Source of the DNA: Salipiger pentaromativorans
GTDB taxonomy: Bacteria; Pseudomonadota; Alphaproteobacteria; Rhodobacterales; Rhodobacteraceae
Assembly: GCF_024721115.1 (NCBI RefSeq)
Contig: NZ_JAMDHK010000005.1
Coordinates: forward strand, 1 to 64,000
Direction of reading: 5' to 3'
Length of the DNA: 64,000 nt
Position 1 is the stretch's first letter. Every line of letters starts with the position of its first letter. Both the position numbers and the translations under genes were made by a program. The notes under the pieces were generated by a model. That model was not told the origin of the DNA. It saw only the letters and a list, made by a program, of their open reading frames with translations, and made no database searches. This document shows positions 1 through 64,000 of this stretch, piece after piece.

Positions 1-344
1 GCGGGCTGCTTGGGCATGATGGGGCTTCCTTCTTCGTCCCGCAAAGTCTATACCAAACCCCTCAGAGCGCGAGGTTTTTCAGACCTTCCAAAACATCAAC
101 TTCGTCGGCCGCGACCGGCTCATTCTCTATCTTCAATGCTGCATCCCGTTGGTCCTGAGCGCTGGCCTGCACACCCTTACGGCAGAAGGACCGGCGCAAT
201 GCGTTCTGGTTCGTTGTCTTGCGATATGCGCCCGTTTCGCGGCGCCGTCGGCTCCCCTGTCCGTGTTCCGCAGACCCCGCCGCTTCCGGCCCGAGCCCGC
301 CCGCTCTTCACCATTTCAGTGAAAGCACCGGCCCGTTGAAAGCA

Positions 345-381
345 AATGCCGATTGCTGATAAGTCATACCTATCCTGCATA
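345..381. promoter_or_regulatory. Shared 37-bp palindromic element, copy A
   Basis: This is an ungapped match to the elements at 8720 and 20860: 19 of 37 positions are identical in all three, and it matches the 8720 copy at 25 of 37. The outer arm AATGCC faces GCATA, and the centre reads ATAAGTCAT at element positions 15-23. It is probably an operator for a dimeric or tetrameric regulator. The LysR protein at 12603-13532 is the obvious candidate, by inference only. Confidence 0.55.
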
Positions 382-422
382 CGCGGACAACATGGTCTTG
401 CCGGCACCGGCGGGGAGCGGAT

Positions 423-459
423 CATACAGTCTCTGCATGACCCATGGGGAATTGGCATT
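423..459. promoter_or_regulatory. Weaker second copy of the 37-bp element
   Basis: The right arm AATTGGCATT (450-459) is identical to the right arm of the copy at 8720, and the central AT-N5-AT (ATGACCCAT) falls at the same offset. It matches 12 of the 19 positions invariant in the three better copies. The left arm is poor. It lies 78 bp from copy A, about 7.5 helical turns. Confidence 0.35.
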
Positions 460-726
460 TGCCAGGGTTTCGCAGGCCAATAGAGTTGTTACAGACCAAG
501 AGACATGATCGTGTCGGGCCAAGCACGATCAGTTACCGGTCGACGGGCTGGGATGCCGCCAGCCGCGCTGCAGTGCAGTCCAGTTCACGTCCTCGGAAGC
601 GACGCCTCGAAACACCACAGCCGTGCAGCGGCTTGAGGCATGCATGTCCGATGGAAAGAGTGCAATGTGTATGACATCAAAGCAAAATATGGCCCGGTCT
701 GACGACCAACAGGAGGTTGAAACCAA

Positions 727-1857
727 ATGAACTACCCCAAAACGCTGATCGCCGCGGGCTTCGCGTGCCTGGCCCTGGCCGGACCCGGCCGGGCGGAAAC
801 GTTCCGCGCGGCCACCTACATGCCGCCGGGCGAGGCCCTTGCCATCGCCTTCGCCTGGTGGGCGGACGAGATCGGCCCCGCCACCGGCGGCGCGCTGGAC
901 TTCCAGTTTTTCAGCAGCGGCTCGCTCGTCCCGGCGAAATCGGTGCTGCAGTCGGTGGGTGACGGCGTCGCCCATGCCGGGTTCGCCTATTCCGGCTACA
1001 CCCCGTCGGAAACCCCGGTGACCGAAGCCATCGCGGGGTTCTCGTTCTCGGACGCGCCCTATATCGTGCTTGCGGCGGCCTATGCCGATTTCATCATGAA
1101 CGACCCCGAGGGCTACAACGACTGGCGCCGGCACGGGGTCATCCCCTTCGGCGGTTTCGCGACGCCGAAATACGATCTGCTCTGCAACACGGACCCGCTG
1201 CGGTCGCTCGCCGATCTCAAGGGCCGCAAGGTCCGCTTTCCCGGCGGCCCCATGTCGCAGTTCGGCACGGCGCTGGGGATGATCCCGGTCAACATCCCGT
1301 CCTCCGAAGCCTATCAGGCCCAGCAGACCGGCCAGGTCGATTGCTCGTCGATGCGGCCCGGCATGATCATTGCCGTGCCGATGGACGACATCACCAAGAG
1401 CGTCACGCATCTTGCGACCGGGCTCACCTTCGCCTCGCCCTTCATGATCCTGAACGCCGATATGTGGGCGCGGATCACGCCGGAACAGCGGCGGATCTAT
1501 CTCGATACGCTCGCCCGCACGATGGCCAAGGCGCAGGGGGAATACGCCCGGCAGTATGAAACCACCCTGAACGATGCGCCGGAGATGGGCATCGAGGTCG
1601 TGGAGCCCGACGAGGAGGTGAAGGCCGTGATCCGTGAGTGGGTGGCGAATTATCGCCCCGTCGCGCTCGAGACCGCGCGCACGACCCATGGCATCGCCGA
1701 CCCCGAGGCGCTTTTCGAGCGGTTCCAGGGCTATATCGACAAATGGGAACCCATTCTGGCCGGGGTCGAGAACCTGCGCGACGAAGACGCGCTCACGGCG
1801 GTGTTCAAGGAACATCTCACCGACAAGCTGGATGTCGAGGTCTTCGGCATCGAATAG
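727..1857 (+). CDS. TRAP transporter substrate-binding protein (DctP family), orphan
   Basis: This 376-residue periplasmic solute-receptor belongs to the DctP family of TRAP transporters. Residues 1-23 form a signal peptide ending in a GRAE cleavage region. The mature protein shows the family's layout, including the loop around KVRFPGGPMSQF (about 170) and the VDCSSMRPG segment (about 205), where family members hold the ligand. An excellent Shine-Dalgarno, AGGAGGT at 711-717, sits 9 nt before the ATG. No DctQ or DctM membrane subunit is adjacent: the next gene downstream is on the other strand and its convergent operon ends at 1939. It must therefore use membrane subunits encoded elsewhere, or act in sensing. 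Two copies of the locus-specific palindrome lie upstream, so it is probably co-regulated with the amine-catabolism operons that follow. The ligand is unknown. Confidence 0.9.
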   Translation: MNYPKTLIAAGFACLALAGPGRAETFRAATYMPPGEALAIAFAWWADEIGPATGGALDFQFFSSGSLVPAKSVLQSVGDGVAHAGFAYSGYTPSETPVTEAIAGFSFSDAPYIVLAAAYADFIMNDPEGYNDWRRHGVIPFGGFATPKYDLLCNTDPLRSLADLKGRKVRFPGGPMSQFGTALGMIPVNIPSSEAYQAQQTGQVDCSSMRPGMIIAVPMDDITKSVTHLATGLTFASPFMILNADMWARITPEQRRIYLDTLARTMAKAQGEYARQYETTLNDAPEMGIEVVEPDEEVKAVIREWVANYRPVALETARTTHGIADPEALFERFQGYIDKWEPILAGVENLRDEDALTAVFKEHLTDKLDVEVFGIE

Positions 1858-1881
1858 GCCCGTCAGCGGCGTGACAAAAAG

Positions 1882-1910
1882 GAAGGGTGGGCCGGACCGG
1901 CCCACCCTTC
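1882..1910. terminator. Bidirectional terminator between convergent genes
   Basis: A perfect 12-bp stem (GAAGGGTGGGCC at 1882-1893 with its complement at 1899-1910) has a 5-nt loop. Read leftward it is followed by TTTTT, so it best fits termination of the minus-strand operon ending at 1939. It can also stop the plus-strand gene ending at 1857. Confidence 0.8.
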
Positions 1911-1938
1911 TGCGTTTCAGAGGCGCTGTGCGGGCCGG

Positions 1939-3288
1939 TCAGCGTTTGGCCAGCCGGCGGTCCTGCCAGTCGTAATAGCGCATCACCCAGGGCACGAACC
2001 ACGGCGAGCCGGTATAAAGCGGCGTTGTCGGGAAGCGGTGCGACGCGGCGTCGAAGATCGACTCGTGGCCGCCCGTGCCAAGCGCCCGCGCGGCAAGCTT
2101 GCGCCCGAAATGGGTCGACAGCGAAATGCCGGTGAAATTGTACCCCAGCGCGTAGTGGATCCCGTCCCGCGTCCCGATATGCGGCAGGAAGTCGAAGGTC
2201 GCCGCACAATTGCCGTGCCACGCCCGGCTGAGGCGCACGCCCCTGAGGTCCGGGAAGAGCCGTGTGAACTTTGCGTACAGCTCTTGGGCGATCGTCGCCG
2301 CATCCGCGGTCGAGCCGGTTTTGCCGCCCAGCAGGATGCGGCTGGTGTCGGGCGCCGGGCGGGCGAAATCGACGTTCATCGCCGCGTCGCTGTAGGTGCG
2401 CCGGTGCGGCATGACCTTCTCGATCAGCTCGGCGGGCAGTTCCTCGGTCGCGATCATGTAGCCGCGGAAGGGAATGACCCGGCGCGCCATCCAGCCGAAA
2501 TCGCGGGTGGTGTAGCCGTTGGTCGCCATGATCACCTGACCCGCTTCCAGCGGGCCGCGCGAACTGTGGACGATCTTCTTCGCACCCTTGCTCTCGATCC
2601 GGCTGACGGCGGTGAGCGGCGCAAAGCGCACCCCCGCCGCAATGGCCTTTTGCACAAGCGCGTCATGATAGAGGCCGGGATGGATCGCGCCGAGATCGGG
2701 TACGTAGACCCCGCCGCAATAGGCGTCCGAGTTCAGCTCGGCGCGGGCCTGGTCCTTGTTCAGAACCGAATAGGGATAGCCGAGCGCCTGCCGCTTCTGC
2801 TCGTATTCTTCGATCACCGCATCGAGATGGCGCTTCGAGTTGGCCACCGTCACCCGGCCGCAGACCTGCATGTGACAGCGGATCTCCTCGGCCTGGATGA
2901 AGTCGATCAGCGAGGTCAGCGCCTCGTTGTATTCGCCGTAGACCCCGAGCGCATACTCGCGCCCGCCGTCCTTGGTCAGCGTCTCGACCGAGCGGCGGCA
3001 AGTGCGCACGAGAAACCCCGCGCTGCGCCGGGCGGCGCCCTCGCCGATGCGCTGGGAATCGAGCACGGTCACCTGCGTGCCCGCCCGCGCCAGATGCAGC
3101 GCCGCGACGATCCCGGTGATGCCGCCGCCGACCACGGCGACATCCGTGCCACGGCTGAAATCCGGCATCTCGGTCGCGTCCGGGTCGAGCGGCGGTGCCG
3201 CCATCCACCAATAGGGTTCGGCCACGAAATCGTCGGCGAAAATCCCGGAACCGCTCAGCTGCGCTTGCGGCAAGGCACTTGTGGACAT
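1939..3288 (-). CDS. FAD-dependent oxidoreductase, DAO family (PuuB-like)
   Basis: This 449-residue flavoprotein belongs to the D-amino-acid oxidase superfamily, which oxidises C-N bonds of amines or amino acids. The dinucleotide-binding Rossmann motif VVGGGITG begins near residue 53, with an acidic residue (VLD) closing the second strand near 78. The C-terminal FAD contact region reads GYNFTGISLS near 399. The overall pattern, including an N-terminal extension of about 45 residues with YWWMAAPP, resembles gamma-glutamylputrescine oxidoreductase-type proteins found beside polyamine ABC importers. It starts 4 bp after the upstream permease, so it is translationally linked to the ABC importer and is the last gene of that operon. 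It probably acts in the cytoplasm on the imported amine. The exact substrate cannot be assigned. Confidence 0.85.
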   Translation of the reverse strand: MSTSALPQAQLSGSGIFADDFVAEPYWWMAAPPLDPDATEMPDFSRGTDVAVVGGGITGIVAALHLARAGTQVTVLDSQRIGEGAARRSAGFLVRTCRRSVETLTKDGGREYALGVYGEYNEALTSLIDFIQAEEIRCHMQVCGRVTVANSKRHLDAVIEEYEQKRQALGYPYSVLNKDQARAELNSDAYCGGVYVPDLGAIHPGLYHDALVQKAIAAGVRFAPLTAVSRIESKGAKKIVHSSRGPLEAGQVIMATNGYTTRDFGWMARRVIPFRGYMIATEELPAELIEKVMPHRRTYSDAAMNVDFARPAPDTSRILLGGKTGSTADAATIAQELYAKFTRLFPDLRGVRLSRAWHGNCAATFDFLPHIGTRDGIHYALGYNFTGISLSTHFGRKLAARALGTGGHESIFDAASHRFPTTPLYTGSPWFVPWVMRYYDWQDRRLAKR

Positions 3289-3292
3289 GTCT

Positions 3293-4084
3293 TCATTTAC
3301 CCCTGTTGAGCCGGTAGGTGGCCGCCATCAGCACCGAGGTGAAGGCGATGGTGACCACGGCCGCGGCGATGATGGTCGGATTGATGTTCTCCCGCATGCC
3401 CAGATACATGAGCTTGGGGACGGTCTGCTGCTGCGGGCCGGAGATGAAGAGCATCATCACCACCTCGTCGAAGGAGGCGGCAAAGGCGAGGATCGCGCCC
3501 GCCCCCACGCCCGGCGCGATCACCGGCAGCATCACCGTGCGAAAGGCAAAGACGCGCCCCGCCCCGAGGCTCGCCGCCGCGCGCATCAGCGTGAAATCGA
3601 AGCGCGTCAGCGTCGCGGTCACGGTGATGACCACGAAGGGCGAGGCCAGAAGCGTATGCGCGATCACCACGCCGATGAAGGTGTAGTTGAGCGACAGCTG
3701 GCCGAAAAAGATATAGAGCCCCAGCGCCAGCACCACGACCGGCACGATCAGCGGCGCGAGCCCCAGCACCATGACCAGATTGCGGAACGGAAAACGCGGA
3801 TTGGCAAGCCCGATCGCGGCCAGCGTGCCGAGGCCGGTGGCCAGCAGCGTCGTCGCGACCGCGATCAGCACGCTGTTGACGATGGCGCCCGTCCAGCGCG
3901 GCGACAGCAGCGCCTCGAACCAGCGCAGCGAAAATTCGCGGAACGGGTAGACGAACCAGGGGTCCACGTTGAGCGAGATCGGCAGGGCCGCCGCCAGCGG
4001 CAGCACCATCATCGCCAGCGCAAGTGCCACGAAGGCATAAAGGGGCAGCCGGACCCAGAGCGGAAGATCGTGATAATGCCGCAT
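3293..4084 (-). CDS. Polyamine-type ABC transporter permease (PotC-like)
   Basis: This 263-residue inner-membrane protein has about six predicted transmembrane helices, beginning with one at residues 12-35. It carries the binding-protein-dependent permease signature near residues 160-190: the EAA-type loop with RAAASLGAGRVFAFRTVMLP contacts the ATPase. Size and order match PotC-type permeases of spermidine/putrescine importers. It forms the second half of the translocation pore with the product of 4097-5356, which ends 12 bp upstream, and is followed 4 bp later by the flavin oxidoreductase. Confidence 0.88.
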   Translation of the reverse strand: MRHYHDLPLWVRLPLYAFVALALAMMVLPLAAALPISLNVDPWFVYPFREFSLRWFEALLSPRWTGAIVNSVLIAVATTLLATGLGTLAAIGLANPRFPFRNLVMVLGLAPLIVPVVVLALGLYIFFGQLSLNYTFIGVVIAHTLLASPFVVITVTATLTRFDFTLMRAAASLGAGRVFAFRTVMLPVIAPGVGAGAILAFAASFDEVVMMLFISGPQQQTVPKLMYLGMRENINPTIIAAAVVTIAFTSVLMAATYRLNRGK

Positions 4085-4096
4085 GAGACAGCCCTC

Positions 4097-5356
4097 CTAT
4101 GCGTGGCGCCGGACGCGCCGGGCGAGCGGCAGCGTCAGGATCGCGGCCCCGGCGCAGAGCACGACACTCAGCGCGGCGGCGAGCCCCCAGTTCAGATCTT
4201 CACTGGTGAACTGCGCGATGAAACTGCCGACCATCTGGTCGGACGGGCTGCCGACCAGCTCCGGGGTGATGTAGAAGCCCAGGCACATCACGAAGGTCAG
4301 CAGGCTGCCCGCCGCGATGCCCGGCACCGCCTGCGGCAGAAAGATCGTGGCATGCGCCCTGATCGGCCCCGCCCCGAGGCTGCGGGCGCCGCGTAGCTGG
4401 TCGGCGGGGATCGTCCGCATGACGCTGAGCATCGGCAGCACCGTGAAGGAGAGCTGGATCTGCGTCATCGCAAAGATCGTGGCCGGGCGTGTGTAGAGAA
4501 ACGACAGCGGATCGCCCAGCAGGCCCATTCCCGTCAGCAACTGGTTGACCACGCCGTTGGTCTGAAGGACGACGATCAGCGACATCACCCGCACCAGAAG
4601 CGAGGTCCAGAACGGCAGCAGGATCAGGAACAGCAGGATCGCCCCCGTGCGCCCGGCCGAGGTGGCGATGACATAGGCGACCGGGTAGCCGATCAGCACG
4701 GTCAGCACCGTCACCGCGAGGCTGATCAGCACCGTCCGCAGATAGATCGTCGGGAAATCGTAGCCGGGCCCGTCCGAGACGGCCCCGTCGGCATCGAGCA
4801 CCGTCGGCAGCCCGAGCGCCCACCGCAGATAGAAGCTGCTGTAGGGGGTGTCGTAGCGCTGGAGAATGCGCCAGACGCCGGGCTTTCCCCAGGCCGGATC
4901 GGCCCCGACCATCAGCTCCCTGATCGCCTGCGCGTCGCCCGGCAACGCCTCTTCGGGCAGCGCCCGGCTGGCGTTCAGGAGGATCCCAAGCCCGCCTTCC
5001 AGCTCGTATTGCACGCGCCGCCCCAGCCGGCGCAGCGTTCCGGCCTCGTCCGCCGCGCGCAGCTCGCCCGCAAGCGTGCCATACACCGCCGCCGCCGGAA
5101 CACCTGTGCCGTCCCAGGATTGCAGCGCCGCCGTGGTCTCGGGCAGGGTCGCCGCGATCTGCTCGTCCGACACCGAGCTGTGCAGGATCGTCAGAAGCGG
5201 CACCACCAGGAACAGCAGCAGGAACAGCAGCAGCGGTGCCGCGGGCAGCGCGGCTTTCGCCGCTCCGCCCACCGCCTTTTTCCGGATCGCGCCGCTCACG
5301 CGCAGATCGCGGCTCCGCGCAGGGGTGATGTCACGAGACACGTCTCCATAGGACAT
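4097..5356 (-). CDS. Polyamine-type ABC transporter permease (PotB-like) with large periplasmic insertion
   Basis: This is the first permease subunit of the importer. I prefer the ATG at 5356 (419 residues) over the one at 5389, because GAGGGA lies 9 nt before it. The first transmembrane helix is at about residues 38-60, followed by roughly 145 non-membrane residues before the second helix near 206. Typical PotB proteins have only a few dozen residues there. The rest is a standard permease domain with five helices and the EAA loop (RGARSLGAGPIRAHATIFLP, near 335). The inserted segment (about 60-205) would lie in the periplasm near the binding protein. The gene sits between the binding protein (54 bp upstream) and the second permease. 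Confidence 0.85.
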   Translation of the reverse strand: MSYGDVSRDITPARSRDLRVSGAIRKKAVGGAAKAALPAAPLLLFLLLFLVVPLLTILHSSVSDEQIAATLPETTAALQSWDGTGVPAAAVYGTLAGELRAADEAGTLRRLGRRVQYELEGGLGILLNASRALPEEALPGDAQAIRELMVGADPAWGKPGVWRILQRYDTPYSSFYLRWALGLPTVLDADGAVSDGPGYDFPTIYLRTVLISLAVTVLTVLIGYPVAYVIATSAGRTGAILLFLILLPFWTSLLVRVMSLIVVLQTNGVVNQLLTGMGLLGDPLSFLYTRPATIFAMTQIQLSFTVLPMLSVMRTIPADQLRGARSLGAGPIRAHATIFLPQAVPGIAAGSLLTFVMCLGFYITPELVGSPSDQMVGSFIAQFTSEDLNWGLAAALSVVLCAGAAILTLPLARRVRRHA

Positions 5357-5410
5357 GGTGTCAGGTCCCTCGCCTTCGCTTGATGTCACGATCTGCCGTG
5401 TCGTCCGCGC

Positions 5411-6466
5411 TTACTGCGCGACCCAGCTCGAGAAGCGCGCGATCAGGGCGTCGCCCTGCGTCGCCCAGAAACCGCCGTCGAAGACGAGCGAGTCCTCGTC
5501 GATGTGCCCGGCGGGCAGGTTCGGCAGCACATCCGGTTTGACGAACGCGCCCGCCGCCGTCACCGTCGGCCCGTAGGGCTGGTAATCGCTGAACGCGGCA
5601 TTGACCTGCGGCAGCAGCGTGAAGGCGATGAACTTTTTCGCCTCTTCCAGATTCTCGGTGCCTTTCGGAATGCCGAAGAACCCGATCGCGGTCACGTTGT
5701 TCGCCCAGACCATGGTGAGGTCGGCGTTGTCGTTGGAAATCGCCAGCGCCGCGCGCGCGTTATAGGAGGTGGACATCACCACCTGCCCCGACATCAGCAG
5801 CTGCGGTGGCTGCGCCGAGGCTTCCCACCAGATGATGTCGTCCTTGATCGTGTCGAGCTTGGCAAAGGCGCGGTCCACCCCCTCGGGCGTGGAAAGCGTG
5901 GCATAGACATCGTCCACCGCCACTCCGTCGGCGATCAGCGCCAGCTCCAGCGCATCGACGGGGCTTTTGCGCAGCCCGCGCTTGCCCGGATAGGTCTCGG
6001 TGTCGAAAATGTCGGTGACCGCCGTCGGGCCTTCGGGGAAGATGCCGTTTTTATAGGCGAGGATCGTGGCATAGGTCATCGAGCCGATGCCGCATTCCGT
6101 GAGCCCGCCCTTGATGAGACCCGCCTCGGTGAACAGCGGATCGTCGCCGACCTTTTCGAACAGGCCCTGTTCGCAGCCGATCTCGATGGGTTCGGCGGTG
6201 GCGTCCATCACGTCCCAGACGATGTTGCCGCTTTCGACCATGGCGCGGACCTTGGCAAGATCGCCGCTCCAGGTGTCCATGACCGCCGAAATGCCGGTTT
6301 CCTCGGTGAAGGGGCCAAGCCAGACCTTCTCGAAGGTCTCGTTGGTGACCCCGCCATAGGAGACGACCGTCAGATCCCGCGACAGCGCGGGCTGCGCGCA
6401 GGCCAGCGCCGCAAGGCAGGAGACCCCGAAAAGTTTTCCGCTATCAAAAAGTCTTGTCCATGACAT
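5411..6466 (-). CDS. Polyamine-type ABC substrate-binding protein (PotD-like)
   Basis: This 351-residue extracellular solute-binding protein (SBP_bac_8/PotD type) has a Sec signal peptide at residues 1-29 (ALACAQPALS before RDLTVVSYGG). The mature N terminus has the family-typical strand and glycine turn VVSYGG, and the hinge region VWDVMDAT is near residue 83. The pattern is that of the spermidine/putrescine and related small-cation binding proteins, though the exact ligand is open. It is encoded 30 bp downstream of the ATPase and 54 bp upstream of the first permease, so the order is ATPase, binding protein, permease, permease, oxidoreductase. Confidence 0.88.
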   Translation of the reverse strand: MSWTRLFDSGKLFGVSCLAALACAQPALSRDLTVVSYGGVTNETFEKVWLGPFTEETGISAVMDTWSGDLAKVRAMVESGNIVWDVMDATAEPIEIGCEQGLFEKVGDDPLFTEAGLIKGGLTECGIGSMTYATILAYKNGIFPEGPTAVTDIFDTETYPGKRGLRKSPVDALELALIADGVAVDDVYATLSTPEGVDRAFAKLDTIKDDIIWWEASAQPPQLLMSGQVVMSTSYNARAALAISNDNADLTMVWANNVTAIGFFGIPKGTENLEEAKKFIAFTLLPQVNAAFSDYQPYGPTVTAAGAFVKPDVLPNLPAGHIDEDSLVFDGGFWATQGDALIARFSSWVAQ

Positions 6467-6496
6467 GTGCGTTTCTTTCCCTGTTGCTTTGGTTTT

Positions 6497-7660
6497 TTAT
6501 TGTCCGTCGAGCGCCCAGGCGCTTGTCGGGTCCCAGTAGAGATGCACCGGCGCGCCGATTTCGGTCGGGACATCCGTCGCGGAGGTCGGCCGTTTGACCA
6601 CGACCTCGTCGCCCCCCGGAAGGGTGGCGTAGATACGGAGCTGATCGCCCGTATAGACGACATTGCTGACGGTGCCGCTGAGCGCACCGGGGCGCGCCTC
6701 TTTCAGCGGTACGATCAGTTCCGGCCGGATCGAGATCGTCGCGGGCGCCCCGGCACGGGTATGCGATGTGGTGCGCGCCACGACCTCCGCCCCGCCGCGC
6801 AGCCGCGCCTGTGCAAGATCGCCCTCGACCGAGGTGACCGTGGCATCGAGCCCGTTGTTATCCCCGACGAACCCGGCGACAAAGCGGTTCACCGGGCGGC
6901 TGTAGATCTCTTCGGCGGGCCCGATCTGCTGGATATAGCCGTTGTTGAAGACCGCGATCCGGTCGGACATGGTCAGCGCTTCTTCCTGGTCGTGGGTGAC
7001 ATAGATCACCGTCAGACCGAAGCGCTCGGCAATCGAGCGGATCTCGAGCTGAAGCTCCTCGCGCAGCCGCTTGTCGAGCGCGCCCAGCGGTTCGTCCATC
7101 AGCACCAGATCGGGTTCGAAGACCAGCGCGCGGGCCAGCGCCACACGCTGCTGCTGCCCGCCCGACAGCGCCGTGGGATAGCGTTGCGCGAAATCCGAAA
7201 GCCGCATCGCCTCGAGCGTCCCGGCAACCCGGCGCGCGGTCTCGTCCTTCGCGGTGCCCCGGACGCGCAGGGAATAGCCGACATTCTCGGCCACCGTCAT
7301 GTGCGGGAACAGGGCGTAGCTCTGAAACACGACGCCGAAATTCCGCTTCTCCGGCGGAATATTGTGCACCGGGCGCCCGTCGAGCAGGATCGCGCCGTCG
7401 GTCGGATGCTCGAACCCCGCGAGCATCATCAGCGTCGTGGTCTTGCCCGAGCCGGACGGCCCCAGCAGGGTCAGGAATTCGCCCTTGTAGACCTCGAGAT
7501 CGAGATCCCGGACGACATAATGCTGGCCGTCATAGGTCTTCAGAACGCCGCTCAGGCTGACGTGAACCTCTTTCGGCGCGCCGATCATGCCTGCCGCCCG
7601 GCCGTCAGGTACGGGAACCGGGCGGGAGTACCCGGAAATGTCTCGTGTAGTGCCATCCAT
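6497..7660 (-). CDS. Polyamine-type ABC transporter ATPase (PotA-like)
   Basis: This 387-residue ATP-binding subunit powers the importer encoded downstream. The Walker A motif GPSGSGKT is near residue 68, the signature LSGGQQQR near 165, Walker B VLMDEP near 185, and the switch histidine lies in YVTHDQEEA near 219. Residues beyond about 260 form the TOBE-type regulatory domain usual for PotA/FbpC proteins. The ATG at 7660 is supported by AAGGTG 5 nt upstream. The roughly 25 residues before the ABC domain are longer than in typical homologues, and a second ATG at 7588 is possible. It is the second gene of the operon, 79 bp after the DUF1989 gene. Confidence 0.92.
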   Translation of the reverse strand: MDGTTRDISGYSRPVPVPDGRAAGMIGAPKEVHVSLSGVLKTYDGQHYVVRDLDLEVYKGEFLTLLGPSGSGKTTTLMMLAGFEHPTDGAILLDGRPVHNIPPEKRNFGVVFQSYALFPHMTVAENVGYSLRVRGTAKDETARRVAGTLEAMRLSDFAQRYPTALSGGQQQRVALARALVFEPDLVLMDEPLGALDKRLREELQLEIRSIAERFGLTVIYVTHDQEEALTMSDRIAVFNNGYIQQIGPAEEIYSRPVNRFVAGFVGDNNGLDATVTSVEGDLAQARLRGGAEVVARTTSHTRAGAPATISIRPELIVPLKEARPGALSGTVSNVVYTGDQLRIYATLPGGDEVVVKRPTSATDVPTEIGAPVHLYWDPTSAWALDGQ

Positions 7661-7739
7661 ATTTCACCTTCTGGCCCGGAAACCACGCGCTGCGCGGTTC
7701 CGGAGCGTCTTCGATTGATCGGCCCACAAGGACGATGAC

Positions 7740-8375
7740 TCACTGGAAGACGTTGACTTTCATCGGGGTGCAGCGCCCCGCGTTGCAGTCGGTAACGTCT
7801 GACTCCGGGCAGTTGGACAGGCCGACCAGACAGTCCATCTCGGCCCGGAACTCGATATAATCGCCTGCCCTCGACACCGGCGGATACAACCGCCAGCGCC
7901 CCTCCCCGCAGTCGTGTTGATAGTTCATGAACAGATCCATGGTGTCGGGAACGTCCTCGGGCAGCAGCCCGTAGGGCGCCAGCGCCTTTCCGATGATCTC
8001 GAGGCAACCGTCCTGCCCCTCGATCCCGTTCACCTCGTAGAAGAAGCGGTTGCAACTCCGGCTGTGCATCCCGTGAATGCCCTTCGGCTCGGGCGTGTCC
8101 CGGACGATGGTCATCAGCGGCCGGCAGATCGTCGACATCAGCGTGTCGCCCTCGCTCACCCGGTCGCGCGGATACCATGTCGCGCCCGGCTTTGGCCGGT
8201 ATCGCGAGCGCGAATAGGCGGTCGATAGCTTTTCGCGGTAATTGTCATTGTTGAAGACCGCCATATCGACGACCTGCTGGCCTTCCAGATCGGTGACGCG
8301 CAGCCGCTGCCCCTTGCGCACAACAAGCGCATATCCCGATTTCGGGGCCATCACATGTTCCAGGATATGCGTCAC
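7740..8375 (-). CDS. Urea carboxylase-associated family protein (DUF1989)
   Basis: I start this gene at the GTG at 8375 (211 residues), preceded by a purine-rich GGAGAGGA stretch. The frame stays open to 8651, but that extension is arginine-rich, low in complexity and covers what looks like a leader region. The protein matches the DUF1989 family found next to urea or guanidine carboxylases and amine importers. Conserved blocks include GQQVVDMAVFN (near 33) and the cluster of Cys, His and Asn residues around MHSRSCNRFFYE (near 103). The biochemical role of the family is not settled. As first gene of an operon with a polyamine-type importer and a flavin amine oxidoreductase, it probably serves the same catabolic route. 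No urea carboxylase is in this window. Confidence 0.75.
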   Translation of the reverse strand: MTHILEHVMAPKSGYALVVRKGQRLRVTDLEGQQVVDMAVFNNDNYREKLSTAYSRSRYRPKPGATWYPRDRVSEGDTLMSTICRPLMTIVRDTPEPKGIHGMHSRSCNRFFYEVNGIEGQDGCLEIIGKALAPYGLLPEDVPDTMDLFMNYQHDCGEGRWRLYPPVSRAGDYIEFRAEMDCLVGLSNCPESDVTDCNAGRCTPMKVNVFQ

Positions 8376-8885
8376 GACGCTGTCTTCCTCTCCGTATCTT
8401 GCTTGGGCGCGGGCGCCATGGTCAGCGCGGGCGCGACCATGGGGTCGCCTCCGGTGCCGCGGCGCTGAACCGCCGTCTGCCGGTCGCTCCCAGCGCCCGC
8501 CGAAACGATCCGAGATGCCGGATCCCTGCCCAGACCGCACTCGACCGGCACCCCCTCTCGACAGACCGCCAGACAGACGGTATCCCGACCTCCCGGGCAA
8601 AGCCTCCGGGCAGGCAGACGCCCTGACTACGGGCCAGGTATCGCGGTTCATTCATGGGGACTCGGCCTCCAGCGGAACTCTGTGAGACTCAGCCTGCGCT
8701 ACGAAGGCGGTAGAGCGCTAATACCAATTTCTGATGAGTTATGCGTAATTGGCATTGGGTGTCGCGCGCATCGGAATTGTAAAATCGGGTTTCCACTCAC
8801 CGCCACAGGTGCGCTCCGCAGGGTGCGCCGCAAGCGGTGACCAAAGGCGAGCCACAACGGTGGCGGGCCGCGAACGGGGAGACCG
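8376..8885. promoter_or_regulatory. Divergent control region with long minus-strand leader
   Basis: This 510-bp gap separates the leftward DUF1989-importer operon from the rightward molybdenum hydroxylase operon and holds the best copy of the 37-bp palindrome at 8720. The rightward promoter may use TGTAAAAT at 8779-8786 as its -10. The leftward transcript would carry an approximately 320-nt leader. That leader contains a perfect inverted repeat, CCATGGTC at 8416-8423 with its complement at 8435-8442, just upstream of the ribosome-binding site. It also has short stretches resembling ykkC/guanidine-I boxes between 8589 and 8684 (see findings). I see no gene here. Confidence 0.5.
8720..8756. promoter_or_regulatory. 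Shared 37-bp palindromic element, copy B (best copy)
   Basis: The 10-bp outer arms AATACCAATT and AATTGGCATT are complementary at 9 of 10 positions around the centre ATGAGTTAT. The element matches the copy at 20860 at 26 of 37 positions and the copy at 345 at 25 of 37, without gaps. It lies 129 bp before the GTG of the hydroxylase operon and 345 bp before the start of the leftward operon, so one site could control both. Confidence 0.65.
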
Positions 8886-11201
8886 GTGCCGGTGAAAGAC
8901 GACTCTCAACCCGCAGACTACCGCTGGGTCGGAAAGCGGCTCGACCGCCCCGACGGCGCGGACAAGGTGACCGGGCGGGCGCGTTTCGGCGCCGACATCC
9001 ACCTGCCCGGCGAGCTTGTCGGAAAATGCCTCCTGTCGCCGCATCCCCATGCCCGCATCCTGCGCATCGACACCGGAAAGGCCCGCGCCCTGCCGGGGGT
9101 CAAGGCGGTGGTGACCGGCGCGGATTTCCCGGTGCTGGAGGACAGGCCGACGCCGGTGGCCGACTACGCCTTCAACCTCTGGGATCAGGCGCGCACGCTG
9201 ATGGCGCGCGACAAGGTGCTGTTCGACGGTCACCCCGTCGCCGCCGTCGCCGCGACCACCGAGGATGTGGCCCAACAGGCGCTGGCGCTGATCGAGGTCG
9301 CATACGAGATCCTCCCCCATGTGACCGATCTGGAGGCGGCGATGGCGCCCGATGCGCCGCTGCTGCACGAAACCATGATCACCACGGGCGTCGCGCCCGG
9401 ACCGGCGGCACCCTCGAACATCGTGGCCCGCACCATGCTTGAGCGCGGCAATATCGACGCCGGGTTCGAGGCCGCGGACATCGTCGTCGAACGCGAATTC
9501 CGCAGCAAACCCGTGCATCAGGGCTATATCGAGCCGCATGCCTGCATCGCCAGCGTGGCCGAGGACGGGCGCGCCGAGCTCTGGACCTGCACGCAGGGCC
9601 CGTGGATCGACCGCGCCTTCTGCGCCGGGATTCTCGGCTGGGAAATGTCCGATCTCAAGGTCGTCGCGACCGAGATCGGCGGCGGCTTCGGCGGCAAGCT
9701 CACCGTCTATGACGAACCCATCGCGCTGCGGCTGTCGCAGCTCACTCGTAAACCCGTCCGCATGGTCATGACCCGCAGCGAGGTGCTGCGGCGCACCGGC
9801 CCGACCTCCGGGTCGCTCTACCGCGTCCGGCTTGGTGCAAAATCCGACGGCACGCTGGTGGCGGCGGATTGCGAGATGATCCTCGAGACCGGCGCCTTTC
9901 CCGGTTCTCCGCTCGGCACCGCCCGCGCCATCGCCTTCACCCATCTCGACATCCCGAATCTCCGCCTGTCCTCGGCCGAGGTGGTCTCGAATCGCCCCAG
10001 CGTGCAGGCCTACCGCGCGCCGGGCGGGCCGATCACCTGCTATGCGCAGGAAAGCGTCATGGACGAGATGGCTGAAAAACTGGGCATCTCCCCCTTCGCG
10101 CTCATCCGAAAGAACGCGGTGCGCGAAGGCACGGTCAGCCTGGCGGGCTTTCCGCTCGAAAATCTCGGGCTGGCACAGGTGCTCGACGCGGCGGAGGCGC
10201 TGGAGCATCTGAAAACGCCGCTCGGCCCGACGCAGGGGCGCGGCATCGCCACCTCTTACTGGAAAAACGGCGGCGGGCAGACCTCGGTATCGGCCATTCT
10301 CAACGAGGACGGCACGGTGAATGTCGGCATCGGCACGCCCGACATCGGCGGGCTGCGCGCCTCGGTCTCGATGATGGTCGCCGAAACGATGGGCGTGCCC
10401 TACGACAAGGTCACCACCACAATCGCCGACACCTCGCAGCTTGGGTTCAACTCCTTCACCGCCGGAAGCCGCACCGCCTATGCGGTGGGGCTTGCCGTGG
10501 TCGGCGCCTCCAAAGACCTGATCGCGCAGGTCTGCGAACGCGCCGCGAAGATGTGGGATCTTCCGCCCGAGGCGGTGGATTACGCCGATGGCATGCTGCG
10601 CCCCGCCGGTCCCAATGCCGGCGCGCACGATCCGGTGCCACTTGCCACCATCGCCGCCGGTTTCGCCAAAAGCGGCGGCCCGATCATGGGAAAATTCACC
10701 ACCGACGGCCCCGGCGCGGGGCCGAACTTTGCCACTCATATCGCCGATGTCGAGGTCGACCCCGAGACCGGCGGCGTCACGGTGCTGCGCTATTCCATCG
10801 TCGTCGATGTGGGCCGCGCCATCCATCCTGACTACGTGGAGGGCCAGAACCAGGGCGGTGCCGCGCAGGGCATCGGCTGGGCGCTGAACGAGGAATATGT
10901 CTATGGCGCCGACGGGCGCCTGCAGAACACCGGGTTTCTCGACTACCGCATGCCGGTGGCGCCCGATCTGCCGATGATCGGCTGCACGCTGGTCGAGGTG
11001 CCCAACCCGAACCACCCGTTCGGCGTGCGCGGCGTGGGCGAGGTCTCCATCGTCCCGAGCGTCGCCGCCGTCGCCAATGCGGTCAAGGATGCGACCGGGC
11101 TGCGCTTTTTCGAGATCCCGATGTCGCCGCCCCGCGTTCTGGCACGCATCGCCGGGGCCCGCGCCGCCAAAGATCCGTCGCTGAAGCCCGCCTTCCGCTG
11201 A
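8886..11201 (+). CDS. Xanthine dehydrogenase-family molybdopterin-binding (large) subunit
   Basis: This 771-residue molybdenum-cofactor subunit belongs to the xanthine dehydrogenase/aldehyde oxidase superfamily, which hydroxylates N-heterocycles or aldehydes using water. It shows EIGGGFGGK near residue 262, the active-site loop AYRAPGGP near 377, and the catalytic glutamate motif GVGE near 718. The loop lacks the cysteine of true CO dehydrogenases, so a CoxL function is unlikely. The start is GTG, either at 8886 or at 8892; the second has the better spacing (10 nt) from GGGGAG at 8876. The FAD subunit follows 39 bp downstream and the iron-sulfur subunit after that, an L-M-S order. Copy B of the palindrome lies upstream. 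The substrate is unknown. Confidence 0.9.
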   Translation: MPVKDDSQPADYRWVGKRLDRPDGADKVTGRARFGADIHLPGELVGKCLLSPHPHARILRIDTGKARALPGVKAVVTGADFPVLEDRPTPVADYAFNLWDQARTLMARDKVLFDGHPVAAVAATTEDVAQQALALIEVAYEILPHVTDLEAAMAPDAPLLHETMITTGVAPGPAAPSNIVARTMLERGNIDAGFEAADIVVEREFRSKPVHQGYIEPHACIASVAEDGRAELWTCTQGPWIDRAFCAGILGWEMSDLKVVATEIGGGFGGKLTVYDEPIALRLSQLTRKPVRMVMTRSEVLRRTGPTSGSLYRVRLGAKSDGTLVAADCEMILETGAFPGSPLGTARAIAFTHLDIPNLRLSSAEVVSNRPSVQAYRAPGGPITCYAQESVMDEMAEKLGISPFALIRKNAVREGTVSLAGFPLENLGLAQVLDAAEALEHLKTPLGPTQGRGIATSYWKNGGGQTSVSAILNEDGTVNVGIGTPDIGGLRASVSMMVAETMGVPYDKVTTTIADTSQLGFNSFTAGSRTAYAVGLAVVGASKDLIAQVCERAAKMWDLPPEAVDYADGMLRPAGPNAGAHDPVPLATIAAGFAKSGGPIMGKFTTDGPGAGPNFATHIADVEVDPETGGVTVLRYSIVVDVGRAIHPDYVEGQNQGGAAQGIGWALNEEYVYGADGRLQNTGFLDYRMPVAPDLPMIGCTLVEVPNPNHPFGVRGVGEVSIVPSVAAVANAVKDATGLRFFEIPMSPPRVLARIAGARAAKDPSLKPAFR

Positions 11202-11240
11202 CCCGCCCTGCCCCACTCGTTCAAGGACACCGAATCCGCC

Positions 11241-12101
11241 ATGCAGTATTTCAGACCAACCACGCTCGAGGACGCGGTGGCGCATCTGCGGGCACACGGC
11301 CCCGGCGTGACGATCCTGGCCGGCGGCACCGACCTTGTCGTGCAGATCCGCGCGGGGCTGCGGGCGCCCGAGGCGGTGATGGACATCAAGCGCATCGCCC
11401 CGCTGTCGGAAATCACCCGCACGGAAGAGGGCGGCTGGCGCATCGGCGCGGCGGTCTCCGGCGCCGAGATCTCCGCCCATGCGGGGCTTTGCGCCGACTG
11501 GCCCGGTCTGGTCGAGGGCGTGGGGCTGATCGGCTCGATGCAGGTGCAAAGCCGCGCGACCCCTGTGGGCAATCTCTGCAACGCCTCTCCTGCGGCGGAT
11601 TCCGTGCCCGCCATGATCGCCGCCGGGGCGACGGTCTATGTGCTGGGGCCGAACGGGATGCGCAAGATCCCCGTGGAAGAGGTGGCGCAGGGGCCGGGCA
11701 AGACCTCGCTGCGCGCCGGAGAGCTTGTGACCTCGGTCACCCTGCCCCGCCGGGCGGCGCGGTCGGCGGATGCCTATCTGCGCTTTACGCCGCGCGCCGA
11801 AATGGACATCGCCGTGGCTGGCGCCGCCGTGAACCTGACGCTCGATGACAGCGGGCGCTGCACCTTCGCGCGCGTCGCGCTCGGCGCGGTGGCCCCGAAA
11901 GCGCTTCTCGTGCCCGAGGCGGGGGCGGCGCTGGTCGGCACCATGCTCGAAAGCGACGCGCTTCGGCGGATGGCCGCCGCCGTCACCGCCGCCTGCGCCC
12001 CCATCGACGACAAGCGCGGCACCGCAACCTACCGGACCGCCATCGCGCCGGTGCTCGCGCGCCGCGCCGTGGCGCTGGCCCAAACCCGCGCGGCGGCCTG
12101 A
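11241..12101 (+). CDS. Xanthine dehydrogenase-family FAD-binding (medium) subunit
   Basis: This 286-residue FAD subunit passes electrons from the 2Fe-2S centres to the final acceptor. The FAD pyrophosphate loop LAGGTDL lies near residue 26 and the second FAD motif GNLCNASPAAD near 111, both typical of CoxM/XdhB-type proteins. The C-terminal CO_deh_flav_C domain begins about residue 175. It sits between the molybdenum subunit and the iron-sulfur subunit (10 bp gap downstream), completing a heterotrimer of cytosolic type with no signal peptide. Confidence 0.9.
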   Translation: MQYFRPTTLEDAVAHLRAHGPGVTILAGGTDLVVQIRAGLRAPEAVMDIKRIAPLSEITRTEEGGWRIGAAVSGAEISAHAGLCADWPGLVEGVGLIGSMQVQSRATPVGNLCNASPAADSVPAMIAAGATVYVLGPNGMRKIPVEEVAQGPGKTSLRAGELVTSVTLPRRAARSADAYLRFTPRAEMDIAVAGAAVNLTLDDSGRCTFARVALGAVAPKALLVPEAGAALVGTMLESDALRRMAAAVTAACAPIDDKRGTATYRTAIAPVLARRAVALAQTRAAA

Positions 12102-12111
12102 GGAGACAGCC

Positions 12112-12597
12112 ATGCCAAAGATCCACGTCACCACGACCGTCAACGGCGGCGAGACCGAATTTCTCTGCGAGGCGCATCACACGCTGCTGTCGGTGCTGCG
12201 CGACACGCTGGGCCTCACCGGCACGAAAGAGGGCTGCGGGTCGGGCGACTGCGGCGCCTGCTCGGTGAACATGAACGGGCGCGTCGTCTGCGCCTGCCTC
12301 GTCCTCGCGCCCGAGGCCGAGGGCGCCACGATCGAAACCGTCGAGGGGCTGGCCGGGGAGGCGGGGATGCACCCGGTCCAGCGGGCCTTTATCGAGACGG
12401 CGGCGCTGCAATGCGGCTTCTGCACGCCGGGGTTTATGGTCGCGGCCAAGGATCTGCTGGCGCGCAACCCGGACCCCAGCGAAACCGAGATCCGCTACTG
12501 GCTGGCCGGGAATCTCTGCCGCTGCACCGGCTACGACAAGATCGTCCGCGCCGTGCAGAAGGCGGCGCGGGAGCCTGGACGCCACGCGCGGACCTGA
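12112..12597 (+). CDS. Xanthine dehydrogenase-family 2Fe-2S (small) subunit
   Basis: This 161-residue iron-sulfur subunit starts at the ATG at 12112, with AGGAGA at 12101 just upstream. The first, plant-ferredoxin-like 2Fe-2S cluster is bound by EGCGSGDCGACSV (near 42) and a further Cys near 62. The second is bound by QCGFCTPG (near 102) and the LCRCTGY motif (near 136), the standard pattern for CoxS/XdhC-type subunits. It ends only 5 bp from the convergent end of the LysR gene, so the operon and the regulator gene are tail to tail. Confidence 0.92.
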   Translation: MPKIHVTTTVNGGETEFLCEAHHTLLSVLRDTLGLTGTKEGCGSGDCGACSVNMNGRVVCACLVLAPEAEGATIETVEGLAGEAGMHPVQRAFIETAALQCGFCTPGFMVAAKDLLARNPDPSETEIRYWLAGNLCRCTGYDKIVRAVQKAAREPGRHART

Positions 12598-12602
12598 CGC
12601 GC

Positions 12603-13532
12603 TCAGCCGCGCGCCGCGGCCCCGGTTTCGTCGTGGTCCGGCAGACCCGCCCAGAACTGTTCGAAGGACGAGATGCCGATGCTCCGGCGCCGCAGCGCCA
12701 GAACCTTCAGATCCACGTCTTTCGAATTGAATGACAGAATGCGCAGCTGGCCGCTTTCGACCTCGTGCCGGATGACGCTCATCGGCAGCCAGCCGACGCC
12801 CCGTCCCGCCAGGATCATCCGCTTGATGCCTTCGGTGAAGGTGCTTTCATAGGCGGTCACCAGCGTCATCCCCTGCTCGGCCATGCCCGCCATCAGACGG
12901 GTCTGAAGCTTGGCCAGAAAGCATTCGGGAGAATAGGAGATCAGCGGCACCTCGGCCTTGCCCTGCCAGGTCCGTCCGGTCGTCAGCTCGGTATAGCTGT
13001 CGGGCGCGCAGACGAAGCAGAGCTTTTCCAGCTCGATGGTCTTGCAGACGATCTGCCCGTTCTGCGGCACCGGCGGGCCGAAGGCATGGGAATAGCAAAA
13101 GGCGACATCGCAGCGCCCGGACACAAGCGTCTCGATGCAGCCGTGAAAATCCGTCTCGTGCATCCTTGTGCGCAGCTCGGTCTTTGCCTTGGTCGGCGTG
13201 GCAAGAATGTCGGGCAGAATGTTCAGGGCGATGGTGTGAAACGCGCTGATGGACAGCGTATATTCGTCATTGCCGGACTGCTGCCGGCAATCGTCGCGCA
13301 CGCGGTACATGTCGCGGATAAGATCGCGCCCGACCTCGAGAAAGGTCTCTCCGGCGGCGGTCAGCTTGATGGGGTATTCGTTGCGGTCGACCAGTTCCGT
13401 ACCGACCCAGTTTTCCAGCGCCTGAATACGGCGGCTGAACGCGGGCTGGGTGACGTGACGCGCCGCCGCCGCCATCGAGAAGTTGCGCGTGGCCGCCAGC
13501 TCAACGAAATCCTCAAGCCATTTCAATTCCAT
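12603..13532 (-). CDS. LysR-family transcriptional regulator of the amine locus
   Basis: This 309-residue LysR-type regulator starts at the ATG at 13532, giving the canonical N terminus MELKWLEDFVELA. An upstream in-frame start at 13592 would add 20 unlikely residues. The winged helix-turn-helix (residues 1-60) contains RNFSMAAAARHVTQPAFSRR, and the C-terminal effector-binding domain runs from about 90 to 295. It is the only regulator gene inside the accessory locus, lying between the hydroxylase operon and the aldehyde dehydrogenase operon. It is therefore the best candidate to bind the shared palindromes at 345, 8720 and 20860, which is inference. A terminator-like hairpin at 13609-13634 separates it from the upstream aldehyde dehydrogenase operon, suggesting its own promoter. 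Confidence 0.9.
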   Translation of the reverse strand: MELKWLEDFVELAATRNFSMAAAARHVTQPAFSRRIQALENWVGTELVDRNEYPIKLTAAGETFLEVGRDLIRDMYRVRDDCRQQSGNDEYTLSISAFHTIALNILPDILATPTKAKTELRTRMHETDFHGCIETLVSGRCDVAFCYSHAFGPPVPQNGQIVCKTIELEKLCFVCAPDSYTELTTGRTWQGKAEVPLISYSPECFLAKLQTRLMAGMAEQGMTLVTAYESTFTEGIKRMILAGRGVGWLPMSVIRHEVESGQLRILSFNSKDVDLKVLALRRRSIGISSFEQFWAGLPDHDETGAAARG

Positions 13533-13608
13533 CCGGTCACATGTCTCCAAGATCGCGCAAGCCGCCCCCGATGCTACTGCACGGAAAATCAACTTGCCAC
13601 CAAAGACG

Positions 13609-13634
13609 GACCGGCCCTGTCAAACGGGCCGGTC
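13609..13634 (-). terminator. Terminator-like hairpin after the aldehyde dehydrogenase operon
   Basis: GACCGGCCC at 13609-13617 pairs perfectly with 13626-13634 around an 8-nt loop. It lies 42 bp past the end of the aldehyde dehydrogenase gene and about 77 bp before the LysR start. The trailing sequence is only weakly T-rich, so termination may be partial. Confidence 0.55.
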
Positions 13635-13675
13635 GCGCGCTGCGAACTGCCTGCATCGCAGGCCCGGCTCCGGGA

Positions 13676-15151
13676 TCAGAGATTGTTGATGTAGACGCTC
13701 TTCTCGTAGAGGAAGGCCTCGATGTGATCGCGCCCGCCCTTCATGCCGTAACCGCTTTGCTTGTAACCGCTGAAGCCCACCGCCGGATCCGCAAGCCCGT
13801 AGGCGTTGACCCAGAGCTTCCCGGCCTTCATGCCGTGGATCATCCGGGTCGCGGTGCCGAGGCTGCTTGTCCAGACCGCACCGGCAAGCCCGTAGCTCGT
13901 GTCATTGGCCAGACGCAGCGCCTCCTCCTCGGTATCGAAGGGGATCACCGAGGCGACCGGCCCGAAGATCTCTTCGCGCGCGATGGTCATATCATTGGTC
14001 ACGCCGCCGAAAATCGTGGGCTCCATGAAATAGCCCTGCGCCAGCGCGCCTCCGACGCGATGGCCGCCTGCGCTCAGCCTCGCGCCTTCCTGATGGCCGC
14101 TCTCGACATAGCCCATGACGCGTTCGAGCTGCCGTTCCGAGACCAGCGGCCCGAGCTGGGTTTCCGAATCGAAGGGATCGCCGACGCGGATGGTCTTGGT
14201 ATAGGCGGCCATGGCCTCCAGGAACGCCTCCTGAATCCCGCGCTGGACGAACACCCGCGTGCCCGCGGAGCAGATCTGGCCGGAGTTTGTAAACACCCCC
14301 ATCGCGGCGCCCGGCACCGCGCGGTCGAGATCGGCATCCGCAAAGACGATGTCGGGCGACTTGCCGCCCAGCTCGACCTGAATGCGCTTCATGTTTCCGG
14401 CCGAGGCCCGGATGATCTCGCGCCCGGTCTGGGTGGAGCCGGTAAAGGCGATGCGGTCCACATCCATATGCGCGGCGAGCGCGGCCCCCGCCTCGGTGCC
14501 GTAGCCGGTCACGACGTTGATCACCCCTTCGGGCACCCCGGCCTCCATCAGCAGCTCGGCGGTGCGCAGCGTGGTGAGCGAGGCATCCTCCGCCGGTTTG
14601 ATCACCGCCGTGCAGCCGGTCGCCAGAGCGCCCCCCATGATCCACCACATGCTCAGCAGCGGCGCGTTCCAGGGGATGATCCCGCCGACCACCCCCACCG
14701 GCGCCTTGAGCGTCAGCGTGGTGAAGCTGCCCTTGAGCGAGTTCGGAATGGTCGTGCCGGTCCAGTTGACCGCCTGGCTGCCGAAATACTGGACCAGCTG
14801 GACCAGGCTGCCCTTCATGCCCAGCACGCGGGCATGCGGCGCCCCCATGTCCATCGACTCGAGCATGGCAAGCTCGTCGTAATTGCTCTCGAGCACCTCG
14901 GCCGCGCGCATCAGCAGCATCATGCGCTGATTGGGCGTGAACCGGCTCCATGGCCCCTCGAACGCCCGGCGCGCCGACGCCACGGCGCGGTCGATGTCCT
15001 CCGGGCCTCCGCGCGCCAGCGTCGCCAGAACCGTGCCCGTCGCGGGGTTCCAGGTGTCGAGCGTCTCTCCCGACACGGACGGATGCCAGGCACCGCCGAT
15101 AAAGTGCTGCTTCGCGGGATTGCCCAAAGCCGCGGGAACAGGAGCAGTCAT
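13676..15151 (-). CDS. NAD(P)-dependent aldehyde dehydrogenase
   Basis: This member of the aldehyde dehydrogenase superfamily oxidises aldehydes to acids. I prefer the ATG at 15151 (491 residues), which has AAGGA 8 nt upstream, over 15184. Motifs visible in the 491-residue form are PWNAP near 156, ELGGKSPDIV with the general-base glutamate near 257, and NSGQICSAG with the catalytic cysteine near 291. The C terminus ends in the oligomerisation strand typical of betaine/aminobutyraldehyde-type enzymes. It is the last gene of the leftward operon that starts with a class III aminotransferase. It could therefore oxidise the aldehyde formed by transamination or by the flavin amine oxidoreductase, as in polyamine routes, though the substrate is not proven. 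Confidence 0.92.
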   Translation of the reverse strand: MTAPVPAALGNPAKQHFIGGAWHPSVSGETLDTWNPATGTVLATLARGGPEDIDRAVASARRAFEGPWSRFTPNQRMMLLMRAAEVLESNYDELAMLESMDMGAPHARVLGMKGSLVQLVQYFGSQAVNWTGTTIPNSLKGSFTTLTLKAPVGVVGGIIPWNAPLLSMWWIMGGALATGCTAVIKPAEDASLTTLRTAELLMEAGVPEGVINVVTGYGTEAGAALAAHMDVDRIAFTGSTQTGREIIRASAGNMKRIQVELGGKSPDIVFADADLDRAVPGAAMGVFTNSGQICSAGTRVFVQRGIQEAFLEAMAAYTKTIRVGDPFDSETQLGPLVSERQLERVMGYVESGHQEGARLSAGGHRVGGALAQGYFMEPTIFGGVTNDMTIAREEIFGPVASVIPFDTEEEALRLANDTSYGLAGAVWTSSLGTATRMIHGMKAGKLWVNAYGLADPAVGFSGYKQSGYGMKGGRDHIEAFLYEKSVYINNL

Positions 15152-15232
15152 GAGTTCGGTCCTTTTTCTCAGATGAAACCGCATTCGGTGCCAAGGGCGC
15201 AGACTGTCATCGCTCTGCCTGCCCGTGGTGTC

Positions 15233-16312
15233 TCAGCCGTCCGGCAGCAGCAGCGCGTCGTCCGGGTCCCAGAAGACACGGCATCGGTCGCCGATCTGCC
15301 AGGCGGTGGATCCCGAGCGGTTCAGCACCTTCACGCTCAGACGTTCGGAGCCGATGCCGACCGACAGCATCGAGCTGTCCCCGACATAGGTCAGATCCTC
15401 GATCCGGCCGTCGAGCCGGCCCGGACCACCCGCCCCCTCCGGCGGCTCGATACGGATGTTCTCGGGCCGGACGAAGACGACCGGATCGCCCGCCGTATCG
15501 GCCCCGGCGGCAACCGGCACGGGCTGACCCTGCGCATTGCGGAAGCCGCCGTCTGCCCGTGTCACGCGGATGAAGTTGGACTCGCCCATGAAGCTCGCGA
15601 CGAAACGGTCCGTCGGGTGCCGGTAGATCTCCTCCGGCGCGGCAAGCTGATGCACCCGGCCCGCCGACATCACGGCGATGCGGTCGGACATCGCAAGCGC
15701 CTCGTCCTGATCGTGGGTGACGTAGATCATCGTCTTGCCCATCCGGCGGTGCAGGAAACGGATCTCTTCCTGAAGGTGCTGCCGCAGCTTCTTGTCCAGC
15801 GCCCCCAGCGGCTCGTCGAGCAGCAGGACGGGCGGATCGAAAACCAGCGCGCGCGCAATCGCCACCCGCTGCTGCTGCCCGCCGGAGAGCTGCGAGGGAT
15901 AGCGGTCGGCGAAGGGCGCAAGCTGGACCAGATCCAGCATCCGGGCGACACGCTCGGCGATCGCCGACCGCCCGGCCCGGCGCATGCGCAACGGGTAGGC
16001 GACGTTTTCGGCGACGGTCATATGCGGGAAGAGCGCGTAGTTCTGAAAGATGATCCCCAGCTCGCGCCGGTGCGCGGGCAGGCGGGTGATGTCCTTGCCG
16101 TCGAGCGTGATCGCCCCCCGGTCGGGGATCTCGAAGCCCGCGACCATCATCAGCGTGGTCGTCTTGCCCGAACCGCTGGGCCCGAGGAAAGAGATGAACT
16201 CGCCCGGCGCGATGTCCATCGACACGTCATCGACGGCAACGAAGGTGCCATAGTGGCGGCTCACGCCCTTCAGCGAAACCTGCCCCAGCAGGGCGGGGGT
16301 GTCTGTCGTCAT
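15233..16312 (-). CDS. Second polyamine-type ABC transporter ATPase (PotA-like)
   Basis: This 359-residue ATPase starts at the ATG at 16312, preceded by AAGGAG. The frame also contains a TTG 27 bp further upstream. Walker A GPSGSGKT lies near residue 44, the signature LSGGQQQR near 140, Walker B VLLLDEP near 160 and YVTHDQDEA near 194. The TOBE-type C-terminal domain begins about residue 240. It energises the fused permease encoded 61 bp upstream and the binding protein before it. It is a paralogue of the ATPase at 6497-7660, so the locus holds two separate importers of the same class. Confidence 0.92.
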   Translation of the reverse strand: MTTDTPALLGQVSLKGVSRHYGTFVAVDDVSMDIAPGEFISFLGPSGSGKTTTLMMVAGFEIPDRGAITLDGKDITRLPAHRRELGIIFQNYALFPHMTVAENVAYPLRMRRAGRSAIAERVARMLDLVQLAPFADRYPSQLSGGQQQRVAIARALVFDPPVLLLDEPLGALDKKLRQHLQEEIRFLHRRMGKTMIYVTHDQDEALAMSDRIAVMSAGRVHQLAAPEEIYRHPTDRFVASFMGESNFIRVTRADGGFRNAQGQPVPVAAGADTAGDPVVFVRPENIRIEPPEGAGGPGRLDGRIEDLTYVGDSSMLSVGIGSERLSVKVLNRSGSTAWQIGDRCRVFWDPDDALLLPDG

Positions 16313-16373
16313 GGAAGGCAAACTCCTTGGCCGCGGCAAACGGCCGGTCTTGCGGAAACGCGCGGGCCGTCCG

Positions 16374-18119
16374 TCATTTTGCCCTCGGCGTCATCAGGCT
16401 GCCCAGCGTGATCGCCAGCGCCGCGAGCAGCATCTGCAGGGTGGCCACGGCGGAGATCGTCGGGCTCACGTCCTGCTTGATCCCCTCCCACATGCGCATG
16501 GGCAGGGTGTTGAGCTTTCCGGCACCGAGAAACAGCGCATAGACCACATCGTCGAAGGAATTGAGAAAGGCGAAGAACCCCGCGACGATGAGGGTCGGGC
16601 GGATCAGCGGGAAGGTGATCGTCCGGAACGCCGCCACCGGATTTGCCCCGAGGCTGAGCCCGGCCTTCTCCAGCGACGGGTTCAGCGATTGCAGGCTGGT
16701 CAGCACGATGACCACGACGAACGGCATGGCATAGACCGCATGGGCGATGGCCAGACCGATCTCGGTGCCCTGCAACCCGAACTGGACGAAGAGGAAATAG
16801 ATCGCCACGGCCACCACCACGGTGGGCATGATGATCGGCGTCAGCAAAAGGATCAAAAGCCCGTTCCGGCCCGGAAGGTTCCCGCGCATCAGCCCGAGCG
16901 ACAGCAGCGTCCCGAGGATCGTTGCGATCAGCCCCGCCAGCACCGCGACCCGCAGGCTGACAAAGGTCGCCCGCAGCCAGGTCGGGTCGGAAAGATAGGC
17001 CTGATAGTTGTGCAGCGAAAAGCCCGGTGCGGGAAACACGAGGTATTTCGCGGAACTGAACGACAGATAGGTGATGACGGCGCCGGGGGCGAGCAGCATC
17101 AGCCCGACGACAAAGGCGAAGACCGGCAGCAGCCGCGCCCCGAACGCCGGACCCGTATCCCCCAGCCGGTTCACCGCGGCGGCGAGGCCGGTGAGCCAGA
17201 GGCTCGACACATGGTGCCCCTCGCCCGAGGCCGTGGAGAGCCCGCGTTTCAGCCCCAGCAGCCGGTCGAGCGGAAAGAACCGCGAGCCGATCCAGAGCAG
17301 CGCGACGACCGAGGCCAGCAGCACCACCGACAGCGCCGAACCGAAGGCCCAGTTGAGCTGATCGACCACCTGGCTGCTGATCGCCATGGTGATCATCGTG
17401 TCCGACAGCCCGCCCATCAGCGCGGGCGTGATGTAGAACCCCAGGCAGTAGATAAAGACCAGCATGACCCCGGCCACGACGCCGGGCACGCTGAGCGGAA
17501 AGAACACCGAGACAAAAGCCCCGGCGGGGCTTGCGCCACAGGCACGGGCCGCGCGCACCAGCCGCCCGTCGATCCCGGACATGACGGTGTAGAGCGGCAG
17601 GATGATCATCGGCAGCACGATATGGACCATGCCCACGATCACCCCGAAGCGGTTATAGAGCATCTGGATCGGCATGCTGGTCAGCCCGAGGCCAAGCATG
17701 ATCTCGTTCAGCACCCCGCCGCGCCCCAGCAGCACGAGCCAGGCGAAGGTGCGGACCAGCACGCTGGTGAAATAGGGCAGCACGACGCAGATCAGCAGGA
17801 AGGTCCGCAAGGCCTTGCCCGAGGTGGTCAGCACATAGGCGAACGGATAGCCGATGACGACGGCCAGCGCGGTCACCGTCACGCTGATCGCCAGCGTGGT
17901 CTTCATGATCGACAGATAGGCCGTGGTGTCCAGCAGCCGTGCGTAGTGGAACACCGTCCAGTCCGGCATCCCCAGACTGACGAGGACCATTCCGCCCAGC
18001 GGCACGAGGAACAGCACCACCACGAATGCGATGCCGGGCAGGGCAAGCCAGGCCCAGCCGGTCATTTCGGAGCCGCTTTTTCCCGAAAAGCGGCTCCGCT
18101 CCGTTGTCTTGCTCATCAT
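16374..18119 (-). CDS. Polyamine/iron-type ABC permease with two fused permease domains
   Basis: This roughly 581-residue inner-membrane protein starts at the ATG at 18119 (an adjacent ATG and an upstream GTG at 18131 are alternatives). Two permease domains are fused in one chain: helices at about residues 20-300 with a first EAA loop near 170-200 (RAARACGASPAGAFVSVFFP), then a second set at 325-575 with its loop near 495-520 (KAGLSLGANPVAAFRTITFP). One polypeptide therefore provides the whole pore, whereas the importer at 3293-5356 uses two separate proteins. The binding protein gene ends 22 bp upstream and the ATPase gene follows 61 bp downstream. Confidence 0.88.
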   Translation of the reverse strand: MMSKTTERSRFSGKSGSEMTGWAWLALPGIAFVVVLFLVPLGGMVLVSLGMPDWTVFHYARLLDTTAYLSIMKTTLAISVTVTALAVVIGYPFAYVLTTSGKALRTFLLICVVLPYFTSVLVRTFAWLVLLGRGGVLNEIMLGLGLTSMPIQMLYNRFGVIVGMVHIVLPMIILPLYTVMSGIDGRLVRAARACGASPAGAFVSVFFPLSVPGVVAGVMLVFIYCLGFYITPALMGGLSDTMITMAISSQVVDQLNWAFGSALSVVLLASVVALLWIGSRFFPLDRLLGLKRGLSTASGEGHHVSSLWLTGLAAAVNRLGDTGPAFGARLLPVFAFVVGLMLLAPGAVITYLSFSSAKYLVFPAPGFSLHNYQAYLSDPTWLRATFVSLRVAVLAGLIATILGTLLSLGLMRGNLPGRNGLLILLLTPIIMPTVVVAVAIYFLFVQFGLQGTEIGLAIAHAVYAMPFVVVIVLTSLQSLNPSLEKAGLSLGANPVAAFRTITFPLIRPTLIVAGFFAFLNSFDDVVYALFLGAGKLNTLPMRMWEGIKQDVSPTISAVATLQMLLAALAITLGSLMTPRAK

Positions 18120-18141
18120 GCGATGCGCCACGGCCCGAACA

Positions 18142-19278
18142 TCAGGCGCTGCGCCATTCGAGCCAGCGCTCCTGCAGGTAGTCGGCGTTGGTCTTGCCGT
18201 CGGCCCGCATCGACGCCATCCAGGCGGAATCCTCGATCACCAGATCCGAGGCGTTTTCCGGGCTGATCCCGAGCATCGCGCTCAGCTCGGCGGGCAGATA
18301 CTCCAGCTGGTTCCGGTTCGAGCTGGCAAAGCCGGTGCCCTGCGTCCAGGCCGCCGCAACCTTTGCACGGTTGATATAGGCCAGGAGCTTTTGCGCATTG
18401 GTGGTGTTGGGGCCGCCTTCGAGAATGGTCATGTAGTTGTGGTGGATATGCGCGCCCTTCCAGCTCAGACCCAGCGGCGCGCCGTTGTTGATCGCCGCGA
18501 TTGCCCGCCCGTCGGGGCAGCTGCTCATGACGTATTCGCGGTTGGCGATCAGCTGCGGCCCCTCGCCTCCGGCGGCCCACCAGCGGCTGACATGCGGGCG
18601 GATCTCGTCCAGCTTGGCATAGGCGCGCGCCAGCTTGTCATCGGTCAGCGGATAGATGTCGCTGCTGGCCATACCGTCGGCCTGAAGCGCGGCCTCGATG
18701 TTCTGCTTGCTCTCCTGGGCGTAGAGCCCCCTCGGGCCGGGGAATTTCTCGACATCCCAGAAATCCGCCCAGGTCTGCGGAACCTCGCCGGAAAACACGC
18801 GCGTGTCATAGGCAAAGAGCGTCGCGGGCGAGAAGGCGACAACCGCATCCTTCGGGCGCCGGTCCTCGGGAACGCCCTGCAGCGCCTCGGCATCCCAGAG
18901 CCCGTAGTCGATGTCGGCGAACATGCCTTCGGCGGACATCTGCGGGTAGAGCATGGCGCGGATCAGCGCCGTGTCCCATTCCACCTTGCCGGACTGGAAC
19001 ATGGCCTGAACCTGCGATTCCGCCAGATCCGCCGTCACGTCGACCACCTCGATGCCGGTGGCCTCGGTGAAGGGGTTGAACACATGGTTGCGCAGCCCCT
19101 CGGTCATCGAGCCGCCATAGGTGAAGACCACAACCTCGCCGCTGCCGGCCAGCGGCTCGGCCTGGGCAAGCGCCGGGCCTGCCCTGGAGACGAGCGGCGC
19201 GGCAAGCGCCGCCGCCCCCAGCTTGAGCAGCCGCCGGCGGCTGGGCCGCGGGTTCATAAGATCCTGTCTGTCAGTCAT
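18142..19278 (-). CDS. ABC substrate-binding protein (PotD-like) with twin-arginine-type signal
   Basis: This 378-residue extracellular solute-binding protein has an N terminus carrying SRRRLLKLGAAAL, a twin-arginine-type signal, followed by an Ala-rich segment and cleavage near residue 40 (ALAQA). That suggests export in folded form. The mature protein begins with the family strand VVVFTYGGSM near 48. It is the second gene of the leftward operon, 43 bp after the aminotransferase. It is only distantly similar to the other binding protein of the locus (5411-6466), which has a Sec-type signal, so the two importers may recognise different but related compounds. Confidence 0.88.
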   Translation of the reverse strand: MTDRQDLMNPRPSRRRLLKLGAAALAAPLVSRAGPALAQAEPLAGSGEVVVFTYGGSMTEGLRNHVFNPFTEATGIEVVDVTADLAESQVQAMFQSGKVEWDTALIRAMLYPQMSAEGMFADIDYGLWDAEALQGVPEDRRPKDAVVAFSPATLFAYDTRVFSGEVPQTWADFWDVEKFPGPRGLYAQESKQNIEAALQADGMASSDIYPLTDDKLARAYAKLDEIRPHVSRWWAAGGEGPQLIANREYVMSSCPDGRAIAAINNGAPLGLSWKGAHIHHNYMTILEGGPNTTNAQKLLAYINRAKVAAAWTQGTGFASSNRNQLEYLPAELSAMLGISPENASDLVIEDSAWMASMRADGKTNADYLQERWLEWRSA

Positions 19279-19321
19279 TGCGTTCCCCTGTTGTTATGAG
19301 GTCGTCGTCCCGGTTCGGGAT

Positions 19322-20701
19322 CTATATGGACCGTGCCTCGTCCCAGGCCGCCGCGATGCCGCGGTGGAACCGTTCCGCCGCCTGCTCCGCATCCGCCATC
19401 GACATGTTCAGTGCCGGGGCAAAGACGAGCCGGTTGCTGTTGAGACGAACGGCGACCCCGTGCTCTTTGCAGTGTTTGCCGATCAGCCCCATGATGTTGA
19501 CAGAAGGATCGAACGGCTTGCGCGTCTCCTGATCCGCCATGAGCTCCATGCTGACCATCGCACCCATCTTGCGGACATCGGCCAGCATCGGGTGACTGTT
19601 GTCGCCGGTCACATGAGAGTGGAAGAAATCGCCAAGCGCGCTGCCATGCGCGATCAGCCCTTCTTCCTCGATGATCGTCAGCGTCTCGAGCGCAACTGCG
19701 GTGCAGACCGGGTTGCCGCCGAAGGTCGAGCCCTGCGAGTAATTGCCGAGCCGGTCGCTCATGGTCAGAACCGCGTCGAAGATGCGCGGCCCGACGATGG
19801 CGGCGCCGATCGGCACCAGACCCGAGCCCAGCCCCTTGGCCGAGGTGATGATGTCGGGTTGCAGATCGAACGATTGCGTGGCCCACCAGTTGCCAGTCCG
19901 CCCGACGCCGGTGATCACCTCGTCGGCCACGAAGAGGATGTCGTATTTGCGCAGCACCGCCTGGATCTTGGCGAAATAGCCCTCGGGCGGCATCAGACCG
20001 CCGCCCGCGCCCATGATGGGTTCGGCGAACATGGCTGCGATGGTCTCCGGCCCTTCGCGCAGGATCAGCTCCTCGAGCGCGGCGGCCATGCGGTCGGAGA
20101 ACTGCTCCTCGGTCTCGCCCGCCTCGTGGTTGCGGTAGTAATGCGGCATTTCGGTCAGCAGGAAGCGGTCGCTCATCGGCAGGCCGAAGCCCACCTGATA
20201 GTCCGAGCGCCCCGACAGGCTCGACATGGCGGTCGACTGGCCGTGGAACCCGCCCTTGCGGCCGATGACCTTTGTCCGCTCGGGCCGTCCGACCGCGTGC
20301 TGGTAATACCAGCAGAGCTTGAGCGCGGCCTCGTTCGCCTCGGTGCCGGAGTTCTGGAAGATCACCCGCGACATGAACGAAGGCGCGGTTTCCATGATCT
20401 TGTCGGCCAGCCGGATGGCGGGCTCGTGGGAATGGTGCTTGTAGAGATGATAATATCCAAGCGCGCTCATCTGATCGTAGGCGACCTTTGCCAGCCTCTC
20501 GCTCTTGAAGCCGAGTGGGCAGCACCACATCCCCGAAATACAGTCGATAAAGTCTCTTCCCGCTTCGTCGAAAATGCGCGTGCCTTCGGCTCCGGAGATG
20601 ATGATCGGGCCTTTTTCAAGATGCACCCTGGCATTGGTTTGCGGATGCAACATGCTGGCGACATCCATATCCACCAGAGAATTCGATATTTTATAGTCCA
20701 A
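19322..20701 (-). CDS. Class III (omega) aminotransferase
   Basis: This PLP-dependent class III aminotransferase transfers amino groups from omega-amino compounds or amines. No ATG gives a good start. I favour the TTG at 20701 (459 residues), because GGAG lies 7 nt before it and the resulting SNSLVDMDVASMLHP segment aligns with the usual N terminus of the family. An ATG at 20668 is the alternative, and an ATG at 20776 would add an unlikely extension. The PLP-binding block is seen in LFVADEVITGVGRTG (near 250) and ITSAKGLGSGLVPIG with the Schiff-base lysine (near 286). It heads the operon with the second importer and the aldehyde dehydrogenase. Copy C of the 37-bp palindrome lies 159 bp upstream. 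Confidence 0.9.
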   Translation of the reverse strand: MDYKISNSLVDMDVASMLHPQTNARVHLEKGPIIISGAEGTRIFDEAGRDFIDCISGMWCCPLGFKSERLAKVAYDQMSALGYYHLYKHHSHEPAIRLADKIMETAPSFMSRVIFQNSGTEANEAALKLCWYYQHAVGRPERTKVIGRKGGFHGQSTAMSSLSGRSDYQVGFGLPMSDRFLLTEMPHYYRNHEAGETEEQFSDRMAAALEELILREGPETIAAMFAEPIMGAGGGLMPPEGYFAKIQAVLRKYDILFVADEVITGVGRTGNWWATQSFDLQPDIITSAKGLGSGLVPIGAAIVGPRIFDAVLTMSDRLGNYSQGSTFGGNPVCTAVALETLTIIEEEGLIAHGSALGDFFHSHVTGDNSHPMLADVRKMGAMVSMELMADQETRKPFDPSVNIMGLIGKHCKEHGVAVRLNSNRLVFAPALNMSMADAEQAAERFHRGIAAAWDEARSI

Positions 20702-20757
20702 GACGTATCTCCATATTGCACCGGAAGGCCGCGCCAAGCCTTCGCTTGCCCGCCAAA

Positions 20758-20782
20758 ATGCAAATGCCACACGCATTTACAT
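20758..20782. promoter_or_regulatory. 25-bp near-perfect palindrome upstream of the aminotransferase
   Basis: Arms ATGCAAATGC (20758-20767) and GCATTTACAT (20773-20782) are complementary at 9 of 10 positions around a 5-nt spacer. The AAATGC half-site is the same as the outer arm of the 37-bp element at 20860, but the spacing is different. It lies between that element and the start codon, as a repressor or second activator site would. Confidence 0.4.
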
Positions 20783-20859
20783 GCCAGGAAAATCCAGAAG
20801 TCGGCCCGCTGTAGAACGCTGCCTGCCGCTACATTGGGGAACTCGGGCACGGCGAAGCA

Positions 20860-20896
20860 AATGCTGTTTTCTGATGGCTCATGCGAGTTCGGCATT
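20860..20896. promoter_or_regulatory. Shared 37-bp palindromic element, copy C
   Basis: This is an ungapped match to the elements at 8720 (26 of 37) and 345. It starts AATGC, has the invariant CTGAT at element positions 12-16, the centre ATGGCTCAT and the end GGCATT. The preceding AGCA is also shared with the copy at 345. It lies 159 bp upstream of the favoured start of the aminotransferase operon. Confidence 0.6.
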
Positions 20897-21864
20897 CAGC
20901 CGCAGACGAGCACGATTTCCGACATCCAGGCGGGTGGCTGGCGTGGCGGAAAGTGGCGTTTCTGGGTTCTGCCGCGCGAGACGTGTGAAGGGGCGCATCG
21001 CCCTCCACCAACCGGCGTTTTCCAAGGGTCCTGGACAGATAGCCGTGCAGAGCGTCTCCGTTTTGGCTCGGGGGTCGCAGCCACGGGATCCCGGTTGTCG
21101 CGGAGCGGTCTCCGAAAGGACGGCTTTGAGAGGTCTGTCCCGCCCGTCGCAGTCACGCCCCTCTGGGACGCCCCCTCGTCCGAGAGTACGCGAACGGCGG
21201 GAAGCGGCCGCGAGGTCACGATCCGATCAAAATACGCGCGAAGCCGAACCGAGACGCTCTTGCCGGGCGTCGTGAACCGGTCGGGCGTCAGAGGCAGGAA
21301 TATGCCGCCGTGGTTCGGTCCGGTTCGGATTGAGCCGAAATGCCATTGAGGACGACATGGACTGTACCGGGTCACCACCAATATGGCGACCGCACCTCGG
21401 TTCGACCCAGAGACTGCGGGCGGCAATGGGCGCTCAGATCACATCCGCTTCCCCAACGCTTGTCACCATCGGACCTGAAATATCCCACGCTCGGCGCCTG
21501 AGCGACCTCCGCCCGAGCCCCAACGTCCTCCGGCCTGCGAGAAGACTCGATCCGGATTTTCTGAACGCTCGGTAGAGATGAGCTTGGGCCCCGCGGAAAA
21601 TTGCATAGCGCAAAGCGCTAGGGTTCCCGTGATCGCAACTGTGAGAAGCGCCGCCATCTCGACGTGCCACGCATGGGACTTGCCAGGACCGTGCCGGGCG
21701 ATCCGGCGGCGGTTCTGAGAGGTTCCGAGCAGGGTACAGGTGGGAACCGGGATGATCCCGACGCTCACGGCAAATGCAACAATGGTGCGGATTCTGTTGC
21801 GGGATGTGCCCGCGCAAGGCTGGTCGGAGATTGTCGGCGCACAACCAACCTGCTGTTCCATAAG
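20897..21864. other. Gene-poor stretch between the amine locus and tRNA-Arg
   Basis: About 1 kb contains no open frame with a recognisable domain or a good start. The frames on both strands are Arg/Pro/Ser-rich and typical of non-coding GC-rich DNA. It may be a decayed gene or an old junction. No transposase remnant, long inverted repeat or copy of the tRNA 3' end was found inside it. Confidence 0.5.
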
Positions 21865-21896
21865 GAAAAGGCCCGATGCGCTGGGCATCGGGCCTC
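21865..21896 (-). terminator. Intrinsic terminator of tRNA-Arg
   Basis: An 11-bp perfect stem (21869-21879 with 21885-21895, AGGCCCGATGC and its complement) has a 5-nt loop and is followed on the minus strand by TTTTCC. It begins 10 bp after the CCA end of the tRNA gene. Confidence 0.85.
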
Positions 21897-21904
21897 TGGA
21901 ATTC

Positions 21905-21981
21905 TGGCGGACCGAGGAGGATTCGAACCCCCGACCCCTTGATTCGTAGTCAAGTACTCTATCCAGCTGAGCTATCGGTCC
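21905..21981 (-). tRNA. tRNA-Arg(ACG)
   Basis: Read on the minus strand, this 77-nt gene folds into a full cloverleaf. The acceptor stem is GGACCGA/TCGGTCC, the D arm holds AGCTCAG, the anticodon stem is CTTGA/TCAAG with loop CTACGAA (anticodon ACG), and the T arm is GGGGGTTCGAATCCTCC. The discriminator is G and the terminal CCA is encoded. The 3' end points toward the accessory locus at lower coordinates. A terminator follows at 21865-21896. Confidence 0.97.
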
Positions 21982-22044
21982 GTGGAGGCCGGATTTAGAC
22001 TCACCCGCCCGGCTTTGCAAGGGGCTTTCGGCAAGAATTTCCGC

Positions 22045-23427
22045 TTATCCCACATCTCCCATCGGAAGGCGGATTTCGAAACAGGTTCCGGTCTCGTCCG
22101 ACCGCGCCAACCGCAGCGTGCCGCCGTGGTTGCGCACCAGCTCCGCCACGATGGCAAGCCCGAGGCCCGCCCCGCCCTTGCGCACGCCGCCCTGAAATGG
22201 CTGGAACAGGTGATCGCGCGCCTTGGGCGGAAGGCCCGGCCCGGTATCCGTCACCTCGATCACCCAGGCGTCGTCCTCCGCATGGGCGGCAACGCTGATC
22301 TCGCCCGGACGGCCCGAACCGGTGATCGCCTGCCGCGCATTGCGCACGAGATTGCTGATCACGCGATAGATCTGCTCGGGATCGCCGCGCATCTGCAAGG
22401 ATCCCGGAATGCCTTCGGACAGGCTCACGTCATGCTCGCCGATGGCCAGCCGCTCGGCCTCGAGCACCTCGTTGACCAGTTCCGCCAGGTTGAACTGCGT
22501 CAGAACCGGCGCCGGCTCCTCGGCCTTGCCGAAGGCCAGCGTGTTCTCGCAGAGCGACACGGCGCGGGTGATCGACCCCACCAGCTTGGGCGCCATGCGC
22601 TTGACCGACGGGTCCTCCGACATCTCGATCCGGTCGGTGAAAAGCTGCGCCGAGGTGAGGATGTTGCGCAGGTCGTGGCTCACCCGCGCCACCGCGCCGC
22701 CAAGCTGCGCAAGGCGTTCCTTCTGCCGCAAGCTCGCCGAAAGCTGGGTCTGCAACGATTGCAGCGCCTCTTCGGCCTCCCGCAGCTCGACGACGCCGGC
22801 AGAGGGTTTGATGATGCGGCGCGCGTCCTCCGGCGCCTCCGCATAACGCTGCATATGCGCCACCACGCCCTTGATCGGCTTCACCAGCAACCGGCGCACC
22901 GCAAGGAACAGCAGCAGCGCGGTGATCACCGAGATCACCGCGGACAGCAGCAGGATTCGCAGCCCGTAGTCGATCATCGCATGGCGCAGCGGTGCGCTGT
23001 CCATGGTGACCTCGATGAGCTGGCCGGCCTCGCGCGAGGGGTAGCCGACGACCCGGATCAGCCGCGGCTCGGGGTCGGCCAGCCGGATGATGGCGTCGCG
23101 CATCAGCGCCACCGGCCCCGCCTCGCGCAGATCGTAGGTCTGCGACACCGGGCCCGGCACCGGCGAGGCGAGCATCAGCTCGCGCGTGGCATTGCGCTGC
23201 AGGGCGACGTTGTAAACCTCGGCATTGGCCAGCAGCTCGCGTTCGAGATCCGGGTCGATCATGTCGTCGGCGAGCAGCGCCAGCGAGGCGATCTGCGCGC
23301 GCTCCAGCCGGTCGATCAGGTAATCCTCGCGAAAGCGCGCCACCGAGGGGACGAAGATCAGCACTTCGGCCAGCATCACGAACACCGTCGTGAGGATCAG
23401 GAAACGGCCGGAGAGCGAATTGAGCAT
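22045..23427 (-). CDS. Membrane sensor histidine kinase
   Basis: This 460-residue two-component sensor kinase has a transmembrane helix at about residues 7-28, a periplasmic sensing region at 30-180, a second helix near 181-203, and a HAMP-like linker to about 255. The dimerisation domain carries the phospho-accepting histidine in VSHDLRN (near 263). The ATPase domain follows with the N box NLVRNARQA (near 366), the G1 box DTGPGLP (near 398) and a G2 box GGAGLGLAIV (near 421). No response regulator is adjacent. The gene is the last of a leftward trio after the flavin disulfide reductase (17 bp gap) and the VTT-domain membrane protein, so it may sense a related envelope or redox signal. Its partner must be encoded elsewhere. 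Confidence 0.9.
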   Translation of the reverse strand: MLNSLSGRFLILTTVFVMLAEVLIFVPSVARFREDYLIDRLERAQIASLALLADDMIDPDLERELLANAEVYNVALQRNATRELMLASPVPGPVSQTYDLREAGPVALMRDAIIRLADPEPRLIRVVGYPSREAGQLIEVTMDSAPLRHAMIDYGLRILLLSAVISVITALLLFLAVRRLLVKPIKGVVAHMQRYAEAPEDARRIIKPSAGVVELREAEEALQSLQTQLSASLRQKERLAQLGGAVARVSHDLRNILTSAQLFTDRIEMSEDPSVKRMAPKLVGSITRAVSLCENTLAFGKAEEPAPVLTQFNLAELVNEVLEAERLAIGEHDVSLSEGIPGSLQMRGDPEQIYRVISNLVRNARQAITGSGRPGEISVAAHAEDDAWVIEVTDTGPGLPPKARDHLFQPFQGGVRKGGAGLGLAIVAELVRNHGGTLRLARSDETGTCFEIRLPMGDVG

Positions 23428-23444
23428 AAAGGGTCTTGGTCCCG

Positions 23445-24863
23445 TCAGGGCAGCCAGCGCTGCACCAGTCTCACAACTGTCTTCACTGTTTCGTTTTCAA
23501 ACAGTCGTGGAGAGAAATAGGCGCCCGCAACGCGTTTGTTAAGCTCTCCGATGGTGGGATAGGGCACAACCATCCCTGCGACATCGCTCATCTTGAGCCC
23601 CGCCGACAGCGCCAGCGCCCAGGTGCCGATCAATTCGCCCGCCTGCGCGCCCGCGATAGAGGCGCCGACCGGGCGCCCCTTGACCACCATCACCTTGAGC
23701 AGACCCGTTGTCTGACGCTGCGCGATGGCCCGGTCGTTGTGCTGATAGGGCAGGCGCAAGACCTCCAGCCGGTCGCCGTGGCGCTGCCGCGCCTCGGCCT
23801 CGGTCAGCCCGACCTGCGCCAGCTCGGGCGCGGTATAGGTGGCGCGCGGCAGGATCAGCGGCTTTGCCGAGACGGGCAGGCCGAAGAGCGCGTTCCGCAC
23901 CACCAGCCCGGCGTGATAGCCGGCCACATGGGTGAATTGCGCCCCGCCCGCCACGTCGCCGATCGCGTAGACCCGGCGATTCGTGCTCCGCAGCCCCTCA
24001 TCCACGGTGATGCCCGCCCGGGTGGCGGCGATGCCGGCCGCCTCGAGCCCAAGCGCCTCGATATTCGCCCGCCGCCCCACAGCAACCAGAAGATGGCTGC
24101 CGCGAAACACCTGGCCGGCGGCGGTTTCGACCTCGATGGCACCGGCCCCTCCGCGCACCGCCTGCGCCTGGGTCTCCTCGACGATGTCGATGCCCTCGGC
24201 GCGCAGCTCCTGCAGCACGATGGCCGCCAGTTCAGGGTCTTCCCGCCCGAGCGCCCGCTGCGCCTCGATCACCGTCACCTCGCTGCCCAGCCGCCGGTGC
24301 GCCTGCGCCATCTCGAGCCCGATGGGCCCGCCGCCGATCACCAGCAGGTGGCGCGGCCGCTCGCGCAGCCGCCACAGCGTCTCGTTGGTCAGATAGGGCA
24401 CATCCGCGAGCCCCGGAATCGGCGGCACGAAGGGAGAGGACCCCGTCGCGATCACGATGCGCCGCGCGGTCAGCACATGTTCCCCGGCCTGCACCTCACG
24501 CGGCGAAATGAACCGGCCCTCTTCGCGGATCACCCGCACACCGAATCCTTCGAACCGCTCCTGGCTGTCCATCGGCGCGATACGGGCGACGGTTTCGGCC
24601 ACATGTCCCTGAGCGGCCGCGTAATCGACCTGCGGCACGGCCGGCGCGATGCCGAAGGGTGCGGCATGGGCCATCCCGAAGGCACGCTGCGCGCTTGCGA
24701 TCAGCGCCTTCGACGGCACGCAGCCATAGTTGAGACAGTCCCCGCCCATCTCGCCGCGCTCGAGCAGCACCACATCGGCGCCCATCTGCGCCGCGCCCGC
24801 CGCCACCGAAAGCCCGCCCGACCCCGCGCCGATCACCAGAAGATCCGTCTTGATCCGTTGCAT
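23445..24863 (-). CDS. Pyridine nucleotide-disulfide oxidoreductase (mercuric reductase-like)
   Basis: This 472-residue flavoprotein belongs to the dihydrolipoamide dehydrogenase/mercuric reductase superfamily. It has an N-terminal FAD fold VIGAGSGG (near residue 10), the redox-active pair in GGDCLNYGCVPSKA (near 41), an NAD(P)-binding fold VIGGGPIGLE (near 176) and a C-terminal dimerisation domain from about 350. The C-terminal HPT segment usual in dihydrolipoamide dehydrogenase appears altered (VPYPTIGEL). The vicinal cysteines used by mercuric reductase to bind Hg(II) are absent at the C terminus. It is probably one of the uncharacterised reductases encoded beside TVP38/VTT-domain proteins; here that partner ends 3 bp upstream. 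The substrate is unknown. Confidence 0.88.
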   Translation of the reverse strand: MQRIKTDLLVIGAGSGGLSVAAGAAQMGADVVLLERGEMGGDCLNYGCVPSKALIASAQRAFGMAHAAPFGIAPAVPQVDYAAAQGHVAETVARIAPMDSQERFEGFGVRVIREEGRFISPREVQAGEHVLTARRIVIATGSSPFVPPIPGLADVPYLTNETLWRLRERPRHLLVIGGGPIGLEMAQAHRRLGSEVTVIEAQRALGREDPELAAIVLQELRAEGIDIVEETQAQAVRGGAGAIEVETAAGQVFRGSHLLVAVGRRANIEALGLEAAGIAATRAGITVDEGLRSTNRRVYAIGDVAGGAQFTHVAGYHAGLVVRNALFGLPVSAKPLILPRATYTAPELAQVGLTEAEARQRHGDRLEVLRLPYQHNDRAIAQRQTTGLLKVMVVKGRPVGASIAGAQAGELIGTWALALSAGLKMSDVAGMVVPYPTIGELNKRVAGAYFSPRLFENETVKTVVRLVQRWLP

Positions 24864-24866
24864 GGC

Positions 24867-25622
24867 TCAGATTCCCTTCCGGCCGCGCAGGGCGCGGATC
24901 ACCATGGGCAGCGCCGCCAGCGCCGCGAGCCCCAGAAGCGGCCCGATCACATGCGGCGCCCAGAGCAGGCTGAGATCCGGCGCCTCGCCCCGGTCGAAGA
25001 CCTCGCCGACACCGACGCCGATCGAGGTGAAGACCAGCGCGCCGGGGATAATTCCCAGCGCCGTGGTCCAGGTGAAGTTCCAGAGCTTCACCCCCACCAG
25101 CGCGGGCAGCAGATTCGCCACGAAGAACGGCACCGCCGGCACCAGCCGCAGCAGGAACAGCACGCTCACCTCGTTGTCGCGCAGCCCTGCCTTCACCCGG
25201 CCCAGCGTCCCCTCCGAGGCGTCCATCCGCGCCGCGAGCGCGCGGCCCAGCCCGGCCCGTGCGGCCAGAAAGATCAGCACCGCCCCCGCCGTCGCCGCCA
25301 CCACGTTCAGCACGGTGCCCGCTGCAAGGCCGAAGAGAAACCCGCCGGTGACCGACGCCACCGCGGCCCCGGGCAGCGAAAAGGCGACAATCGTCACATA
25401 GGCAAGCAGAAAGCCCCCCGCCATCAGCAGATATTGCGCATCCCGCAGCGCCAGAAGCGCCTCGCGGTTGTCGCGCAGCGTGTCAAAGCTGATGTAGTCG
25501 CGCAGCGTCAGAAACCCCAGCACGGCGGCGATCAGGATGATCGCCAGCGGCATGTGGCGGGCGAGTCGGCGTTTCTGTCGAACGGCCATGGCGGTCTCGG
25601 GGTCGGAGCTGGTCTCGGTCAT
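24867..25622 (-). CDS. TVP38/TMEM64 (VTT-domain) family membrane protein
   Basis: The ATG at 25622 gives 251 residues; an open frame reaches back to 25733 but overlaps the likely promoter. A helix at about residues 22-40 is followed by the VTT/SNARE-associated core with the re-entrant motif FSLPGAAVASVTGGFLFG (near 80), the segment RLVPAVPFFVANLLPA (near 160) and a last helix near 220-240. Proteins of this family are inner-membrane proteins related to DedA, with proposed roles in lipid or ion transport. The flavin reductase gene starts 3 bp downstream, a pairing often seen with this family. It is divergent from rpmH. Confidence 0.85.
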   Translation of the reverse strand: MTETSSDPETAMAVRQKRRLARHMPLAIILIAAVLGFLTLRDYISFDTLRDNREALLALRDAQYLLMAGGFLLAYVTIVAFSLPGAAVASVTGGFLFGLAAGTVLNVVAATAGAVLIFLAARAGLGRALAARMDASEGTLGRVKAGLRDNEVSVLFLLRLVPAVPFFVANLLPALVGVKLWNFTWTTALGIIPGALVFTSIGVGVGEVFDRGEAPDLSLLWAPHVIGPLLGLAALAALPMVIRALRGRKGI

Positions 25623-25728
25623 GTGCTCAAGATGCGGCAGGGCGCGGCACGGCAACAGCCCCTTCACGCCGCCTTGATGCGGAGTGAGGCCCGCGTGCCG
25701 CGTTTGCAGGGCCGGGCCCCGGGGCTGT

Positions 25729-25762
25729 AACATTTGCGCGGCATGGGGCCGGGCGAAATGTT
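25729..25762. promoter_or_regulatory. Inverted repeat between the VTT-domain gene and rpmH
   Basis: AACATTT at 25729-25735 is repeated in inverted form (AAATGTT) at 25756-25762, 20 bp apart. It lies upstream of the rpmH -35 box and upstream of the leftward start at 25622, so it could be an operator for either direction. The regulator is unknown. Confidence 0.35.
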
Positions 25763-25784
25763 GCAGCTTTCGCGCGATAGAGGT

Positions 25785-25813
25785 TTGACATGTGCAGCGC
25801 GCCTCCCTATAGC
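25785..25813 (+). promoter_or_regulatory. Near-consensus sigma-70 promoter of rpmH
   Basis: TTGACA at 25785-25790 and TATAGC at 25808-25813 are separated by exactly 17 bp, in front of the ribosomal protein gene starting at 25880. This is the best housekeeping promoter in the window and would drive rpmH-rnpA-yidD with a leader of about 60 nt. Confidence 0.85.
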
Positions 25814-25879
25814 ACGGGCTTCGAATGACACCGGCCCGGCGAATCCGCCCCGGGCTGCCCGAAAACGGAGTAGAGCGCG

Positions 25880-26014
25880 ATGAAACGCACCTTTCAGCCG
25901 TCGAACCTGGTTCGCAAGCGCCGTCACGGCTTCCGCGCCCGCATGGCCACCAAAGCGGGCCGCAAGGTCCTGAACGCGCGCCGCGCCCGCGGCCGCAAGC
26001 AGCTCAGCGCCTGA
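25880..26014 (+). CDS. rpmH: 50S ribosomal protein L34
   Basis: This small gene encodes 44 residues beginning [18 protein letters not shown]. It has the family's basic composition and its full usual length, with the conserved [20 protein letters not shown] tail. A GGAG lies 9 nt before the ATG. It is the first gene of the conserved rpmH-rnpA-yidD group and is preceded by a strong promoter at 25785. L34 is a late-assembling component of the large ribosomal subunit. Confidence 0.98.
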
Positions 26015-26030
26015 GCCGCGCGCTCTGCCC

Positions 26031-26462
26031 ATGGCGGAGCGGGACACGCATCGACACACCGGGGCCGCTTCGGAAATGACCGAAGCGGCCCTTGTGCGTG
26101 ATCCGTTGAGTGCCAAGCCGAAAATCGCGACGCTGCGCAAGCGGGCCGATTTTCTCGCCGCCGCGCGTGCCCGGCGTCAGCCCGTCGGCTCCATGCTGGT
26201 GCAGGCCCGGCGCCGGAACGACGACGATCCGTCGATCCGCGTGGGCTTTACCTGCTCGAAGAAGGTCGGTAACGCCGTCGCCCGCAACCGTGCCAAGCGG
26301 CGGCTGCGCGAGGTTGCGCGCCTGGCGCTGCCAACTCTGGGCCGGCCCGGCTGGGATTACGTGCTGATCGGCCGCCGCGACGCGACCGCCGACCGCCCCT
26401 TCCCGCTGCTCCAGCGCGATTTCGAACACGCCCTGCGCAAGCTGCACGGACCCGAGACATGA
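26031..26462 (+). CDS. rnpA: Ribonuclease P protein component
   Basis: This is the protein subunit of RNase P, which helps the catalytic RNA trim tRNA 5' leaders. The RNR signature appears as [20 protein letters not shown] near residues 70-90, followed by RRLREVAR. The 143-residue frame is slightly long at the N terminus; an internal ATG at 26076 would give 128 residues, closer to the family norm. It lies 16 bp after rpmH and its stop overlaps the yidD start. Confidence 0.95.
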
Positions 26463-26746
26463 GCCCGCTCGCCCATATCGTCGCCCTGCCTGTCCGGTTC
26501 TATCGGCTCTTCTTCTCCGCCTGGGTCGGCCACGGCTGCCGCTTTCAGCCCACCTGTTCCGCCTACGCGCTGGAAGCGCTGGAGAAACACGGCGCCATCA
26601 AGGGCAGCTATCTTGCCGCCCACCGGATCCTGCGCTGCCACCCCTGGGGCGGCTCGGGCATCGACAACGTGCCCGAGTCAGACAAGACCAAGGCGCAGTG
26701 CCGCCATCAGCATCACGACGGCCATCACTCCGGCAACGATCAGTAG
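26459..26746 (+). CDS. yidD: Membrane protein insertion efficiency factor YidD
   Basis: This 95-residue small protein overlaps rnpA by 4 bp (ATGA). Residues 1-69 match YidD, a membrane-associated helper of YidC-dependent insertion: an amphipathic N-terminal stretch, [16 protein letters not shown] near 26, and [18 protein letters not shown] near 55. After that comes an unusual 26-residue tail rich in His, Gln and Asn. This tail is encoded where the convergent membrane protein gene (26678-27142) ends, a 69-bp overlap of coding sequence. Confidence 0.92.
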
Positions 26747-27142
26747 CGCATTGCGCCGCGCGATCCTCCTCGCCTGCTGCGCAAAGATCTCCGGCGCGAG
26801 CATCATCTTGCGGAACCGGCGCCGGAAAAACCCGTCAACCGCCCCGAGATAGAAAAACGCCAGAAGAAACGCGCTCAGCACCGCAAGCCCGTAGCCCCCG
26901 GTCAGATCTCCCCAGCGCTGTACCCCCGCCAGCCAGGCCCGCGCGATACCGCTGAGAATCGCCAGCACGCCGGCCATGCCCATCAGTGTGCTTGAGAACG
27001 GCGCCAGCGCGGCAAAGACCCGGCGCGCCTCGGCGGCGGGCAGCCGCGCCAGCGCCGGGTAGACCACGGCCGACAGATACACCAGCCCGCCGCCCCAGAC
27101 GACCGCCGTGACCAGATGAAGCATATGCACCAGCGCCAGCAT
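26678..27142 (-). CDS. Small CopD-like integral membrane protein
   Basis: This is a hydrophobic protein of about 154 residues if it starts at the ATG at 27142 (the frame reaches 27208). Four transmembrane helices are apparent, at about residues 3-25, 43-65, 82-100 and 130-150. The first contains [20 protein letters not shown] with two His residues, resembling CopD-domain or haem-binding membrane proteins often found here in Rhodobacteraceae. Function is unknown. It is the only minus-strand gene inserted between yidD and ttcA, and its end overlaps yidD. Confidence 0.75.
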
Positions 27143-27251
27143 CCGCGCCCCTCTCTTCCCTCCAGCCCGGTTTCCGACAACGGCCCGGCGGCTGTCAATC
27201 GCCCGCATCGCCGCTGGTCAAGGCGCCCGGCCCGCGCTATGTGCTGACCCC

Positions 27252-28127
27252 ATGTTCGACACCGCCGACGATATCCACCCGCTGTTCTACGGCGCTCCCA
27301 AGAGCACCGAGTTCAAGAAGCTGCGCAAGCGCATCGTGCAGAACGTGCGCGAGGCGGTGGAGCAGTATGGCATGGTCGAACGGCGCGAGGACGGCAGCAC
27401 GCCGAAATGGCTGGTCTGCCTGTCCGGCGGCAAGGACAGCTACACCCTGCTCGCCGTGCTGCACGAGCTGAAATGGCGCGGCATGCTGCCGGTCGATCTG
27501 CTGGCCTGCAATCTCGATCAGGGCCAGCCGGGCTTTCCCGCGACGGTACTGCCCGAGTTTCTGGACAAGATGCAGGTGCCGCACCGGATCGAGTATCAGG
27601 ACACCTATTCGGTGGTGATGGACAAGGTTCCGCAGGGCCGCACTTTTTGCGCGCTCTGCTCGCGGCTGCGGCGCGGCAACCTCTACCGGATCGCCCGGGA
27701 AGAGGGCTGCTCGGCGGTGGTGCTGGGCCATCACCGCGACGACATTCTCGAAACCTTCTTCATGAACCTCTTTCACGGCGGGCGGCTGGCGACCATGCCG
27801 CCGAAGCTGGTGAACGAAGAGGGCGATCTCTTCGTCTACCGCCCGCTCGCCCATGTGGCCGAGGCCGATTGCGAGAAATTCGCCCGCGCGATGAATTACC
27901 CGATCATTCCCTGCGATCTCTGCGGGTCGCAAGACGGGTTGCAGCGCCAGCAGGTGAAGCAGATCCTCGACGGTTGGGAAAAGAACAGCCCCGGCCGCCG
28001 GCAGGTGATGTTCCGGGCGCTGATGAATATCCGGCCCTCGCATATGCTCGACCCGAAACTGTTTGATTTCGCGGGGCTGATGCGCGGCGCGGAGGGAAAA
28101 AACTCCGACATCCCCGACCTGCGTTAA
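27252..28127 (+). CDS. ttcA: tRNA 2-thiocytidine(32) synthetase TtcA
   Basis: This 291-residue ATP-dependent enzyme inserts sulfur at C32 of certain tRNAs. The PP-loop ATP pyrophosphatase motif LSGGKDSYT is near residue 57. The two conserved Cys pairs of TtcA are visible: [10 protein letters not shown] near 132 and CDLCGSQ near 220, the first pair holding the 4Fe-4S cluster in studied members. The sequence [14 protein letters not shown] near 158 is typical of the family. An EAL-domain gene follows 63 bp downstream on the same strand. Confidence 0.95.
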
Positions 28128-28190
28128 GTCTCGGGTTACCTCCTTGTTCTAGTCCTGTTCCCGTCCGCATCAGCAAGAAGGGGCGGGACG

Positions 28191-29744
28191 ATGACATCGA
28201 GGCTGAGGGCCGATCTGATCCGGCACCGCGCAACACTGTCGAAAACACTGTCGAGATGGATCCACGGCGCGCATATGCTCGCCTTCCTCCCCGCGCTGTC
28301 GCTCGCCGGGTTCTGGCTTGGGGGAGAGGTCGCGCTGATCTCCGTGGCGCTGGGGCTGCCGGCGCTCTACGCGCTTTTCTCCGACGGCAGGCCCGGCGCC
28401 GCCCCGGCAGAGCGTCCGCTGCCCGATCTGGTCGATACCGCCACCGCACAGGAGCTGGCGGAGCAGATGCTGACCCGCGCCCGGGCGGCCCATCTCGCCA
28501 CCGCCTGCTTCATGATCGAGGCCGAGGGGCTCGACGAGGTGGCGCGCCGCAGCGGCGACGATTCGGTGCAAAGCCTGCGCGACACCCTGCTGGCGCGCCT
28601 GCGCAAGCTGATGCGGCGCGGCGACCGGGTGGTGCGCGTGGGGGATTCGCGCTTCATGGTGCTGCTCGGGCCGTCGCTGCGGCTCGACCTCGAAACGCTG
28701 CTGACACTCGCCGACCGCATCCAGCGCGGGCTCGAGGAGCCGGCCGCGACCGAGACCGGGACGCATTATCTTTCCATGGCCATCGGCTTTTGCGGCTCGG
28801 TCCGGCTGCGCGGCCAGGGCAGCGGGGCGCAGCTTGTCGAGGCCGCGCAAACCGCGCTGACCGAGGCGCTGGCCAACGGCCCCTCGGCGATTCGCTCCTG
28901 GTCGGACAGCATGCGCGCTGAACGGCGGGCGCGGAAAACCCTGCTGGGCGAGGTCGAGCGCGCGCTGGCCAAGGGGCAGATCCAGCCCTGGTTCCAGCCG
29001 CAGCTTTGCACCTCGACCGGACAGATCAGCGGTGTCGAGGCGCTGGCGCGCTGGCTGCATCCGGAACGCGGGATCGTGCCGCCGATGGAATTTCTCACCG
29101 CGCTGGAAGAGGCCGGCCAGATGGACCGGCTGAGCGAGGTCGTCCTCCAGCACAGCCTGACCGCCCTGCGCGGCTGGGACGAGGCCGGGATCGAGATCCC
29201 GCGCGTCAGCGTGAACTTCTCGGATGTCGAGCTGTGCGGCCCGCAGCTCGTCGAGCGCATCAAATGGGAACTCGACCGCTTTGGAATGCCCGCCTCGCGG
29301 CTGGGGGTCGAGGTGCTGGAAACGGTGATCGCGGATTCCCCCGAGGGGATCGTGGCGCGCAACATCGTCTCGCTGTCGCAGCTCGGCTGCCAGATCGACC
29401 TCGACGATTTCGGCACCGGTCACGCCTCGATCACCGCGCTGCGGCGGTTCACCGTGCATCGGCTCAAGATCGACCGCAGCTTCGTCACCCGCGTGGACCG
29501 CGACGAGGAACAGCGCCGCATGCTGGCGGCGGTGCTGGGGCTTGCCGACCGGCTGGGGTTGGAAACCGTCGCCGAAGGGGTCGAGAGCGTGGCCGAACAC
29601 GCCCTGCTTGCCCAGCTCGGATGCGACCATGTCCAGGGCTTCGGCATCGCCCGCCCGATGCCCGCCGACAAGCTGACCGACTGGGCGCGCAGCCATGCTC
29701 AGCGGGTTGCCGCCGCCCAGAACGTCGGCCGGAGCACCGGATAG
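28191..29744 (+). CDS. Cyclic-di-GMP phosphodiesterase (EAL) with degenerate GGDEF domain
   Basis: This 517-residue signalling protein has two closely spaced membrane helices at about residues 25-65, so it is anchored by its N terminus. A GGDEF-like domain spans about 80-245, but the active-site loop reads VGDSRF instead of GGDEF, so diguanylate cyclase activity is unlikely. The EAL domain (about 255-500) looks intact: GVEALARW, the Asn in VSVNFSD, GVEVLE, the DDFGTGH metal site, LKIDRSF and AEGVES are all present. It probably hydrolyses c-di-GMP. It sits between ttcA and yidC but shares no obvious function with them. Confidence 0.92.
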   Translation: MTSRLRADLIRHRATLSKTLSRWIHGAHMLAFLPALSLAGFWLGGEVALISVALGLPALYALFSDGRPGAAPAERPLPDLVDTATAQELAEQMLTRARAAHLATACFMIEAEGLDEVARRSGDDSVQSLRDTLLARLRKLMRRGDRVVRVGDSRFMVLLGPSLRLDLETLLTLADRIQRGLEEPAATETGTHYLSMAIGFCGSVRLRGQGSGAQLVEAAQTALTEALANGPSAIRSWSDSMRAERRARKTLLGEVERALAKGQIQPWFQPQLCTSTGQISGVEALARWLHPERGIVPPMEFLTALEEAGQMDRLSEVVLQHSLTALRGWDEAGIEIPRVSVNFSDVELCGPQLVERIKWELDRFGMPASRLGVEVLETVIADSPEGIVARNIVSLSQLGCQIDLDDFGTGHASITALRRFTVHRLKIDRSFVTRVDRDEEQRRMLAAVLGLADRLGLETVAEGVESVAEHALLAQLGCDHVQGFGIARPMPADKLTDWARSHAQRVAAAQNVGRSTG

Positions 29745-29869
29745 CGCCGGCCCTGCGGCTGCTCCAAATGGTCACAAAACCCCCTGTTCGCCCGGAATCG
29801 GCTTGACCTTTGCAGGTCCTGCCTGTTGAACCCGGCGGTGACTTTCCAAGGACAGGGCGGCGGCTTCGC

Positions 29870-31696
29870 ATGGACGATCAGAACAAGAACCTGCTCATCG
29901 CAACTGGGCTGAGCTTTGTCGTGATCCTCATCTGGTTCCTGCTATTCCCGCCCCCGGAAGAGCCCGCTCAGGACCAGACCCAACCGGTCGCAACCGCGCC
30001 CGTGGCCGGCGATGCCGCCGCCACGCCGACCGCCGCTCCCTCGGCGGTGGCCGACGGTGGACCCTCGGCGCCCCAGGTCGAGGCCGCCGACGCGCCGCGT
30101 CTTGCCATCGACACGACGCGCCTCGCGGGGTCCATTTCGCTCTCCGGCGGGCGCCTCGACGAACTGAAGCTCAAGGATTACACCGTCACCACCGACCCGG
30201 AGTCCGGCAATGTGCAGGTGCTCGAACCGGTGGGCAGCGGCCACGCCTATTACGCGCTCTACGGCTGGGCACCGGGCGCCGGGCTGACGCAGGCCGACGT
30301 TCCCGGCGCCAACACGGAATGGCAGATCGAAGCCGGCGAAACGCTCGGCTCGGACAGCCCCGTGGTCCTGCGCTGGGACAGCCCCTCGGGCCTGATCTTC
30401 CGCCGCACGCTCGAGGTGGACGAGAACTTCATGTTCACCGTGACCCAGTCGGTCGAGAACACCGGCTCCGGCACCGTCTCGGCGGCGCCCTATGGCATCA
30501 TCGCCCGCCATGGCGAGCCCGTGGACCGCAAGAAGTTCTTCGTGCTGCACGAAGGCGTCGTCGCCATGGCCGACGGCAAGCTCGACGAGATCGACTATAC
30601 CGACATGCCCGACCTCGACATGGTGGCGAGCGAAGGCGCCCGCTCCAAGGTCACGCAGGTGGCCGAGAACGGCTGGATCGGCTTTACCGACCACTACTGG
30701 ATGACCACGCTCATCCCCGCCCCCGGCAGCGCTTTCAAGCAGGTGGCGAAATACGACGACGGGCGCGACATCTACCAGACAGAGGCGGTGCTGCCGACCA
30801 TGACGCTGGCCCCCGGCGGCACCCAGCAGGTGACCACCCAGCTTTTCGTCGGAGCCAAGGAATGGGAAACCATCCGTGAATACGAACAGCAGGGCGTGGA
30901 CCGCTTCATCGATTCCATCGACTGGGGCTGGTTCTTCTTCCTGACCAAGCCGATCTTCTGGCTGCTGCACCACCTGCACCAGCTCATCGGCAACATGGGC
31001 TGGTCGATCATCGCGCTGACGCTGATCCTCAAGGCGCTGCTCTTCCCGCTGGCGTTCAAGTCCTACGTCTCCATGGCGAAGATGAAGGAACTCCAGCCGC
31101 AGATGGAGAAGCTCAAGGAGGCCGCGGGCGACGACCGCCAGAAGCTCCAGCAGGAGATGATGGCGCTCTACAAGCGTGAAAAGGTCAACCCCGCCTCGGG
31201 CTGCCTGCCGATCCTGCTGCAAATCCCGATCTTCTTCTCGCTCTACAAGGTGATCTTCGTCGCCTTCGAACTGCGTCAGGCCCCCTGGCTCGGCCCGTTC
31301 CAGGACCTCTCCACGCCCGATCCGACCTCGCTTTACAACCTGTTCGGCGCGCTGCCCTGGGCAGCCCCCGAGGCGGGCACGACGCTGGCGCTGGTCTTCA
31401 TCGGCATCCTGCCGCTGCTTCTGGGCATCTCGATGTGGCTGCAACAGAAGCTGAACCCGGCACCCACCGATCCGACGCAGGCGATGATCTTTGCCTGGAT
31501 GCCCTGGGTCTTCATGTTCATGCTCGGCGGGTTCGCAAGCGGTCTGGTGCTCTACTGGATCACCAACAACACGATCACCTTCACCCAGCAGTACCTGATC
31601 ATGCGTAGCCAGGGCTTCAAGCCGGACGTGTTCGGGAACATCAAGGCCAGCTTCCGGCGCAAGCAGAAAGCCGAGAGTGACGCGGCAGAGAAATGA
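29870..31696 (+). CDS. yidC: Membrane protein insertase YidC
   Basis: This 608-residue inner-membrane insertase starts at the ATG at 29870; an open frame extends 60 bp upstream. The N terminus MDDQNKNLLIATGLSF with its first helix is characteristic, followed by a Pro/Ala-rich linker and a large periplasmic domain (about 65-345). The conserved five-helix core begins near 370 (GWSIIALTLILKALLFPLAF), with the cytosolic hairpin PQMEKLKEA and the positively charged groove region NPASGCLPILLQIPIF near 445. It is in the usual block after rpmH, rnpA and yidD, and the stop overlaps the MOSC gene by 4 bp. Confidence 0.96.
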   Translation: MDDQNKNLLIATGLSFVVILIWFLLFPPPEEPAQDQTQPVATAPVAGDAAATPTAAPSAVADGGPSAPQVEAADAPRLAIDTTRLAGSISLSGGRLDELKLKDYTVTTDPESGNVQVLEPVGSGHAYYALYGWAPGAGLTQADVPGANTEWQIEAGETLGSDSPVVLRWDSPSGLIFRRTLEVDENFMFTVTQSVENTGSGTVSAAPYGIIARHGEPVDRKKFFVLHEGVVAMADGKLDEIDYTDMPDLDMVASEGARSKVTQVAENGWIGFTDHYWMTTLIPAPGSAFKQVAKYDDGRDIYQTEAVLPTMTLAPGGTQQVTTQLFVGAKEWETIREYEQQGVDRFIDSIDWGWFFFLTKPIFWLLHHLHQLIGNMGWSIIALTLILKALLFPLAFKSYVSMAKMKELQPQMEKLKEAAGDDRQKLQQEMMALYKREKVNPASGCLPILLQIPIFFSLYKVIFVAFELRQAPWLGPFQDLSTPDPTSLYNLFGALPWAAPEAGTTLALVFIGILPLLLGISMWLQQKLNPAPTDPTQAMIFAWMPWVFMFMLGGFASGLVLYWITNNTITFTQQYLIMRSQGFKPDVFGNIKASFRRKQKAESDAAEK

Positions 31697-32433
31697 GCGC
31701 CCACCTCGCCCAGATCTGGCGGCACCCGATCAAGGGGATCGGTTCCGAACCCCTTGAAACGGTGACGCTGGCCAAGGACGCGCCCATGCCCGGAGACCGG
31801 GCATGGGCGCTTCAGCATGATGGCGCCGCGCAGACGACAGACTGGCAACCCCGCAAGAATTTTCTCGTGGTCGCAAACGGCCCCCGGCTTGCCCAGGTGC
31901 GCGCGATCACGGAACCGGACGGCAGGCTGACCCTGTCACACCCGGACCGGCCCGCGCTTTCGCTTGCCCCCGCGAAGGACGGCCCCGCGCTGATCGACTG
32001 GGTCCGCCCGCTCTGGCCGGAAACCGCGCCGGCGCCGCGTACCCTTGTCGCCGCGCCGCCTCAGGGCATGGGAGACAATGGCAGGGCCGAGCTTGCCATC
32101 CTCAATCTTGCCAGCCTGCGCGCCCTGTCGGATGTCATCGGCCAGCCGCTCGAGATCGAGCGGTTCCGTGGGAATCTGATCCTGGACGGGCTGGCGCCCT
32201 GGGAAGAGTTCGAGTGGGTCGGCAAAAGCCTTTGCATCGGGGCCGTCACACTGGAAGTAACGGCGCGGATCGAGCGCTGCCGCGCGACCGAAGCAAACCC
32301 CAAGACCGGCCTGCGCGATGTGCAGCCCGTCCGCGCGCTTCACACCCGCTGGCGCCATCGCGACTTCGGGGTCTATGCGCGTGTGGAAACCGGTGGCATG
32401 GTCACCCAAGACAACAAGGTGTCCCTGACATGA
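31693..32433 (+). CDS. MOSC-domain protein
   Basis: This 246-residue cytosolic protein has an N-terminal MOSC_N beta-barrel (HPIKGIGSEPLETV near residue 11) and a MOSC domain whose conserved cysteine lies in IERCRATEANPKTG near 197. MOSC proteins bind molybdenum cofactor or act in sulfur transfer and N-hydroxylated substrate reduction, but this single-domain form has no assigned reaction. It overlaps yidC by 4 bp and engB by 4 bp, so the three are translationally coupled. Confidence 0.88.
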   Translation: MSAHLAQIWRHPIKGIGSEPLETVTLAKDAPMPGDRAWALQHDGAAQTTDWQPRKNFLVVANGPRLAQVRAITEPDGRLTLSHPDRPALSLAPAKDGPALIDWVRPLWPETAPAPRTLVAAPPQGMGDNGRAELAILNLASLRALSDVIGQPLEIERFRGNLILDGLAPWEEFEWVGKSLCIGAVTLEVTARIERCRATEANPKTGLRDVQPVRALHTRWRHRDFGVYARVETGGMVTQDNKVSLT

Positions 32434-33083
32434 ATGCGCTTCCCTTTCCGCTTGCCGAAGAGCCCGATGACGACGCGCGCGAACACGGGCGCAAGCTCTT
32501 CGCCGGCGAGGTCGATTTCCTCAAGGGCGTGGTGGCCATGGACGGGCTGCCCCCGGACGACCGGGTCGAGGTCTGTTTCGCCGGGCGCTCCAACGTGGGC
32601 AAATCCAGCCTGATCAACGCGCTGACCGGGCGCAAGGGTCTAGCACGTGCCTCGAACACCCCCGGCCGCACGCAGGAGATCAACTTCTTCACCCTGGGCG
32701 ACACGAGCTATCTGGTCGACCTGCCGGGCTATGGCTTTGCCAACGCACCGGTGGCGGTGGTCGAGAAATGGCAACGGCTGCTGAAGCAGTACCTGTCCGG
32801 CCGGGTGTCGCTGCGCCGGGCCTTTGTGCTGATCGACACGCGCCACGGCGTCAAGCCGGTGGACGAAGAGATCATGACCCTGCTCGACCGCGCGGCGGTG
32901 ACCTTTCAGGCGGTGCTGACCAAGGCCGACAAGGTCAAGGCGCAGGACCGTGAGAAAATTCTGACGCAGGTGCGCGGGGCGCTCGCCAAACACCCCGCCG
33001 CCTATCCCGAGATCGTGCTGACAAGCTCTGAAAAGGGCGATGGCATCGCCACGCTGCGCGCCATCATCGCCGGGCTCGGCTGA
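32430..33083 (+). CDS. engB: Ribosome biogenesis GTP-binding protein EngB/YihA
   Basis: This 217-residue GTPase, needed for large-subunit assembly in other bacteria, starts at the ATG at 32430, overlapping the MOSC stop (ATGA). The G1 loop GRSNVGKSS is near residue 51, G3 DLPGYGFA near 96, and G4 LTKADK near 163. The N-terminal stretch with [11 protein letters not shown] is standard. Two terminator-like hairpins follow immediately, at 33085 and 33131, closing the yidC operon. Confidence 0.95.
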
Positions 33084-33084
33084 G

Positions 33085-33108
33085 AAAAATCTTCTCACGA
33101 AGATTTTT
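33085..33108. terminator. Terminator hairpin after engB
   Basis: A perfect 10-bp stem (AAAAATCTTC at 33085-33094, complement at 33099-33108) with a 4-nt loop ends in TTTTT. It overlaps the sequence immediately after the engB stop codon. Confidence 0.75.
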
Positions 33109-33130
33109 CCGGGCGCGCATCCGCCACCGC

Positions 33131-33156
33131 CAAGATTTTTCGCACGAAAAATCTTG
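33131..33156. terminator. Second, related hairpin between engB and argB
   Basis: A perfect 12-bp stem (33131-33142 with 33145-33156) has a 2-nt loop. Its arm AAGATTTTT is the same as in the hairpin at 33085, so the two can also pair with each other and form alternative structures. It could work as a second terminator or as a leader element for argB, 67 bp downstream. Confidence 0.5.
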
Positions 33157-33222
33157 CGTCCTGCGTGGCCTTCCGAAAAACAAAGGGGCAACCCCGACCG
33201 CATCGGAAGGATGCCTCCAGAG

Positions 33223-34110
33223 ATGAAGCAGCAGAAGATGAACCGAGACTGGATCGCCACCGCCCGCACCCTCAACGAAGCCCTCCCCTACATGCAGCGC
33301 TACACCGGCGCCGTCGTGGTGGTGAAATTCGGCGGCAACGCCATGGGCGATGACGAGGCCATGGCGGAATTCGCCCGCGACATCGTGCTGATGCGCCAGG
33401 TCGGCGTTAACCCGGTCGTGGTGCATGGCGGCGGTCCGATGATCAACGACATGCTGAAACGGCTGAACATCGAAAGCAGCTTCGTGCGCGGCAAACGGGT
33501 CACCGACAAGGCCACGGTGGAAGTGGTCGAGATGGTGCTGACCGGGCTTGTGAACAAGCGCATCGTGCAGGCGATCATGGACGAGGGCGGCCGCGCCGTG
33601 GGGCTCTCGGGCAAGGACGACGATCTCATCGTCTGCGAGCCCGACGATCCCGAGCTGGGCTTTGTCGGCCGTCCGGTCGAGATGAACGTTCAGGTGCTGC
33701 GCGATCTCTTTGCCGCGGGCATCATTCCCGTGGTCGCCCCGGTCGCCACCGGGCGCAACGTGACCGAAACCTATAACGTCAACGGCGACACCGCCGCTGG
33801 CGCGCTGGCGGGTGCGCTCAAGGCCGACCGGCTGCTGCTGCTGACCGATGTCACCGGCGTCAAGAACGCCGCCGGAGAGGTCGTCACAGCGATGACCCCG
33901 GAAGACGTGCGCGACATGATCGAGGACGGCACCATCGCGGGCGGGATGATCCCCAAGACGGAAACCGCACTCAAGGCCATCGAGGAGGGCGTCCGCGCCG
34001 TGGTGATCCTCGACGGGCGGGTGCCCAATGCCTGCCTGCTGGAGCTTTTCACCGAGCACGGTGCAGGCTCGCTGATCCGCTCCGCCGACCTGCCCCCCGT
34101 CCCCGCGTGA
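33223..34110 (+). CDS. argB: Acetylglutamate kinase
   Basis: This enzyme phosphorylates N-acetylglutamate in arginine biosynthesis. I take the ATG at 33223 (295 residues); the ATG at 33238 is an alternative and the frame is open further upstream through the hairpin region. Motifs are VVKFGGNAM near residue 35, [13 protein letters not shown] near 72, and the ATP-site region [10 protein letters not shown] near 206. [10 protein letters not shown] near 245 matches the allosteric/nucleotide region of arginine-sensitive forms. The gene overlaps the following iron-sulfur protein gene by 4 bp. Confidence 0.95.
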
Positions 34111-34790
34111 GTCTCGCGGCGCTGGCAGCCGAGGCCAGGGCGCAGGCCCTGGCCCTGCGCGGCGCCTTTCATCCTTCTCCTGACGACGGCGCGCCCGAGG
34201 GGACAGGCACGCTTCTGCTGATCGGGCCCGACGAGCCGCAATTCTGGCCCGCGTTCCACGCCTCGAGAGAAGCGCAGGACGGCGCGCCCGACCCGCTCGA
34301 CCGCTGGTCGAAACGCGTCATCGGTGCGCTGGCCAGCCGCTGGGGAGGCTCGGCGCATTTTCCCTCCGACGGGCCGCCCTGGCCGCCGTTCCTGCTCTGG
34401 GCCCAGCGTTCGGGCCGCGCCTTTCCCTCCCCGCTCGGCCTCTTGGTGCATGATACGGCGGGGCTCCTCGTCAGCTACCGCGGCGCCATCGCCCTGCCCC
34501 GGCACATCGACCTGCCACCTGCGCCGGAATCGCCCTGCCGGTCCTGCGAGGCACAGCCCTGCACCACCGCCTGCCCTGTGGGTGCGCTCCATGCCGGGGA
34601 GCCTTATGACGTCGCCACCTGCCAGAGCTTCCTGCGCAGCGACGCGGGACAGGACTGCCGCGACAACGGCTGCCGCGCGCGGCGCGCCTGCCCGCGCTCG
34701 CAGGGAATGCGGCGGCAAAGCGCACAGGCGGCTTTTCACATGGCCTCCTTCATGAAAAACTGGTCCGGCAGAGAGGGAGGATCCGCGTGA
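34107..34790 (+). CDS. 4Fe-4S ferredoxin-type domain protein
   Basis: This 227-residue cytosolic protein begins with GTG overlapping the argB stop. The N-terminal two thirds have no motif I recognise. Near residue 150 there is a 4Fe-4S motif, [18 protein letters not shown], followed by additional Cys residues near 171-196 that could complete a second cluster. The C-terminal part is similar in arrangement to QueG/ferredoxin-like domains, but the corrinoid-binding QueG core is absent. It may be an electron-transfer or small-molecule reductase protein; function is unassigned. It overlaps the phosphatase gene by 4 bp. Confidence 0.7.
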
Positions 34791-35287
34791 AACGGCTGAT
34801 ACTCATGCGCCATGCCAAATCCGACTGGACGATGGGCACGGTCGATCACCATCGCCCGCTCAACAAGCGCGGCCGGCGCAGCGCCAAGGCGCTGGGGGAC
34901 TGGCTGCGGCGCGAGAACCTGCTGCCCGATCAGGCTCTCTGCTCCAGCGCCACCCGCACGCGCGAAACCCTGGCTCTGCTGGGCTTCGACATCCCCACGC
35001 GCTACGAGGACCGGCTCTATCACGCCGGGCCTGTCGCCATGCTGAACACGCTCAGCGAGGCGGAGGGCGAGACGGTGCTCATGGTGGGGCACAACCCCGG
35101 CATCGCGGAATTTGCGCAGGAGATCCTCGCCACACCGCCGCGACATGCGAGGTTCGCCGACTACCCCACAGGCGCCACGCTGGTGGCAGAGTTCGACATT
35201 GCCGATTGGCCGGAGCTGCGGCCGGGCACTGGCCTGCCGCGCGCCTTTGTCATTCCGCGCGAATTGCTTGAGGAAAGCGAGGCCTGA
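34787..35287 (+). CDS. SixA-like histidine phosphatase
   Basis: This 166-residue member of the histidine phosphatase superfamily has the catalytic RHG-type motif LMRHAKSDW near residue 6, the Arg in SSATRTRETL near 55, and the second histidine in MVGHNPGI near 102. These are the usual residues of SixA-type phosphohistidine phosphatases, which remove phosphate from phospho-His proteins, although small-molecule substrates are possible. It starts with GTG overlapping the previous stop and ends the plus-strand run, 6 bp from the convergent antiporter operon. Confidence 0.88.
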   Translation: MKRLILMRHAKSDWTMGTVDHHRPLNKRGRRSAKALGDWLRRENLLPDQALCSSATRTRETLALLGFDIPTRYEDRLYHAGPVAMLNTLSEAEGETVLMVGHNPGIAEFAQEILATPPRHARFADYPTGATLVAEFDIADWPELRPGTGLPRAFVIPRELLEESEA

Positions 35288-35293
35288 GCCGCG

Positions 35294-35683
35294 CTACTTC
35301 TCCTCATCCTCTTCCGAGGGCGGATCGTCATAGACCGCCCAGCCGAACTCGCGCCCGGTCTGCGGCAGTTCGTTTTCCGGCACATCGCCCTGCATGAAGG
35401 TCTTGGCGATGAAATTCGCGGTGATCGGCGCGGTGAGGAAGAGGAACAGCGTGATCAGCAGTTCGTGGAACGAAACCGAACCCTCGATCATCAGGAAATA
35501 GAGCATCGAGGCAATGAGCGCACCGCCCACCCCCAGCGTCGTCGCCTTGGTGGGGGCGTGCAGGCGCTGCATCGTCTGCTTCAGCTTCAGCAGCCCGAAA
35601 GAGCCCACCAGCCCGAAAATCCCGCCGACGATCAAAAAGACCGATACGAGGAGTTCGGAAAGCAAGGTCATGTCCTGGTCCAT
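35294..35683 (-). CDS. Mrp/Pha antiporter subunit G
   Basis: This 129-residue membrane protein has three transmembrane helices, at about residues 9-31, 45-67 and 72-92. The ATG at 35683 has AAGGAGA 6 nt upstream; the longer open frame to 35749 is inside the F subunit gene. The segment FGLLKLKQTMQRLHAPTKATTLG near residue 26 is a hallmark of MnhG/PhaG. It ends with an acidic cytosolic tail. It is the last gene of the six-gene antiporter operon. Confidence 0.92.
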   Translation of the reverse strand: MDQDMTLLSELLVSVFLIVGGIFGLVGSFGLLKLKQTMQRLHAPTKATTLGVGGALIASMLYFLMIEGSVSFHELLITLFLFLTAPITANFIAKTFMQGDVPENELPQTGREFGWAVYDDPPSEEDEEK

Positions 35684-35693
35684 TCCGGTCTCC

Positions 35694-35963
35694 TTATTCG
35701 ATGATGTCGCCGCGCAGGATGAAGCGGCAGAAGGCGACGGTCGAAACAAAACCCACCATGGCGATCAGCATGGAGGCCTCGAAATAGATCGCGGTGCCGC
35801 GCCAGATCCCGTAGAGGATCAGCAGCGCGATGAAGTTGATCACCATCGTGTCGAGCGCCAGGATACGGTCCGCCGCGGTCGGCCCCGCCAGCAGCCGCCA
35901 GAGCGTCGCCAGAAGGCCAAAGCCGAAACAGGCGAAGGCAAAGATCAGGGCGTAGGTGATCAT
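35694..35963 (-). CDS. Mrp/Pha antiporter subunit F
   Basis: This 89-residue protein has three transmembrane helices. The conserved GPTAADRILALDTM segment near residue 26 holds the acidic residue found in MnhF/PhaF subunits. It overlaps subunit E by 4 bp and lies 10 bp before subunit G. In studied Mrp complexes all small subunits are needed for activity. Confidence 0.93.
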   Translation of the reverse strand: MITYALIFAFACFGFGLLATLWRLLAGPTAADRILALDTMVINFIALLILYGIWRGTAIYFEASMLIAMVGFVSTVAFCRFILRGDIIE

Positions 35964-36451
35964 CGGAAAATCTCCTTCAGCCGCCGCTCGTAGCGGGTCT
36001 TGATGTCATCGCGGATGCCATCGGGATCGTCGGTGTGCAGGCAATGCACCAGCAGCGAGCCGCCATCCGCCGACAGTGTCGCCGACACGGTGCCGGGTGT
36101 CATGGTGATGGTGCCCGCAAGCACGGTGATCGCCTCGGGCGAGGTCAGTTCCAGCGGCACCACCACCCATTGCGAATGGATGTCGGCGTTGCGCTTGAAC
36201 ATCACGATGCCCGCGACGACGATATTGGCGACGATGATGTCCCAGAGCACGACCAGCGCGTATTCCGCCGCCATCAGCGGCGCCCGCAGCTTTGGCCGGT
36301 TGGGCCAGTAGGGCGCGGTCATCACCGGGATCACGATGCCCAGCAGAATGCCGAGCGCCAGATTGCCCGACGTCACCTTGTTGACCAGCATCAGCCAGAC
36401 GATGGTCAGCGTGACGCTCAGCAGCGGGTGGGGAAAAAGGCGTTTCAGCAT
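35960..36451 (-). CDS. Mrp/Pha antiporter subunit E
   Basis: This 163-residue protein has two or three N-terminal helices (about 8-50 and 60-85) and a cytosolic C-terminal domain. TPGTVSATLSADGGSLLVH near residue 118 matches the MnhE family. It follows subunit D by 3 bp and overlaps subunit F. Confidence 0.92.
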   Translation of the reverse strand: MLKRLFPHPLLSVTLTIVWLMLVNKVTSGNLALGILLGIVIPVMTAPYWPNRPKLRAPLMAAEYALVVLWDIIVANIVVAGIVMFKRNADIHSQWVVVPLELTSPEAITVLAGTITMTPGTVSATLSADGGSLLVHCLHTDDPDGIRDDIKTRYERRLKEIFR

Positions 36452-36454
36452 GGC

Positions 36455-38032
36455 TTAATGCGCCTCCCCATGCGCGGACAGATCCTTGGTGTCGGGCTGG
36501 TCCTCCAGCACGGCGCCGATATAGGCCGAGGGGTCGAAAAGCTGCCCCGCCGTCGCTTCCATATGGCGCGAGACCGGCCCGGCGAAGACGGTCAGCAGAC
36601 CCAGCATCGCCAGCATGATCATCGTGGGCGCCACCACCAGCGGGCCAAGCTTGGTCACCGGCGGCGCCTCGTCCTCCGGCTCGGGTTCGATCGGGCCGGC
36701 GAGATCCGCCGAGGTGGATTTCCAGAACAGCAGGCTGCCCGCCCGGACAAAGCCGACGATGGTCAGCAGCGAGCCCGCAAGGACCACCGTCCAGACCAGC
36801 CAGGTGTAATCCGACACCCGCAGCGCATCGAGCACCAGCAGCTTGCCGAGGAACCCGCTGAGCGGCGGCATGCCCGCGATGCCGATGGCGCCCGCGAAGA
36901 AGAGAGAGGCCAGAAGCCCGTTCTGAACCGTGGCAGGCGCGACCTTGAGCAGATCGCCGGTCCGGCGCTTCGCCAGCAGCAGATCGGCGAAGAGGAACAG
37001 CGCCGCTGCGGCGAAGGTGGAGTGCAGCAGATAGTAAAGCGCCGCCTGCGCGGAATAGGGCGTGAAGGCCGAGACCGCCAGCATCAGCGTGCCGGTGGAG
37101 CTCAGCACCGCGAAGGCGATGAGCGGCATCAGACGCCGCGCGCCCATCACGCCAAAGGCGCCGATGGCGATGGTGATCAGCGCGGCGGGCATCAGCCAGT
37201 CCTGCGACAGCGTGCCGATGGCGGCGGCATCCGGGCCGAAAACGATGGTGTGCATGCGCAGGATCGCATAGGCGCCGACCTTGGTCATGATCGCAAACAG
37301 CGCCGCCACCGGCGCGGGCGCGTTGGCATAGGTGCCGGGCAGCCAGAACTGCACCGGAAACAGCGCCGCCTTCACCGCAAAGACGATCATGAGCAGCATG
37401 GCGGCGACCCGGACCAGCGCCGCGTCCTCCACCGGGATCTCGCGCACTTTCACCGACAGATCGGCGATGTTGAGCGTGCCCGTGGTGGCGTAAAGCGTGC
37501 CGAGCGCGATCAGGAACAGGGTCGAGCCCGCGAGGTTCATGATCACATATTGCAGACCCGATTGCAGCCGCGCCTTGCCGCCGCTGTGGATCGTGAGCCC
37601 GTAGGAGGCGATGAGCAGGATCTCGAACAGCACGAAGAGGTTGAAGGCGTCGCCGGTCAGGAAGGCGCCGCAGATCCCCATGAGCTGGAACTGCATCAGC
37701 GCGTGGAAATGCCTGCCCCGCGTGTCCCAGCCGCTGGCGACCGAATGGATCAGCACGATCAGCCCCAGCACCGAGGTCAGCAGGATCAGCAGCGCCGACA
37801 GCCGGTCGAGCACCAGCACGATGCCGAAGGGCGCGGGCCAGTCGCCAAGGCGGTAGACATGCACGCTGCCATCGGCCGACAGCACGAAAAGCCCGGTTGC
37901 GACGGCGGTCAGCAGCACCGCGCCCAGCAGCGACGCGGTGCGCTGAAGCACGATGTCATGGCGCATCACATAGGCGATGAGCGGTGCCACCATGGCCGGC
38001 AGCACGACGGGGGCGATGATCCAGTGGTTCAC
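36455..38032 (-). CDS. Mrp/Pha antiporter subunit D
   Basis: This 525-residue protein has about 14 transmembrane helices and is homologous to the proton-pumping NuoN/NuoM subunits of complex I. The key lysine and glutamate residues of the antiporter fold lie in segments such as LFEILLIASYGL near 138 and FAVKAALFPVQFWLPGTYA near 217. Together with subunit A it forms the ion-conducting part of the cation/H+ exchanger. It overlaps subunit C by 4 bp. Confidence 0.94.
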   Translation of the reverse strand: MNHWIIAPVVLPAMVAPLIAYVMRHDIVLQRTASLLGAVLLTAVATGLFVLSADGSVHVYRLGDWPAPFGIVLVLDRLSALLILLTSVLGLIVLIHSVASGWDTRGRHFHALMQFQLMGICGAFLTGDAFNLFVLFEILLIASYGLTIHSGGKARLQSGLQYVIMNLAGSTLFLIALGTLYATTGTLNIADLSVKVREIPVEDAALVRVAAMLLMIVFAVKAALFPVQFWLPGTYANAPAPVAALFAIMTKVGAYAILRMHTIVFGPDAAAIGTLSQDWLMPAALITIAIGAFGVMGARRLMPLIAFAVLSSTGTLMLAVSAFTPYSAQAALYYLLHSTFAAAALFLFADLLLAKRRTGDLLKVAPATVQNGLLASLFFAGAIGIAGMPPLSGFLGKLLVLDALRVSDYTWLVWTVVLAGSLLTIVGFVRAGSLLFWKSTSADLAGPIEPEPEDEAPPVTKLGPLVVAPTMIMLAMLGLLTVFAGPVSRHMEATAGQLFDPSAYIGAVLEDQPDTKDLSAHGEAH

Positions 38033-38376
38033 GCGTCGCTCTCCCCGGTCGTCTCGTCTTTGATGTTCACGCGGTCGTCCCCGGCCTCGAGAAAGGCGCC
38101 GAGCGAGATCAGCACCAGCACCGCCGTCATCCCGAAGGAGATCACGATGGCGGTCAGCACCAGCGCCTGCGGCAGCGGATCGGTATAGGCGCTGGCATCG
38201 TCGTTCAGCACCGGCGGTAGACCCACGGTCAGCCGCCCGGTGGCGAAGACAAAGACGTTCACCGCGTAGGACAGCAGAGTCAGCCCGAGGATCACCGGAA
38301 AGGCGCGCAGCCGCAGGACCAGGTAAATCCCGGCGGCGGTCAGCCCGCCCAGCGAGGTTGCCACGATCAGTTCCAT
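38029..38376 (-). CDS. Mrp/Pha antiporter subunit C
   Basis: This 115-residue, three-helix membrane protein is homologous to complex I subunit NuoK. It has the NuoK-like segment LLSYAVNVFVFATG near residue 35 and DPLPQALVLTAIVISFGMTA near 68. It starts 1 bp after the AB subunit ends and overlaps subunit D. Confidence 0.94.
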   Translation of the reverse strand: MELIVATSLGGLTAAGIYLVLRLRAFPVILGLTLLSYAVNVFVFATGRLTVGLPPVLNDDASAYTDPLPQALVLTAIVISFGMTAVLVLISLGAFLEAGDDRVNIKDETTGESDA

Positions 38377-38377
38377 A

Positions 38378-41251
38378 TCAGCGCGCGTCCTTCTGCTCGG
38401 AGTCGGCGACCTCGCGCCGGGACGGGTCGTAATCCATCGGGTCGACGTTCACGGTCTCGCCCGCATAGCGCGCCAGCCGCGACAGCGAATAGAGCATCAG
38501 CATCACCGCCCCCAGCACCGTCAGAAACACGCCGAGATCGAAGAGCGCCGCGGTCGCCAGCTCGAATTCCTCGAAGGGCCAGATGCGGAAATAGCCGAAG
38601 GCGCTGGTCAGGAAGGGCTGGCCCGCCAGCCAGGCGCCCGCCCCGGTCAGACCCGCAACCACCACGCCCCAGCCGATCATCGAGTGATACTCGAACCGCT
38701 TGCGGTCCTGCGCCCAGGCAAAGCCCGAGGCCATGTATTGCATCAGCAGCGCGATGGAGATCACGAGGCCCGCGACAAAGCCACCGCCGGGCAGGTTGTG
38801 ACCGCGCAGGAAGATATAGACACCGACCAGCGCCGCGATGGGCATCATCACGCGGGTGGCGACCACCATCATCAGCGGGTGCCGGTCGCGCGAGCGGTCG
38901 GGCGGGAAGGTCCAGTTGCGCAGGCGGCGCGAGGCGGGGCCGTTCAGCAGCGCCTCCATCAGCGCGTAGAGCGTCAGCCCCGCGATGCCCAGCACGATGA
39001 TCTCGCCGTAGGTGTCGTAGCCCCGGAAGTCCACGAGGATCACGTTCACCACGTTGTTGCCGCCACCGCCCTTGTAGGAGTTCGCAAGGTGGTAGCCCGA
39101 GATCGTGTCGATGTCGCGCAGCAGGAAGGCATAGGCCAGCGACGCCACGGCCACCCCCGCCGCGATGGCGATGGCGCCGTCGCGGATGTGCAGGCCGATC
39201 GGGCTTTCGCGCGGGGTCTCCTTGGGCAGAAAGTGCAGCGCCAGCAGCATCAGCATGACGGTGACCGTATCCACCGAGATCTGCGTCAGCGCGAGGTCCG
39301 GCGCCGAGAGATAGACAAAGCCCGCCGAGACCATAAGCCCCACCACGCTCGTCAGGATCAGCGCCCGGAAACGGCTGCGATGCATGGTGACCGTCGCCGC
39401 CGTCGCCACCATCAGCAGCACAAAGCCGACTCCCACCAGCGGCGGCACCGGCAACAGGCCCCGCGTCGGCGCGGGCATGCCGCCGCCCTGGAAGGCCGCA
39501 TAGCCCAGCAGGATCGTCGCCACGGTGAAGATCGCGAGATAGCGGCTGATCGCGCCGTTATGCGCGACTTCGGTGATAAAGCGCGACCCCAGCACCACCC
39601 GGCGCATCAGCGCGTCGAACATCACCTTCGCCTCGGGGCGCGGTGTCGACAGCCAGATCCGGTCGAGCGGGCGGTGCAGCCAGAGCAGCACCGCACCGCC
39701 GCCCACGGCAACCATCGACATGAAGAGCGCCGGGGTGACGCCGTGCCAGAGCTTCAGGTGCACATGCGGCTCGGAGCCAGTGACGGCCAGGCCCGCCGCC
39801 TCGACGATGGGTGCCGCGAAGGTCATCGGCGCGAGGCCGATCAGCACCACCAGCACCGCGAGGAAACCCGGCGCCAGCAGCATGCCCACGGGCGGATCAT
39901 GCGGGTGATGCGGATAGTCGTCGCGCACCGGCCCAAAGAAGGTGTGGCCGATGAAGCGGAAGGAATAGGCCACCGACAAGAGCGCGCCCAGCGTCGCGAG
40001 AATGATGATCGGCCATTCGCCCCCCCACCAATGGGTGTGAGCGACCTCTTCCAGCATCATCTCCTTCGACATGAACCCGTTGAGCGGCGGGATCCCCGCC
40101 ATCGACAGCGCCGCCACCACGGCGATCAGCGCGGTCACCGGCATCAGGCTCGCCAGCCCGCCCAGCCGCTTGATGTCGCGGGTGTGGGTCTCGTGGTCGA
40201 CGATGCCCGCGCTCATGAAGAGCGCCGCCTTGAAGGTCAGGTGGTTGAGGATGTGGAACACCGCCACCACCGCGGCCATCTTGGAGCCGAGCCCCAGCAG
40301 CATGGTCAGCAGCCCGAGGTGACTGACCGTCGAGAAGGCCAGCAGCGCCTTGAGATCGTCCTTGAAGAGCGCGATCAGCGCGCCGATCACCATGGTGATC
40401 AGGCCCACGGTCGAGACGATGTAGAACCACTCCTCGGTCCCCGCCAGCACCGGCCACATGCGCGCCATCAGGAAGATGCCCGCCTTCACCATGGTGGCCG
40501 AGTGCAGATAGGCAGACACCGGGGTCGGCGCGGCCATGGCATGCGGCAGCCAGAAATGGAACGGGAACTGCGCCGATTTGGTGAAGGCGCCGAGCAGGAT
40601 CAGGATCAGCGCGGGGAGATAGTACTCCGACGCCTGGATCGCCTCGCGGTGCTCAAGGATCACCGACAGGTCGTAGCTGCCCGCGATATTGCCGAGGATC
40701 AGCATGCCCGCGATCATCGCAAGCCCCCCTGCTCCGGTCACGGTCAGCGCCATCCGGGCGCCCTGACGGCCTTCGGGCAGGTGCTTCCAATAGCCGATGA
40801 GCAGGAAGGAGGACAGCGAGGTCAGCTCCCAGAACACCAGCAGCAGCAGGATATTGTCGGACACCACGATGCCCAGCATCGCGCCCTGAAACAGCAGCAG
40901 ATAGGTGTAGAACTGCCCCATCGGATCGTCGCCCGAGAGGTAGAACCGCGCGTAAAGCGTGATCAGCAGGCCCATGCCGAGGATCATACCCGCAAACAGC
41001 AGCCCCAGCCCGTCGAGCATGAAATTGGCGTTCAGCCCCAGCGCCGGCAGCCAGTCGATCTTTGCGGTGACGGTGCCGCCGTCCAGCACGCCGGGCGCCA
41101 TGACACCGAGGAACACGAGGGCGAGGACGGTCGGAACCGCGGTGAAGGTGGCGCATGCGTTGCGCCCCGCCCGGATCATCAGCCCCGGCACCAGCGCGCC
41201 GATGAAGGGCAATAAGACCATTACGGGCAGAAGTCCGCTGCCTGACACCAT
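38378..41251 (-). CDS. Mrp/Pha antiporter subunit A fused to subunit B
   Basis: This 957-residue membrane protein has a NuoL-like antiporter core in residues 1 to about 770: the conserved Glu in LLVFWELTSLSSFLL near 143, KSAQFPFHFWLPHAM near 226, then the additional A-specific helices and the domain around 640-700 with SVDTVTVMLMLLALHFLP. Residues from about 795 to the end (VVATRVMMPIAALVGVYIFL, then HNLPGGGFVAGL) correspond to a separate MnhB subunit in Bacillus-type systems. The locus is thus of the fused PhaAB type known from alphaproteobacteria. It is the first gene of the operon; the promoter should lie in 41252-41496. Confidence 0.94.
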   Translation of the reverse strand: MVSGSGLLPVMVLLPFIGALVPGLMIRAGRNACATFTAVPTVLALVFLGVMAPGVLDGGTVTAKIDWLPALGLNANFMLDGLGLLFAGMILGMGLLITLYARFYLSGDDPMGQFYTYLLLFQGAMLGIVVSDNILLLLVFWELTSLSSFLLIGYWKHLPEGRQGARMALTVTGAGGLAMIAGMLILGNIAGSYDLSVILEHREAIQASEYYLPALILILLGAFTKSAQFPFHFWLPHAMAAPTPVSAYLHSATMVKAGIFLMARMWPVLAGTEEWFYIVSTVGLITMVIGALIALFKDDLKALLAFSTVSHLGLLTMLLGLGSKMAAVVAVFHILNHLTFKAALFMSAGIVDHETHTRDIKRLGGLASLMPVTALIAVVAALSMAGIPPLNGFMSKEMMLEEVAHTHWWGGEWPIIILATLGALLSVAYSFRFIGHTFFGPVRDDYPHHPHDPPVGMLLAPGFLAVLVVLIGLAPMTFAAPIVEAAGLAVTGSEPHVHLKLWHGVTPALFMSMVAVGGGAVLLWLHRPLDRIWLSTPRPEAKVMFDALMRRVVLGSRFITEVAHNGAISRYLAIFTVATILLGYAAFQGGGMPAPTRGLLPVPPLVGVGFVLLMVATAATVTMHRSRFRALILTSVVGLMVSAGFVYLSAPDLALTQISVDTVTVMLMLLALHFLPKETPRESPIGLHIRDGAIAIAAGVAVASLAYAFLLRDIDTISGYHLANSYKGGGGNNVVNVILVDFRGYDTYGEIIVLGIAGLTLYALMEALLNGPASRRLRNWTFPPDRSRDRHPLMMVVATRVMMPIAALVGVYIFLRGHNLPGGGFVAGLVISIALLMQYMASGFAWAQDRKRFEYHSMIGWGVVVAGLTGAGAWLAGQPFLTSAFGYFRIWPFEEFELATAALFDLGVFLTVLGAVMLMLYSLSRLARYAGETVNVDPMDYDPSRREVADSEQKDAR

Positions 41252-41337
41252 CCCTGTTCCTTCGTCTTGTCCGCCTGCGCCTGACCGGGGGCCGAGGGGC
41301 GGAAGTTGTCCCGGTATCGTCTTGTTAAGGAGTTACT

Positions 41338-41391
41338 ATGTATTCTGAAAGATTCTTCAATATTCGCGCCCGGAAAACCGTCCTTCGTTAG
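41338..41391 (+). CDS. Possible 17-codon small ORF
   Basis: An ATG at 41338 is preceded by a perfect AAGGAG (41327-41332) 5 nt upstream and opens a 17-residue frame, MYSERFFNIRARKTVLR, ending in TAG. It lies in the unusually AT-rich divergent region between the antiporter operon and the LysR gene. The peptide is basic with aromatic residues and has no known family. It could be a leader peptide, a small protein or chance. I support it only because of the ribosome-binding site. Confidence 0.25.
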   Translation: MYSERFFNIRARKTVLR

Positions 41392-41479
41392 CGATCACGG
41401 CGCTGTCTCGTTTTGCCCCCTATTAACATGTCAGTGCATTGGCCCGGATGTGACTTTCCTGTTACAGATCGTCAGGACC

Positions 41480-41495
41480 ATTTTCGATAGAAAAT
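41480..41495. promoter_or_regulatory. Palindrome directly before the LysR start codon
   Basis: ATTTTC-GATA-GAAAAT is a perfect 6-bp inverted repeat ending 1 bp before the ATG at 41497. Its position over the start region fits an autorepression site of the LysR regulator, or a site shared with the antiporter promoter. Confidence 0.4.
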
Positions 41496-41496
41496 C

Positions 41497-42387
41497 ATGA
41501 TCGCAAAACTGGAAATGCTTATCGCGCTGGCACGGGAACGGCATTTCGGCCGCGCTGCCGAAAGCCTCGGCATCACGCAGCCCACGCTCTCGACCGGAAT
41601 CCGGCAGCTCGAGGAGCAGCTCGGCGTCAAGCTGGTGAGCCGCGGCTCGCGCTTTGGCGGGCTGACGCCCGAGGGCCAGCGCGCGCTGATCCGGGCGCGG
41701 CAGATCGTCGGCGACACGCGGCGGCTGCGCGAGGAAATGCGCGCCTCGCGCGAGGGGCTGGCGGGGCATCTGCGGCTCGCGGTCATCCCCACGGCGCTGA
41801 CCTGGGCCTCGCGGCTGGTCACCGGCTTTGCCGCACGGCACCCGAATGTGAGCTTCACCGTGCTGTCGCGCGCCTCCGCCGAGATCCTGTCGATGCTCGA
41901 CGATCTCGAGATCGACGCAGGGATTTCCTATCTCGACAACGAACCGCTGGGCCGGGTGACCACGCGGCTGCTCTACCGCGAATCCTACACGCTGGTCTGC
42001 CGCCCCGATCATCCCTTCGCCGAGGGCGAGGCCATCGGCTGGGACGCGCTGGGGGATGCCCGGCTTTGCCTGCTGACGCCGGACATGCAGAACCGCCGCA
42101 TCATCAACCGGCATTTCATGGAGGCGGGCGTGGGGCCCGCCGCGCTCATCGAATCGAACTCCACGGTGATGCTGGCCGCCAATGTTCTGCACGGCGACTG
42201 GGTCACGATCCTGCCCGACGATCTGGCGCGGTTTCTCTGCGAGGGCAAGCCGCTGGCGGTGGTGCCGCTGCGCGAGAGCGGCGCGGCGCCCTCCGTGGGG
42301 CTCATCGCGCCGCACCAAGAGCCTTATACCCCCGTGCTGCAAGCGCTTTTGAGCGAGGCGGAGGGGCTGACGGCGGAGAAAGATTGA
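41497..42387 (+). CDS. LysR-family regulator next to the formate dehydrogenase genes
   Basis: This 296-residue LysR-type regulator has a helix-turn-helix in residues 1-60 (RHFGRAAESLGITQPTLSTG) and an effector domain from about 88. It is encoded 92 bp upstream of fdsG on the same strand, in the position of the LysR regulator often found with fds loci. It probably activates the dehydrogenase operon in response to formate or a related metabolite. An inverted repeat, TATCGTT/AACGATA, lies at 42399-42421 between the two. Whether it is transcribed with the operon or alone cannot be told. Confidence 0.9.
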   Translation: MIAKLEMLIALARERHFGRAAESLGITQPTLSTGIRQLEEQLGVKLVSRGSRFGGLTPEGQRALIRARQIVGDTRRLREEMRASREGLAGHLRLAVIPTALTWASRLVTGFAARHPNVSFTVLSRASAEILSMLDDLEIDAGISYLDNEPLGRVTTRLLYRESYTLVCRPDHPFAEGEAIGWDALGDARLCLLTPDMQNRRIINRHFMEAGVGPAALIESNSTVMLAANVLHGDWVTILPDDLARFLCEGKPLAVVPLRESGAAPSVGLIAPHQEPYTPVLQALLSEAEGLTAEKD

Positions 42388-42398
42388 TTGAAGATCTC

Positions 42399-42421
42399 TA
42401 TCGTTTGACGGAACAACGATA
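42399..42421. promoter_or_regulatory. LysR-type inverted repeat upstream of fdsG
   Basis: TATCGTT at 42399-42405 and AACGATA at 42415-42421 are perfect inverted repeats with a 9-bp spacer, 59 bp before the fdsG start. Half-site length and spacing suit a LysR-type activator, probably the product of 41497-42387. Confidence 0.55.
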
Positions 42422-42479
42422 TTGAATCAACAATCGCGGGTCTGGCACAAGGGGGCACATTTCTGGGAGAGAAGCCCGC

Positions 42480-42947
42480 ATGCGCCACTCAAACCCCACG
42501 CCGGACGAGATCCGCGCCCTGATCGACGCCGAGCTGCACCGCGAAGGGCCGCTCCTGCCGATCCTGCACGCGATTCAGCACGCCTATGACCATGTGCCCG
42601 AGATGGCGCTGCCGCTGATTGCCGAGGCGCTCAACCTGACCCGCGCCGAGGTGCACGGGGTGATGTCCTTCTACCACGACTTCCGCAAGGCCCCCGCCGG
42701 GCGGCATGTGGTCAAGATCTGCCGGGCCGAGGCCTGCCAGTCGATGGGCGCCAATGCGCTCAGCCAGGCGGTTCTGGACAAGCTCGGGCTGGACTGGGGC
42801 GGCACCACGGCGGACGGGTCGGTGACGGTCGAGCCGGTCTATTGCCTGGGGCTCTGCGCCTGCGCACCGGCGGCGATGGTCGACGGCAAGCTGATCGGCC
42901 GGGCCGACGCGGCACGGCTGGCGGCGGAACTGGAGGGCGCGGCATGA
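42480..42947 (+). CDS. fdsG: NAD-dependent formate dehydrogenase, gamma subunit
   Basis: This 155-residue protein is homologous to NuoE of complex I and carries one 2Fe-2S cluster. The four ligands appear as CRAEAC near residue 80 and CLGLCACAP near 122. The GVMSFYHDFRKAP segment near 60 is family-typical. GGGAGAG lies upstream of the ATG. It overlaps fdsB by 4 bp. In studied soluble formate dehydrogenases FdsG helps pass electrons between the molybdenum subunit and the flavin subunit. Confidence 0.95.
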   Translation: MRHSNPTPDEIRALIDAELHREGPLLPILHAIQHAYDHVPEMALPLIAEALNLTRAEVHGVMSFYHDFRKAPAGRHVVKICRAEACQSMGANALSQAVLDKLGLDWGGTTADGSVTVEPVYCLGLCACAPAAMVDGKLIGRADAARLAAELEGAA

Positions 42948-44464
42948 AGATCTGGGTGCCCATGGACAGCGCCGCCAAGGCGCTGGGTTCGGATGAGGTC
43001 GCCGAGGCGATCCGTATCGAGGCCGAAAAACGCGGTGTGGAGGTCGAGCTTGTCCGCAACGGCACGCGCGGCATGATCTGGCTGGAACCGCTGGTCGAGG
43101 TGGAAACGCCCGAGGGCCGCATGGCCTTTGGCCCGATGAGCCCCGCCGATGTGCCGGCGCTTTTCGAGGAGACCCACCCCAAGGCGCTGGGGCTGACCGA
43201 AGAGCTCGACTGGATGAAGCGCCAGACGCGCCTCACCTTCGCCCGCTGCGGCGTGACCGACCCGCTGTCGCTGGCGGAGTATGAGGCCAATGGCGGTCTC
43301 GCCGGGCTGCGCCGGGCGCTCGACATGAGCGGCGAGCAGATCGTGGACGAGGTCAAGCTCTCGGGCCTGCGCGGACGTGGCGGCGCGGGCTTCCCGACGG
43401 GAATCAAGTGGGACACGGTGCGCATGGCGCATGCGGACCGCAAATACATCGTCTGCAACGCCGACGAGGGCGACAGCGGCACCTTTGCCGACCGCATGAT
43501 CATCGAGGGCGATCCCTTCTGCCTCATCGAAGGCATGGCGATCGCCGGGATCGGCTGCGGCGCGGTGCAGGGCTATGTCTATCTGCGCTCGGAATACCCC
43601 GATGCCATCGCGGTGCTGACCCGCGCCATCGAAATCGCGCGCGAGGTGGGTGTACTGGGCGACAGCGTGCTGGGCTCCGGCAAGACGTTCGACATGGAGG
43701 TCCGCACCGGCGCGGGCGCCTATGTCTGCGGCGAGGAGACCTCGCTTTTGAACTCGCTCGAAGGCAAGCGCGGCGTGGTCCGCGCCAAGCCGCCGCTGCC
43801 CGCGCTGGAAGGCGCCTTTGGCAAGCCCACGGTGGTGAACAACGTGATCTCGCTGGCCACCGTGCCAGTGATTTTCGAAAAAGGCGCCGAGCACTACGCG
43901 CATTTCGGGCTGGGCCGCTCGAAAGGCACGATCCCGTTGCAGATCGCCGGCAATGTGCGCCATGGCGGGCTCTTCGAGACCGCCTTCGGCATGTCGCTGG
44001 GCCAGATCGTCGAGGATCTGGGCGGCGGCACCGCCTCGGGCCGCGCGGTCAAGGCGGTGCAGGTGGGCGGGCCGCTGGGCGCCTATCTGAGCCCGGATCA
44101 GTTCGACACGCCCTTCGGCTATGAGGAATTCGACGGCCAGGGCGCGCTGATCGGCCATGCCGGGCTCGTGGTCTTCGACGATACCGCCGACATGCTGGGC
44201 ATGGCGCGGTTCGCCATGGAATTCTGCGCGGTGGAGAGCTGTGGCAAATGCACGCCCTGCCGGATTGGCGCGGTGCGCGGCGTCGAGACGCTGGACCGGA
44301 TCGCGGCGGGTGACGCGGCGGCGATCCCGCTGCTGACCGATCTCTGCGAGACCATGAAGGACGGATCGCTCTGCGCGCTTGGCGGCTTCACGCCTTATCC
44401 GGTGATGTCCGCGCTGCGGCTTTTCCCGGAAGAGTTCGGCGCGGTGAAGGAAGCGGCGGAATGA
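42944..44464 (+). CDS. fdsB: NAD-dependent formate dehydrogenase, beta (flavin) subunit
   Basis: This 506-residue NuoF homologue binds FMN, NAD and a 4Fe-4S cluster and reduces NAD+. The start at 42944 overlaps the fdsG stop. An N-terminal thioredoxin-like extension (1-100) precedes the NuoF core, where GRGGAGFPTGIKW (near 145) and NADEGDSGTFADR (near 171) form the FMN/NAD site. The cluster ligands are in ESCGKCTPCRIG near 426 and SLCALGG near 470. A 115-bp gap with two strong hairpins separates it from fdsA. Confidence 0.95.
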   Translation: MKIWVPMDSAAKALGSDEVAEAIRIEAEKRGVEVELVRNGTRGMIWLEPLVEVETPEGRMAFGPMSPADVPALFEETHPKALGLTEELDWMKRQTRLTFARCGVTDPLSLAEYEANGGLAGLRRALDMSGEQIVDEVKLSGLRGRGGAGFPTGIKWDTVRMAHADRKYIVCNADEGDSGTFADRMIIEGDPFCLIEGMAIAGIGCGAVQGYVYLRSEYPDAIAVLTRAIEIAREVGVLGDSVLGSGKTFDMEVRTGAGAYVCGEETSLLNSLEGKRGVVRAKPPLPALEGAFGKPTVVNNVISLATVPVIFEKGAEHYAHFGLGRSKGTIPLQIAGNVRHGGLFETAFGMSLGQIVEDLGGGTASGRAVKAVQVGGPLGAYLSPDQFDTPFGYEEFDGQGALIGHAGLVVFDDTADMLGMARFAMEFCAVESCGKCTPCRIGAVRGVETLDRIAAGDAAAIPLLTDLCETMKDGSLCALGGFTPYPVMSALRLFPEEFGAVKEAAE

Positions 44465-44492
44465 GCGGCGCGGGGCCTGTGACGAGGGGTTT

Positions 44493-44537
44493 CGCCTCGC
44501 TGGCGCGAGGCGACCGTCCGGGGACTGCGTCCCCGGA
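44493..44537. other. Two adjacent hairpins in the fdsB-fdsA intercistronic gap
   Basis: CGCCTCGC (44493-44500) pairs with GCGAGGCG (44505-44512), and CCGGGGAC (44518-44525) pairs with GTCCCCGG (44529-44536). No T tract follows, so termination is unlikely. mRNA processing or stabilisation between subunit cistrons is more plausible. The sequence could also be a copy of an intergenic repeat family of this genome. Confidence 0.6.
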
Positions 44538-44579
44538 TCGGGTGCGTATTTGCAAAGAGAAGAAGCGGGAGGACCTGCG

Positions 44580-47501
44580 ATGAAGGATTTCATCATTCCT
44601 TGGGACGACCGGGACATGGGAACGCCCGCGAAATCGGGCAAGCCGGTGCATCTGACCGTGGACGGCATCGCGGTGACGGTGCCTGCGGGCACCTCGGTGA
44701 TGCGGGCGGCGGCAGAGGCCGGGGTGACGGTGCCGAAGCTTTGCGCCACCGACAGCCTGGACGCTTTCGGCTCCTGCCGGCTCTGCGTGGTCGAGATCGA
44801 GGGGCGGCGCGGCACGCCCGCCTCCTGCACCACGCCGGTGCATGAGGGGATGGTGGTGCACACGCAATCCCCGAAGGTGAAGAAGATCCGCAAGGGGGTG
44901 ATGGAGCTTTACGTCTCCGACCACCCGCTGGACTGCCTGACCTGCGCCGCCAATGGCGATTGCGAATTGCAGGACATGGCCGGCATGGTCGGGCTGCGCG
45001 ACGTGCGCTACACGCCCGGCGACAACCATTTCGACCCGTCGGGCAGCGGCGCGCGCTCGCAATCCGAGGCGCGGCTGCGGATGCCCGAGGGCGAGGCCAA
45101 TCCGCGCTATACGCCCAAGGATGAGAGCAACCCGTATTTCACCTACGATCCCGGCAAATGCATCGTCTGCTCGCGCTGCGTGCGGGCCTGCGAGGAGGTG
45201 CAGGGCACTTTTGCGCTGACCATCGAAGGCCGAGGCTTTGAGAGCCGCGTGTCGGCGGGCGCGGCAGGCGATGATTTCCTGAGCTCCGACTGCGTGAGCT
45301 GCGGCGCCTGTGTGCAGGCCTGCCCCACCGCGACGCTTCAGGAAAAAAGCGTGGCCGAGCTCGGCACGCCCGACCGCGAGCTGGTGACCACCTGCGCCTA
45401 TTGCGGCGTCGGCTGTTCCTTCAAGGCGGAGCTCAACGGCGACGAGCTGGTGCGCATGACGCCGTGGAAACACGGCAAGGCGAACCGGGGCCATAGCTGC
45501 GTCAAGGGCCGCTTTGCCTATGGCTATACCGAGCATCCCGACCGCATCCTCAACCCGATGATCCGCGAACGCATCGAGGATCCGTGGCGCGAGGTGAGCT
45601 GGGAGGAGGCGCTGTCCTTTGCGGCGGACCGTCTGAAAGCCATTCAGGAGAAACACGGGCGCAAGAGCGTCGGCGTGATCACCTCCAGCCGCTGCACCAA
45701 CGAGGAAACCTATCTGGTGCAGAAGCTCACCCGCGCGGTGTTCATGAACAACAACACCGACACCTGCGCGCGGGTCTGCCATTCGCCCACCGGCTACGGG
45801 CTGGGGCAGACCTATGGCACCTCTGCCGGCACGCAGGATTTCGACTCGGTCGAGCAGGTGGATGTGGCGGTGGTGATCGGCGCCAACCCGACCGACGGCC
45901 ACCCGGTCTTTGCCTCGCGGCTGAAGAAACGGCTACGTCAGGGCGCCAAGCTCATCGTCATCGACCCGCGCCGCATCGACCTGGTGAAATCGGCCCATAT
46001 CGCGGCGGCGCATCACCTGCCGCTGACGCCGGGCACCAACGTCGCCGTGGTGACCGCGCTGGCGCATGTGATCGTGACCGAAAAGCTCTATGACGAGGCC
46101 TTCATCCGCGCGCGCTGCGACTGGGACGAGTTCATGGCCTATGCGGAGTTCGTCTCTGAAAAACGCCATGCGCCCGAGAGCACGGCGCTGCTCACCGGCG
46201 TGAACGCGCAGGAGCTGCGCGCGGCCGCGCGACTTTATGCGCAGGGCGGCAACGGGGCGATCTATTACGGGCTGGGTGTGACCGAGCATTCGCAGGGCTC
46301 GACCACGGTCATGGGGCTTGCCAACCTCGCCATGATGACCGGCAATATCGGTCGCGAGGGTGTGGGCGTGAACCCGCTGCGCGGGCAAAACAACGTGCAG
46401 GGCTCCTGCGACATGGGCTCCTTCCCCCATGAGCTGCCGGGCTACCGCCATGTGAAGCTGCCCGAGGTGCGCAAGGTCTTTGAAGACGCCTGGGGCGTGC
46501 CGATCGACCCGGAGCCGGGGCTGCGCATCCCGAACATGCTGGATGCCGCCGTGGACGGGACGTTCAGGGGGCTCTACTGCCAGGGTGAGGACATCCTGCA
46601 ATCGGACCCGGACACCAAGCATGTGGCAGCGGGTCTGGCGGCGATGGACTGTGTCATCGTGCATGACCTCTTCCTGAACGAGACCGCGAACTACGCGCAT
46701 GTCTTCCTGCCCGGCTCGTCCTTTCTGGAGAAGAACGGCACCTTCACCAATGCCGAGCGCCGCATCAACCGCGTGCGCAAGGTCATGGCGCCGAAGAACG
46801 GCTATGAGGACTGGGAAGTCACCCAGCTTCTCGCCAATGCCATGGGTGCCGGCTGGGCCTATACCCATCCCGAACAGATCATGGCCGAGATCGCGGCCAC
46901 CACGCCGAGCTTTGCCGGCGTGACCTACGATCTGCTGGAGGAGAAGGGCTCGGTGCAGTGGCCCTGCAACGAAGAGCATCCCGAGGGCACGCCGCTCATG
47001 CATGTGGACGGGTTCGTGCGCGGCAAGGGGCGGTTCATCGTCACCGAATATGTGGCGACGGATGAAAAGACCGGCCCGCGCTTCCCGCTGCTGCTCACCA
47101 CCGGGCGGATCCTGTCGCAGTACAACGTCGGCGCGCAGACACGGCGCACCGCGAACAGCGTCTGGCACGAGCAGGATCTGCTGGAGATCCACCCGCACGA
47201 TGCCGAGAACCGCGGACTGAAAGAGGGCGACTGGGTGAAACTCGCCAGCCGCTCGGGCGAGACGACGCTGCGCGCCAAGATCACCGACCGGGTGTCGCCC
47301 GGCGTGGTCTATACCACCTTCCACCACCCGGACACGCAGGCCAATGTGGTCACCACCGATTTCTCGGACTGGGCCACAAACTGCCCGGAATACAAGGTGA
47401 CGGCGGTGCAGGTCGCGCCCTCGAACGGGCCGTCCGACTGGCAGGAAGACTACGCTGCGCAGGCCGAGCGCGCGCGGCGCATCCTGCCGGCGGCGGAGTA
47501 A
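44580..47501 (+). CDS. fdsA: NAD-dependent formate dehydrogenase, alpha (molybdenum) subunit
   Basis: This 973-residue catalytic subunit oxidises formate to CO2 at a bis-MGD molybdenum centre in the cytoplasm (no signal peptide). The ATG at 44580 is 11 codons inside the open frame and has GGGAGG upstream. An N-terminal 2Fe-2S NuoG-like domain (CATDSLDAFGSCRLC near 58) is followed by a cluster region (CLTCAANGDC near 120), two 4Fe-4S motifs (CIVCSRCVRAC near 193 and CVSCGACVQAC near 239) and the Mo-domain 4Fe-4S site (CAYCGVGCSF near 272). The Mo ligand is a cysteine in CARVCHSPTGYG near 395, not selenocysteine. The C-terminal molydopterin-binding domain runs from about 840. fdhD follows 3 bp later. 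Confidence 0.96.
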   Translation: MKDFIIPWDDRDMGTPAKSGKPVHLTVDGIAVTVPAGTSVMRAAAEAGVTVPKLCATDSLDAFGSCRLCVVEIEGRRGTPASCTTPVHEGMVVHTQSPKVKKIRKGVMELYVSDHPLDCLTCAANGDCELQDMAGMVGLRDVRYTPGDNHFDPSGSGARSQSEARLRMPEGEANPRYTPKDESNPYFTYDPGKCIVCSRCVRACEEVQGTFALTIEGRGFESRVSAGAAGDDFLSSDCVSCGACVQACPTATLQEKSVAELGTPDRELVTTCAYCGVGCSFKAELNGDELVRMTPWKHGKANRGHSCVKGRFAYGYTEHPDRILNPMIRERIEDPWREVSWEEALSFAADRLKAIQEKHGRKSVGVITSSRCTNEETYLVQKLTRAVFMNNNTDTCARVCHSPTGYGLGQTYGTSAGTQDFDSVEQVDVAVVIGANPTDGHPVFASRLKKRLRQGAKLIVIDPRRIDLVKSAHIAAAHHLPLTPGTNVAVVTALAHVIVTEKLYDEAFIRARCDWDEFMAYAEFVSEKRHAPESTALLTGVNAQELRAAARLYAQGGNGAIYYGLGVTEHSQGSTTVMGLANLAMMTGNIGREGVGVNPLRGQNNVQGSCDMGSFPHELPGYRHVKLPEVRKVFEDAWGVPIDPEPGLRIPNMLDAAVDGTFRGLYCQGEDILQSDPDTKHVAAGLAAMDCVIVHDLFLNETANYAHVFLPGSSFLEKNGTFTNAERRINRVRKVMAPKNGYEDWEVTQLLANAMGAGWAYTHPEQIMAEIAATTPSFAGVTYDLLEEKGSVQWPCNEEHPEGTPLMHVDGFVRGKGRFIVTEYVATDEKTGPRFPLLLTTGRILSQYNVGAQTRRTANSVWHEQDLLEIHPHDAENRGLKEGDWVKLASRSGETTLRAKITDRVSPGVVYTTFHHPDTQANVVTTDFSDWATNCPEYKVTAVQVAPSNGPSDWQEDYAAQAERARRILPAAE

Positions 47502-47504
47502 GCC

Positions 47505-48326
47505 ATGGCGCCGCGCCAGAGCCACAGCCGCCCCGGCCTCGCCGTGCATCGCGAGGGCACGCGCTCTGTCGTGCGCTCGCTGCCCGAAGAGGTGCCGGTG
47601 GCGCTGGTCTTCGACGGCACCACGCAGGCCGTGATGATGGCGACCCCCGGCGACATCGCCGATTTCGCCTATGGCTTCGCGCTGAGCGAGGGCATCATCG
47701 CACATCCGCGCGAGGTGGCCGAGTTCGATGCGGTGACCCATCCGCAGGGCATCGAAGCGCGGTTCTGGCTGCATGAGGATCGCGGCGCCGCACTCAAGGA
47801 GCGGCAGCGCAGCCTGCTGGGGCCAACCGGCTGCGGGCTCTGCGGCATCGACTCGCTCGATCAGGCGCTGCGCGCCCTGCCGCCGCTGCCCGAAGGCGGG
47901 CCGAGCCTCACCCGTGCCGAGGTGGCGCGCGCGACCGACGCGCTGCGCGCCCACCAGCCGCTGCACGACCAGACCCGCGCAGTGCACGCGGCGGGGTTCC
48001 TGCGGCCCGGCAAGGGCATCGTTCTGGCGCGTGAGGATGTCGGGCGGCACAACGCGCTCGACAAGCTAATCGGCGCCATGGCGCGGCAGGATATGGACCC
48101 GGCCGAAGGCGCCTTTGTGCTGACCAGCCGGGTCTCGGTCGACATGGTGCAGAAAACCGTGCTGGCGCGCTGCCCGATCCTGATCGCCGTTTCGGCCCCC
48201 ACCGCGCTGGCGCTGCGGATGGCCGAAGAGGCGGGGCTTACGCTTGCCGCCTTTGCCCGCTCCGGCGGGTTCGACCTTTACGCCGCGCCCGAGCGGATCG
48301 TCGATGGAGAGACGCATGTCGCCTGA
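47505..48326 (+). CDS. fdhD: Formate dehydrogenase sulfurtransferase FdhD (FdsC)
   Basis: This 273-residue accessory protein transfers sulfur to the molybdenum cofactor of formate dehydrogenase in studied systems. The conserved Cys pair appears in GCGLCGID near residue 110, the mobile-loop cysteines of FdhD. GKGIVLAREDVGRHNALDK near 168 and LTSRVSVDMVQK near 206 are family blocks. It lies between the catalytic subunit (3 bp upstream) and fdsD (11-bp overlap), the usual fds order, where it is also called fdsC. Confidence 0.95.
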   Translation: MAPRQSHSRPGLAVHREGTRSVVRSLPEEVPVALVFDGTTQAVMMATPGDIADFAYGFALSEGIIAHPREVAEFDAVTHPQGIEARFWLHEDRGAALKERQRSLLGPTGCGLCGIDSLDQALRALPPLPEGGPSLTRAEVARATDALRAHQPLHDQTRAVHAAGFLRPGKGIVLAREDVGRHNALDKLIGAMARQDMDPAEGAFVLTSRVSVDMVQKTVLARCPILIAVSAPTALALRMAEEAGLTLAAFARSGGFDLYAAPERIVDGETHVA

Positions 48327-48540
48327 AAAGATGGTCATGATGGCCAACCAGATCGCCACCTTCTTTGCCACCCAGCCCGGCGAGACCGGCGCCGAGGATG
48401 TGGCCGCGCATATCAACGATTTCTGGGAACCCCGGATGCGGGCGCAGTATCTCGATTACGTGGCGCAGGGCGGCGAGGGACTGCATCCGCTGGCCGCTGC
48501 TGCGGCGGCGCATATCCACGCGCCCTCCGAAAAAGCTTGA
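48316..48540 (+). CDS. fdsD: Formate dehydrogenase delta subunit
   Basis: This small 74-residue protein starts at the ATG at 48316, inside the end of fdhD. It has the FdsD pattern: KMVMMANQIATFF near residue 5, then a conserved HINDFWEPRMR stretch near 33 and an Ala-rich C terminus. FdsD is a small assembly or stability subunit of soluble formate dehydrogenases. It closes the fdsGBA-fdhD-fdsD operon. Confidence 0.93.
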   Translation: MSPEKMVMMANQIATFFATQPGETGAEDVAAHINDFWEPRMRAQYLDYVAQGGEGLHPLAAAAAAHIHAPSEKA

Positions 48541-48599
48541 TCCCGCGCAAGACAAGCGTCGCAAAAACGCTTTAGGGTTGCGGCCATGGAGGGAGATCC

Positions 48600-49307
48600 A
48601 TGGCGGAAAGCGCCTATCGGGCGGAAGGTCTGACACGCACCTATGGCGAGGGCGCCTCGGCAGTGCATGCGCTGCGCGGGGTCGATCTCGATCTGCCCGC
48701 CGGTGAGATCGTAGTGTTGCTCGGCCCCTCGGGCAGCGGCAAATCCACTCTGCTCAACATCCTCGGCGGGCTCGACCGGCCCAGCACCGGGCGCGCCTGG
48801 TTCCGCGACCGCGAGCTGACCGCCATGACCGACCGGCAGCTCACCCGCTACCGGCGCGATCATCTGGGCTTCATCTTCCAGTTCTACAACCTCATGCCCT
48901 CGCTCACGGCGGAGGAGAATGTCGAGCTGGTGACCGAAATCGCCCGCGATCCAATGACCCCCGCCGAGGCGCTGGCGCTGGTGGGGCTTGAGGAGCGGCT
49001 GGGGCATTTCCCGAGCCAGATGTCGGGCGGCGAACAGCAGCGCGTGGCCATCGCCCGCGCGGTGGCCAAGAAACCGGATGTGCTGCTTTGCGACGAGCCC
49101 ACCGGCGCGCTCGACAGCACCACCGGGCGTGAGGTTCTGGGGGTGCTCCAGCATCTCAACCAGACGCTGGGGACCACGGTTTTGATCGTCACCCACGCCG
49201 CCGCCACCGCCGCCATGGCCGACCGGGTGATCCGCTTTGCCGATGGCGCGATCCGGTCCGAGGAGCGCAACAGCCACAAGCTGCCCGCCGGGGAGATCGA
49301 GTGGTGA
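48600..49307 (+). CDS. ABC transporter ATPase (LolD/MacB-like) of an export system
   Basis: This 235-residue ATPase has Walker [10 protein letters not shown] near residue 43, the Q-loop in [10 protein letters not shown] near 95, signature MSGGEQQR near 141, Walker [12 protein letters not shown] near 162 and the H-loop IVTHAAATA near 196. This belongs to the LolD/MacB/FtsE group, which works with FtsX-type permeases rather than with importers. GGAGGGAG lies upstream of the ATG. It overlaps the permease gene by 7 bp and is the first gene of a three-gene exporter set with a membrane-fusion protein. Confidence 0.92.
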
Positions 49308-51664
49308 GCCCGCTCGACCGCAAACTCACCCGCGATCTGTGGCGGATGAAGGGTCAGGCGCTGGCGATTGCCGTGGTCATGGCGCTTGGCGTGATGATGC
49401 AGGTGATGATGTCGGGGCTGGTGACCTCGCTCGACGAAACCCGCCGCAGCTATTACGAGCGTTACCGGCTGGCCGATCTCGCCGCCTCGGTGGTGCGCGC
49501 GCCCGATCACCTCTTGCACCGGATCGCCGCGCTGCCGGGGGTGCAGGCGGTGGAGGGGCGGGTCAGCGGCGCGGCGCTCATCGACCTGCCCGACCGCGCG
49601 GTGCCGGTGCAGGCGCAGGCGCTCTCCCTGCCCTATGACGGCGATCCGGCGCTGAACGCGATCCGGCTGGAGGCGGGGCGGCTCTTCGAGCGCGGCAAAC
49701 CCGAGGAGGCCGTGCTGCTCGACAGTTTCGCCGCCGCCCACGGGCTCCGCCCCGGCGATACGCTGAAGGCGACGATGAACGGCGCGCGGCACAGCTTCCG
49801 CATCACCGGGCTCGCCCGCGCGCCGGAATTCCTCTACAGCGCCGCCCCCGGCGAGGGCATTCCCGACGACGCGCGGTTCGGCGTGCTCTGGCTGTCGCCG
49901 GCGGCAATGGCGGCGGCCTTCGACATGGACGGCGCCTTTAACGAGTTGCTGATCGGGCTGGCGCGCGGCGCGGGCGCGCAGCCGGTGACGGATGCGGTGG
50001 ACCGGGTGCTGGAACCTTACGGCTCCACCGGCGCCTATGGGCGCGAGGATATGTTCTCCAACCGCTTCGTGTCTGAGGAGATCGACGGGCTGCGCGACAG
50101 CGCCACCTCGATCCCGCCGATCTTCATGGCCGTCGCGGCCTTCCTGCTGAACATCGTGATCGCCCGCATGGTGCAGGCCGAGCGCGAAGAGATCGGGCTG
50201 CTCAAGGCCTTCGGTTACCGGTCGGGTGAGATCGGCGGGCATTACCTGAAACTGGTGCTGGCCATCGCCCTGCTGGGCGCGCTGATGGGCTGTCTTTTCG
50301 GTATCCTCGCGGGCCGGGCCATGGTGCAGCTCTACCTCAACTACTTCAAATTCCCCTTCCTCGTCTTCCGGCTCGACCCCGCTTCCTTCGCCATCGGCAT
50401 CGCGGTCAGCGTGCTGGCGGCCACGGCGGGCGGCGCCATCGTGCTGCGGCGGATCTTCGCGCTCGACCCGGCGGAGGCGATGCGCCCGCCCGCCCCCGCC
50501 GATTATTCCCGCGCCGGGCGCTGGCGCGGGCTCACCCGCTGGCTCGACCAACCCAGCCGCATGGTGCTGCGCCGCTTCACCCGCACGCCGTTCCGCATGG
50601 CGGGCGCCATCGTCGGCATCACCTTCGGCATGGCCCTGTCGGTGGGGGTGATCACCATCCAGAGCGGCTTCAATTACGCCATCGCGTTGAATTTCGAGGT
50701 GATGGACCGCTCCGAGGCGTCGGTGAGCTTCACCCATGCGGTGTCCGACAAGGTGCTGTTCGAACTGGCCCGCCACCCCGGCATCGAGCGGGTGGAAGGG
50801 CGGCGCGACGTGGCGGTGATCCTCAGCAACGGGCGGCAGATCCATCGCGGCAGCATCACCGGCCTGCCGGAGAACCCGGTGCTGAACCGCGCGCTGACCC
50901 CGGATCTGGAGCCGATCCACATGCGCCGCGAAGGGCTTATTCTCAGCAGCGCGCTGGCCGCAAAGCTCAAGCTGGAAACCGGCCAGACCCTGCTCGCCGA
51001 GGTGCGCGAGGGGGCACAGCCGGTGCTGGAGCTGCCGGTGCTGGGGATCTCGGACACGGTGATGGGCGCGCCCGCCTATATGGAGCTGGAGGGCCTGAAC
51101 CGCGCGCTTGGCGAACCCGGGCGCGTCACCGGCGCGGCGCTGCGGCTCGACGAGGCGCGGGCAGAAGAAATCTATGTCTGGCTGAAGGGGTTGCCCACGG
51201 TGGCGGGAGTCACGCTCAAACGCGAAAGCCGCGCGGCCTTTGAGCGGATGATGAATCAGGGCGCCGGCTGGACCCGGTTCATCATGTCGGCCATCGCCTT
51301 CGTCATCACCTTCGGCATCGTCTACAACGCCGCCCGCATCGCCCTGGCAGAACGGTCCCGCGATCTCGCCTCGCTGCGCGTCATCGGCTTTTCGCGCGGC
51401 GAGGCGGCCTATGTGCTGCTGGGCGAGCTGGGAGTGGTGACGCTGCTTGCCCTGCCCTTCGGCGCGGCGCTTGGCGCGGGGTTTGCGCATGTGCTGGCCG
51501 CCGCCTATTCCTCGGAACTCTACACGGTCCCGGTGATCTTCCAGCCTGCCACCTTTGGCAGCGCCGCGCTGGTGGTGCTTGCCGGGGCGGCGATTTCCGG
51601 GCTTCTGGTGAAACGCGATGTCGACCGGACCGATCTGGTCGCGGCGCTCAAGACACGGGATTGA
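49301..51664 (+). CDS. FtsX-like ABC permease, tandem-domain
   Basis: This 787-residue inner-membrane protein starts with GTG (49301 or 49304) overlapping the ATPase stop. One helix at about residues 18-40 is followed by a long extracytoplasmic MacB-PCD-like domain (45-265), three helices near 268-290, 315-345 and 365-385, a cytosolic linker, another helix near 430, a second extracytoplasmic domain, and three helices near 660-680, 710-745 and 755-775. The doubled FtsX arrangement in one chain supplies both halves of a mechanotransmission-type ABC complex. The partner ATPase and an adaptor gene flank it. The exported substrate is unknown. Confidence 0.9.
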
Positions 51665-51668
51665 CGAT

Positions 51669-52901
51669 ATGGCAGACCCCCGCAACCGCACCCGCCTGCT
51701 TCTCTGGAGCCTCGCCGCGCTGCTGCTGGGCGGCGCGCTGGTCGTCGCCTTCTGGCCGCGCGCCACGCTGGTCGATCTGGGCACGGTCACCCGCGGCCCG
51801 CTCACCGTGACCATCGACGAAGAGGGCCGCACGCAGGTGCATGATGTCTATGTGGTCTCGACCCCCGTCGCGGGCCGCCTGCTGCGCGTGCGGGCGCTGG
51901 CGGGCGATACCGTCGCGCAAGGCGAAACGGTGGCGCATATGCGCCCGACCAACCCCGACGCCCTGGACATCCGCACCCGCGAACAGGCCTCGGCGGCGGT
52001 GGATGCGGCGCGCGCCGCGCTCAAGGTCGCCGAGGCGGAAGTCAATGTCGCCGCCGCCGATGCCGATCTGGCGCAATCGGAATACGAACGGAACCAGACC
52101 CTCGCCAAGCGCGGCACGGTCAGCGCGGCGACGCTCGACCGGTCGCGCTCCGAGACACGCGCCGCCGCCGCACGGCTGGAGACCGCCAAGGCGGCGGTGT
52201 CGATGCGCGAGGCGGAGCTGGCCAATGCCCGCGCGCAATTGATCAGTTTCGACGATCTGGGGCTGGCGGCGGCGGTGGCCGGCGATCATGCCTCCGACAT
52301 CTCGCTGGTCGCGCCGGTGTCGGGACGGATCCTTCAGGTGCTGCAACAAAGCGAGACGATCCTCACCGCGGGCACCGCCGTGCTGGAAATCGGCGACATC
52401 GCGCATGATCTGGAAATCGAGGTGGACCTGATCTCGTCGGACGCCGTGCAGGTCCGGCTCGGCGACCGGGTGATGATCGACGATTGGGGCGGCGACAGCC
52501 TGCTGGACGGGGAAGTCGCCCGGATCGCCCCGCTGGGCGAAACGAAAGTGTCGGCGCTGGGGGTCGAGGAGCAGCGTGTCGGCGTCACCATCCGCTTTAC
52601 CGGGCCCGTCGCAGAGCGCGCGGCGCTGGGGCATGGCTATCGCGTGGTGACCCGGATCGTGACCTGGGACGCCGAGGATACGCTGCGCATCCCGCAAAGC
52701 GCGCTGTTCCGCAGCGGCGACGGCTGGGCCGCGTTCCGCATGCAGGACGGGCGCGCCGTGCAGGTCCCGGTCGAGCTGGGTCCGGGCAACGGCACCATGG
52801 CGCAGGTGCTGTCCGGTCTGGCCGAGGGCGACAGTGTCGTGCTCTACCCGACCGCCGATTTGAGCGACGGCGCCCGCATCGCAACCCGCAGCGTGGAATA
52901 G
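51669..52901 (+). CDS. HlyD-family periplasmic adaptor (membrane-fusion protein)
   Basis: This 410-residue protein starts at the ATG at 51669, 4 bp after the permease. A single N-terminal helix (about residues 9-28) anchors it to the inner membrane. A lipoyl-like half near 60-90 (STPVAGRLLRVRALAGDTV) is followed by an Ala/Glu-rich coiled coil (about 105-205) and the second lipoyl half (APVSGRILQVLQQSETI near 222). A beta-barrel domain follows. It links the FtsX-type ABC permease to an outer-membrane channel in analogous tripartite systems, but no channel gene is adjacent. Confidence 0.9.
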   Translation: MADPRNRTRLLLWSLAALLLGGALVVAFWPRATLVDLGTVTRGPLTVTIDEEGRTQVHDVYVVSTPVAGRLLRVRALAGDTVAQGETVAHMRPTNPDALDIRTREQASAAVDAARAALKVAEAEVNVAAADADLAQSEYERNQTLAKRGTVSAATLDRSRSETRAAAARLETAKAAVSMREAELANARAQLISFDDLGLAAAVAGDHASDISLVAPVSGRILQVLQQSETILTAGTAVLEIGDIAHDLEIEVDLISSDAVQVRLGDRVMIDDWGGDSLLDGEVARIAPLGETKVSALGVEEQRVGVTIRFTGPVAERAALGHGYRVVTRIVTWDAEDTLRIPQSALFRSGDGWAAFRMQDGRAVQVPVELGPGNGTMAQVLSGLAEGDSVVLYPTADLSDGARIATRSVE

Positions 52902-52910
52902 AGCGATCGC

Positions 52911-53942
52911 TCAGAGCGCGGTGGGCCAGGTATCGGCGACACGATAGCCCTGCGGCCAGGGATCCTCGGGATCGAGCATCAATTGCCGGGTGCCGGTGAT
53001 CCAGGCCCGTCCCGAAATCTCGGGGCGGATCGCGGGGCGGTCTGCCACGCGGGTCTCTTCGACGATCCGGCAGAGGAATTCCGAGCCGATGATCGACCGG
53101 CCGAGAAACGGCGCCCCGACGCCGATCTGGCCCTTCGCGTGCATCACCGCCAGACGCGCCGAAACCCCGGTGCCGCAGGGCGAGCGGTCGATCTTGCCGG
53201 GCCGGATCACCACAGCATTGGCGCCCACCGCCGGGCCGTCCCCGGTACTCACCGGCGCCGCGAACTGGCAGAACGAGATGTGATCCCAGCCGGCATTCTC
53301 GGGATGGCGAAACCCGATCTGCTCATTGGCCGCCGCCGTGATCCGGATGCCCAGATCGACGATGTCGCGCGCCTCGTCCGGCGCGATGGCAAAGCCAAGC
53401 GCCGCCGCATCCACGATGACAAAGCTGTCCCCGCCATAGGCCGTGTCGACGCGAAGCGTTCCCAGCCCTGCGACCTCGAGCGGCGCATCCAGCCGGTCGG
53501 CAAAGGAGGGCACGTTCCTGACGCGGATCCGTTCGGCCTTGCCATTGCGGCACTCCGCCTCGACCTCGATCACGCCGCCGGGCGGCTCCAGCACCAGCCG
53601 GGTGACCGGCTCGGTCATGGGAAGGATGCCGCTGTCGAGCAGCACCGTGGCAACGCAGATGGCATTCGAGCCCGACATCGGCGGCGTGTCGGCGGGCTCC
53701 ATGACGATCCAGCCCATATCGGCGCGCGGATCCTTGGGCGGGACCAGCAGGTTCACATGCCGGAACACCCCGCCGCGCGGCTCGTTCAGCACGAAGTTGC
53801 GCAGCGTTTCATCGCTGGCGATGAAGCGGGATTGCTCCCAGATCGTCTCTCCCGGCGGCGGCGCCACGCCACCGACGATGACATCGCCGACCTCGCCCTC
53901 CGCATGGCAGCCCACCACATGGATGACCTTGCTGCTGCGCAT
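52911..53942 (-). CDS. Proline racemase-family enzyme (hydroxyproline epimerase or dehydratase)
   Basis: This 343-residue member of the proline racemase superfamily starts at the ATG at 53942, overlapping the stop of the preceding reductase gene by one base. Of the two catalytic positions, the first is Ser in [10 protein letters not shown] (near 91) where classical enzymes have Cys, and the second is Cys in SPCGTG (near 255). Family knowledge: Cys/Cys enzymes are racemases or 4-hydroxyproline epimerases, and Cys/Thr enzymes are trans-3-hydroxyproline dehydratases. The Ser/Cys type is less well defined. The adjacent Ldh2-family gene could reduce pyrroline-2-carboxylate, the dehydratase product, which favours a 3-hydroxyproline role, but this is inference. 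It is the last gene of the peptide operon. Confidence 0.85.
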
Positions 53943-54946
53943 CACAGATAGCCGTTGAGCATGTCGAGATCGGCCTGGCTCAGCGGCACGCCTTTCGCCG
54001 CCGACTCGGCCCGCAGGCGCTGGCGGCGGTCGCCGGGCAGGCGATCCTGCCCCGCGTCGCGCACCGTGTCCGAAAGCGCCGCAACGCGCTGCGCAAAGCC
54101 CAGATCCCCGCCCCGGTCCGGGTCCGCCACCAGCAGGAACTGTCCGGTCAGGGGGATCTTGGCGCCGGGATGCTGCGACCAGTCGACCTCGGTCGAAAAG
54201 GCGCCGCCGGTGAAGGCGGCCGAGAGGATCTCGATGGTCATCGCAATCGACGCGCCCTTGTGGCCGCCGAAGGGCAGCAGAGCCCCGCCGTTCAGGATCG
54301 CACCCGGGTCGTCGGTGGGCCGGCCCTCGGCATCGACGCCGGTGCCCGGCGCCAGCCGGTGCCCTTCGCGCGCCGCGATCTGCACATCGCCATGCGCCAG
54401 CGCGCTCGACGCCTGATCCCAGACATAGGGCGCCTGCCCCGCGCGCGGACAGGCAAAGGCCATCGGGTTGGTGCCGAACACCGGTGTCTTGCCGCCCGGC
54501 GGCACCACCACCGCCATGGAGTTGACCACGCTCAGCGCCACCAGCCCCTCTTCGGCGAAGGGTTCCACATCCGGCCAGAGCGCGCTGAAATGTTGCGAGT
54601 TGCGAATGGCGAGTACGGCCACGCCCTGCGCCTCGACGCGCGCGCGCAAGAGCGGCCGCGCCTCGTCCAGCGCAACCTGGGCAAAGCCGCCCTGCGCATC
54701 GACCCGGATCAGCGTGCCGCCATCGTCCTCGATCACCGGCAATGCCTGCGGGTTGCCCCAGCCGCTTTGCAGCGTCGAGACATAGGCCGGGATGCGGAAC
54801 ACCCCATGACTGAAGCCGCCGTCGCGCTGGCAGGTGGCGCAATTCGTCGCCAGAACCTGCGCGGTCCGCTCGGGCAGACCCTGGCCCAGAAAGATCCGCG
54901 TCAGCAGCGCCACCAGTTCGGCGAAGGGCATCCGCACCTCACTCAT
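53942..54946 (-). CDS. Ldh2-family (malate/L-lactate dehydrogenase-like) oxidoreductase
   Basis: This 334-residue protein, starting at the ATG at 54946, overlaps the amidohydrolase stop (ATGA). It has the Ldh2 fold pattern: [10 protein letters not shown] near residue 45, [14 protein letters not shown] with the conserved His near 112, and the NAD(P)-site region [11 protein letters not shown] near 156 and [11 protein letters not shown] near 222. This family includes delta-1-pyrroline-2-carboxylate/piperideine-2-carboxylate reductases and ureidoglycolate or malate dehydrogenases. Its coupling to a proline racemase-family gene supports a cyclic imino acid reductase, converting pyrroline-2-carboxylate to proline. 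Confidence 0.85.
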
Positions 54947-56118
54947 GCCGCCGCCCCCAGCTCGCGCGCGACCAGCGTCACCCAATAGCGCATGCCCGGC
55001 AGGATCGCGTCGTCGTTGAAGTTATAGGCCGGGTTGTGCAGCTCGGCGGACTCGCCGTTGCCGAACCAGACCATCGCCCCCGGGCGCTGTTCCAGCATGT
55101 AGGAGAAATCCTCCGATCCCATCTGCCGGTCGCAGGCTGTCTCGACCTGCGCCGCGCCGGCCACGGCCTGCGCGGCCTCGACCGCAAGCGCGGTCTTGCC
55201 CGGATCGTTCACCGTCACCGGATAGCCCGGCCGCCAGTCGAGCTCTGCCTCGCAGGAAAACTGCTCTGCGCCGGATTTGAGAATCCGCCGCAGATGCGCC
55301 TCGATGGCCTTGCGCGTCTCGTTGTTCATGGTGCGGATGGTGCCGCCGAAGACCGCGCTATCGGGGATCACGTTGAGCGCCCCCGCCGACCCCGCGTCGA
55401 GATAGGTGATCGAGACCACGACCTGGTCGAACGGGTCGGAAAAACGCGACACCAGCGTCTGGCAGGCGGCGATCAGATGGCTTGCCGCAACCACCGGGTC
55501 GATGGATTTGGTCGGCGCCGAGGCATGACCGCCCCGTCCCGACACCGTCACGACAAAGCGGTCGCCGCCGGCCAGAAGCGCCCCGGGACGCGTGGCAAAG
55601 GCCCCCACGGGCAGGCCGGGCTGGTTGTGCATGGCATAGACGCTTTCGATCCCGAAGCGTTCGAGCAGCCCTTCCTCGATCATCGCGCGCGCGCCGGCGC
55701 CGCCCTCTTCCGCCGGCTGGAAGATCAGCGCCACCGTGCCGGCGAAATCGCGGGTCGCGGCAAGGTGCTGCGCCGCGCCCAGCAGGGTCGCGGTATGGCC
55801 GTCGTGACCGCAGGCATGCATCATGCCCGGCACCTTGGACGCATAGGGCAGGTTGGTCTTTTCATCCATCGGCAGCGCGTCCATGTCGGCGCGCAGCCCG
55901 ATCACCGGGCCGGCGCCCTTCGCCCCCCGGATCAGCCCGACAACCCCTGTCCCGGCAATGCCCGTCGCCACCTCGTCCACGCCAAACGCCCGGAGCTTCC
56001 CGGCCACGAAGGCAGAGGTCTTCGGCAGATCGTAGAGCAGTTCGGGCTGTTCGTGCAGCGCCCGCCGCCAGCCTGTGGCGTCCTGGGCGATGCGGGTGAG
56101 GTCGTCGGCGGCGGTCAA
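54943..56118 (-). CDS. M20-family amidohydrolase (hippurate hydrolase type)
   Basis: This 391-residue metal-dependent amidohydrolase has metal ligands in MHACGHDGHTATLLG near residue 101, the Glu pair in PAEEGGAGA near 139 and the conserved DMDALPMDE near 79. The dimerisation domain lies at about 185-300. Such enzymes remove N-acyl groups from amino acids or cleave small peptides. It overlaps the ATPase gene dppF-like by 4 bp and the reductase by 4 bp, so it is an integral part of the peptide-uptake operon and probably acts on the imported compound. Confidence 0.92.
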   Translation of the reverse strand: MTAADDLTRIAQDATGWRRALHEQPELLYDLPKTSAFVAGKLRAFGVDEVATGIAGTGVVGLIRGAKGAGPVIGLRADMDALPMDEKTNLPYASKVPGMMHACGHDGHTATLLGAAQHLAATRDFAGTVALIFQPAEEGGAGARAMIEEGLLERFGIESVYAMHNQPGLPVGAFATRPGALLAGGDRFVVTVSGRGGHASAPTKSIDPVVAASHLIAACQTLVSRFSDPFDQVVVSITYLDAGSAGALNVIPDSAVFGGTIRTMNNETRKAIEAHLRRILKSGAEQFSCEAELDWRPGYPVTVNDPGKTALAVEAAQAVAGAAQVETACDRQMGSEDFSYMLEQRPGAMVWFGNGESAELHNPAYNFNDDAILPGMRYWVTLVARELGAAA

Positions 56119-56957
56119 GCGATTTCTCCTGTGGTCTGCGCCCGGCGAAAGGGCGAAAGGTCCGGATCCGGGTCGGGCATCGCATCGAGCAACATGCGCG
56201 TATAGTCGTTCTGCGGGCTGTCGAAGATGCGTTCGACAGGCCCCTGTTCGACCAGCTTGCCCCGCCAGATCACCGCGACATCGTCGCAGACATAGCGGAC
56301 GACGCCAAGGTCGTGGCTGATAAAGAAATAGGTCAGCCCCAGCTCGTCCTGCAAGCGATGCAGCAGGTTCAGCACATCCGCCTGAACCGACACGTCCAGC
56401 GCCGAGGTCGGCTCGTCGAGGATCAGGAATTCGGGCTTTGCCGCCAGGGCACGGGCGATCCCGATGCGCTGGCGCTGACCGCCGGAAAACTCGTGGGGAT
56501 AGCGGAACAGATGTTCGGAGCGCAGCCCCACCTGGAGCAGCAGTTCGAGCACGCGCTCGGTGCGCTGGCGGGCGGAAAGCGGCATGGTGTCGGCATGGAT
56601 CACCATCGGTTCCGCGATAATGTCATGGATCGTCATGCGCGGATCGAGCGAGGCGTAGGGATCCTGAAACACGATCTGCAAGCGCGAGCGCAGGCGCCGC
56701 ATCGCCTGCGGCGGAAGCTGGTGAAGATCGGTGCCGTCGAACCAGATCTTGCCCGCGCTCAGCGTTTCGAGCCGCAGGATGCAGCGGGTGAGCGTGGTCT
56801 TGCCCGATCCGGATTCGCCCACCAGCCCAAAGCTCGCGCCCCGAGGGATCGACAGGCTCACGTCATCAAGCGCGCGAAACCCCTCGGCCCGGCCGAACAG
56901 CCCCTGGCGGGCGCCGGGAAACACCTTCGAAACGTTCTCGATCCGCAGAAAGCTCAT
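56115..56957 (-). CDS. Peptide-type ABC importer ATPase 2 (DppF/OppF-like)
   Basis: This 280-residue ATPase has Walker A GESGSGKTTLTR near residue 50, signature FSGGQRQRIGIARAL near 158, Walker B FLILDEPTSALD near 178 and FISHDLGVV near 212. The C-terminal oligopeptide-transporter domain is short (DSPQNDYTRMLLDAMP near 253), with the conserved motif of this family. It overlaps both neighbours by 4 bp and works with the DppD-like ATPase encoded upstream. Confidence 0.93.
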   Translation of the reverse strand: MSFLRIENVSKVFPGARQGLFGRAEGFRALDDVSLSIPRGASFGLVGESGSGKTTLTRCILRLETLSAGKIWFDGTDLHQLPPQAMRRLRSRLQIVFQDPYASLDPRMTIHDIIAEPMVIHADTMPLSARQRTERVLELLLQVGLRSEHLFRYPHEFSGGQRQRIGIARALAAKPEFLILDEPTSALDVSVQADVLNLLHRLQDELGLTYFFISHDLGVVRYVCDDVAVIWRGKLVEQGPVERIFDSPQNDYTRMLLDAMPDPDPDLSPFRRAQTTGEIA

Positions 56958-57841
56958 TCCGCCGCCTCCATGTCGATGCCGCCGAGACCGCGCAGCTCTC
57001 CGCGTTTGGTATGGGCGCGCGGCACCGCATCGAGCAGAGCTTTGGTATAGGCGTGGGAGGGATGTTTCAGCACCGCGCGCACCGGCCCTTTCTCGAGGAT
57101 GCGGCCCCGGAACATCACCGCGACATGGGTGCAGATCTGCGCCACCACCCCAAGGTTGTGGGTGATCAGCAGCACGCCGATGTCGCGCTCGTGCACCAGC
57201 GCGTGCATCAGCCGCAGGATCTGGGCCTGTACCGATACGTCGAGCGCGGTGGTCGGTTCGTCGGCGATCAGCAGATCGGGCTTGCCGATCATCGCCATGG
57301 CGATCAGCACCCGCTGCTTCATCCCGCCCGACAGCTCGTGCGGGTAGGAGCGGATACGCTCGGCGGGGTTGGTGATGCCCACATGGTCCAGCATCTCGAC
57401 CGCGCGTGCCTTCGCCGCGGCCTTCAGCGCGCGCGCCGAGGCCCCGGGCGCGAGCCCGAGCACCGAAGGATCGGCGCGGCCGGCATGCAGCGCGACATCG
57501 ACAAGCTGGGTGCCGACGCGGAACGCCGGATTGAGGTTGGTCGTCGGGTCCTGAAAGATCATCCCGATCCGCCGCCCGCGCAGCCGGCGCATGGCGGGCT
57601 CGTCCGCCTGCAACAGATCCTGCCCCTCGAAGCGGATGGCGCCCGAGGTATAACGCCCCGGCGGCGACGGGATCAGCCGCGAGACCGACAGGCCGGTCAG
57701 CGACTTGCCCGAGCCGGTCTCGCCCACCATGCCCCAGATCTCGCCGCGTTCGATGGTCAGGTCGATGCCGTGCAGGATCTGCGTCTCGCCCTCGAAGCTG
57801 GTCATCGCCAGGCCGAGATTCTCGATGTCGAGCAGTGCCAT
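56954..57841 (-). CDS. Peptide-type ABC importer ATPase 1 (DppD/OppD-like)
   Basis: This 295-residue ATPase starts at the ATG at 57841. Walker A GETGSGKS is near residue 38, followed by [12 protein letters not shown] near 96, signature LSGGMKQR near 166, Walker [13 protein letters not shown] near 186 and [11 protein letters not shown] near 220. It lacks the full C-terminal Cys-rich extension that carries an iron-sulfur cluster in some OppD-type proteins. It follows the second permease by 10 bp and overlaps the other ATPase by 4 bp. Confidence 0.93.
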
Positions 57842-57851
57842 GATCCCCTCC

Positions 57852-58754
57852 CTACCGGCGCGCCTTGGGGTCGAGCACGTCGCGCAGCCCGTCGCCCAGC
57901 AGGTTGAAGGCCAGCACGGCCAGAAAGATCGCGGTGCCCGGCGCCACGGCGGTCCACCAGTAATCGGGCATATAGGCCCGCGCACCGGACAGCAGCGTGC
58001 CCCATTCGGGGGTCGGCGGCTTGACCCCGATGCCGACAAAGCCGAGCGACGCCACCGTGAGAATGGCAAAGCCCATGTCGAGCGAGGCTTTGACCACCAG
58101 CGGCGAAACGATGTTGGGCAGGATATGCAGCCCCAGGATGCGCGGCCAGCCGGCCCCCAACGCCACCGAGGCGACAACGAACTGCTCTTGCTTCTTCACC
58201 AGAACCTCGCCGCGCACGAGCCGGGCATAGGCCGGCCACCATGTCACGGTGATCGCGATGATCATGTTCCACACACCGGTGCCCAGCGCCGCCGCCACCG
58301 CCATGGCAAGGATCAGGCTCGGGATGGTCAGCAGCAGATCGGTGAACCGCATCAGGATCTCGTCGATCCAGCCGCCGAAATACCCCGCGATGGCGCCCAC
58401 CAGCGTGCCGATGACGATTGCCAGCGCGATCACCACCATGGCCGAGAACAGCGAGACCCGTGCGCCCACCAGCACCAGCGAGAACACGTCCTGCCCCAGC
58501 TCGTTGGTGCCGAACCAGGCCGCAGCGGAAGGCGGCTGAAAGCGAAAGCCGGTATTGGTGGTGCCGGCCACATGATCGGGATGCGGCACGATCCAGGGCG
58601 CGATCACCGCAAGCACGATCAGCGTCACGACGATGGCCAGCCCGATGAGCGACAGCCAGCTCTGGCGGAAGCGATAGAAGGCGCGGGCCCAGTTTTCCGC
58701 CCGGGCGGAGCGGTCGCGTTTGGGAACCGCGGTGGTCTGGGTCAGATCGCTCAT
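57852..58754 (-). CDS. Peptide-type ABC importer permease 2 (DppC/OppC-like)
   Basis: This 300-residue permease starts at the ATG at 58754, overlapping the end of the first permease. It has the OppC_N cytosolic stretch and first helix at about residues 33-55, a periplasmic loop with WFGTNELGQDVFS near 85 (typical of DppC), and a five-helix permease domain from about 95. The EAA loop VVASVALGAGWPRILGLHIL is near 195. Confidence 0.92.
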   Translation of the reverse strand: MSDLTQTTAVPKRDRSARAENWARAFYRFRQSWLSLIGLAIVVTLIVLAVIAPWIVPHPDHVAGTTNTGFRFQPPSAAAWFGTNELGQDVFSLVLVGARVSLFSAMVVIALAIVIGTLVGAIAGYFGGWIDEILMRFTDLLLTIPSLILAMAVAAALGTGVWNMIIAITVTWWPAYARLVRGEVLVKKQEQFVVASVALGAGWPRILGLHILPNIVSPLVVKASLDMGFAILTVASLGFVGIGVKPPTPEWGTLLSGARAYMPDYWWTAVAPGTAIFLAVLAFNLLGDGLRDVLDPKARR

Positions 58755-59758
58755 GAGTAGCGCACCTTGGGATTGAAGACGCCATAGAGCAGATCGACCA
58801 GCAGCATGGTCACGAGATAGATCATCGCGATGACCATGGTCACGCCGATCACCGGCATGAAATCCTGCGTCAGAATGGCCTGTGTCGCATAGAGCCCGAG
58901 GCCCGGCCAGTCGAACACGGTTTCGACCAGCACCGTGCCGCCCAGCAGCCACGAGACGTAAAGCCCGATGATGGTGAGTGTCGAGGTCATGGCGTTCTTG
59001 AGCACGTATTTGAACAGGATGAGCCGGCTCGACAGGCCGAGCGCGCGTTCGGTCAGCACATAATCCTGTTGCAGCACCTCGATGGTCGAGGCACGCATCA
59101 TGCGCATGATCGTCGCCAGCGGCGACAGCGACATGGCAAAGGCCGGCATCGCCAGATGCGCAAGCGCAAGGCGAAGGCCCTCCCAGTCTCCGGAGAGCAC
59201 CGCATCGACGGTATAGAACCCGGTGACATGCTCGGGCGGGAACCCGATCAGCGGAAAGCGCCCCGCCAGCGGCAGCCAGCCCAGCCAGGCCGCGAAACCC
59301 AGTTGCAGCAGCAGCCCGAGGAAAAAGCGCGGCATGGCGATGCCGCCCAGCGCCACGGTGCGGGTCACGTAATCCAGCACGCCGTTGCGGTAGACCGCGG
59401 TCAGCAGCCCCAGCGGGATGCCGAGGACGATGGCAATCACCAGCGCCGCGATGACCAGTTCCAGCGTCGCGGGCAGATAGGTCATGAGGTCTTCGAAGAC
59501 CGGGCGGCGGGTAAAGACCGACTGTCCCCAGTCGCCTTGAACCAGACCGGTGAGATAGGTCCAGTATTGCATGGGCAACGACTGATCGAGCCCGAATTCC
59601 GCGCGCAGGCGTTCGATGAGTTCGGGCGTGGCATTGGGACCGGCGGCCAGCCCCACCGGATCGCCGGGCAGCAGCCGGGCGACCACGAAAAGCAGCAGCG
59701 ACAACCCCAGAAGCATGGGCACCAGCATTGCCACGCGGCGGATAAAGTAGAAAAGCAT
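58751..59758 (-). CDS. Peptide-type ABC importer permease 1 (DppB/OppB-like)
   Basis: This 335-residue permease starts at the ATG at 59758, which places MLFYFIRRVAMLVPMLLGLS at the N terminus as in DppB proteins. The open frame extends upstream through non-coding DNA. The periplasmic loop has LRAEFGLDQSLPMQYW near 51, and the permease domain follows from about 95 with the EAA loop TERALGLSSRLILFKYVLKN near 225. It lies 58 bp after the binding protein gene. Confidence 0.92.
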   Translation of the reverse strand: MLFYFIRRVAMLVPMLLGLSLLLFVVARLLPGDPVGLAAGPNATPELIERLRAEFGLDQSLPMQYWTYLTGLVQGDWGQSVFTRRPVFEDLMTYLPATLELVIAALVIAIVLGIPLGLLTAVYRNGVLDYVTRTVALGGIAMPRFFLGLLLQLGFAAWLGWLPLAGRFPLIGFPPEHVTGFYTVDAVLSGDWEGLRLALAHLAMPAFAMSLSPLATIMRMMRASTIEVLQQDYVLTERALGLSSRLILFKYVLKNAMTSTLTIIGLYVSWLLGGTVLVETVFDWPGLGLYATQAILTQDFMPVIGVTMVIAMIYLVTMLLVDLLYGVFNPKVRYS

Positions 59759-59816
59759 GACCCCTCGCGGATGTCCCGGACGGCGGGCGCGGCAGATCCG
59801 CACCCGCCCCGATGTC

Positions 59817-61376
59817 TTAGCCGAGCGACAGCGGCCAGATCTCCATGGTGTTGGCAGAGACCGGGCAGAACTCGTAGCCTTCGACATTGTCGCGCATGGC
59901 GAACTTGCGCAACTCCATGACGCCGAACACATCCGGCGCGTCGTCGATCACCAGCTCCTGGAAGCTGCGATAAAGCGCCTTGCGCGCCTCCGGATCGACC
60001 TCGGACCGCGCCGCCTCGATCACCGCATCCACCTCGGGATTCGCATAGGTCGGGTTCTGCCACTGACCGTTGCGCGAGCTGTGATAGGCGGCAAAGGCGG
60101 TGTTGTCCGGGTCGCCGTAGTTGGGCGACTGGAAGATCGAGAAGAAATCGGTCGTGGTCTCGGGCGATTTCACCATCGCCACCACATCGGGCCAGACCAT
60201 GGCGCGGATGTCCACCTCGATGTTCAGCGGCTTGAGCGATTCCAGCATGATCAGCGCCCAGCGACGCTGGTTCTCGTAGCCGGAGGCGTGGTGCATCGAC
60301 AGCGTCAGCCCGCCCTCGGGATAGGCCGACTGCGCAAGATATTCCTTGGCCTTGTCCAGATCCTGCCGGTAGACGGGCAGATCGCCGGCATGGCCGAACA
60401 TGCCCTGCGGCAGCGGGCCGTGCATCAGTTCGGCCGGGCCCGAGCTTTCCAGCATCGCCTGGTAGTTATAGGCATAGGACACCGCCTTGCGCAGATTCTT
60501 GTCCATCAGCGGCCCGTGCGCGGTGTTCATCTTGATGGTGAAGCTGCGGTAATCCGGCTCCATGATGCGCACCACATTGGGCGTGTCCTTGATCGCCTCC
60601 ATATCCTCGGCGAACATGTCCAGCGCGATATGGATCTCGCCCCGGCCCAGCATCAGCCGCGCGGTCGAGCTTTCGCGCACGATCTTCCAGATCGCCGCAT
60701 CCAGGTTGCCGCCCTGATGCCAGTCGTCCTCGACGCGCATCAGCTCGTAGCGGTCGCCGGGCAGCACCCGCCCCATCTTGAAGGCGCCGGACCCCGCGAT
60801 GTTGCTCATCAGGTAGGACTGACCGTCGTCGCTGCCCAGATTGGCTTCGACCTCGGCGGCATTGACGACGAACATCCAGGGCAGCACCGAGAGCAGCGGC
60901 GCGAAGGGTTTGCGCAGCGTCATCACAACGGTGCCCTCGCCATCGGCAGCGACGCTCTCTTCGTCGAGAATCCCGCTGAGCATCCAGGCCGGACCCTGCT
61001 TGAGCCGCAGCAGGCGGGCGAAGCTGTAGGCCACATCCCTGGCGGTGACCGGGGTGCCGTCGTGGAATTTCGCGGCAGGGTCCAGCTCGAAGGTGTAGGT
61101 CAGCCCGTCTTCGGACTGCGCCCAGCTTTTCGCCAGACCCGGCGTCGGGGTCGGCGGCGTGCCCACGACGCGCACGAGCGGATCATAGGTATTGCGGAAC
61201 AGCCATTGCGGCGCATAGCCGGTGGCGGTGTGCGGGTCGAAATTCGGGATGTCCACGGTGCTTGCAAGCACGAGGATGTTCCGCCCGGCGGCGCGCACGG
61301 GCATCGGCAGCGCACCGCCGAAGGCCGCCGCCGCGAGGCCGCCCTGAAGGAATTGCCGCTTGTTCAGTTTCAACAT
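59817..61376 (-). CDS. Peptide-type ABC importer substrate-binding protein (DppA/OppA family)
   Basis: This 519-residue family 5 extracellular solute-binding protein has an N terminus of LNKRQFLQGGLAAAAFGGAL, a Tat-like signal with only one Arg and a Lys before it, cleaved near residue 29. NFDPHTATGYAPQWLFRNTYDP near 45 is the standard family start. Such proteins bind di- or oligopeptides, but some bind other solutes such as opines or nickel. It is the second gene of the operon, 79 bp after the hydantoinase gene, so cyclic or modified peptides are reasonable ligands. Confidence 0.9.
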   Translation of the reverse strand: MLKLNKRQFLQGGLAAAAFGGALPMPVRAAGRNILVLASTVDIPNFDPHTATGYAPQWLFRNTYDPLVRVVGTPPTPTPGLAKSWAQSEDGLTYTFELDPAAKFHDGTPVTARDVAYSFARLLRLKQGPAWMLSGILDEESVAADGEGTVVMTLRKPFAPLLSVLPWMFVVNAAEVEANLGSDDGQSYLMSNIAGSGAFKMGRVLPGDRYELMRVEDDWHQGGNLDAAIWKIVRESSTARLMLGRGEIHIALDMFAEDMEAIKDTPNVVRIMEPDYRSFTIKMNTAHGPLMDKNLRKAVSYAYNYQAMLESSGPAELMHGPLPQGMFGHAGDLPVYRQDLDKAKEYLAQSAYPEGGLTLSMHHASGYENQRRWALIMLESLKPLNIEVDIRAMVWPDVVAMVKSPETTTDFFSIFQSPNYGDPDNTAFAAYHSSRNGQWQNPTYANPEVDAVIEAARSEVDPEARKALYRSFQELVIDDAPDVFGVMELRKFAMRDNVEGYEFCPVSANTMEIWPLSLG

Positions 61377-61455
61377 GTTGGTCTCCCTTGCTGGATCTTT
61401 GTGGTTTTTATTCTGGGCCCGGGCCCGCCCTTGCAGACAGGCCCGGGGAAACGGA

Positions 61456-64000
61456 TCAACGGTCCATGACGTCGGTCAGCGCCTCCTCTGCGGCGGCACC
61501 GACGCGCCGCTCGGACAGGCGATAGACCTCCTCGGCGGCCTCGGCGCTGATGTAATCCTCGGCCAGATCGCGCTCGACCGCCGCGACGGGGCGCTCCAGC
61601 GGATCGCCGAACCCCGATCCGCCGCCGAGCTGCAACTCGACCACACGGTCGGCGCGGTCGATCACGAACAGCCCGCCGGACCCGCAATCCTCGACGACCG
61701 TCCCGTCCGGATCGCAGAGATAGCCATGCGCCATAAGGCCCGGCTGGCCGCCAAAGAGACCAGTGATGGGAGCGTTCACCCCTTCGGGCGACACGAAAAC
61801 GGTCACGGGGGAACCGTCGTCATATCGCTTGGCCAGCCGGATTCTTGCGCCCAGCCCGCCGCGATGCGCTCCCGCACCGCCGCTGTCGCGGACAAAGGCT
61901 TTTTCATGCACCACCACGGGCGAACGGCTTTCCAGAAGCTCGACCGAAGAGGTCGCCGCCGAGGTGGGCCAGAGCAACGAGGACTTGCCGTCCTGCGCCT
62001 GGCTTGCGCCCTGCCCGCCGCCCGAGAGCAGGTGATCGTAGAACAGCGCCCCATCGGAGGTCTTGCCGTAGACGGTCATCAGGCTGGGCAGGCCGGTATG
62101 AGCGATCACCTTGTCCGGCGCCGCATCCGACAGCGCCCGGAACAGGTTCGGCGAGGTATACCAGCCGGTCCGCGTGCGCAGGCTGACCGGCGCGGGCTTG
62201 TTGCAGTTCAGAACCGACCCCTGCGGCGCCTTCACCGTGAAGGGCCGGAAGCAGCCCGCATTGCCGCGCACCCCGGGGGTGAGCATGCATTTCAGCGGAT
62301 AGGTCGAATGCGCCGTGGTGTAGGACATGGTGCAGTTGATGCCGCCCAACGGCACCTCCGCCGGCGCGCCTTCGAAGTCGATCTCGCAGGCGTCGCCGTC
62401 GATGGTCACCGCAACGGGAACATCCATCGTGGTGCCGAGCGGGTTGTAGCTGACCATCGCCTCGTAGCGCCCGTCGGGCAGCGCCGAGATCGCATCGCGC
62501 ATGGCCTTTTCCGAACGGCTCTGGATCACCCCGGCGAGCGCGGTCAGATCCGGCAGCCCGTATTCGTCGAGGAACCCCTCGAGCCGCTTCGCCCCGGTGG
62601 CATTCGCCGCGATGAGAGAGCGGATGTCGCCCAGCACCTGCTGCGAGTCGCGGATGTTCTCGCCCATGATGCGGAACAGATCCTCGTTCTCGATACCCGC
62701 CCGCACCAGCTTCATCGGCGGGATCTGCAACCCTTCCTCGTAAAGCTCGGTCGCCTTCATGCCGTTGCGCGTGCCGCCGATGTCGCCCACATGACCAACG
62801 GTGCCCATCAACGCGACCACCCGACCCTGCTTGAACACCGGAGTGATCACCGCCACATCGAAGAGATGCCCGGCGCAGAGCCAGGGGTCGTTGCAGACCA
62901 GCACATCGCCCGGTTGCAGCGTGTCGGCGGGGTAGCGTTCGAGGATCGCCTTCGCCACCAGCGGCAGCGTGAGGTTGAAGACCGGCATCACCCGCGCCGA
63001 ATGCGCGAGGTTGTCGCCATTGGCATCGAGGATCGAACAGCCGAAATCCTGGCTTTCCGAGATGATCAGAGAATAGGCCGTGCGGCAGACGGTCTGCCAC
63101 ATCTCCTCGGCCACCGTCACCAGACGCGACCACATGATTTCCAGCGAAATCGGGTCGGCCTCGATCTGGGCCATCGCCTGCGCCTGCGGCGTGTCCGGAG
63201 CAATGGCCGTCCGGGCCTTGGCAGCCGCGCCGATGGTGATGCAGATATTGCCGGCGCCGTCGATGAACACCTCGTCGCCCGGCGGCACGATGGTGGTGGA
63301 TTCCGGCTCTTCGATGATCGCCGGCCCCTCGAAGCGGTCGCCGCCGCGCAGCGCCTTGCGGTCATAGATCCGCGTTTCCACGAACCCCTCGTCGAAATAG
63401 GCCTGCCGGGTGCCTTTCAGCGCCGGCCCTGCCGCCCCGTCGCTGCCCGCCTGCGCAATCGTCGGCTCGGGCACCGGGCCACTGACCCGCACGCGGAAGG
63501 ACAGGATTTCCAGCTCGGCCTCGCCCGGAACCTGCGTGTAGCGCGCCTCGTAAACCTCTTCGAACGCCTTGCGGATCGCGTCGTAGCCGCCGCTTTGCGG
63601 CACCGGCACGGTGATTTCGTGCACCTGGCCGATCAGCCGCATGTCGGCGCTGCGCTCGACGGTGATGTCTTCGGGCGCCACGCCCGAGGCGACGAGCCGC
63701 GCGCAGCCATCGGCGACCAGCTCCTCGAACCCGGCATCGCTCGCCAGATCCTGCACTTCCTGCGACACCGCCATGGGACGCGACTGCACCAGATCGAAAG
63801 ACAGCGGCGCGGTCAGGAAGCCGAAGGCCGAGGCGGCACCGCTGGCCTGCGGGATGATGACCTCGCGGATGCCGAGAATCCGCGCCACACGGGCGGCAAA
63901 GGCCGGACCGGCGCCGCCGAAACCGATCATCGCGTAGCCGCGCGGGTCCTTGCCCTTTTCCACCAGATGGATGCGCGTCGCCGAGGCCATGTTCTCGCCC
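61456..64000 (-). CDS. Hydantoinase/5-oxoprolinase-type enzyme, fused A and B regions, 5' end outside window
   Basis: This minus-strand gene continues past position 64000, so the N-terminal part is missing. The visible 848 or so residues begin inside a HyuA-type subunit (YAMIGFGGAGPAFAARVARI), run through its C-terminal domain to about residue 255, then a short linker, and continue as a full HyuB-type subunit (from ADPISLEIMWSRLVTVAEEM), with CNDPWLCAGHLFD near 365 and GTRNGMKATELYEEG near 401 in the visible part. Both halves in one chain resemble 5-oxoprolinase-type ATP-dependent enzymes that open cyclic amide rings. The ATG at 63990 is internal, since the HyuA conserved region reads across it. 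Substrate could be oxoproline, hydantoins or related cyclic peptides. Confidence 0.88.
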   Translation of the reverse strand, partial: GENMASATRIHLVEKGKDPRGYAMIGFGGAGPAFAARVARILGIREVIIPQASGAASAFGFLTAPLSFDLVQSRPMAVSQEVQDLASDAGFEELVADGCARLVASGVAPEDITVERSADMRLIGQVHEITVPVPQSGGYDAIRKAFEEVYEARYTQVPGEAELEILSFRVRVSGPVPEPTIAQAGSDGAAGPALKGTRQAYFDEGFVETRIYDRKALRGGDRFEGPAIIEEPESTTIVPPGDEVFIDGAGNICITIGAAAKARTAIAPDTPQAQAMAQIEADPISLEIMWSRLVTVAEEMWQTVCRTAYSLIISESQDFGCSILDANGDNLAHSARVMPVFNLTLPLVAKAILERYPADTLQPGDVLVCNDPWLCAGHLFDVAVITPVFKQGRVVALMGTVGHVGDIGGTRNGMKATELYEEGLQIPPMKLVRAGIENEDLFRIMGENIRDSQQVLGDIRSLIAANATGAKRLEGFLDEYGLPDLTALAGVIQSRSEKAMRDAISALPDGRYEAMVSYNPLGTTMDVPVAVTIDGDACEIDFEGAPAEVPLGGINCTMSYTTAHSTYPLKCMLTPGVRGNAGCFRPFTVKAPQGSVLNCNKPAPVSLRTRTGWYTSPNLFRALSDAAPDKVIAHTGLPSLMTVYGKTSDGALFYDHLLSGGGQGASQAQDGKSSLLWPTSAATSSVELLESRSPVVVHEKAFVRDSGGAGAHRGGLGARIRLAKRYDDGSPVTVFVSPEGVNAPITGLFGGQPGLMAHGYLCDPDGTVVEDCGSGGLFVIDRADRVVELQLGGGSGFGDPLERPVAAVERDLAEDYISAEAAEEVYRLSERRVGAAAEEALTDVMDR

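Follow-up and report, generated by a model that had tools for sequence, protein, structure and literature searches.

BenM and CatM of Acinetobacter bind 15-bp T-N11-A dyads, one good and others degenerate, on which they are held as tetramers (PMC6628147). Their operators, at sites 1, 2 and 3, read ATAC-N7-GTAT. Such a paired-box architecture is already known and is ordinary for the family of LysR-type regulators (LTTRs). HypT of Escherichia coli senses hypochlorite via three methionines, and the published gel shifts with this protein used hypT promoter DNA (PMC3792123). We analysed a window of 64,000 nucleotides from Salipiger pentaromativorans (contig NZ_JAMDHK010000005.1, positions 1 to 64,000), in which a 37-bp site recurs in an amine-catabolism locus. 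ATAC arms are present in the window sites as in those of BenM and CatM. The window sites differ in that their arms are mainly ATGC and GCAT, in that they belong to a different pathway, and in that every one consists of two boxes whose centres lie 20 bp apart. A literature search for the spelled motif yielded no paper, although other spellings or figures could still hold it, and by the literature searched only this particular operator sequence appears to be new. The features of the locus are as follows.

345..381, + strand: site A, boxes 346-360 (ATGC-N7-TGAT) and 366-380 (ATAC-N7-GCAT), upstream of the orphan DctP gene
423..459, + strand: site D (the fourth copy), boxes 424-438 (ATAC-N7-GCAT) and 444-458 (ATGG-N7-GCAT)
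459..486, + strand: promoter-like TTGCCA-16-TAGAGT, starting where site D ends, directed towards DctP; a consensus match only
727..1857, + strand: orphan DctP-type binding protein (Pfam DctP)
1939..8411, - strand: predicted operon left of site B, judged by gene order and strand
8720..8756, + strand: site B, boxes 8721-8735 (ATAC-N7-TGAT) and 8741-8755 (exact ATGC-N7-GCAT), between divergent operons
8886..12597, + strand: molybdenum hydroxylase operon of xanthine dehydrogenase type, with large, FAD and small iron-sulfur subunits
12603..13532, - strand: LysR-type regulator, HypT-like, the proposed binder of the four sites
13609..13634, - strand: hairpin followed by a weak T tract, preceding LysR on the side of the aldehyde dehydrogenase gene
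13676..20776, - strand: predicted operon left of site C
20860..20896, + strand: site C, boxes 20861-20875 (ATGC-N7-TGAT) and 20881-20895 (exact ATGC-N7-GCAT)

The predicted operon at 1939..8411 encodes a DUF1989 protein (start codon uncertain; the reading frame opens at 8651), an importer ATPase, a binding protein, two permeases and an FAD oxidoreductase. That at 13676..20776 encodes a class III aminotransferase, also with an uncertain start codon, a PotD-like binding protein, a fused permease, an ATPase and an aldehyde dehydrogenase. The small iron-sulfur subunit of the hydroxylase was assigned by reading and not by domain scan. Scans for promoter-like sequences found 1 near site D (shuffle mean 0.2), and consensus scans at sites B and C found none. 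The hairpin has 9 pairs, 8 of them G-C, and the stretch that holds it contains 7 terminator-like sites versus a shuffle mean of 4.1. LysR may be part of the operon at 20860, with this hairpin standing ahead of it.

The first-pass annotation had described a single quasi-palindrome with copies at 345, 8720 and 20860. The gapless alignment of these copies was confirmed, with 19/37 positions identical across all three, pairwise identities of 25/37, 24/37 and 26/37, and self-complementarity at 18/37, 26/37 and 22/37 positions, respectively. The claim that the motif occurs in three places only did not hold: a fourth copy at 423-459 had been overlooked, giving four sites in total, two of which (A and D) precede the orphan DctP gene. 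The fourth copy is 24/37 identical to copy A on the opposite strand and scores 38.5 on the four-copy matrix, a value flattered by the presence of this copy among the matrix inputs, while the best of 20 simple window shuffles scores 21.2. The 37-mer itself is real, and it is better read as two adjacent 15-bp dyads than as one palindrome. Each copy contains a box of the ATGC-N7-GCAT type and a degenerate partner box 20 bp away; exact boxes start at 8741 and 20881, and boxes with one mismatch at 366, 424 and 444. T-N11-A within a short dyad, a feature of LTTR operators, is present in the window sites. The weaker second box lies about two helical turns away, 20 bp being the best offset in 4/4 sites when partner boxes were scored on the left side only, at offsets from 16 to 32.

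For genome searches we used the pattern AATRC-N7-BSAT-N5-ATRS-N7-GCATT, which was derived from the copies after inspecting them. Allowing at most one mismatch, only the four copies matched in the 5.28-Mb genome; allowing at most two, one weak place on C3, with two mismatches, joined the four copies, of which two matched on both strands. The reversed pattern gave zero matches in the same 5.28 Mb, and the pattern was absent from the 19 other genus genomes searched (20 with our own). Many unrelated occurrences in the genome, which would have counted against a regulatory site, were thus not what we found: there are four copies, in the amine locus only.

The LysR gene at 12603-13532 had been named as the candidate regulator. 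Its product is the sole HypT/YjiE-like match in its genome at E≤1e-30. Against the HypT equivalog model NCBIfam NF007488 it reaches 125 bits, below the cut-off of 301, and Met123, Met206 and Met230 of HypT are replaced by Pro, Leu and Phe, leaving none of the three sensing methionines of the E. coli protein. It groups with HypT and relatives, apart from other LTTRs, in a midpoint-rooted FastTree phylogeny of 46 proteins, including 13 controls from 30 fetched, that was read without support values. Judged by these comparisons, the window LysR is a member of the HypT-like clade in the wide sense, and not a HypT equivalog.

Among 248 genomes of the family, LysR matches at E≤1e-40 were 31-37% identical apart from our own, and the DUF1989 protein matched nothing else at E≤1e-50. 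As neither set of matches revealed an orthologous locus in these genomes, conservation was examined beside homologous regulators instead of by strict footprinting. Homologues of the xanthine dehydrogenase large subunit, 48-55% identical, occur in 79/248 family genomes (own counted; E≤1e-180), a distribution that is uninformative about the amine locus.

The same paired site stands beside many of the homologous regulators, not all. ATGC-N7-GCAT was the top of 3,584 dyads beside HypT-like genes in 5/5 sets, which overlap. The dyad was counted in the flanks of 5/5, 7/18, 11/26, 24/58 (combined set) and 44/80 loci versus 0/5, 3/18, 1/26, 4/58 and 0/80 background loci. A paired site scoring at least 13 of 15 in the flanks, by a model fixed after inspection of several of the first loci, was present in 71/80, 15/18 and 4/6 HypT-like loci versus 2/30 control LTTR loci; the 71 contig loci are betaproteobacterial and largely one ortholog group, and thus close to one observation. 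Among newly fetched loci 9/26 reached the same threshold, and shuffled flanks did so in 0 or 1/26 (20 repeats). Below the threshold were 9/80, 3/18, 2/6 and 17/26 loci. The nine contig loci all scoring <13 comprise five from Bosea or Bosea-type Hyphomicrobiales and one each from Aestuariispira, Azospirillum, Marinobacterium and a Hyphomicrobiales MAG; 9/12 contig loci not named Burkholderiales lack the site. The partner box lay at 20 bp in 8/28 boxes and at 21 bp in 15/28, and at 21 bp in 45/45 boxes of the 80-locus set. In the five nearest tree relatives (L141, L105, L086, L104 and L087) the paired site scores 13 to 15, always has the 20-bp spacing and adjoins the LysR gene. HypT-like loci of Nitratireductor OM-1, Ensifer, Leisingera and Burkholderiales, whose regulators are 33-41% identical, carry a paired box beside the regulator as in the window. 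Their neighbours are importers and amino-acid genes, and their target operons differ from those of the window; the spacing is 21 bp in Burkholderiales and Leisingera versus 20 bp in the window.

In E. coli K-12, a 13-kb stretch contains one exact ATGC-N7-GCAT, located 116 bp upstream of yjiH, with which the run yjiH-yjiG-iadA-hypT begins. An ATGC arm lies 20 bp nearer yjiH, and the inner arm of this second box is not conserved. The 64 bp directly 5' of hypT contain no box, even at two mismatches. In the LETKW group, the neighbour of E. coli HypT in the tree, 7/7 loci lack a box next to the regulator gene, and no shared replacement dyad was seen there. Some METKW loci hold degenerate versions of the box, as judged by eye. 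Matrix matches within the LysR coding sequence of Bosea-type loci (L011, L007, L020, L015 and L006) are coding likenesses and were left out. The idea that regulators without a flanking box have one farther away, ahead of the gene that opens a run ending in the regulator, was followed in 17 loci, over up to 8 kb per side; 15 had earlier shown no exact flank box, unlike L192 and L194, each of which has one. For most of the 15 the idea fails, 12/15 having no exact box within that distance. L185 and L198 have an exact box inside an ORF about 7 kb off, and L199 a paired site of score 14, 105 bp upstream of another operon.

Because the same site stands beside the genes of several of the regulator's distant relatives, sites A, D, B and C very probably are its docking sites, and we put the probability that they are operators of the protein encoded at 12603-13532 at roughly 0.83. 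The proposal of this gene as regulator is well supported, the support being comparative: many of its HypT-like relatives, the five nearest included, carry the same paired site. The genome has 50 LTTR-type HTH matches, 49 above cut-off, and a different regulator among them, one with a similar box, might instead read the sites. A single ATGC-N7-GCAT box is not specific to HypT-like regulators. An exact box 5' of the gene was found in 6/18 HypT-like versus 1/30 control LTTR loci (p = 0.008), and on either side in 8/18 versus 8/30 (p = 0.17). Six of the eight box-bearing control loci belong to one ortholog group (WDKLRIF); an exact box just 3' of the stop codon occurs in 6/8 control loci of this group, a member of which, 89% identical, is present in our genome. 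This WDKLRIF-group LTTR (on C22) or the second LTTR of the window, near 41506, is nevertheless an unlikely reader of the sites: the paired site at ≥13/15 occurs in just 1/8 WDKLRIF control loci (L127), the 37-bp pattern is restricted to the amine locus in the genome and the genus genomes searched, and the HypT-like relatives nearest the window LysR have the paired site with the same spacing.

Intergenic quasi-palindromes are generally common in bacterial repeats, and the 37-mers could be remnants of a dispersed repeat or mobile element devoid of regulatory function. The lack of any further genome copy at one mismatch or less and of any copy in the 19 other genomes of the genus speaks against this, as does the same arrangement beside homologous regulators; we reject such an origin, as far as copy counts allow, as very improbable. 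More improbable still is a chance likeness of intergenic sequence. Just 19/37 positions are common to the first three copies, yet the unmatched reversed pattern and the flank shuffles of the relatives (0 or 1/26 loci versus 9 observed) reject it, and the 37-bp likeness is far beyond chance.

For the LysR protein as reader of the sites, we infer binding, activation and the inducer as follows. In each site the centres of the two LTTR boxes are separated by 20 bp (about two helical turns), and as a rule one box matches ATGC-N7-GCAT well and the other is more degenerate. A regulator tetramer would place one dimer on the good box and the other on the degenerate one. A pathway metabolite may then bind the regulator, shift the grip of the tetramer and bring about activation. 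Joint activation would reach the orphan binding protein, the importers and the hydroxylase as well as the operon that encodes the aminotransferase and the aldehyde dehydrogenase. Control of every catabolic and transport unit by the sites, as first proposed, is plausible and unproven. We suggest, tentatively, that paired ATGC-N7-GCAT may be an old signature of the HypT-like clade in Alpha-, Beta- and Gammaproteobacteria, that the clade originally sensed amino-acid or amine metabolites, that HypT may still read the yjiHG-iadA copy, and that hypochlorite sensing was a later gain. We consider this suggestion less likely than not, because 9/12 contig loci not named Burkholderiales and the group adjoining HypT lack the site.

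The site provides a searchable DNA address for part of an unstudied regulator group, whose targets may thereby be predicted from sequence, and it names one exact candidate HypT site in E. coli, upstream of yjiH. In the window, the molybdenum hydroxylase, the DUF1989 protein, both importers and the aminotransferase, which make up an unusual set for amine catabolism, become one predicted regulon, a grouping that helps to identify the substrate of the set.

The first-pass annotation had described a 37-bp element in three copies, at 345, 8720 and 20860. These copies were recovered, with 19 of 37 positions common to all three and pairwise identities of 25, 24 and 26 of 37. Their location upstream of three units was upheld, but not their restriction to three places: scanning both strands of the window (bases 1-64000 of contig C35; genome size 5.28 Mb) with each copy revealed a fourth.

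345-381, site A, ahead of the orphan DctP gene
423-459, site D, opposite strand to A, 42 bases past the end of A, ahead of the same gene; 24/37 identical to A
8720-8756, site B
20860-20896, site C, ahead of the aminotransferase operon
12603-13532, minus strand, HypT-like LysR-type regulator (LTTR), the proposed binder

Each copy consists of two 15-bp boxes, the first being ATGC (or ATAC, ATGG)-N7-GCAT (or TGAT), followed by 5 bases and a second box of like form. The exact ATGC-N7-GCAT occurs in the window at 8741 and 20881 only. When offsets from 16 to 32 were scored, the best left-hand partner box was found at exactly 20 bp in all four copies. This layout is that of a LysR-type regulator site, with its pair of T-N11-A dyads; BenM/CatM boxes of this type are given as ATAC-N7-GTAT (PMC6628147). 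Promoter-like sequence starts at the end of site D, and a promoter scan of sites B and C yielded no consensus match.

The motif proved scarce outside the amine locus, as the claim of a locus-specific element implied. In its own genome, the pattern AATRC-N7-BSAT-N5-ATRS-N7-GCATT with up to two mismatches matched a single weak place on contig C3 besides the four copies, and the reversed 37-bp control pattern gave 0 matches. With up to one mismatch, the four window copies were the sole matches among 20 genomes of the genus.

Without a preset motif, we compared 250-bp flanks with the remainder of each locus for counts of all 3,584 dyads formed by a tetramer and its reverse complement with 3 to 16 bases between them. 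ATGC-N7-GCAT ranked first in five sister loci, the nearest relatives of the window LysR (flank 5, background 0), in 18 loci from family and genus searches (16 + 2; 7 and 3), in 26 new loci (30 listed minus four already seen; 11 and 1), in the best 80 of 452 contig loci (33-40% identical, mostly Burkholderiales; 44 and 0), and in a combined set of 58 (24 and 4) made up of the 18, the 26, 8 from the 80-locus set and six plasmid loci. The p values of these dyads are overstated because loci within each set are kin. In 30 control LTTR loci the dyad ranked fourth (8 and 2), chiefly owing to the WDKLRIF group, in which an exact box lies directly past the LTTR stop codon in 6/8 loci (L116, L117, L118, L124, L127, L128). 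A member of this group, 89% identical, is present in the window's genome at C22:295645-296541. Because the single box also ranks high in controls through this group, it does not identify the binder; the box pair identifies it better.

Box pairs were scored as well (15 positions, linker 5 or 6, threshold 13 or more). Flanks reached the threshold in 71/80, 15/18 and 4/6 HypT-like loci vs. 2/30 controls, and the remainder of the locus in 0/80, 1/18, 0/6 and 0/30; many loci of these three HypT-like sets had been inspected before the model was fixed, and the six plasmid loci were hand-picked among 20 listed of 1,860 records. The 71 passing loci are betaproteobacterial by title (Burkholderiales plus L048, L056 and L060) and largely a single ortholog group, while the 9 failing are alphaproteobacterial loci and Marinobacterium (score 12). 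Among the 26 new loci, 9 scored at least 13 in flanks and 1 elsewhere, compared with 0 or 1 of 26 in shuffled flanks (20 repeats); several resemble the Burkholderiales type by their first residues, making independence incomplete. L048, an Azoarcus MAG, has the exact box twice beside its LysR gene, at 942-995 from the LysR start; the two are identical and lie 39 bp apart, possibly a duplicated operator.

A partner box was defined by at least 5 of 8 arm positions at offsets 16 to 32; one box may count at both 20 and 21 bp. For 28 exact boxes from family, plasmid and new loci, partners lay at 20 bp in 8 and at 21 bp in 15 (other offsets at most 5). In the 80-locus set the partner was at 21 bp in 45/45 (next offsets 12), and the five sister loci share the 20-bp spacing of the window. 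The degenerate box points toward the likely target, divergent importer operons, in Nitratireductor OM-1 (LysR start taken at 14001, 150 bases past the annotated start), Ensifer and Leisingera; it also points toward the likely target in E. coli and at site C. In Burkholderia 8Y the likely target that it faces is a downstream ORF, by eye a glutamate dehydrogenase. This polarity fits the usual LTTR layout, in which the recognition box is good and the activation box, by the promoter, is weak.

The top model for the window LysR was HypT, yet far below cut-off (125 vs. 301 bits). In a tree of 46 proteins (window LysR, E. coli HypT, 31 relatives hand-picked from 130 HypT-like loci, and 13/30 controls; support values not printed) it fell inside the HypT-like group, adjoining sister loci L141, L105, L086, L104 and L087. 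HypT is described in the cited sections as sensing hypochlorite via methionines (PMC3792123, PMC8063818). These positions are Pro, Leu and Phe in the window LysR, and we therefore infer that it is more likely a metabolite sensor than a hypochlorite sensor. Another LysR-type HTH match lies at 41506-41679, outside the amine locus.

In E. coli K-12 a single exact ATGC-N7-GCAT occurs within 13 kb around hypT, 116 bp ahead of yjiH, with yjiH, yjiG, iadA and hypT co-directional downstream. An ATGC arm lies exactly 20 bp further yjiH-ward, in a second box without inner arm, and the pair scores 12/15 by hand count, below threshold. As in the window's predicted 20860 operon, the regulator is the last gene and the site precedes the first; both have a hairpin directly before the regulator gene (window 13609-13634; in E. 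coli an 11-bp inverted repeat, by eye). The box with the ATGC arm 20 bp away (L110 7777-7811) is a candidate HypT operator. Against this reading, the gel shifts in the cited part of PMC3792123 used hypT promoter DNA, and allowing two mismatches still gave no box in the 64 bp before hypT.

None of the 7 loci of the LETKW group, the neighbour of E. coli HypT in the tree, carries a box alongside its regulator gene. Extending the search to 8 kb left 6/7 without any, and in the remaining locus a box sits about 7 kb off, within an ORF. L099, L103, L159 and several METKW loci also lack it. For 15 such misses the flanks were extended to as much as 8 kb on either side, and a distant paired site accounted for 1/15. 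Either specificity shifted within the HypT-like clade or the site-less proteins act elsewhere.

Paired LTTR operators are a known kind of element. We found neither this operator nor its link to HypT-like regulators described among the open papers searched, most subscription journals being outside this scope; the annotation, too, knew of no description of the site. The annotation's choice of the LysR gene as putative regulator of the sites, and the site itself, are well supported by sequence comparison, through the paired site beside HypT-like relatives.

Site, regulator and locus were not found, jointly or singly, in other genomes of the genus; LysR matches at E<=1e-30 occurred in 3/19 of these, at 29-34% identity, and the DUF1989 protein had no second match at E<=1e-50 among 248 family genomes. 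A second xanthine-dehydrogenase-type large subunit in the window's genome (G000:C12:41004-43220) shares 52% identity with its counterpart at 8886. The closest plasmid DUF1989 relative (51%) lies on a Rhodococcus qingshengii plasmid from carbendazim-contaminated soil (L179 9225-14925), with a similar enzyme set (DUF1989, FAD oxidoreductase, aldehyde dehydrogenase, class III aminotransferase) and an IclR-type neighbour. Because a tRNA-Arg (acg) gene lies at 21905-21981, some 1 kb to the right of site C, window position 1 is the contig end, and LysR and DUF1989 are absent from relatives, the amine locus could be an acquired island.
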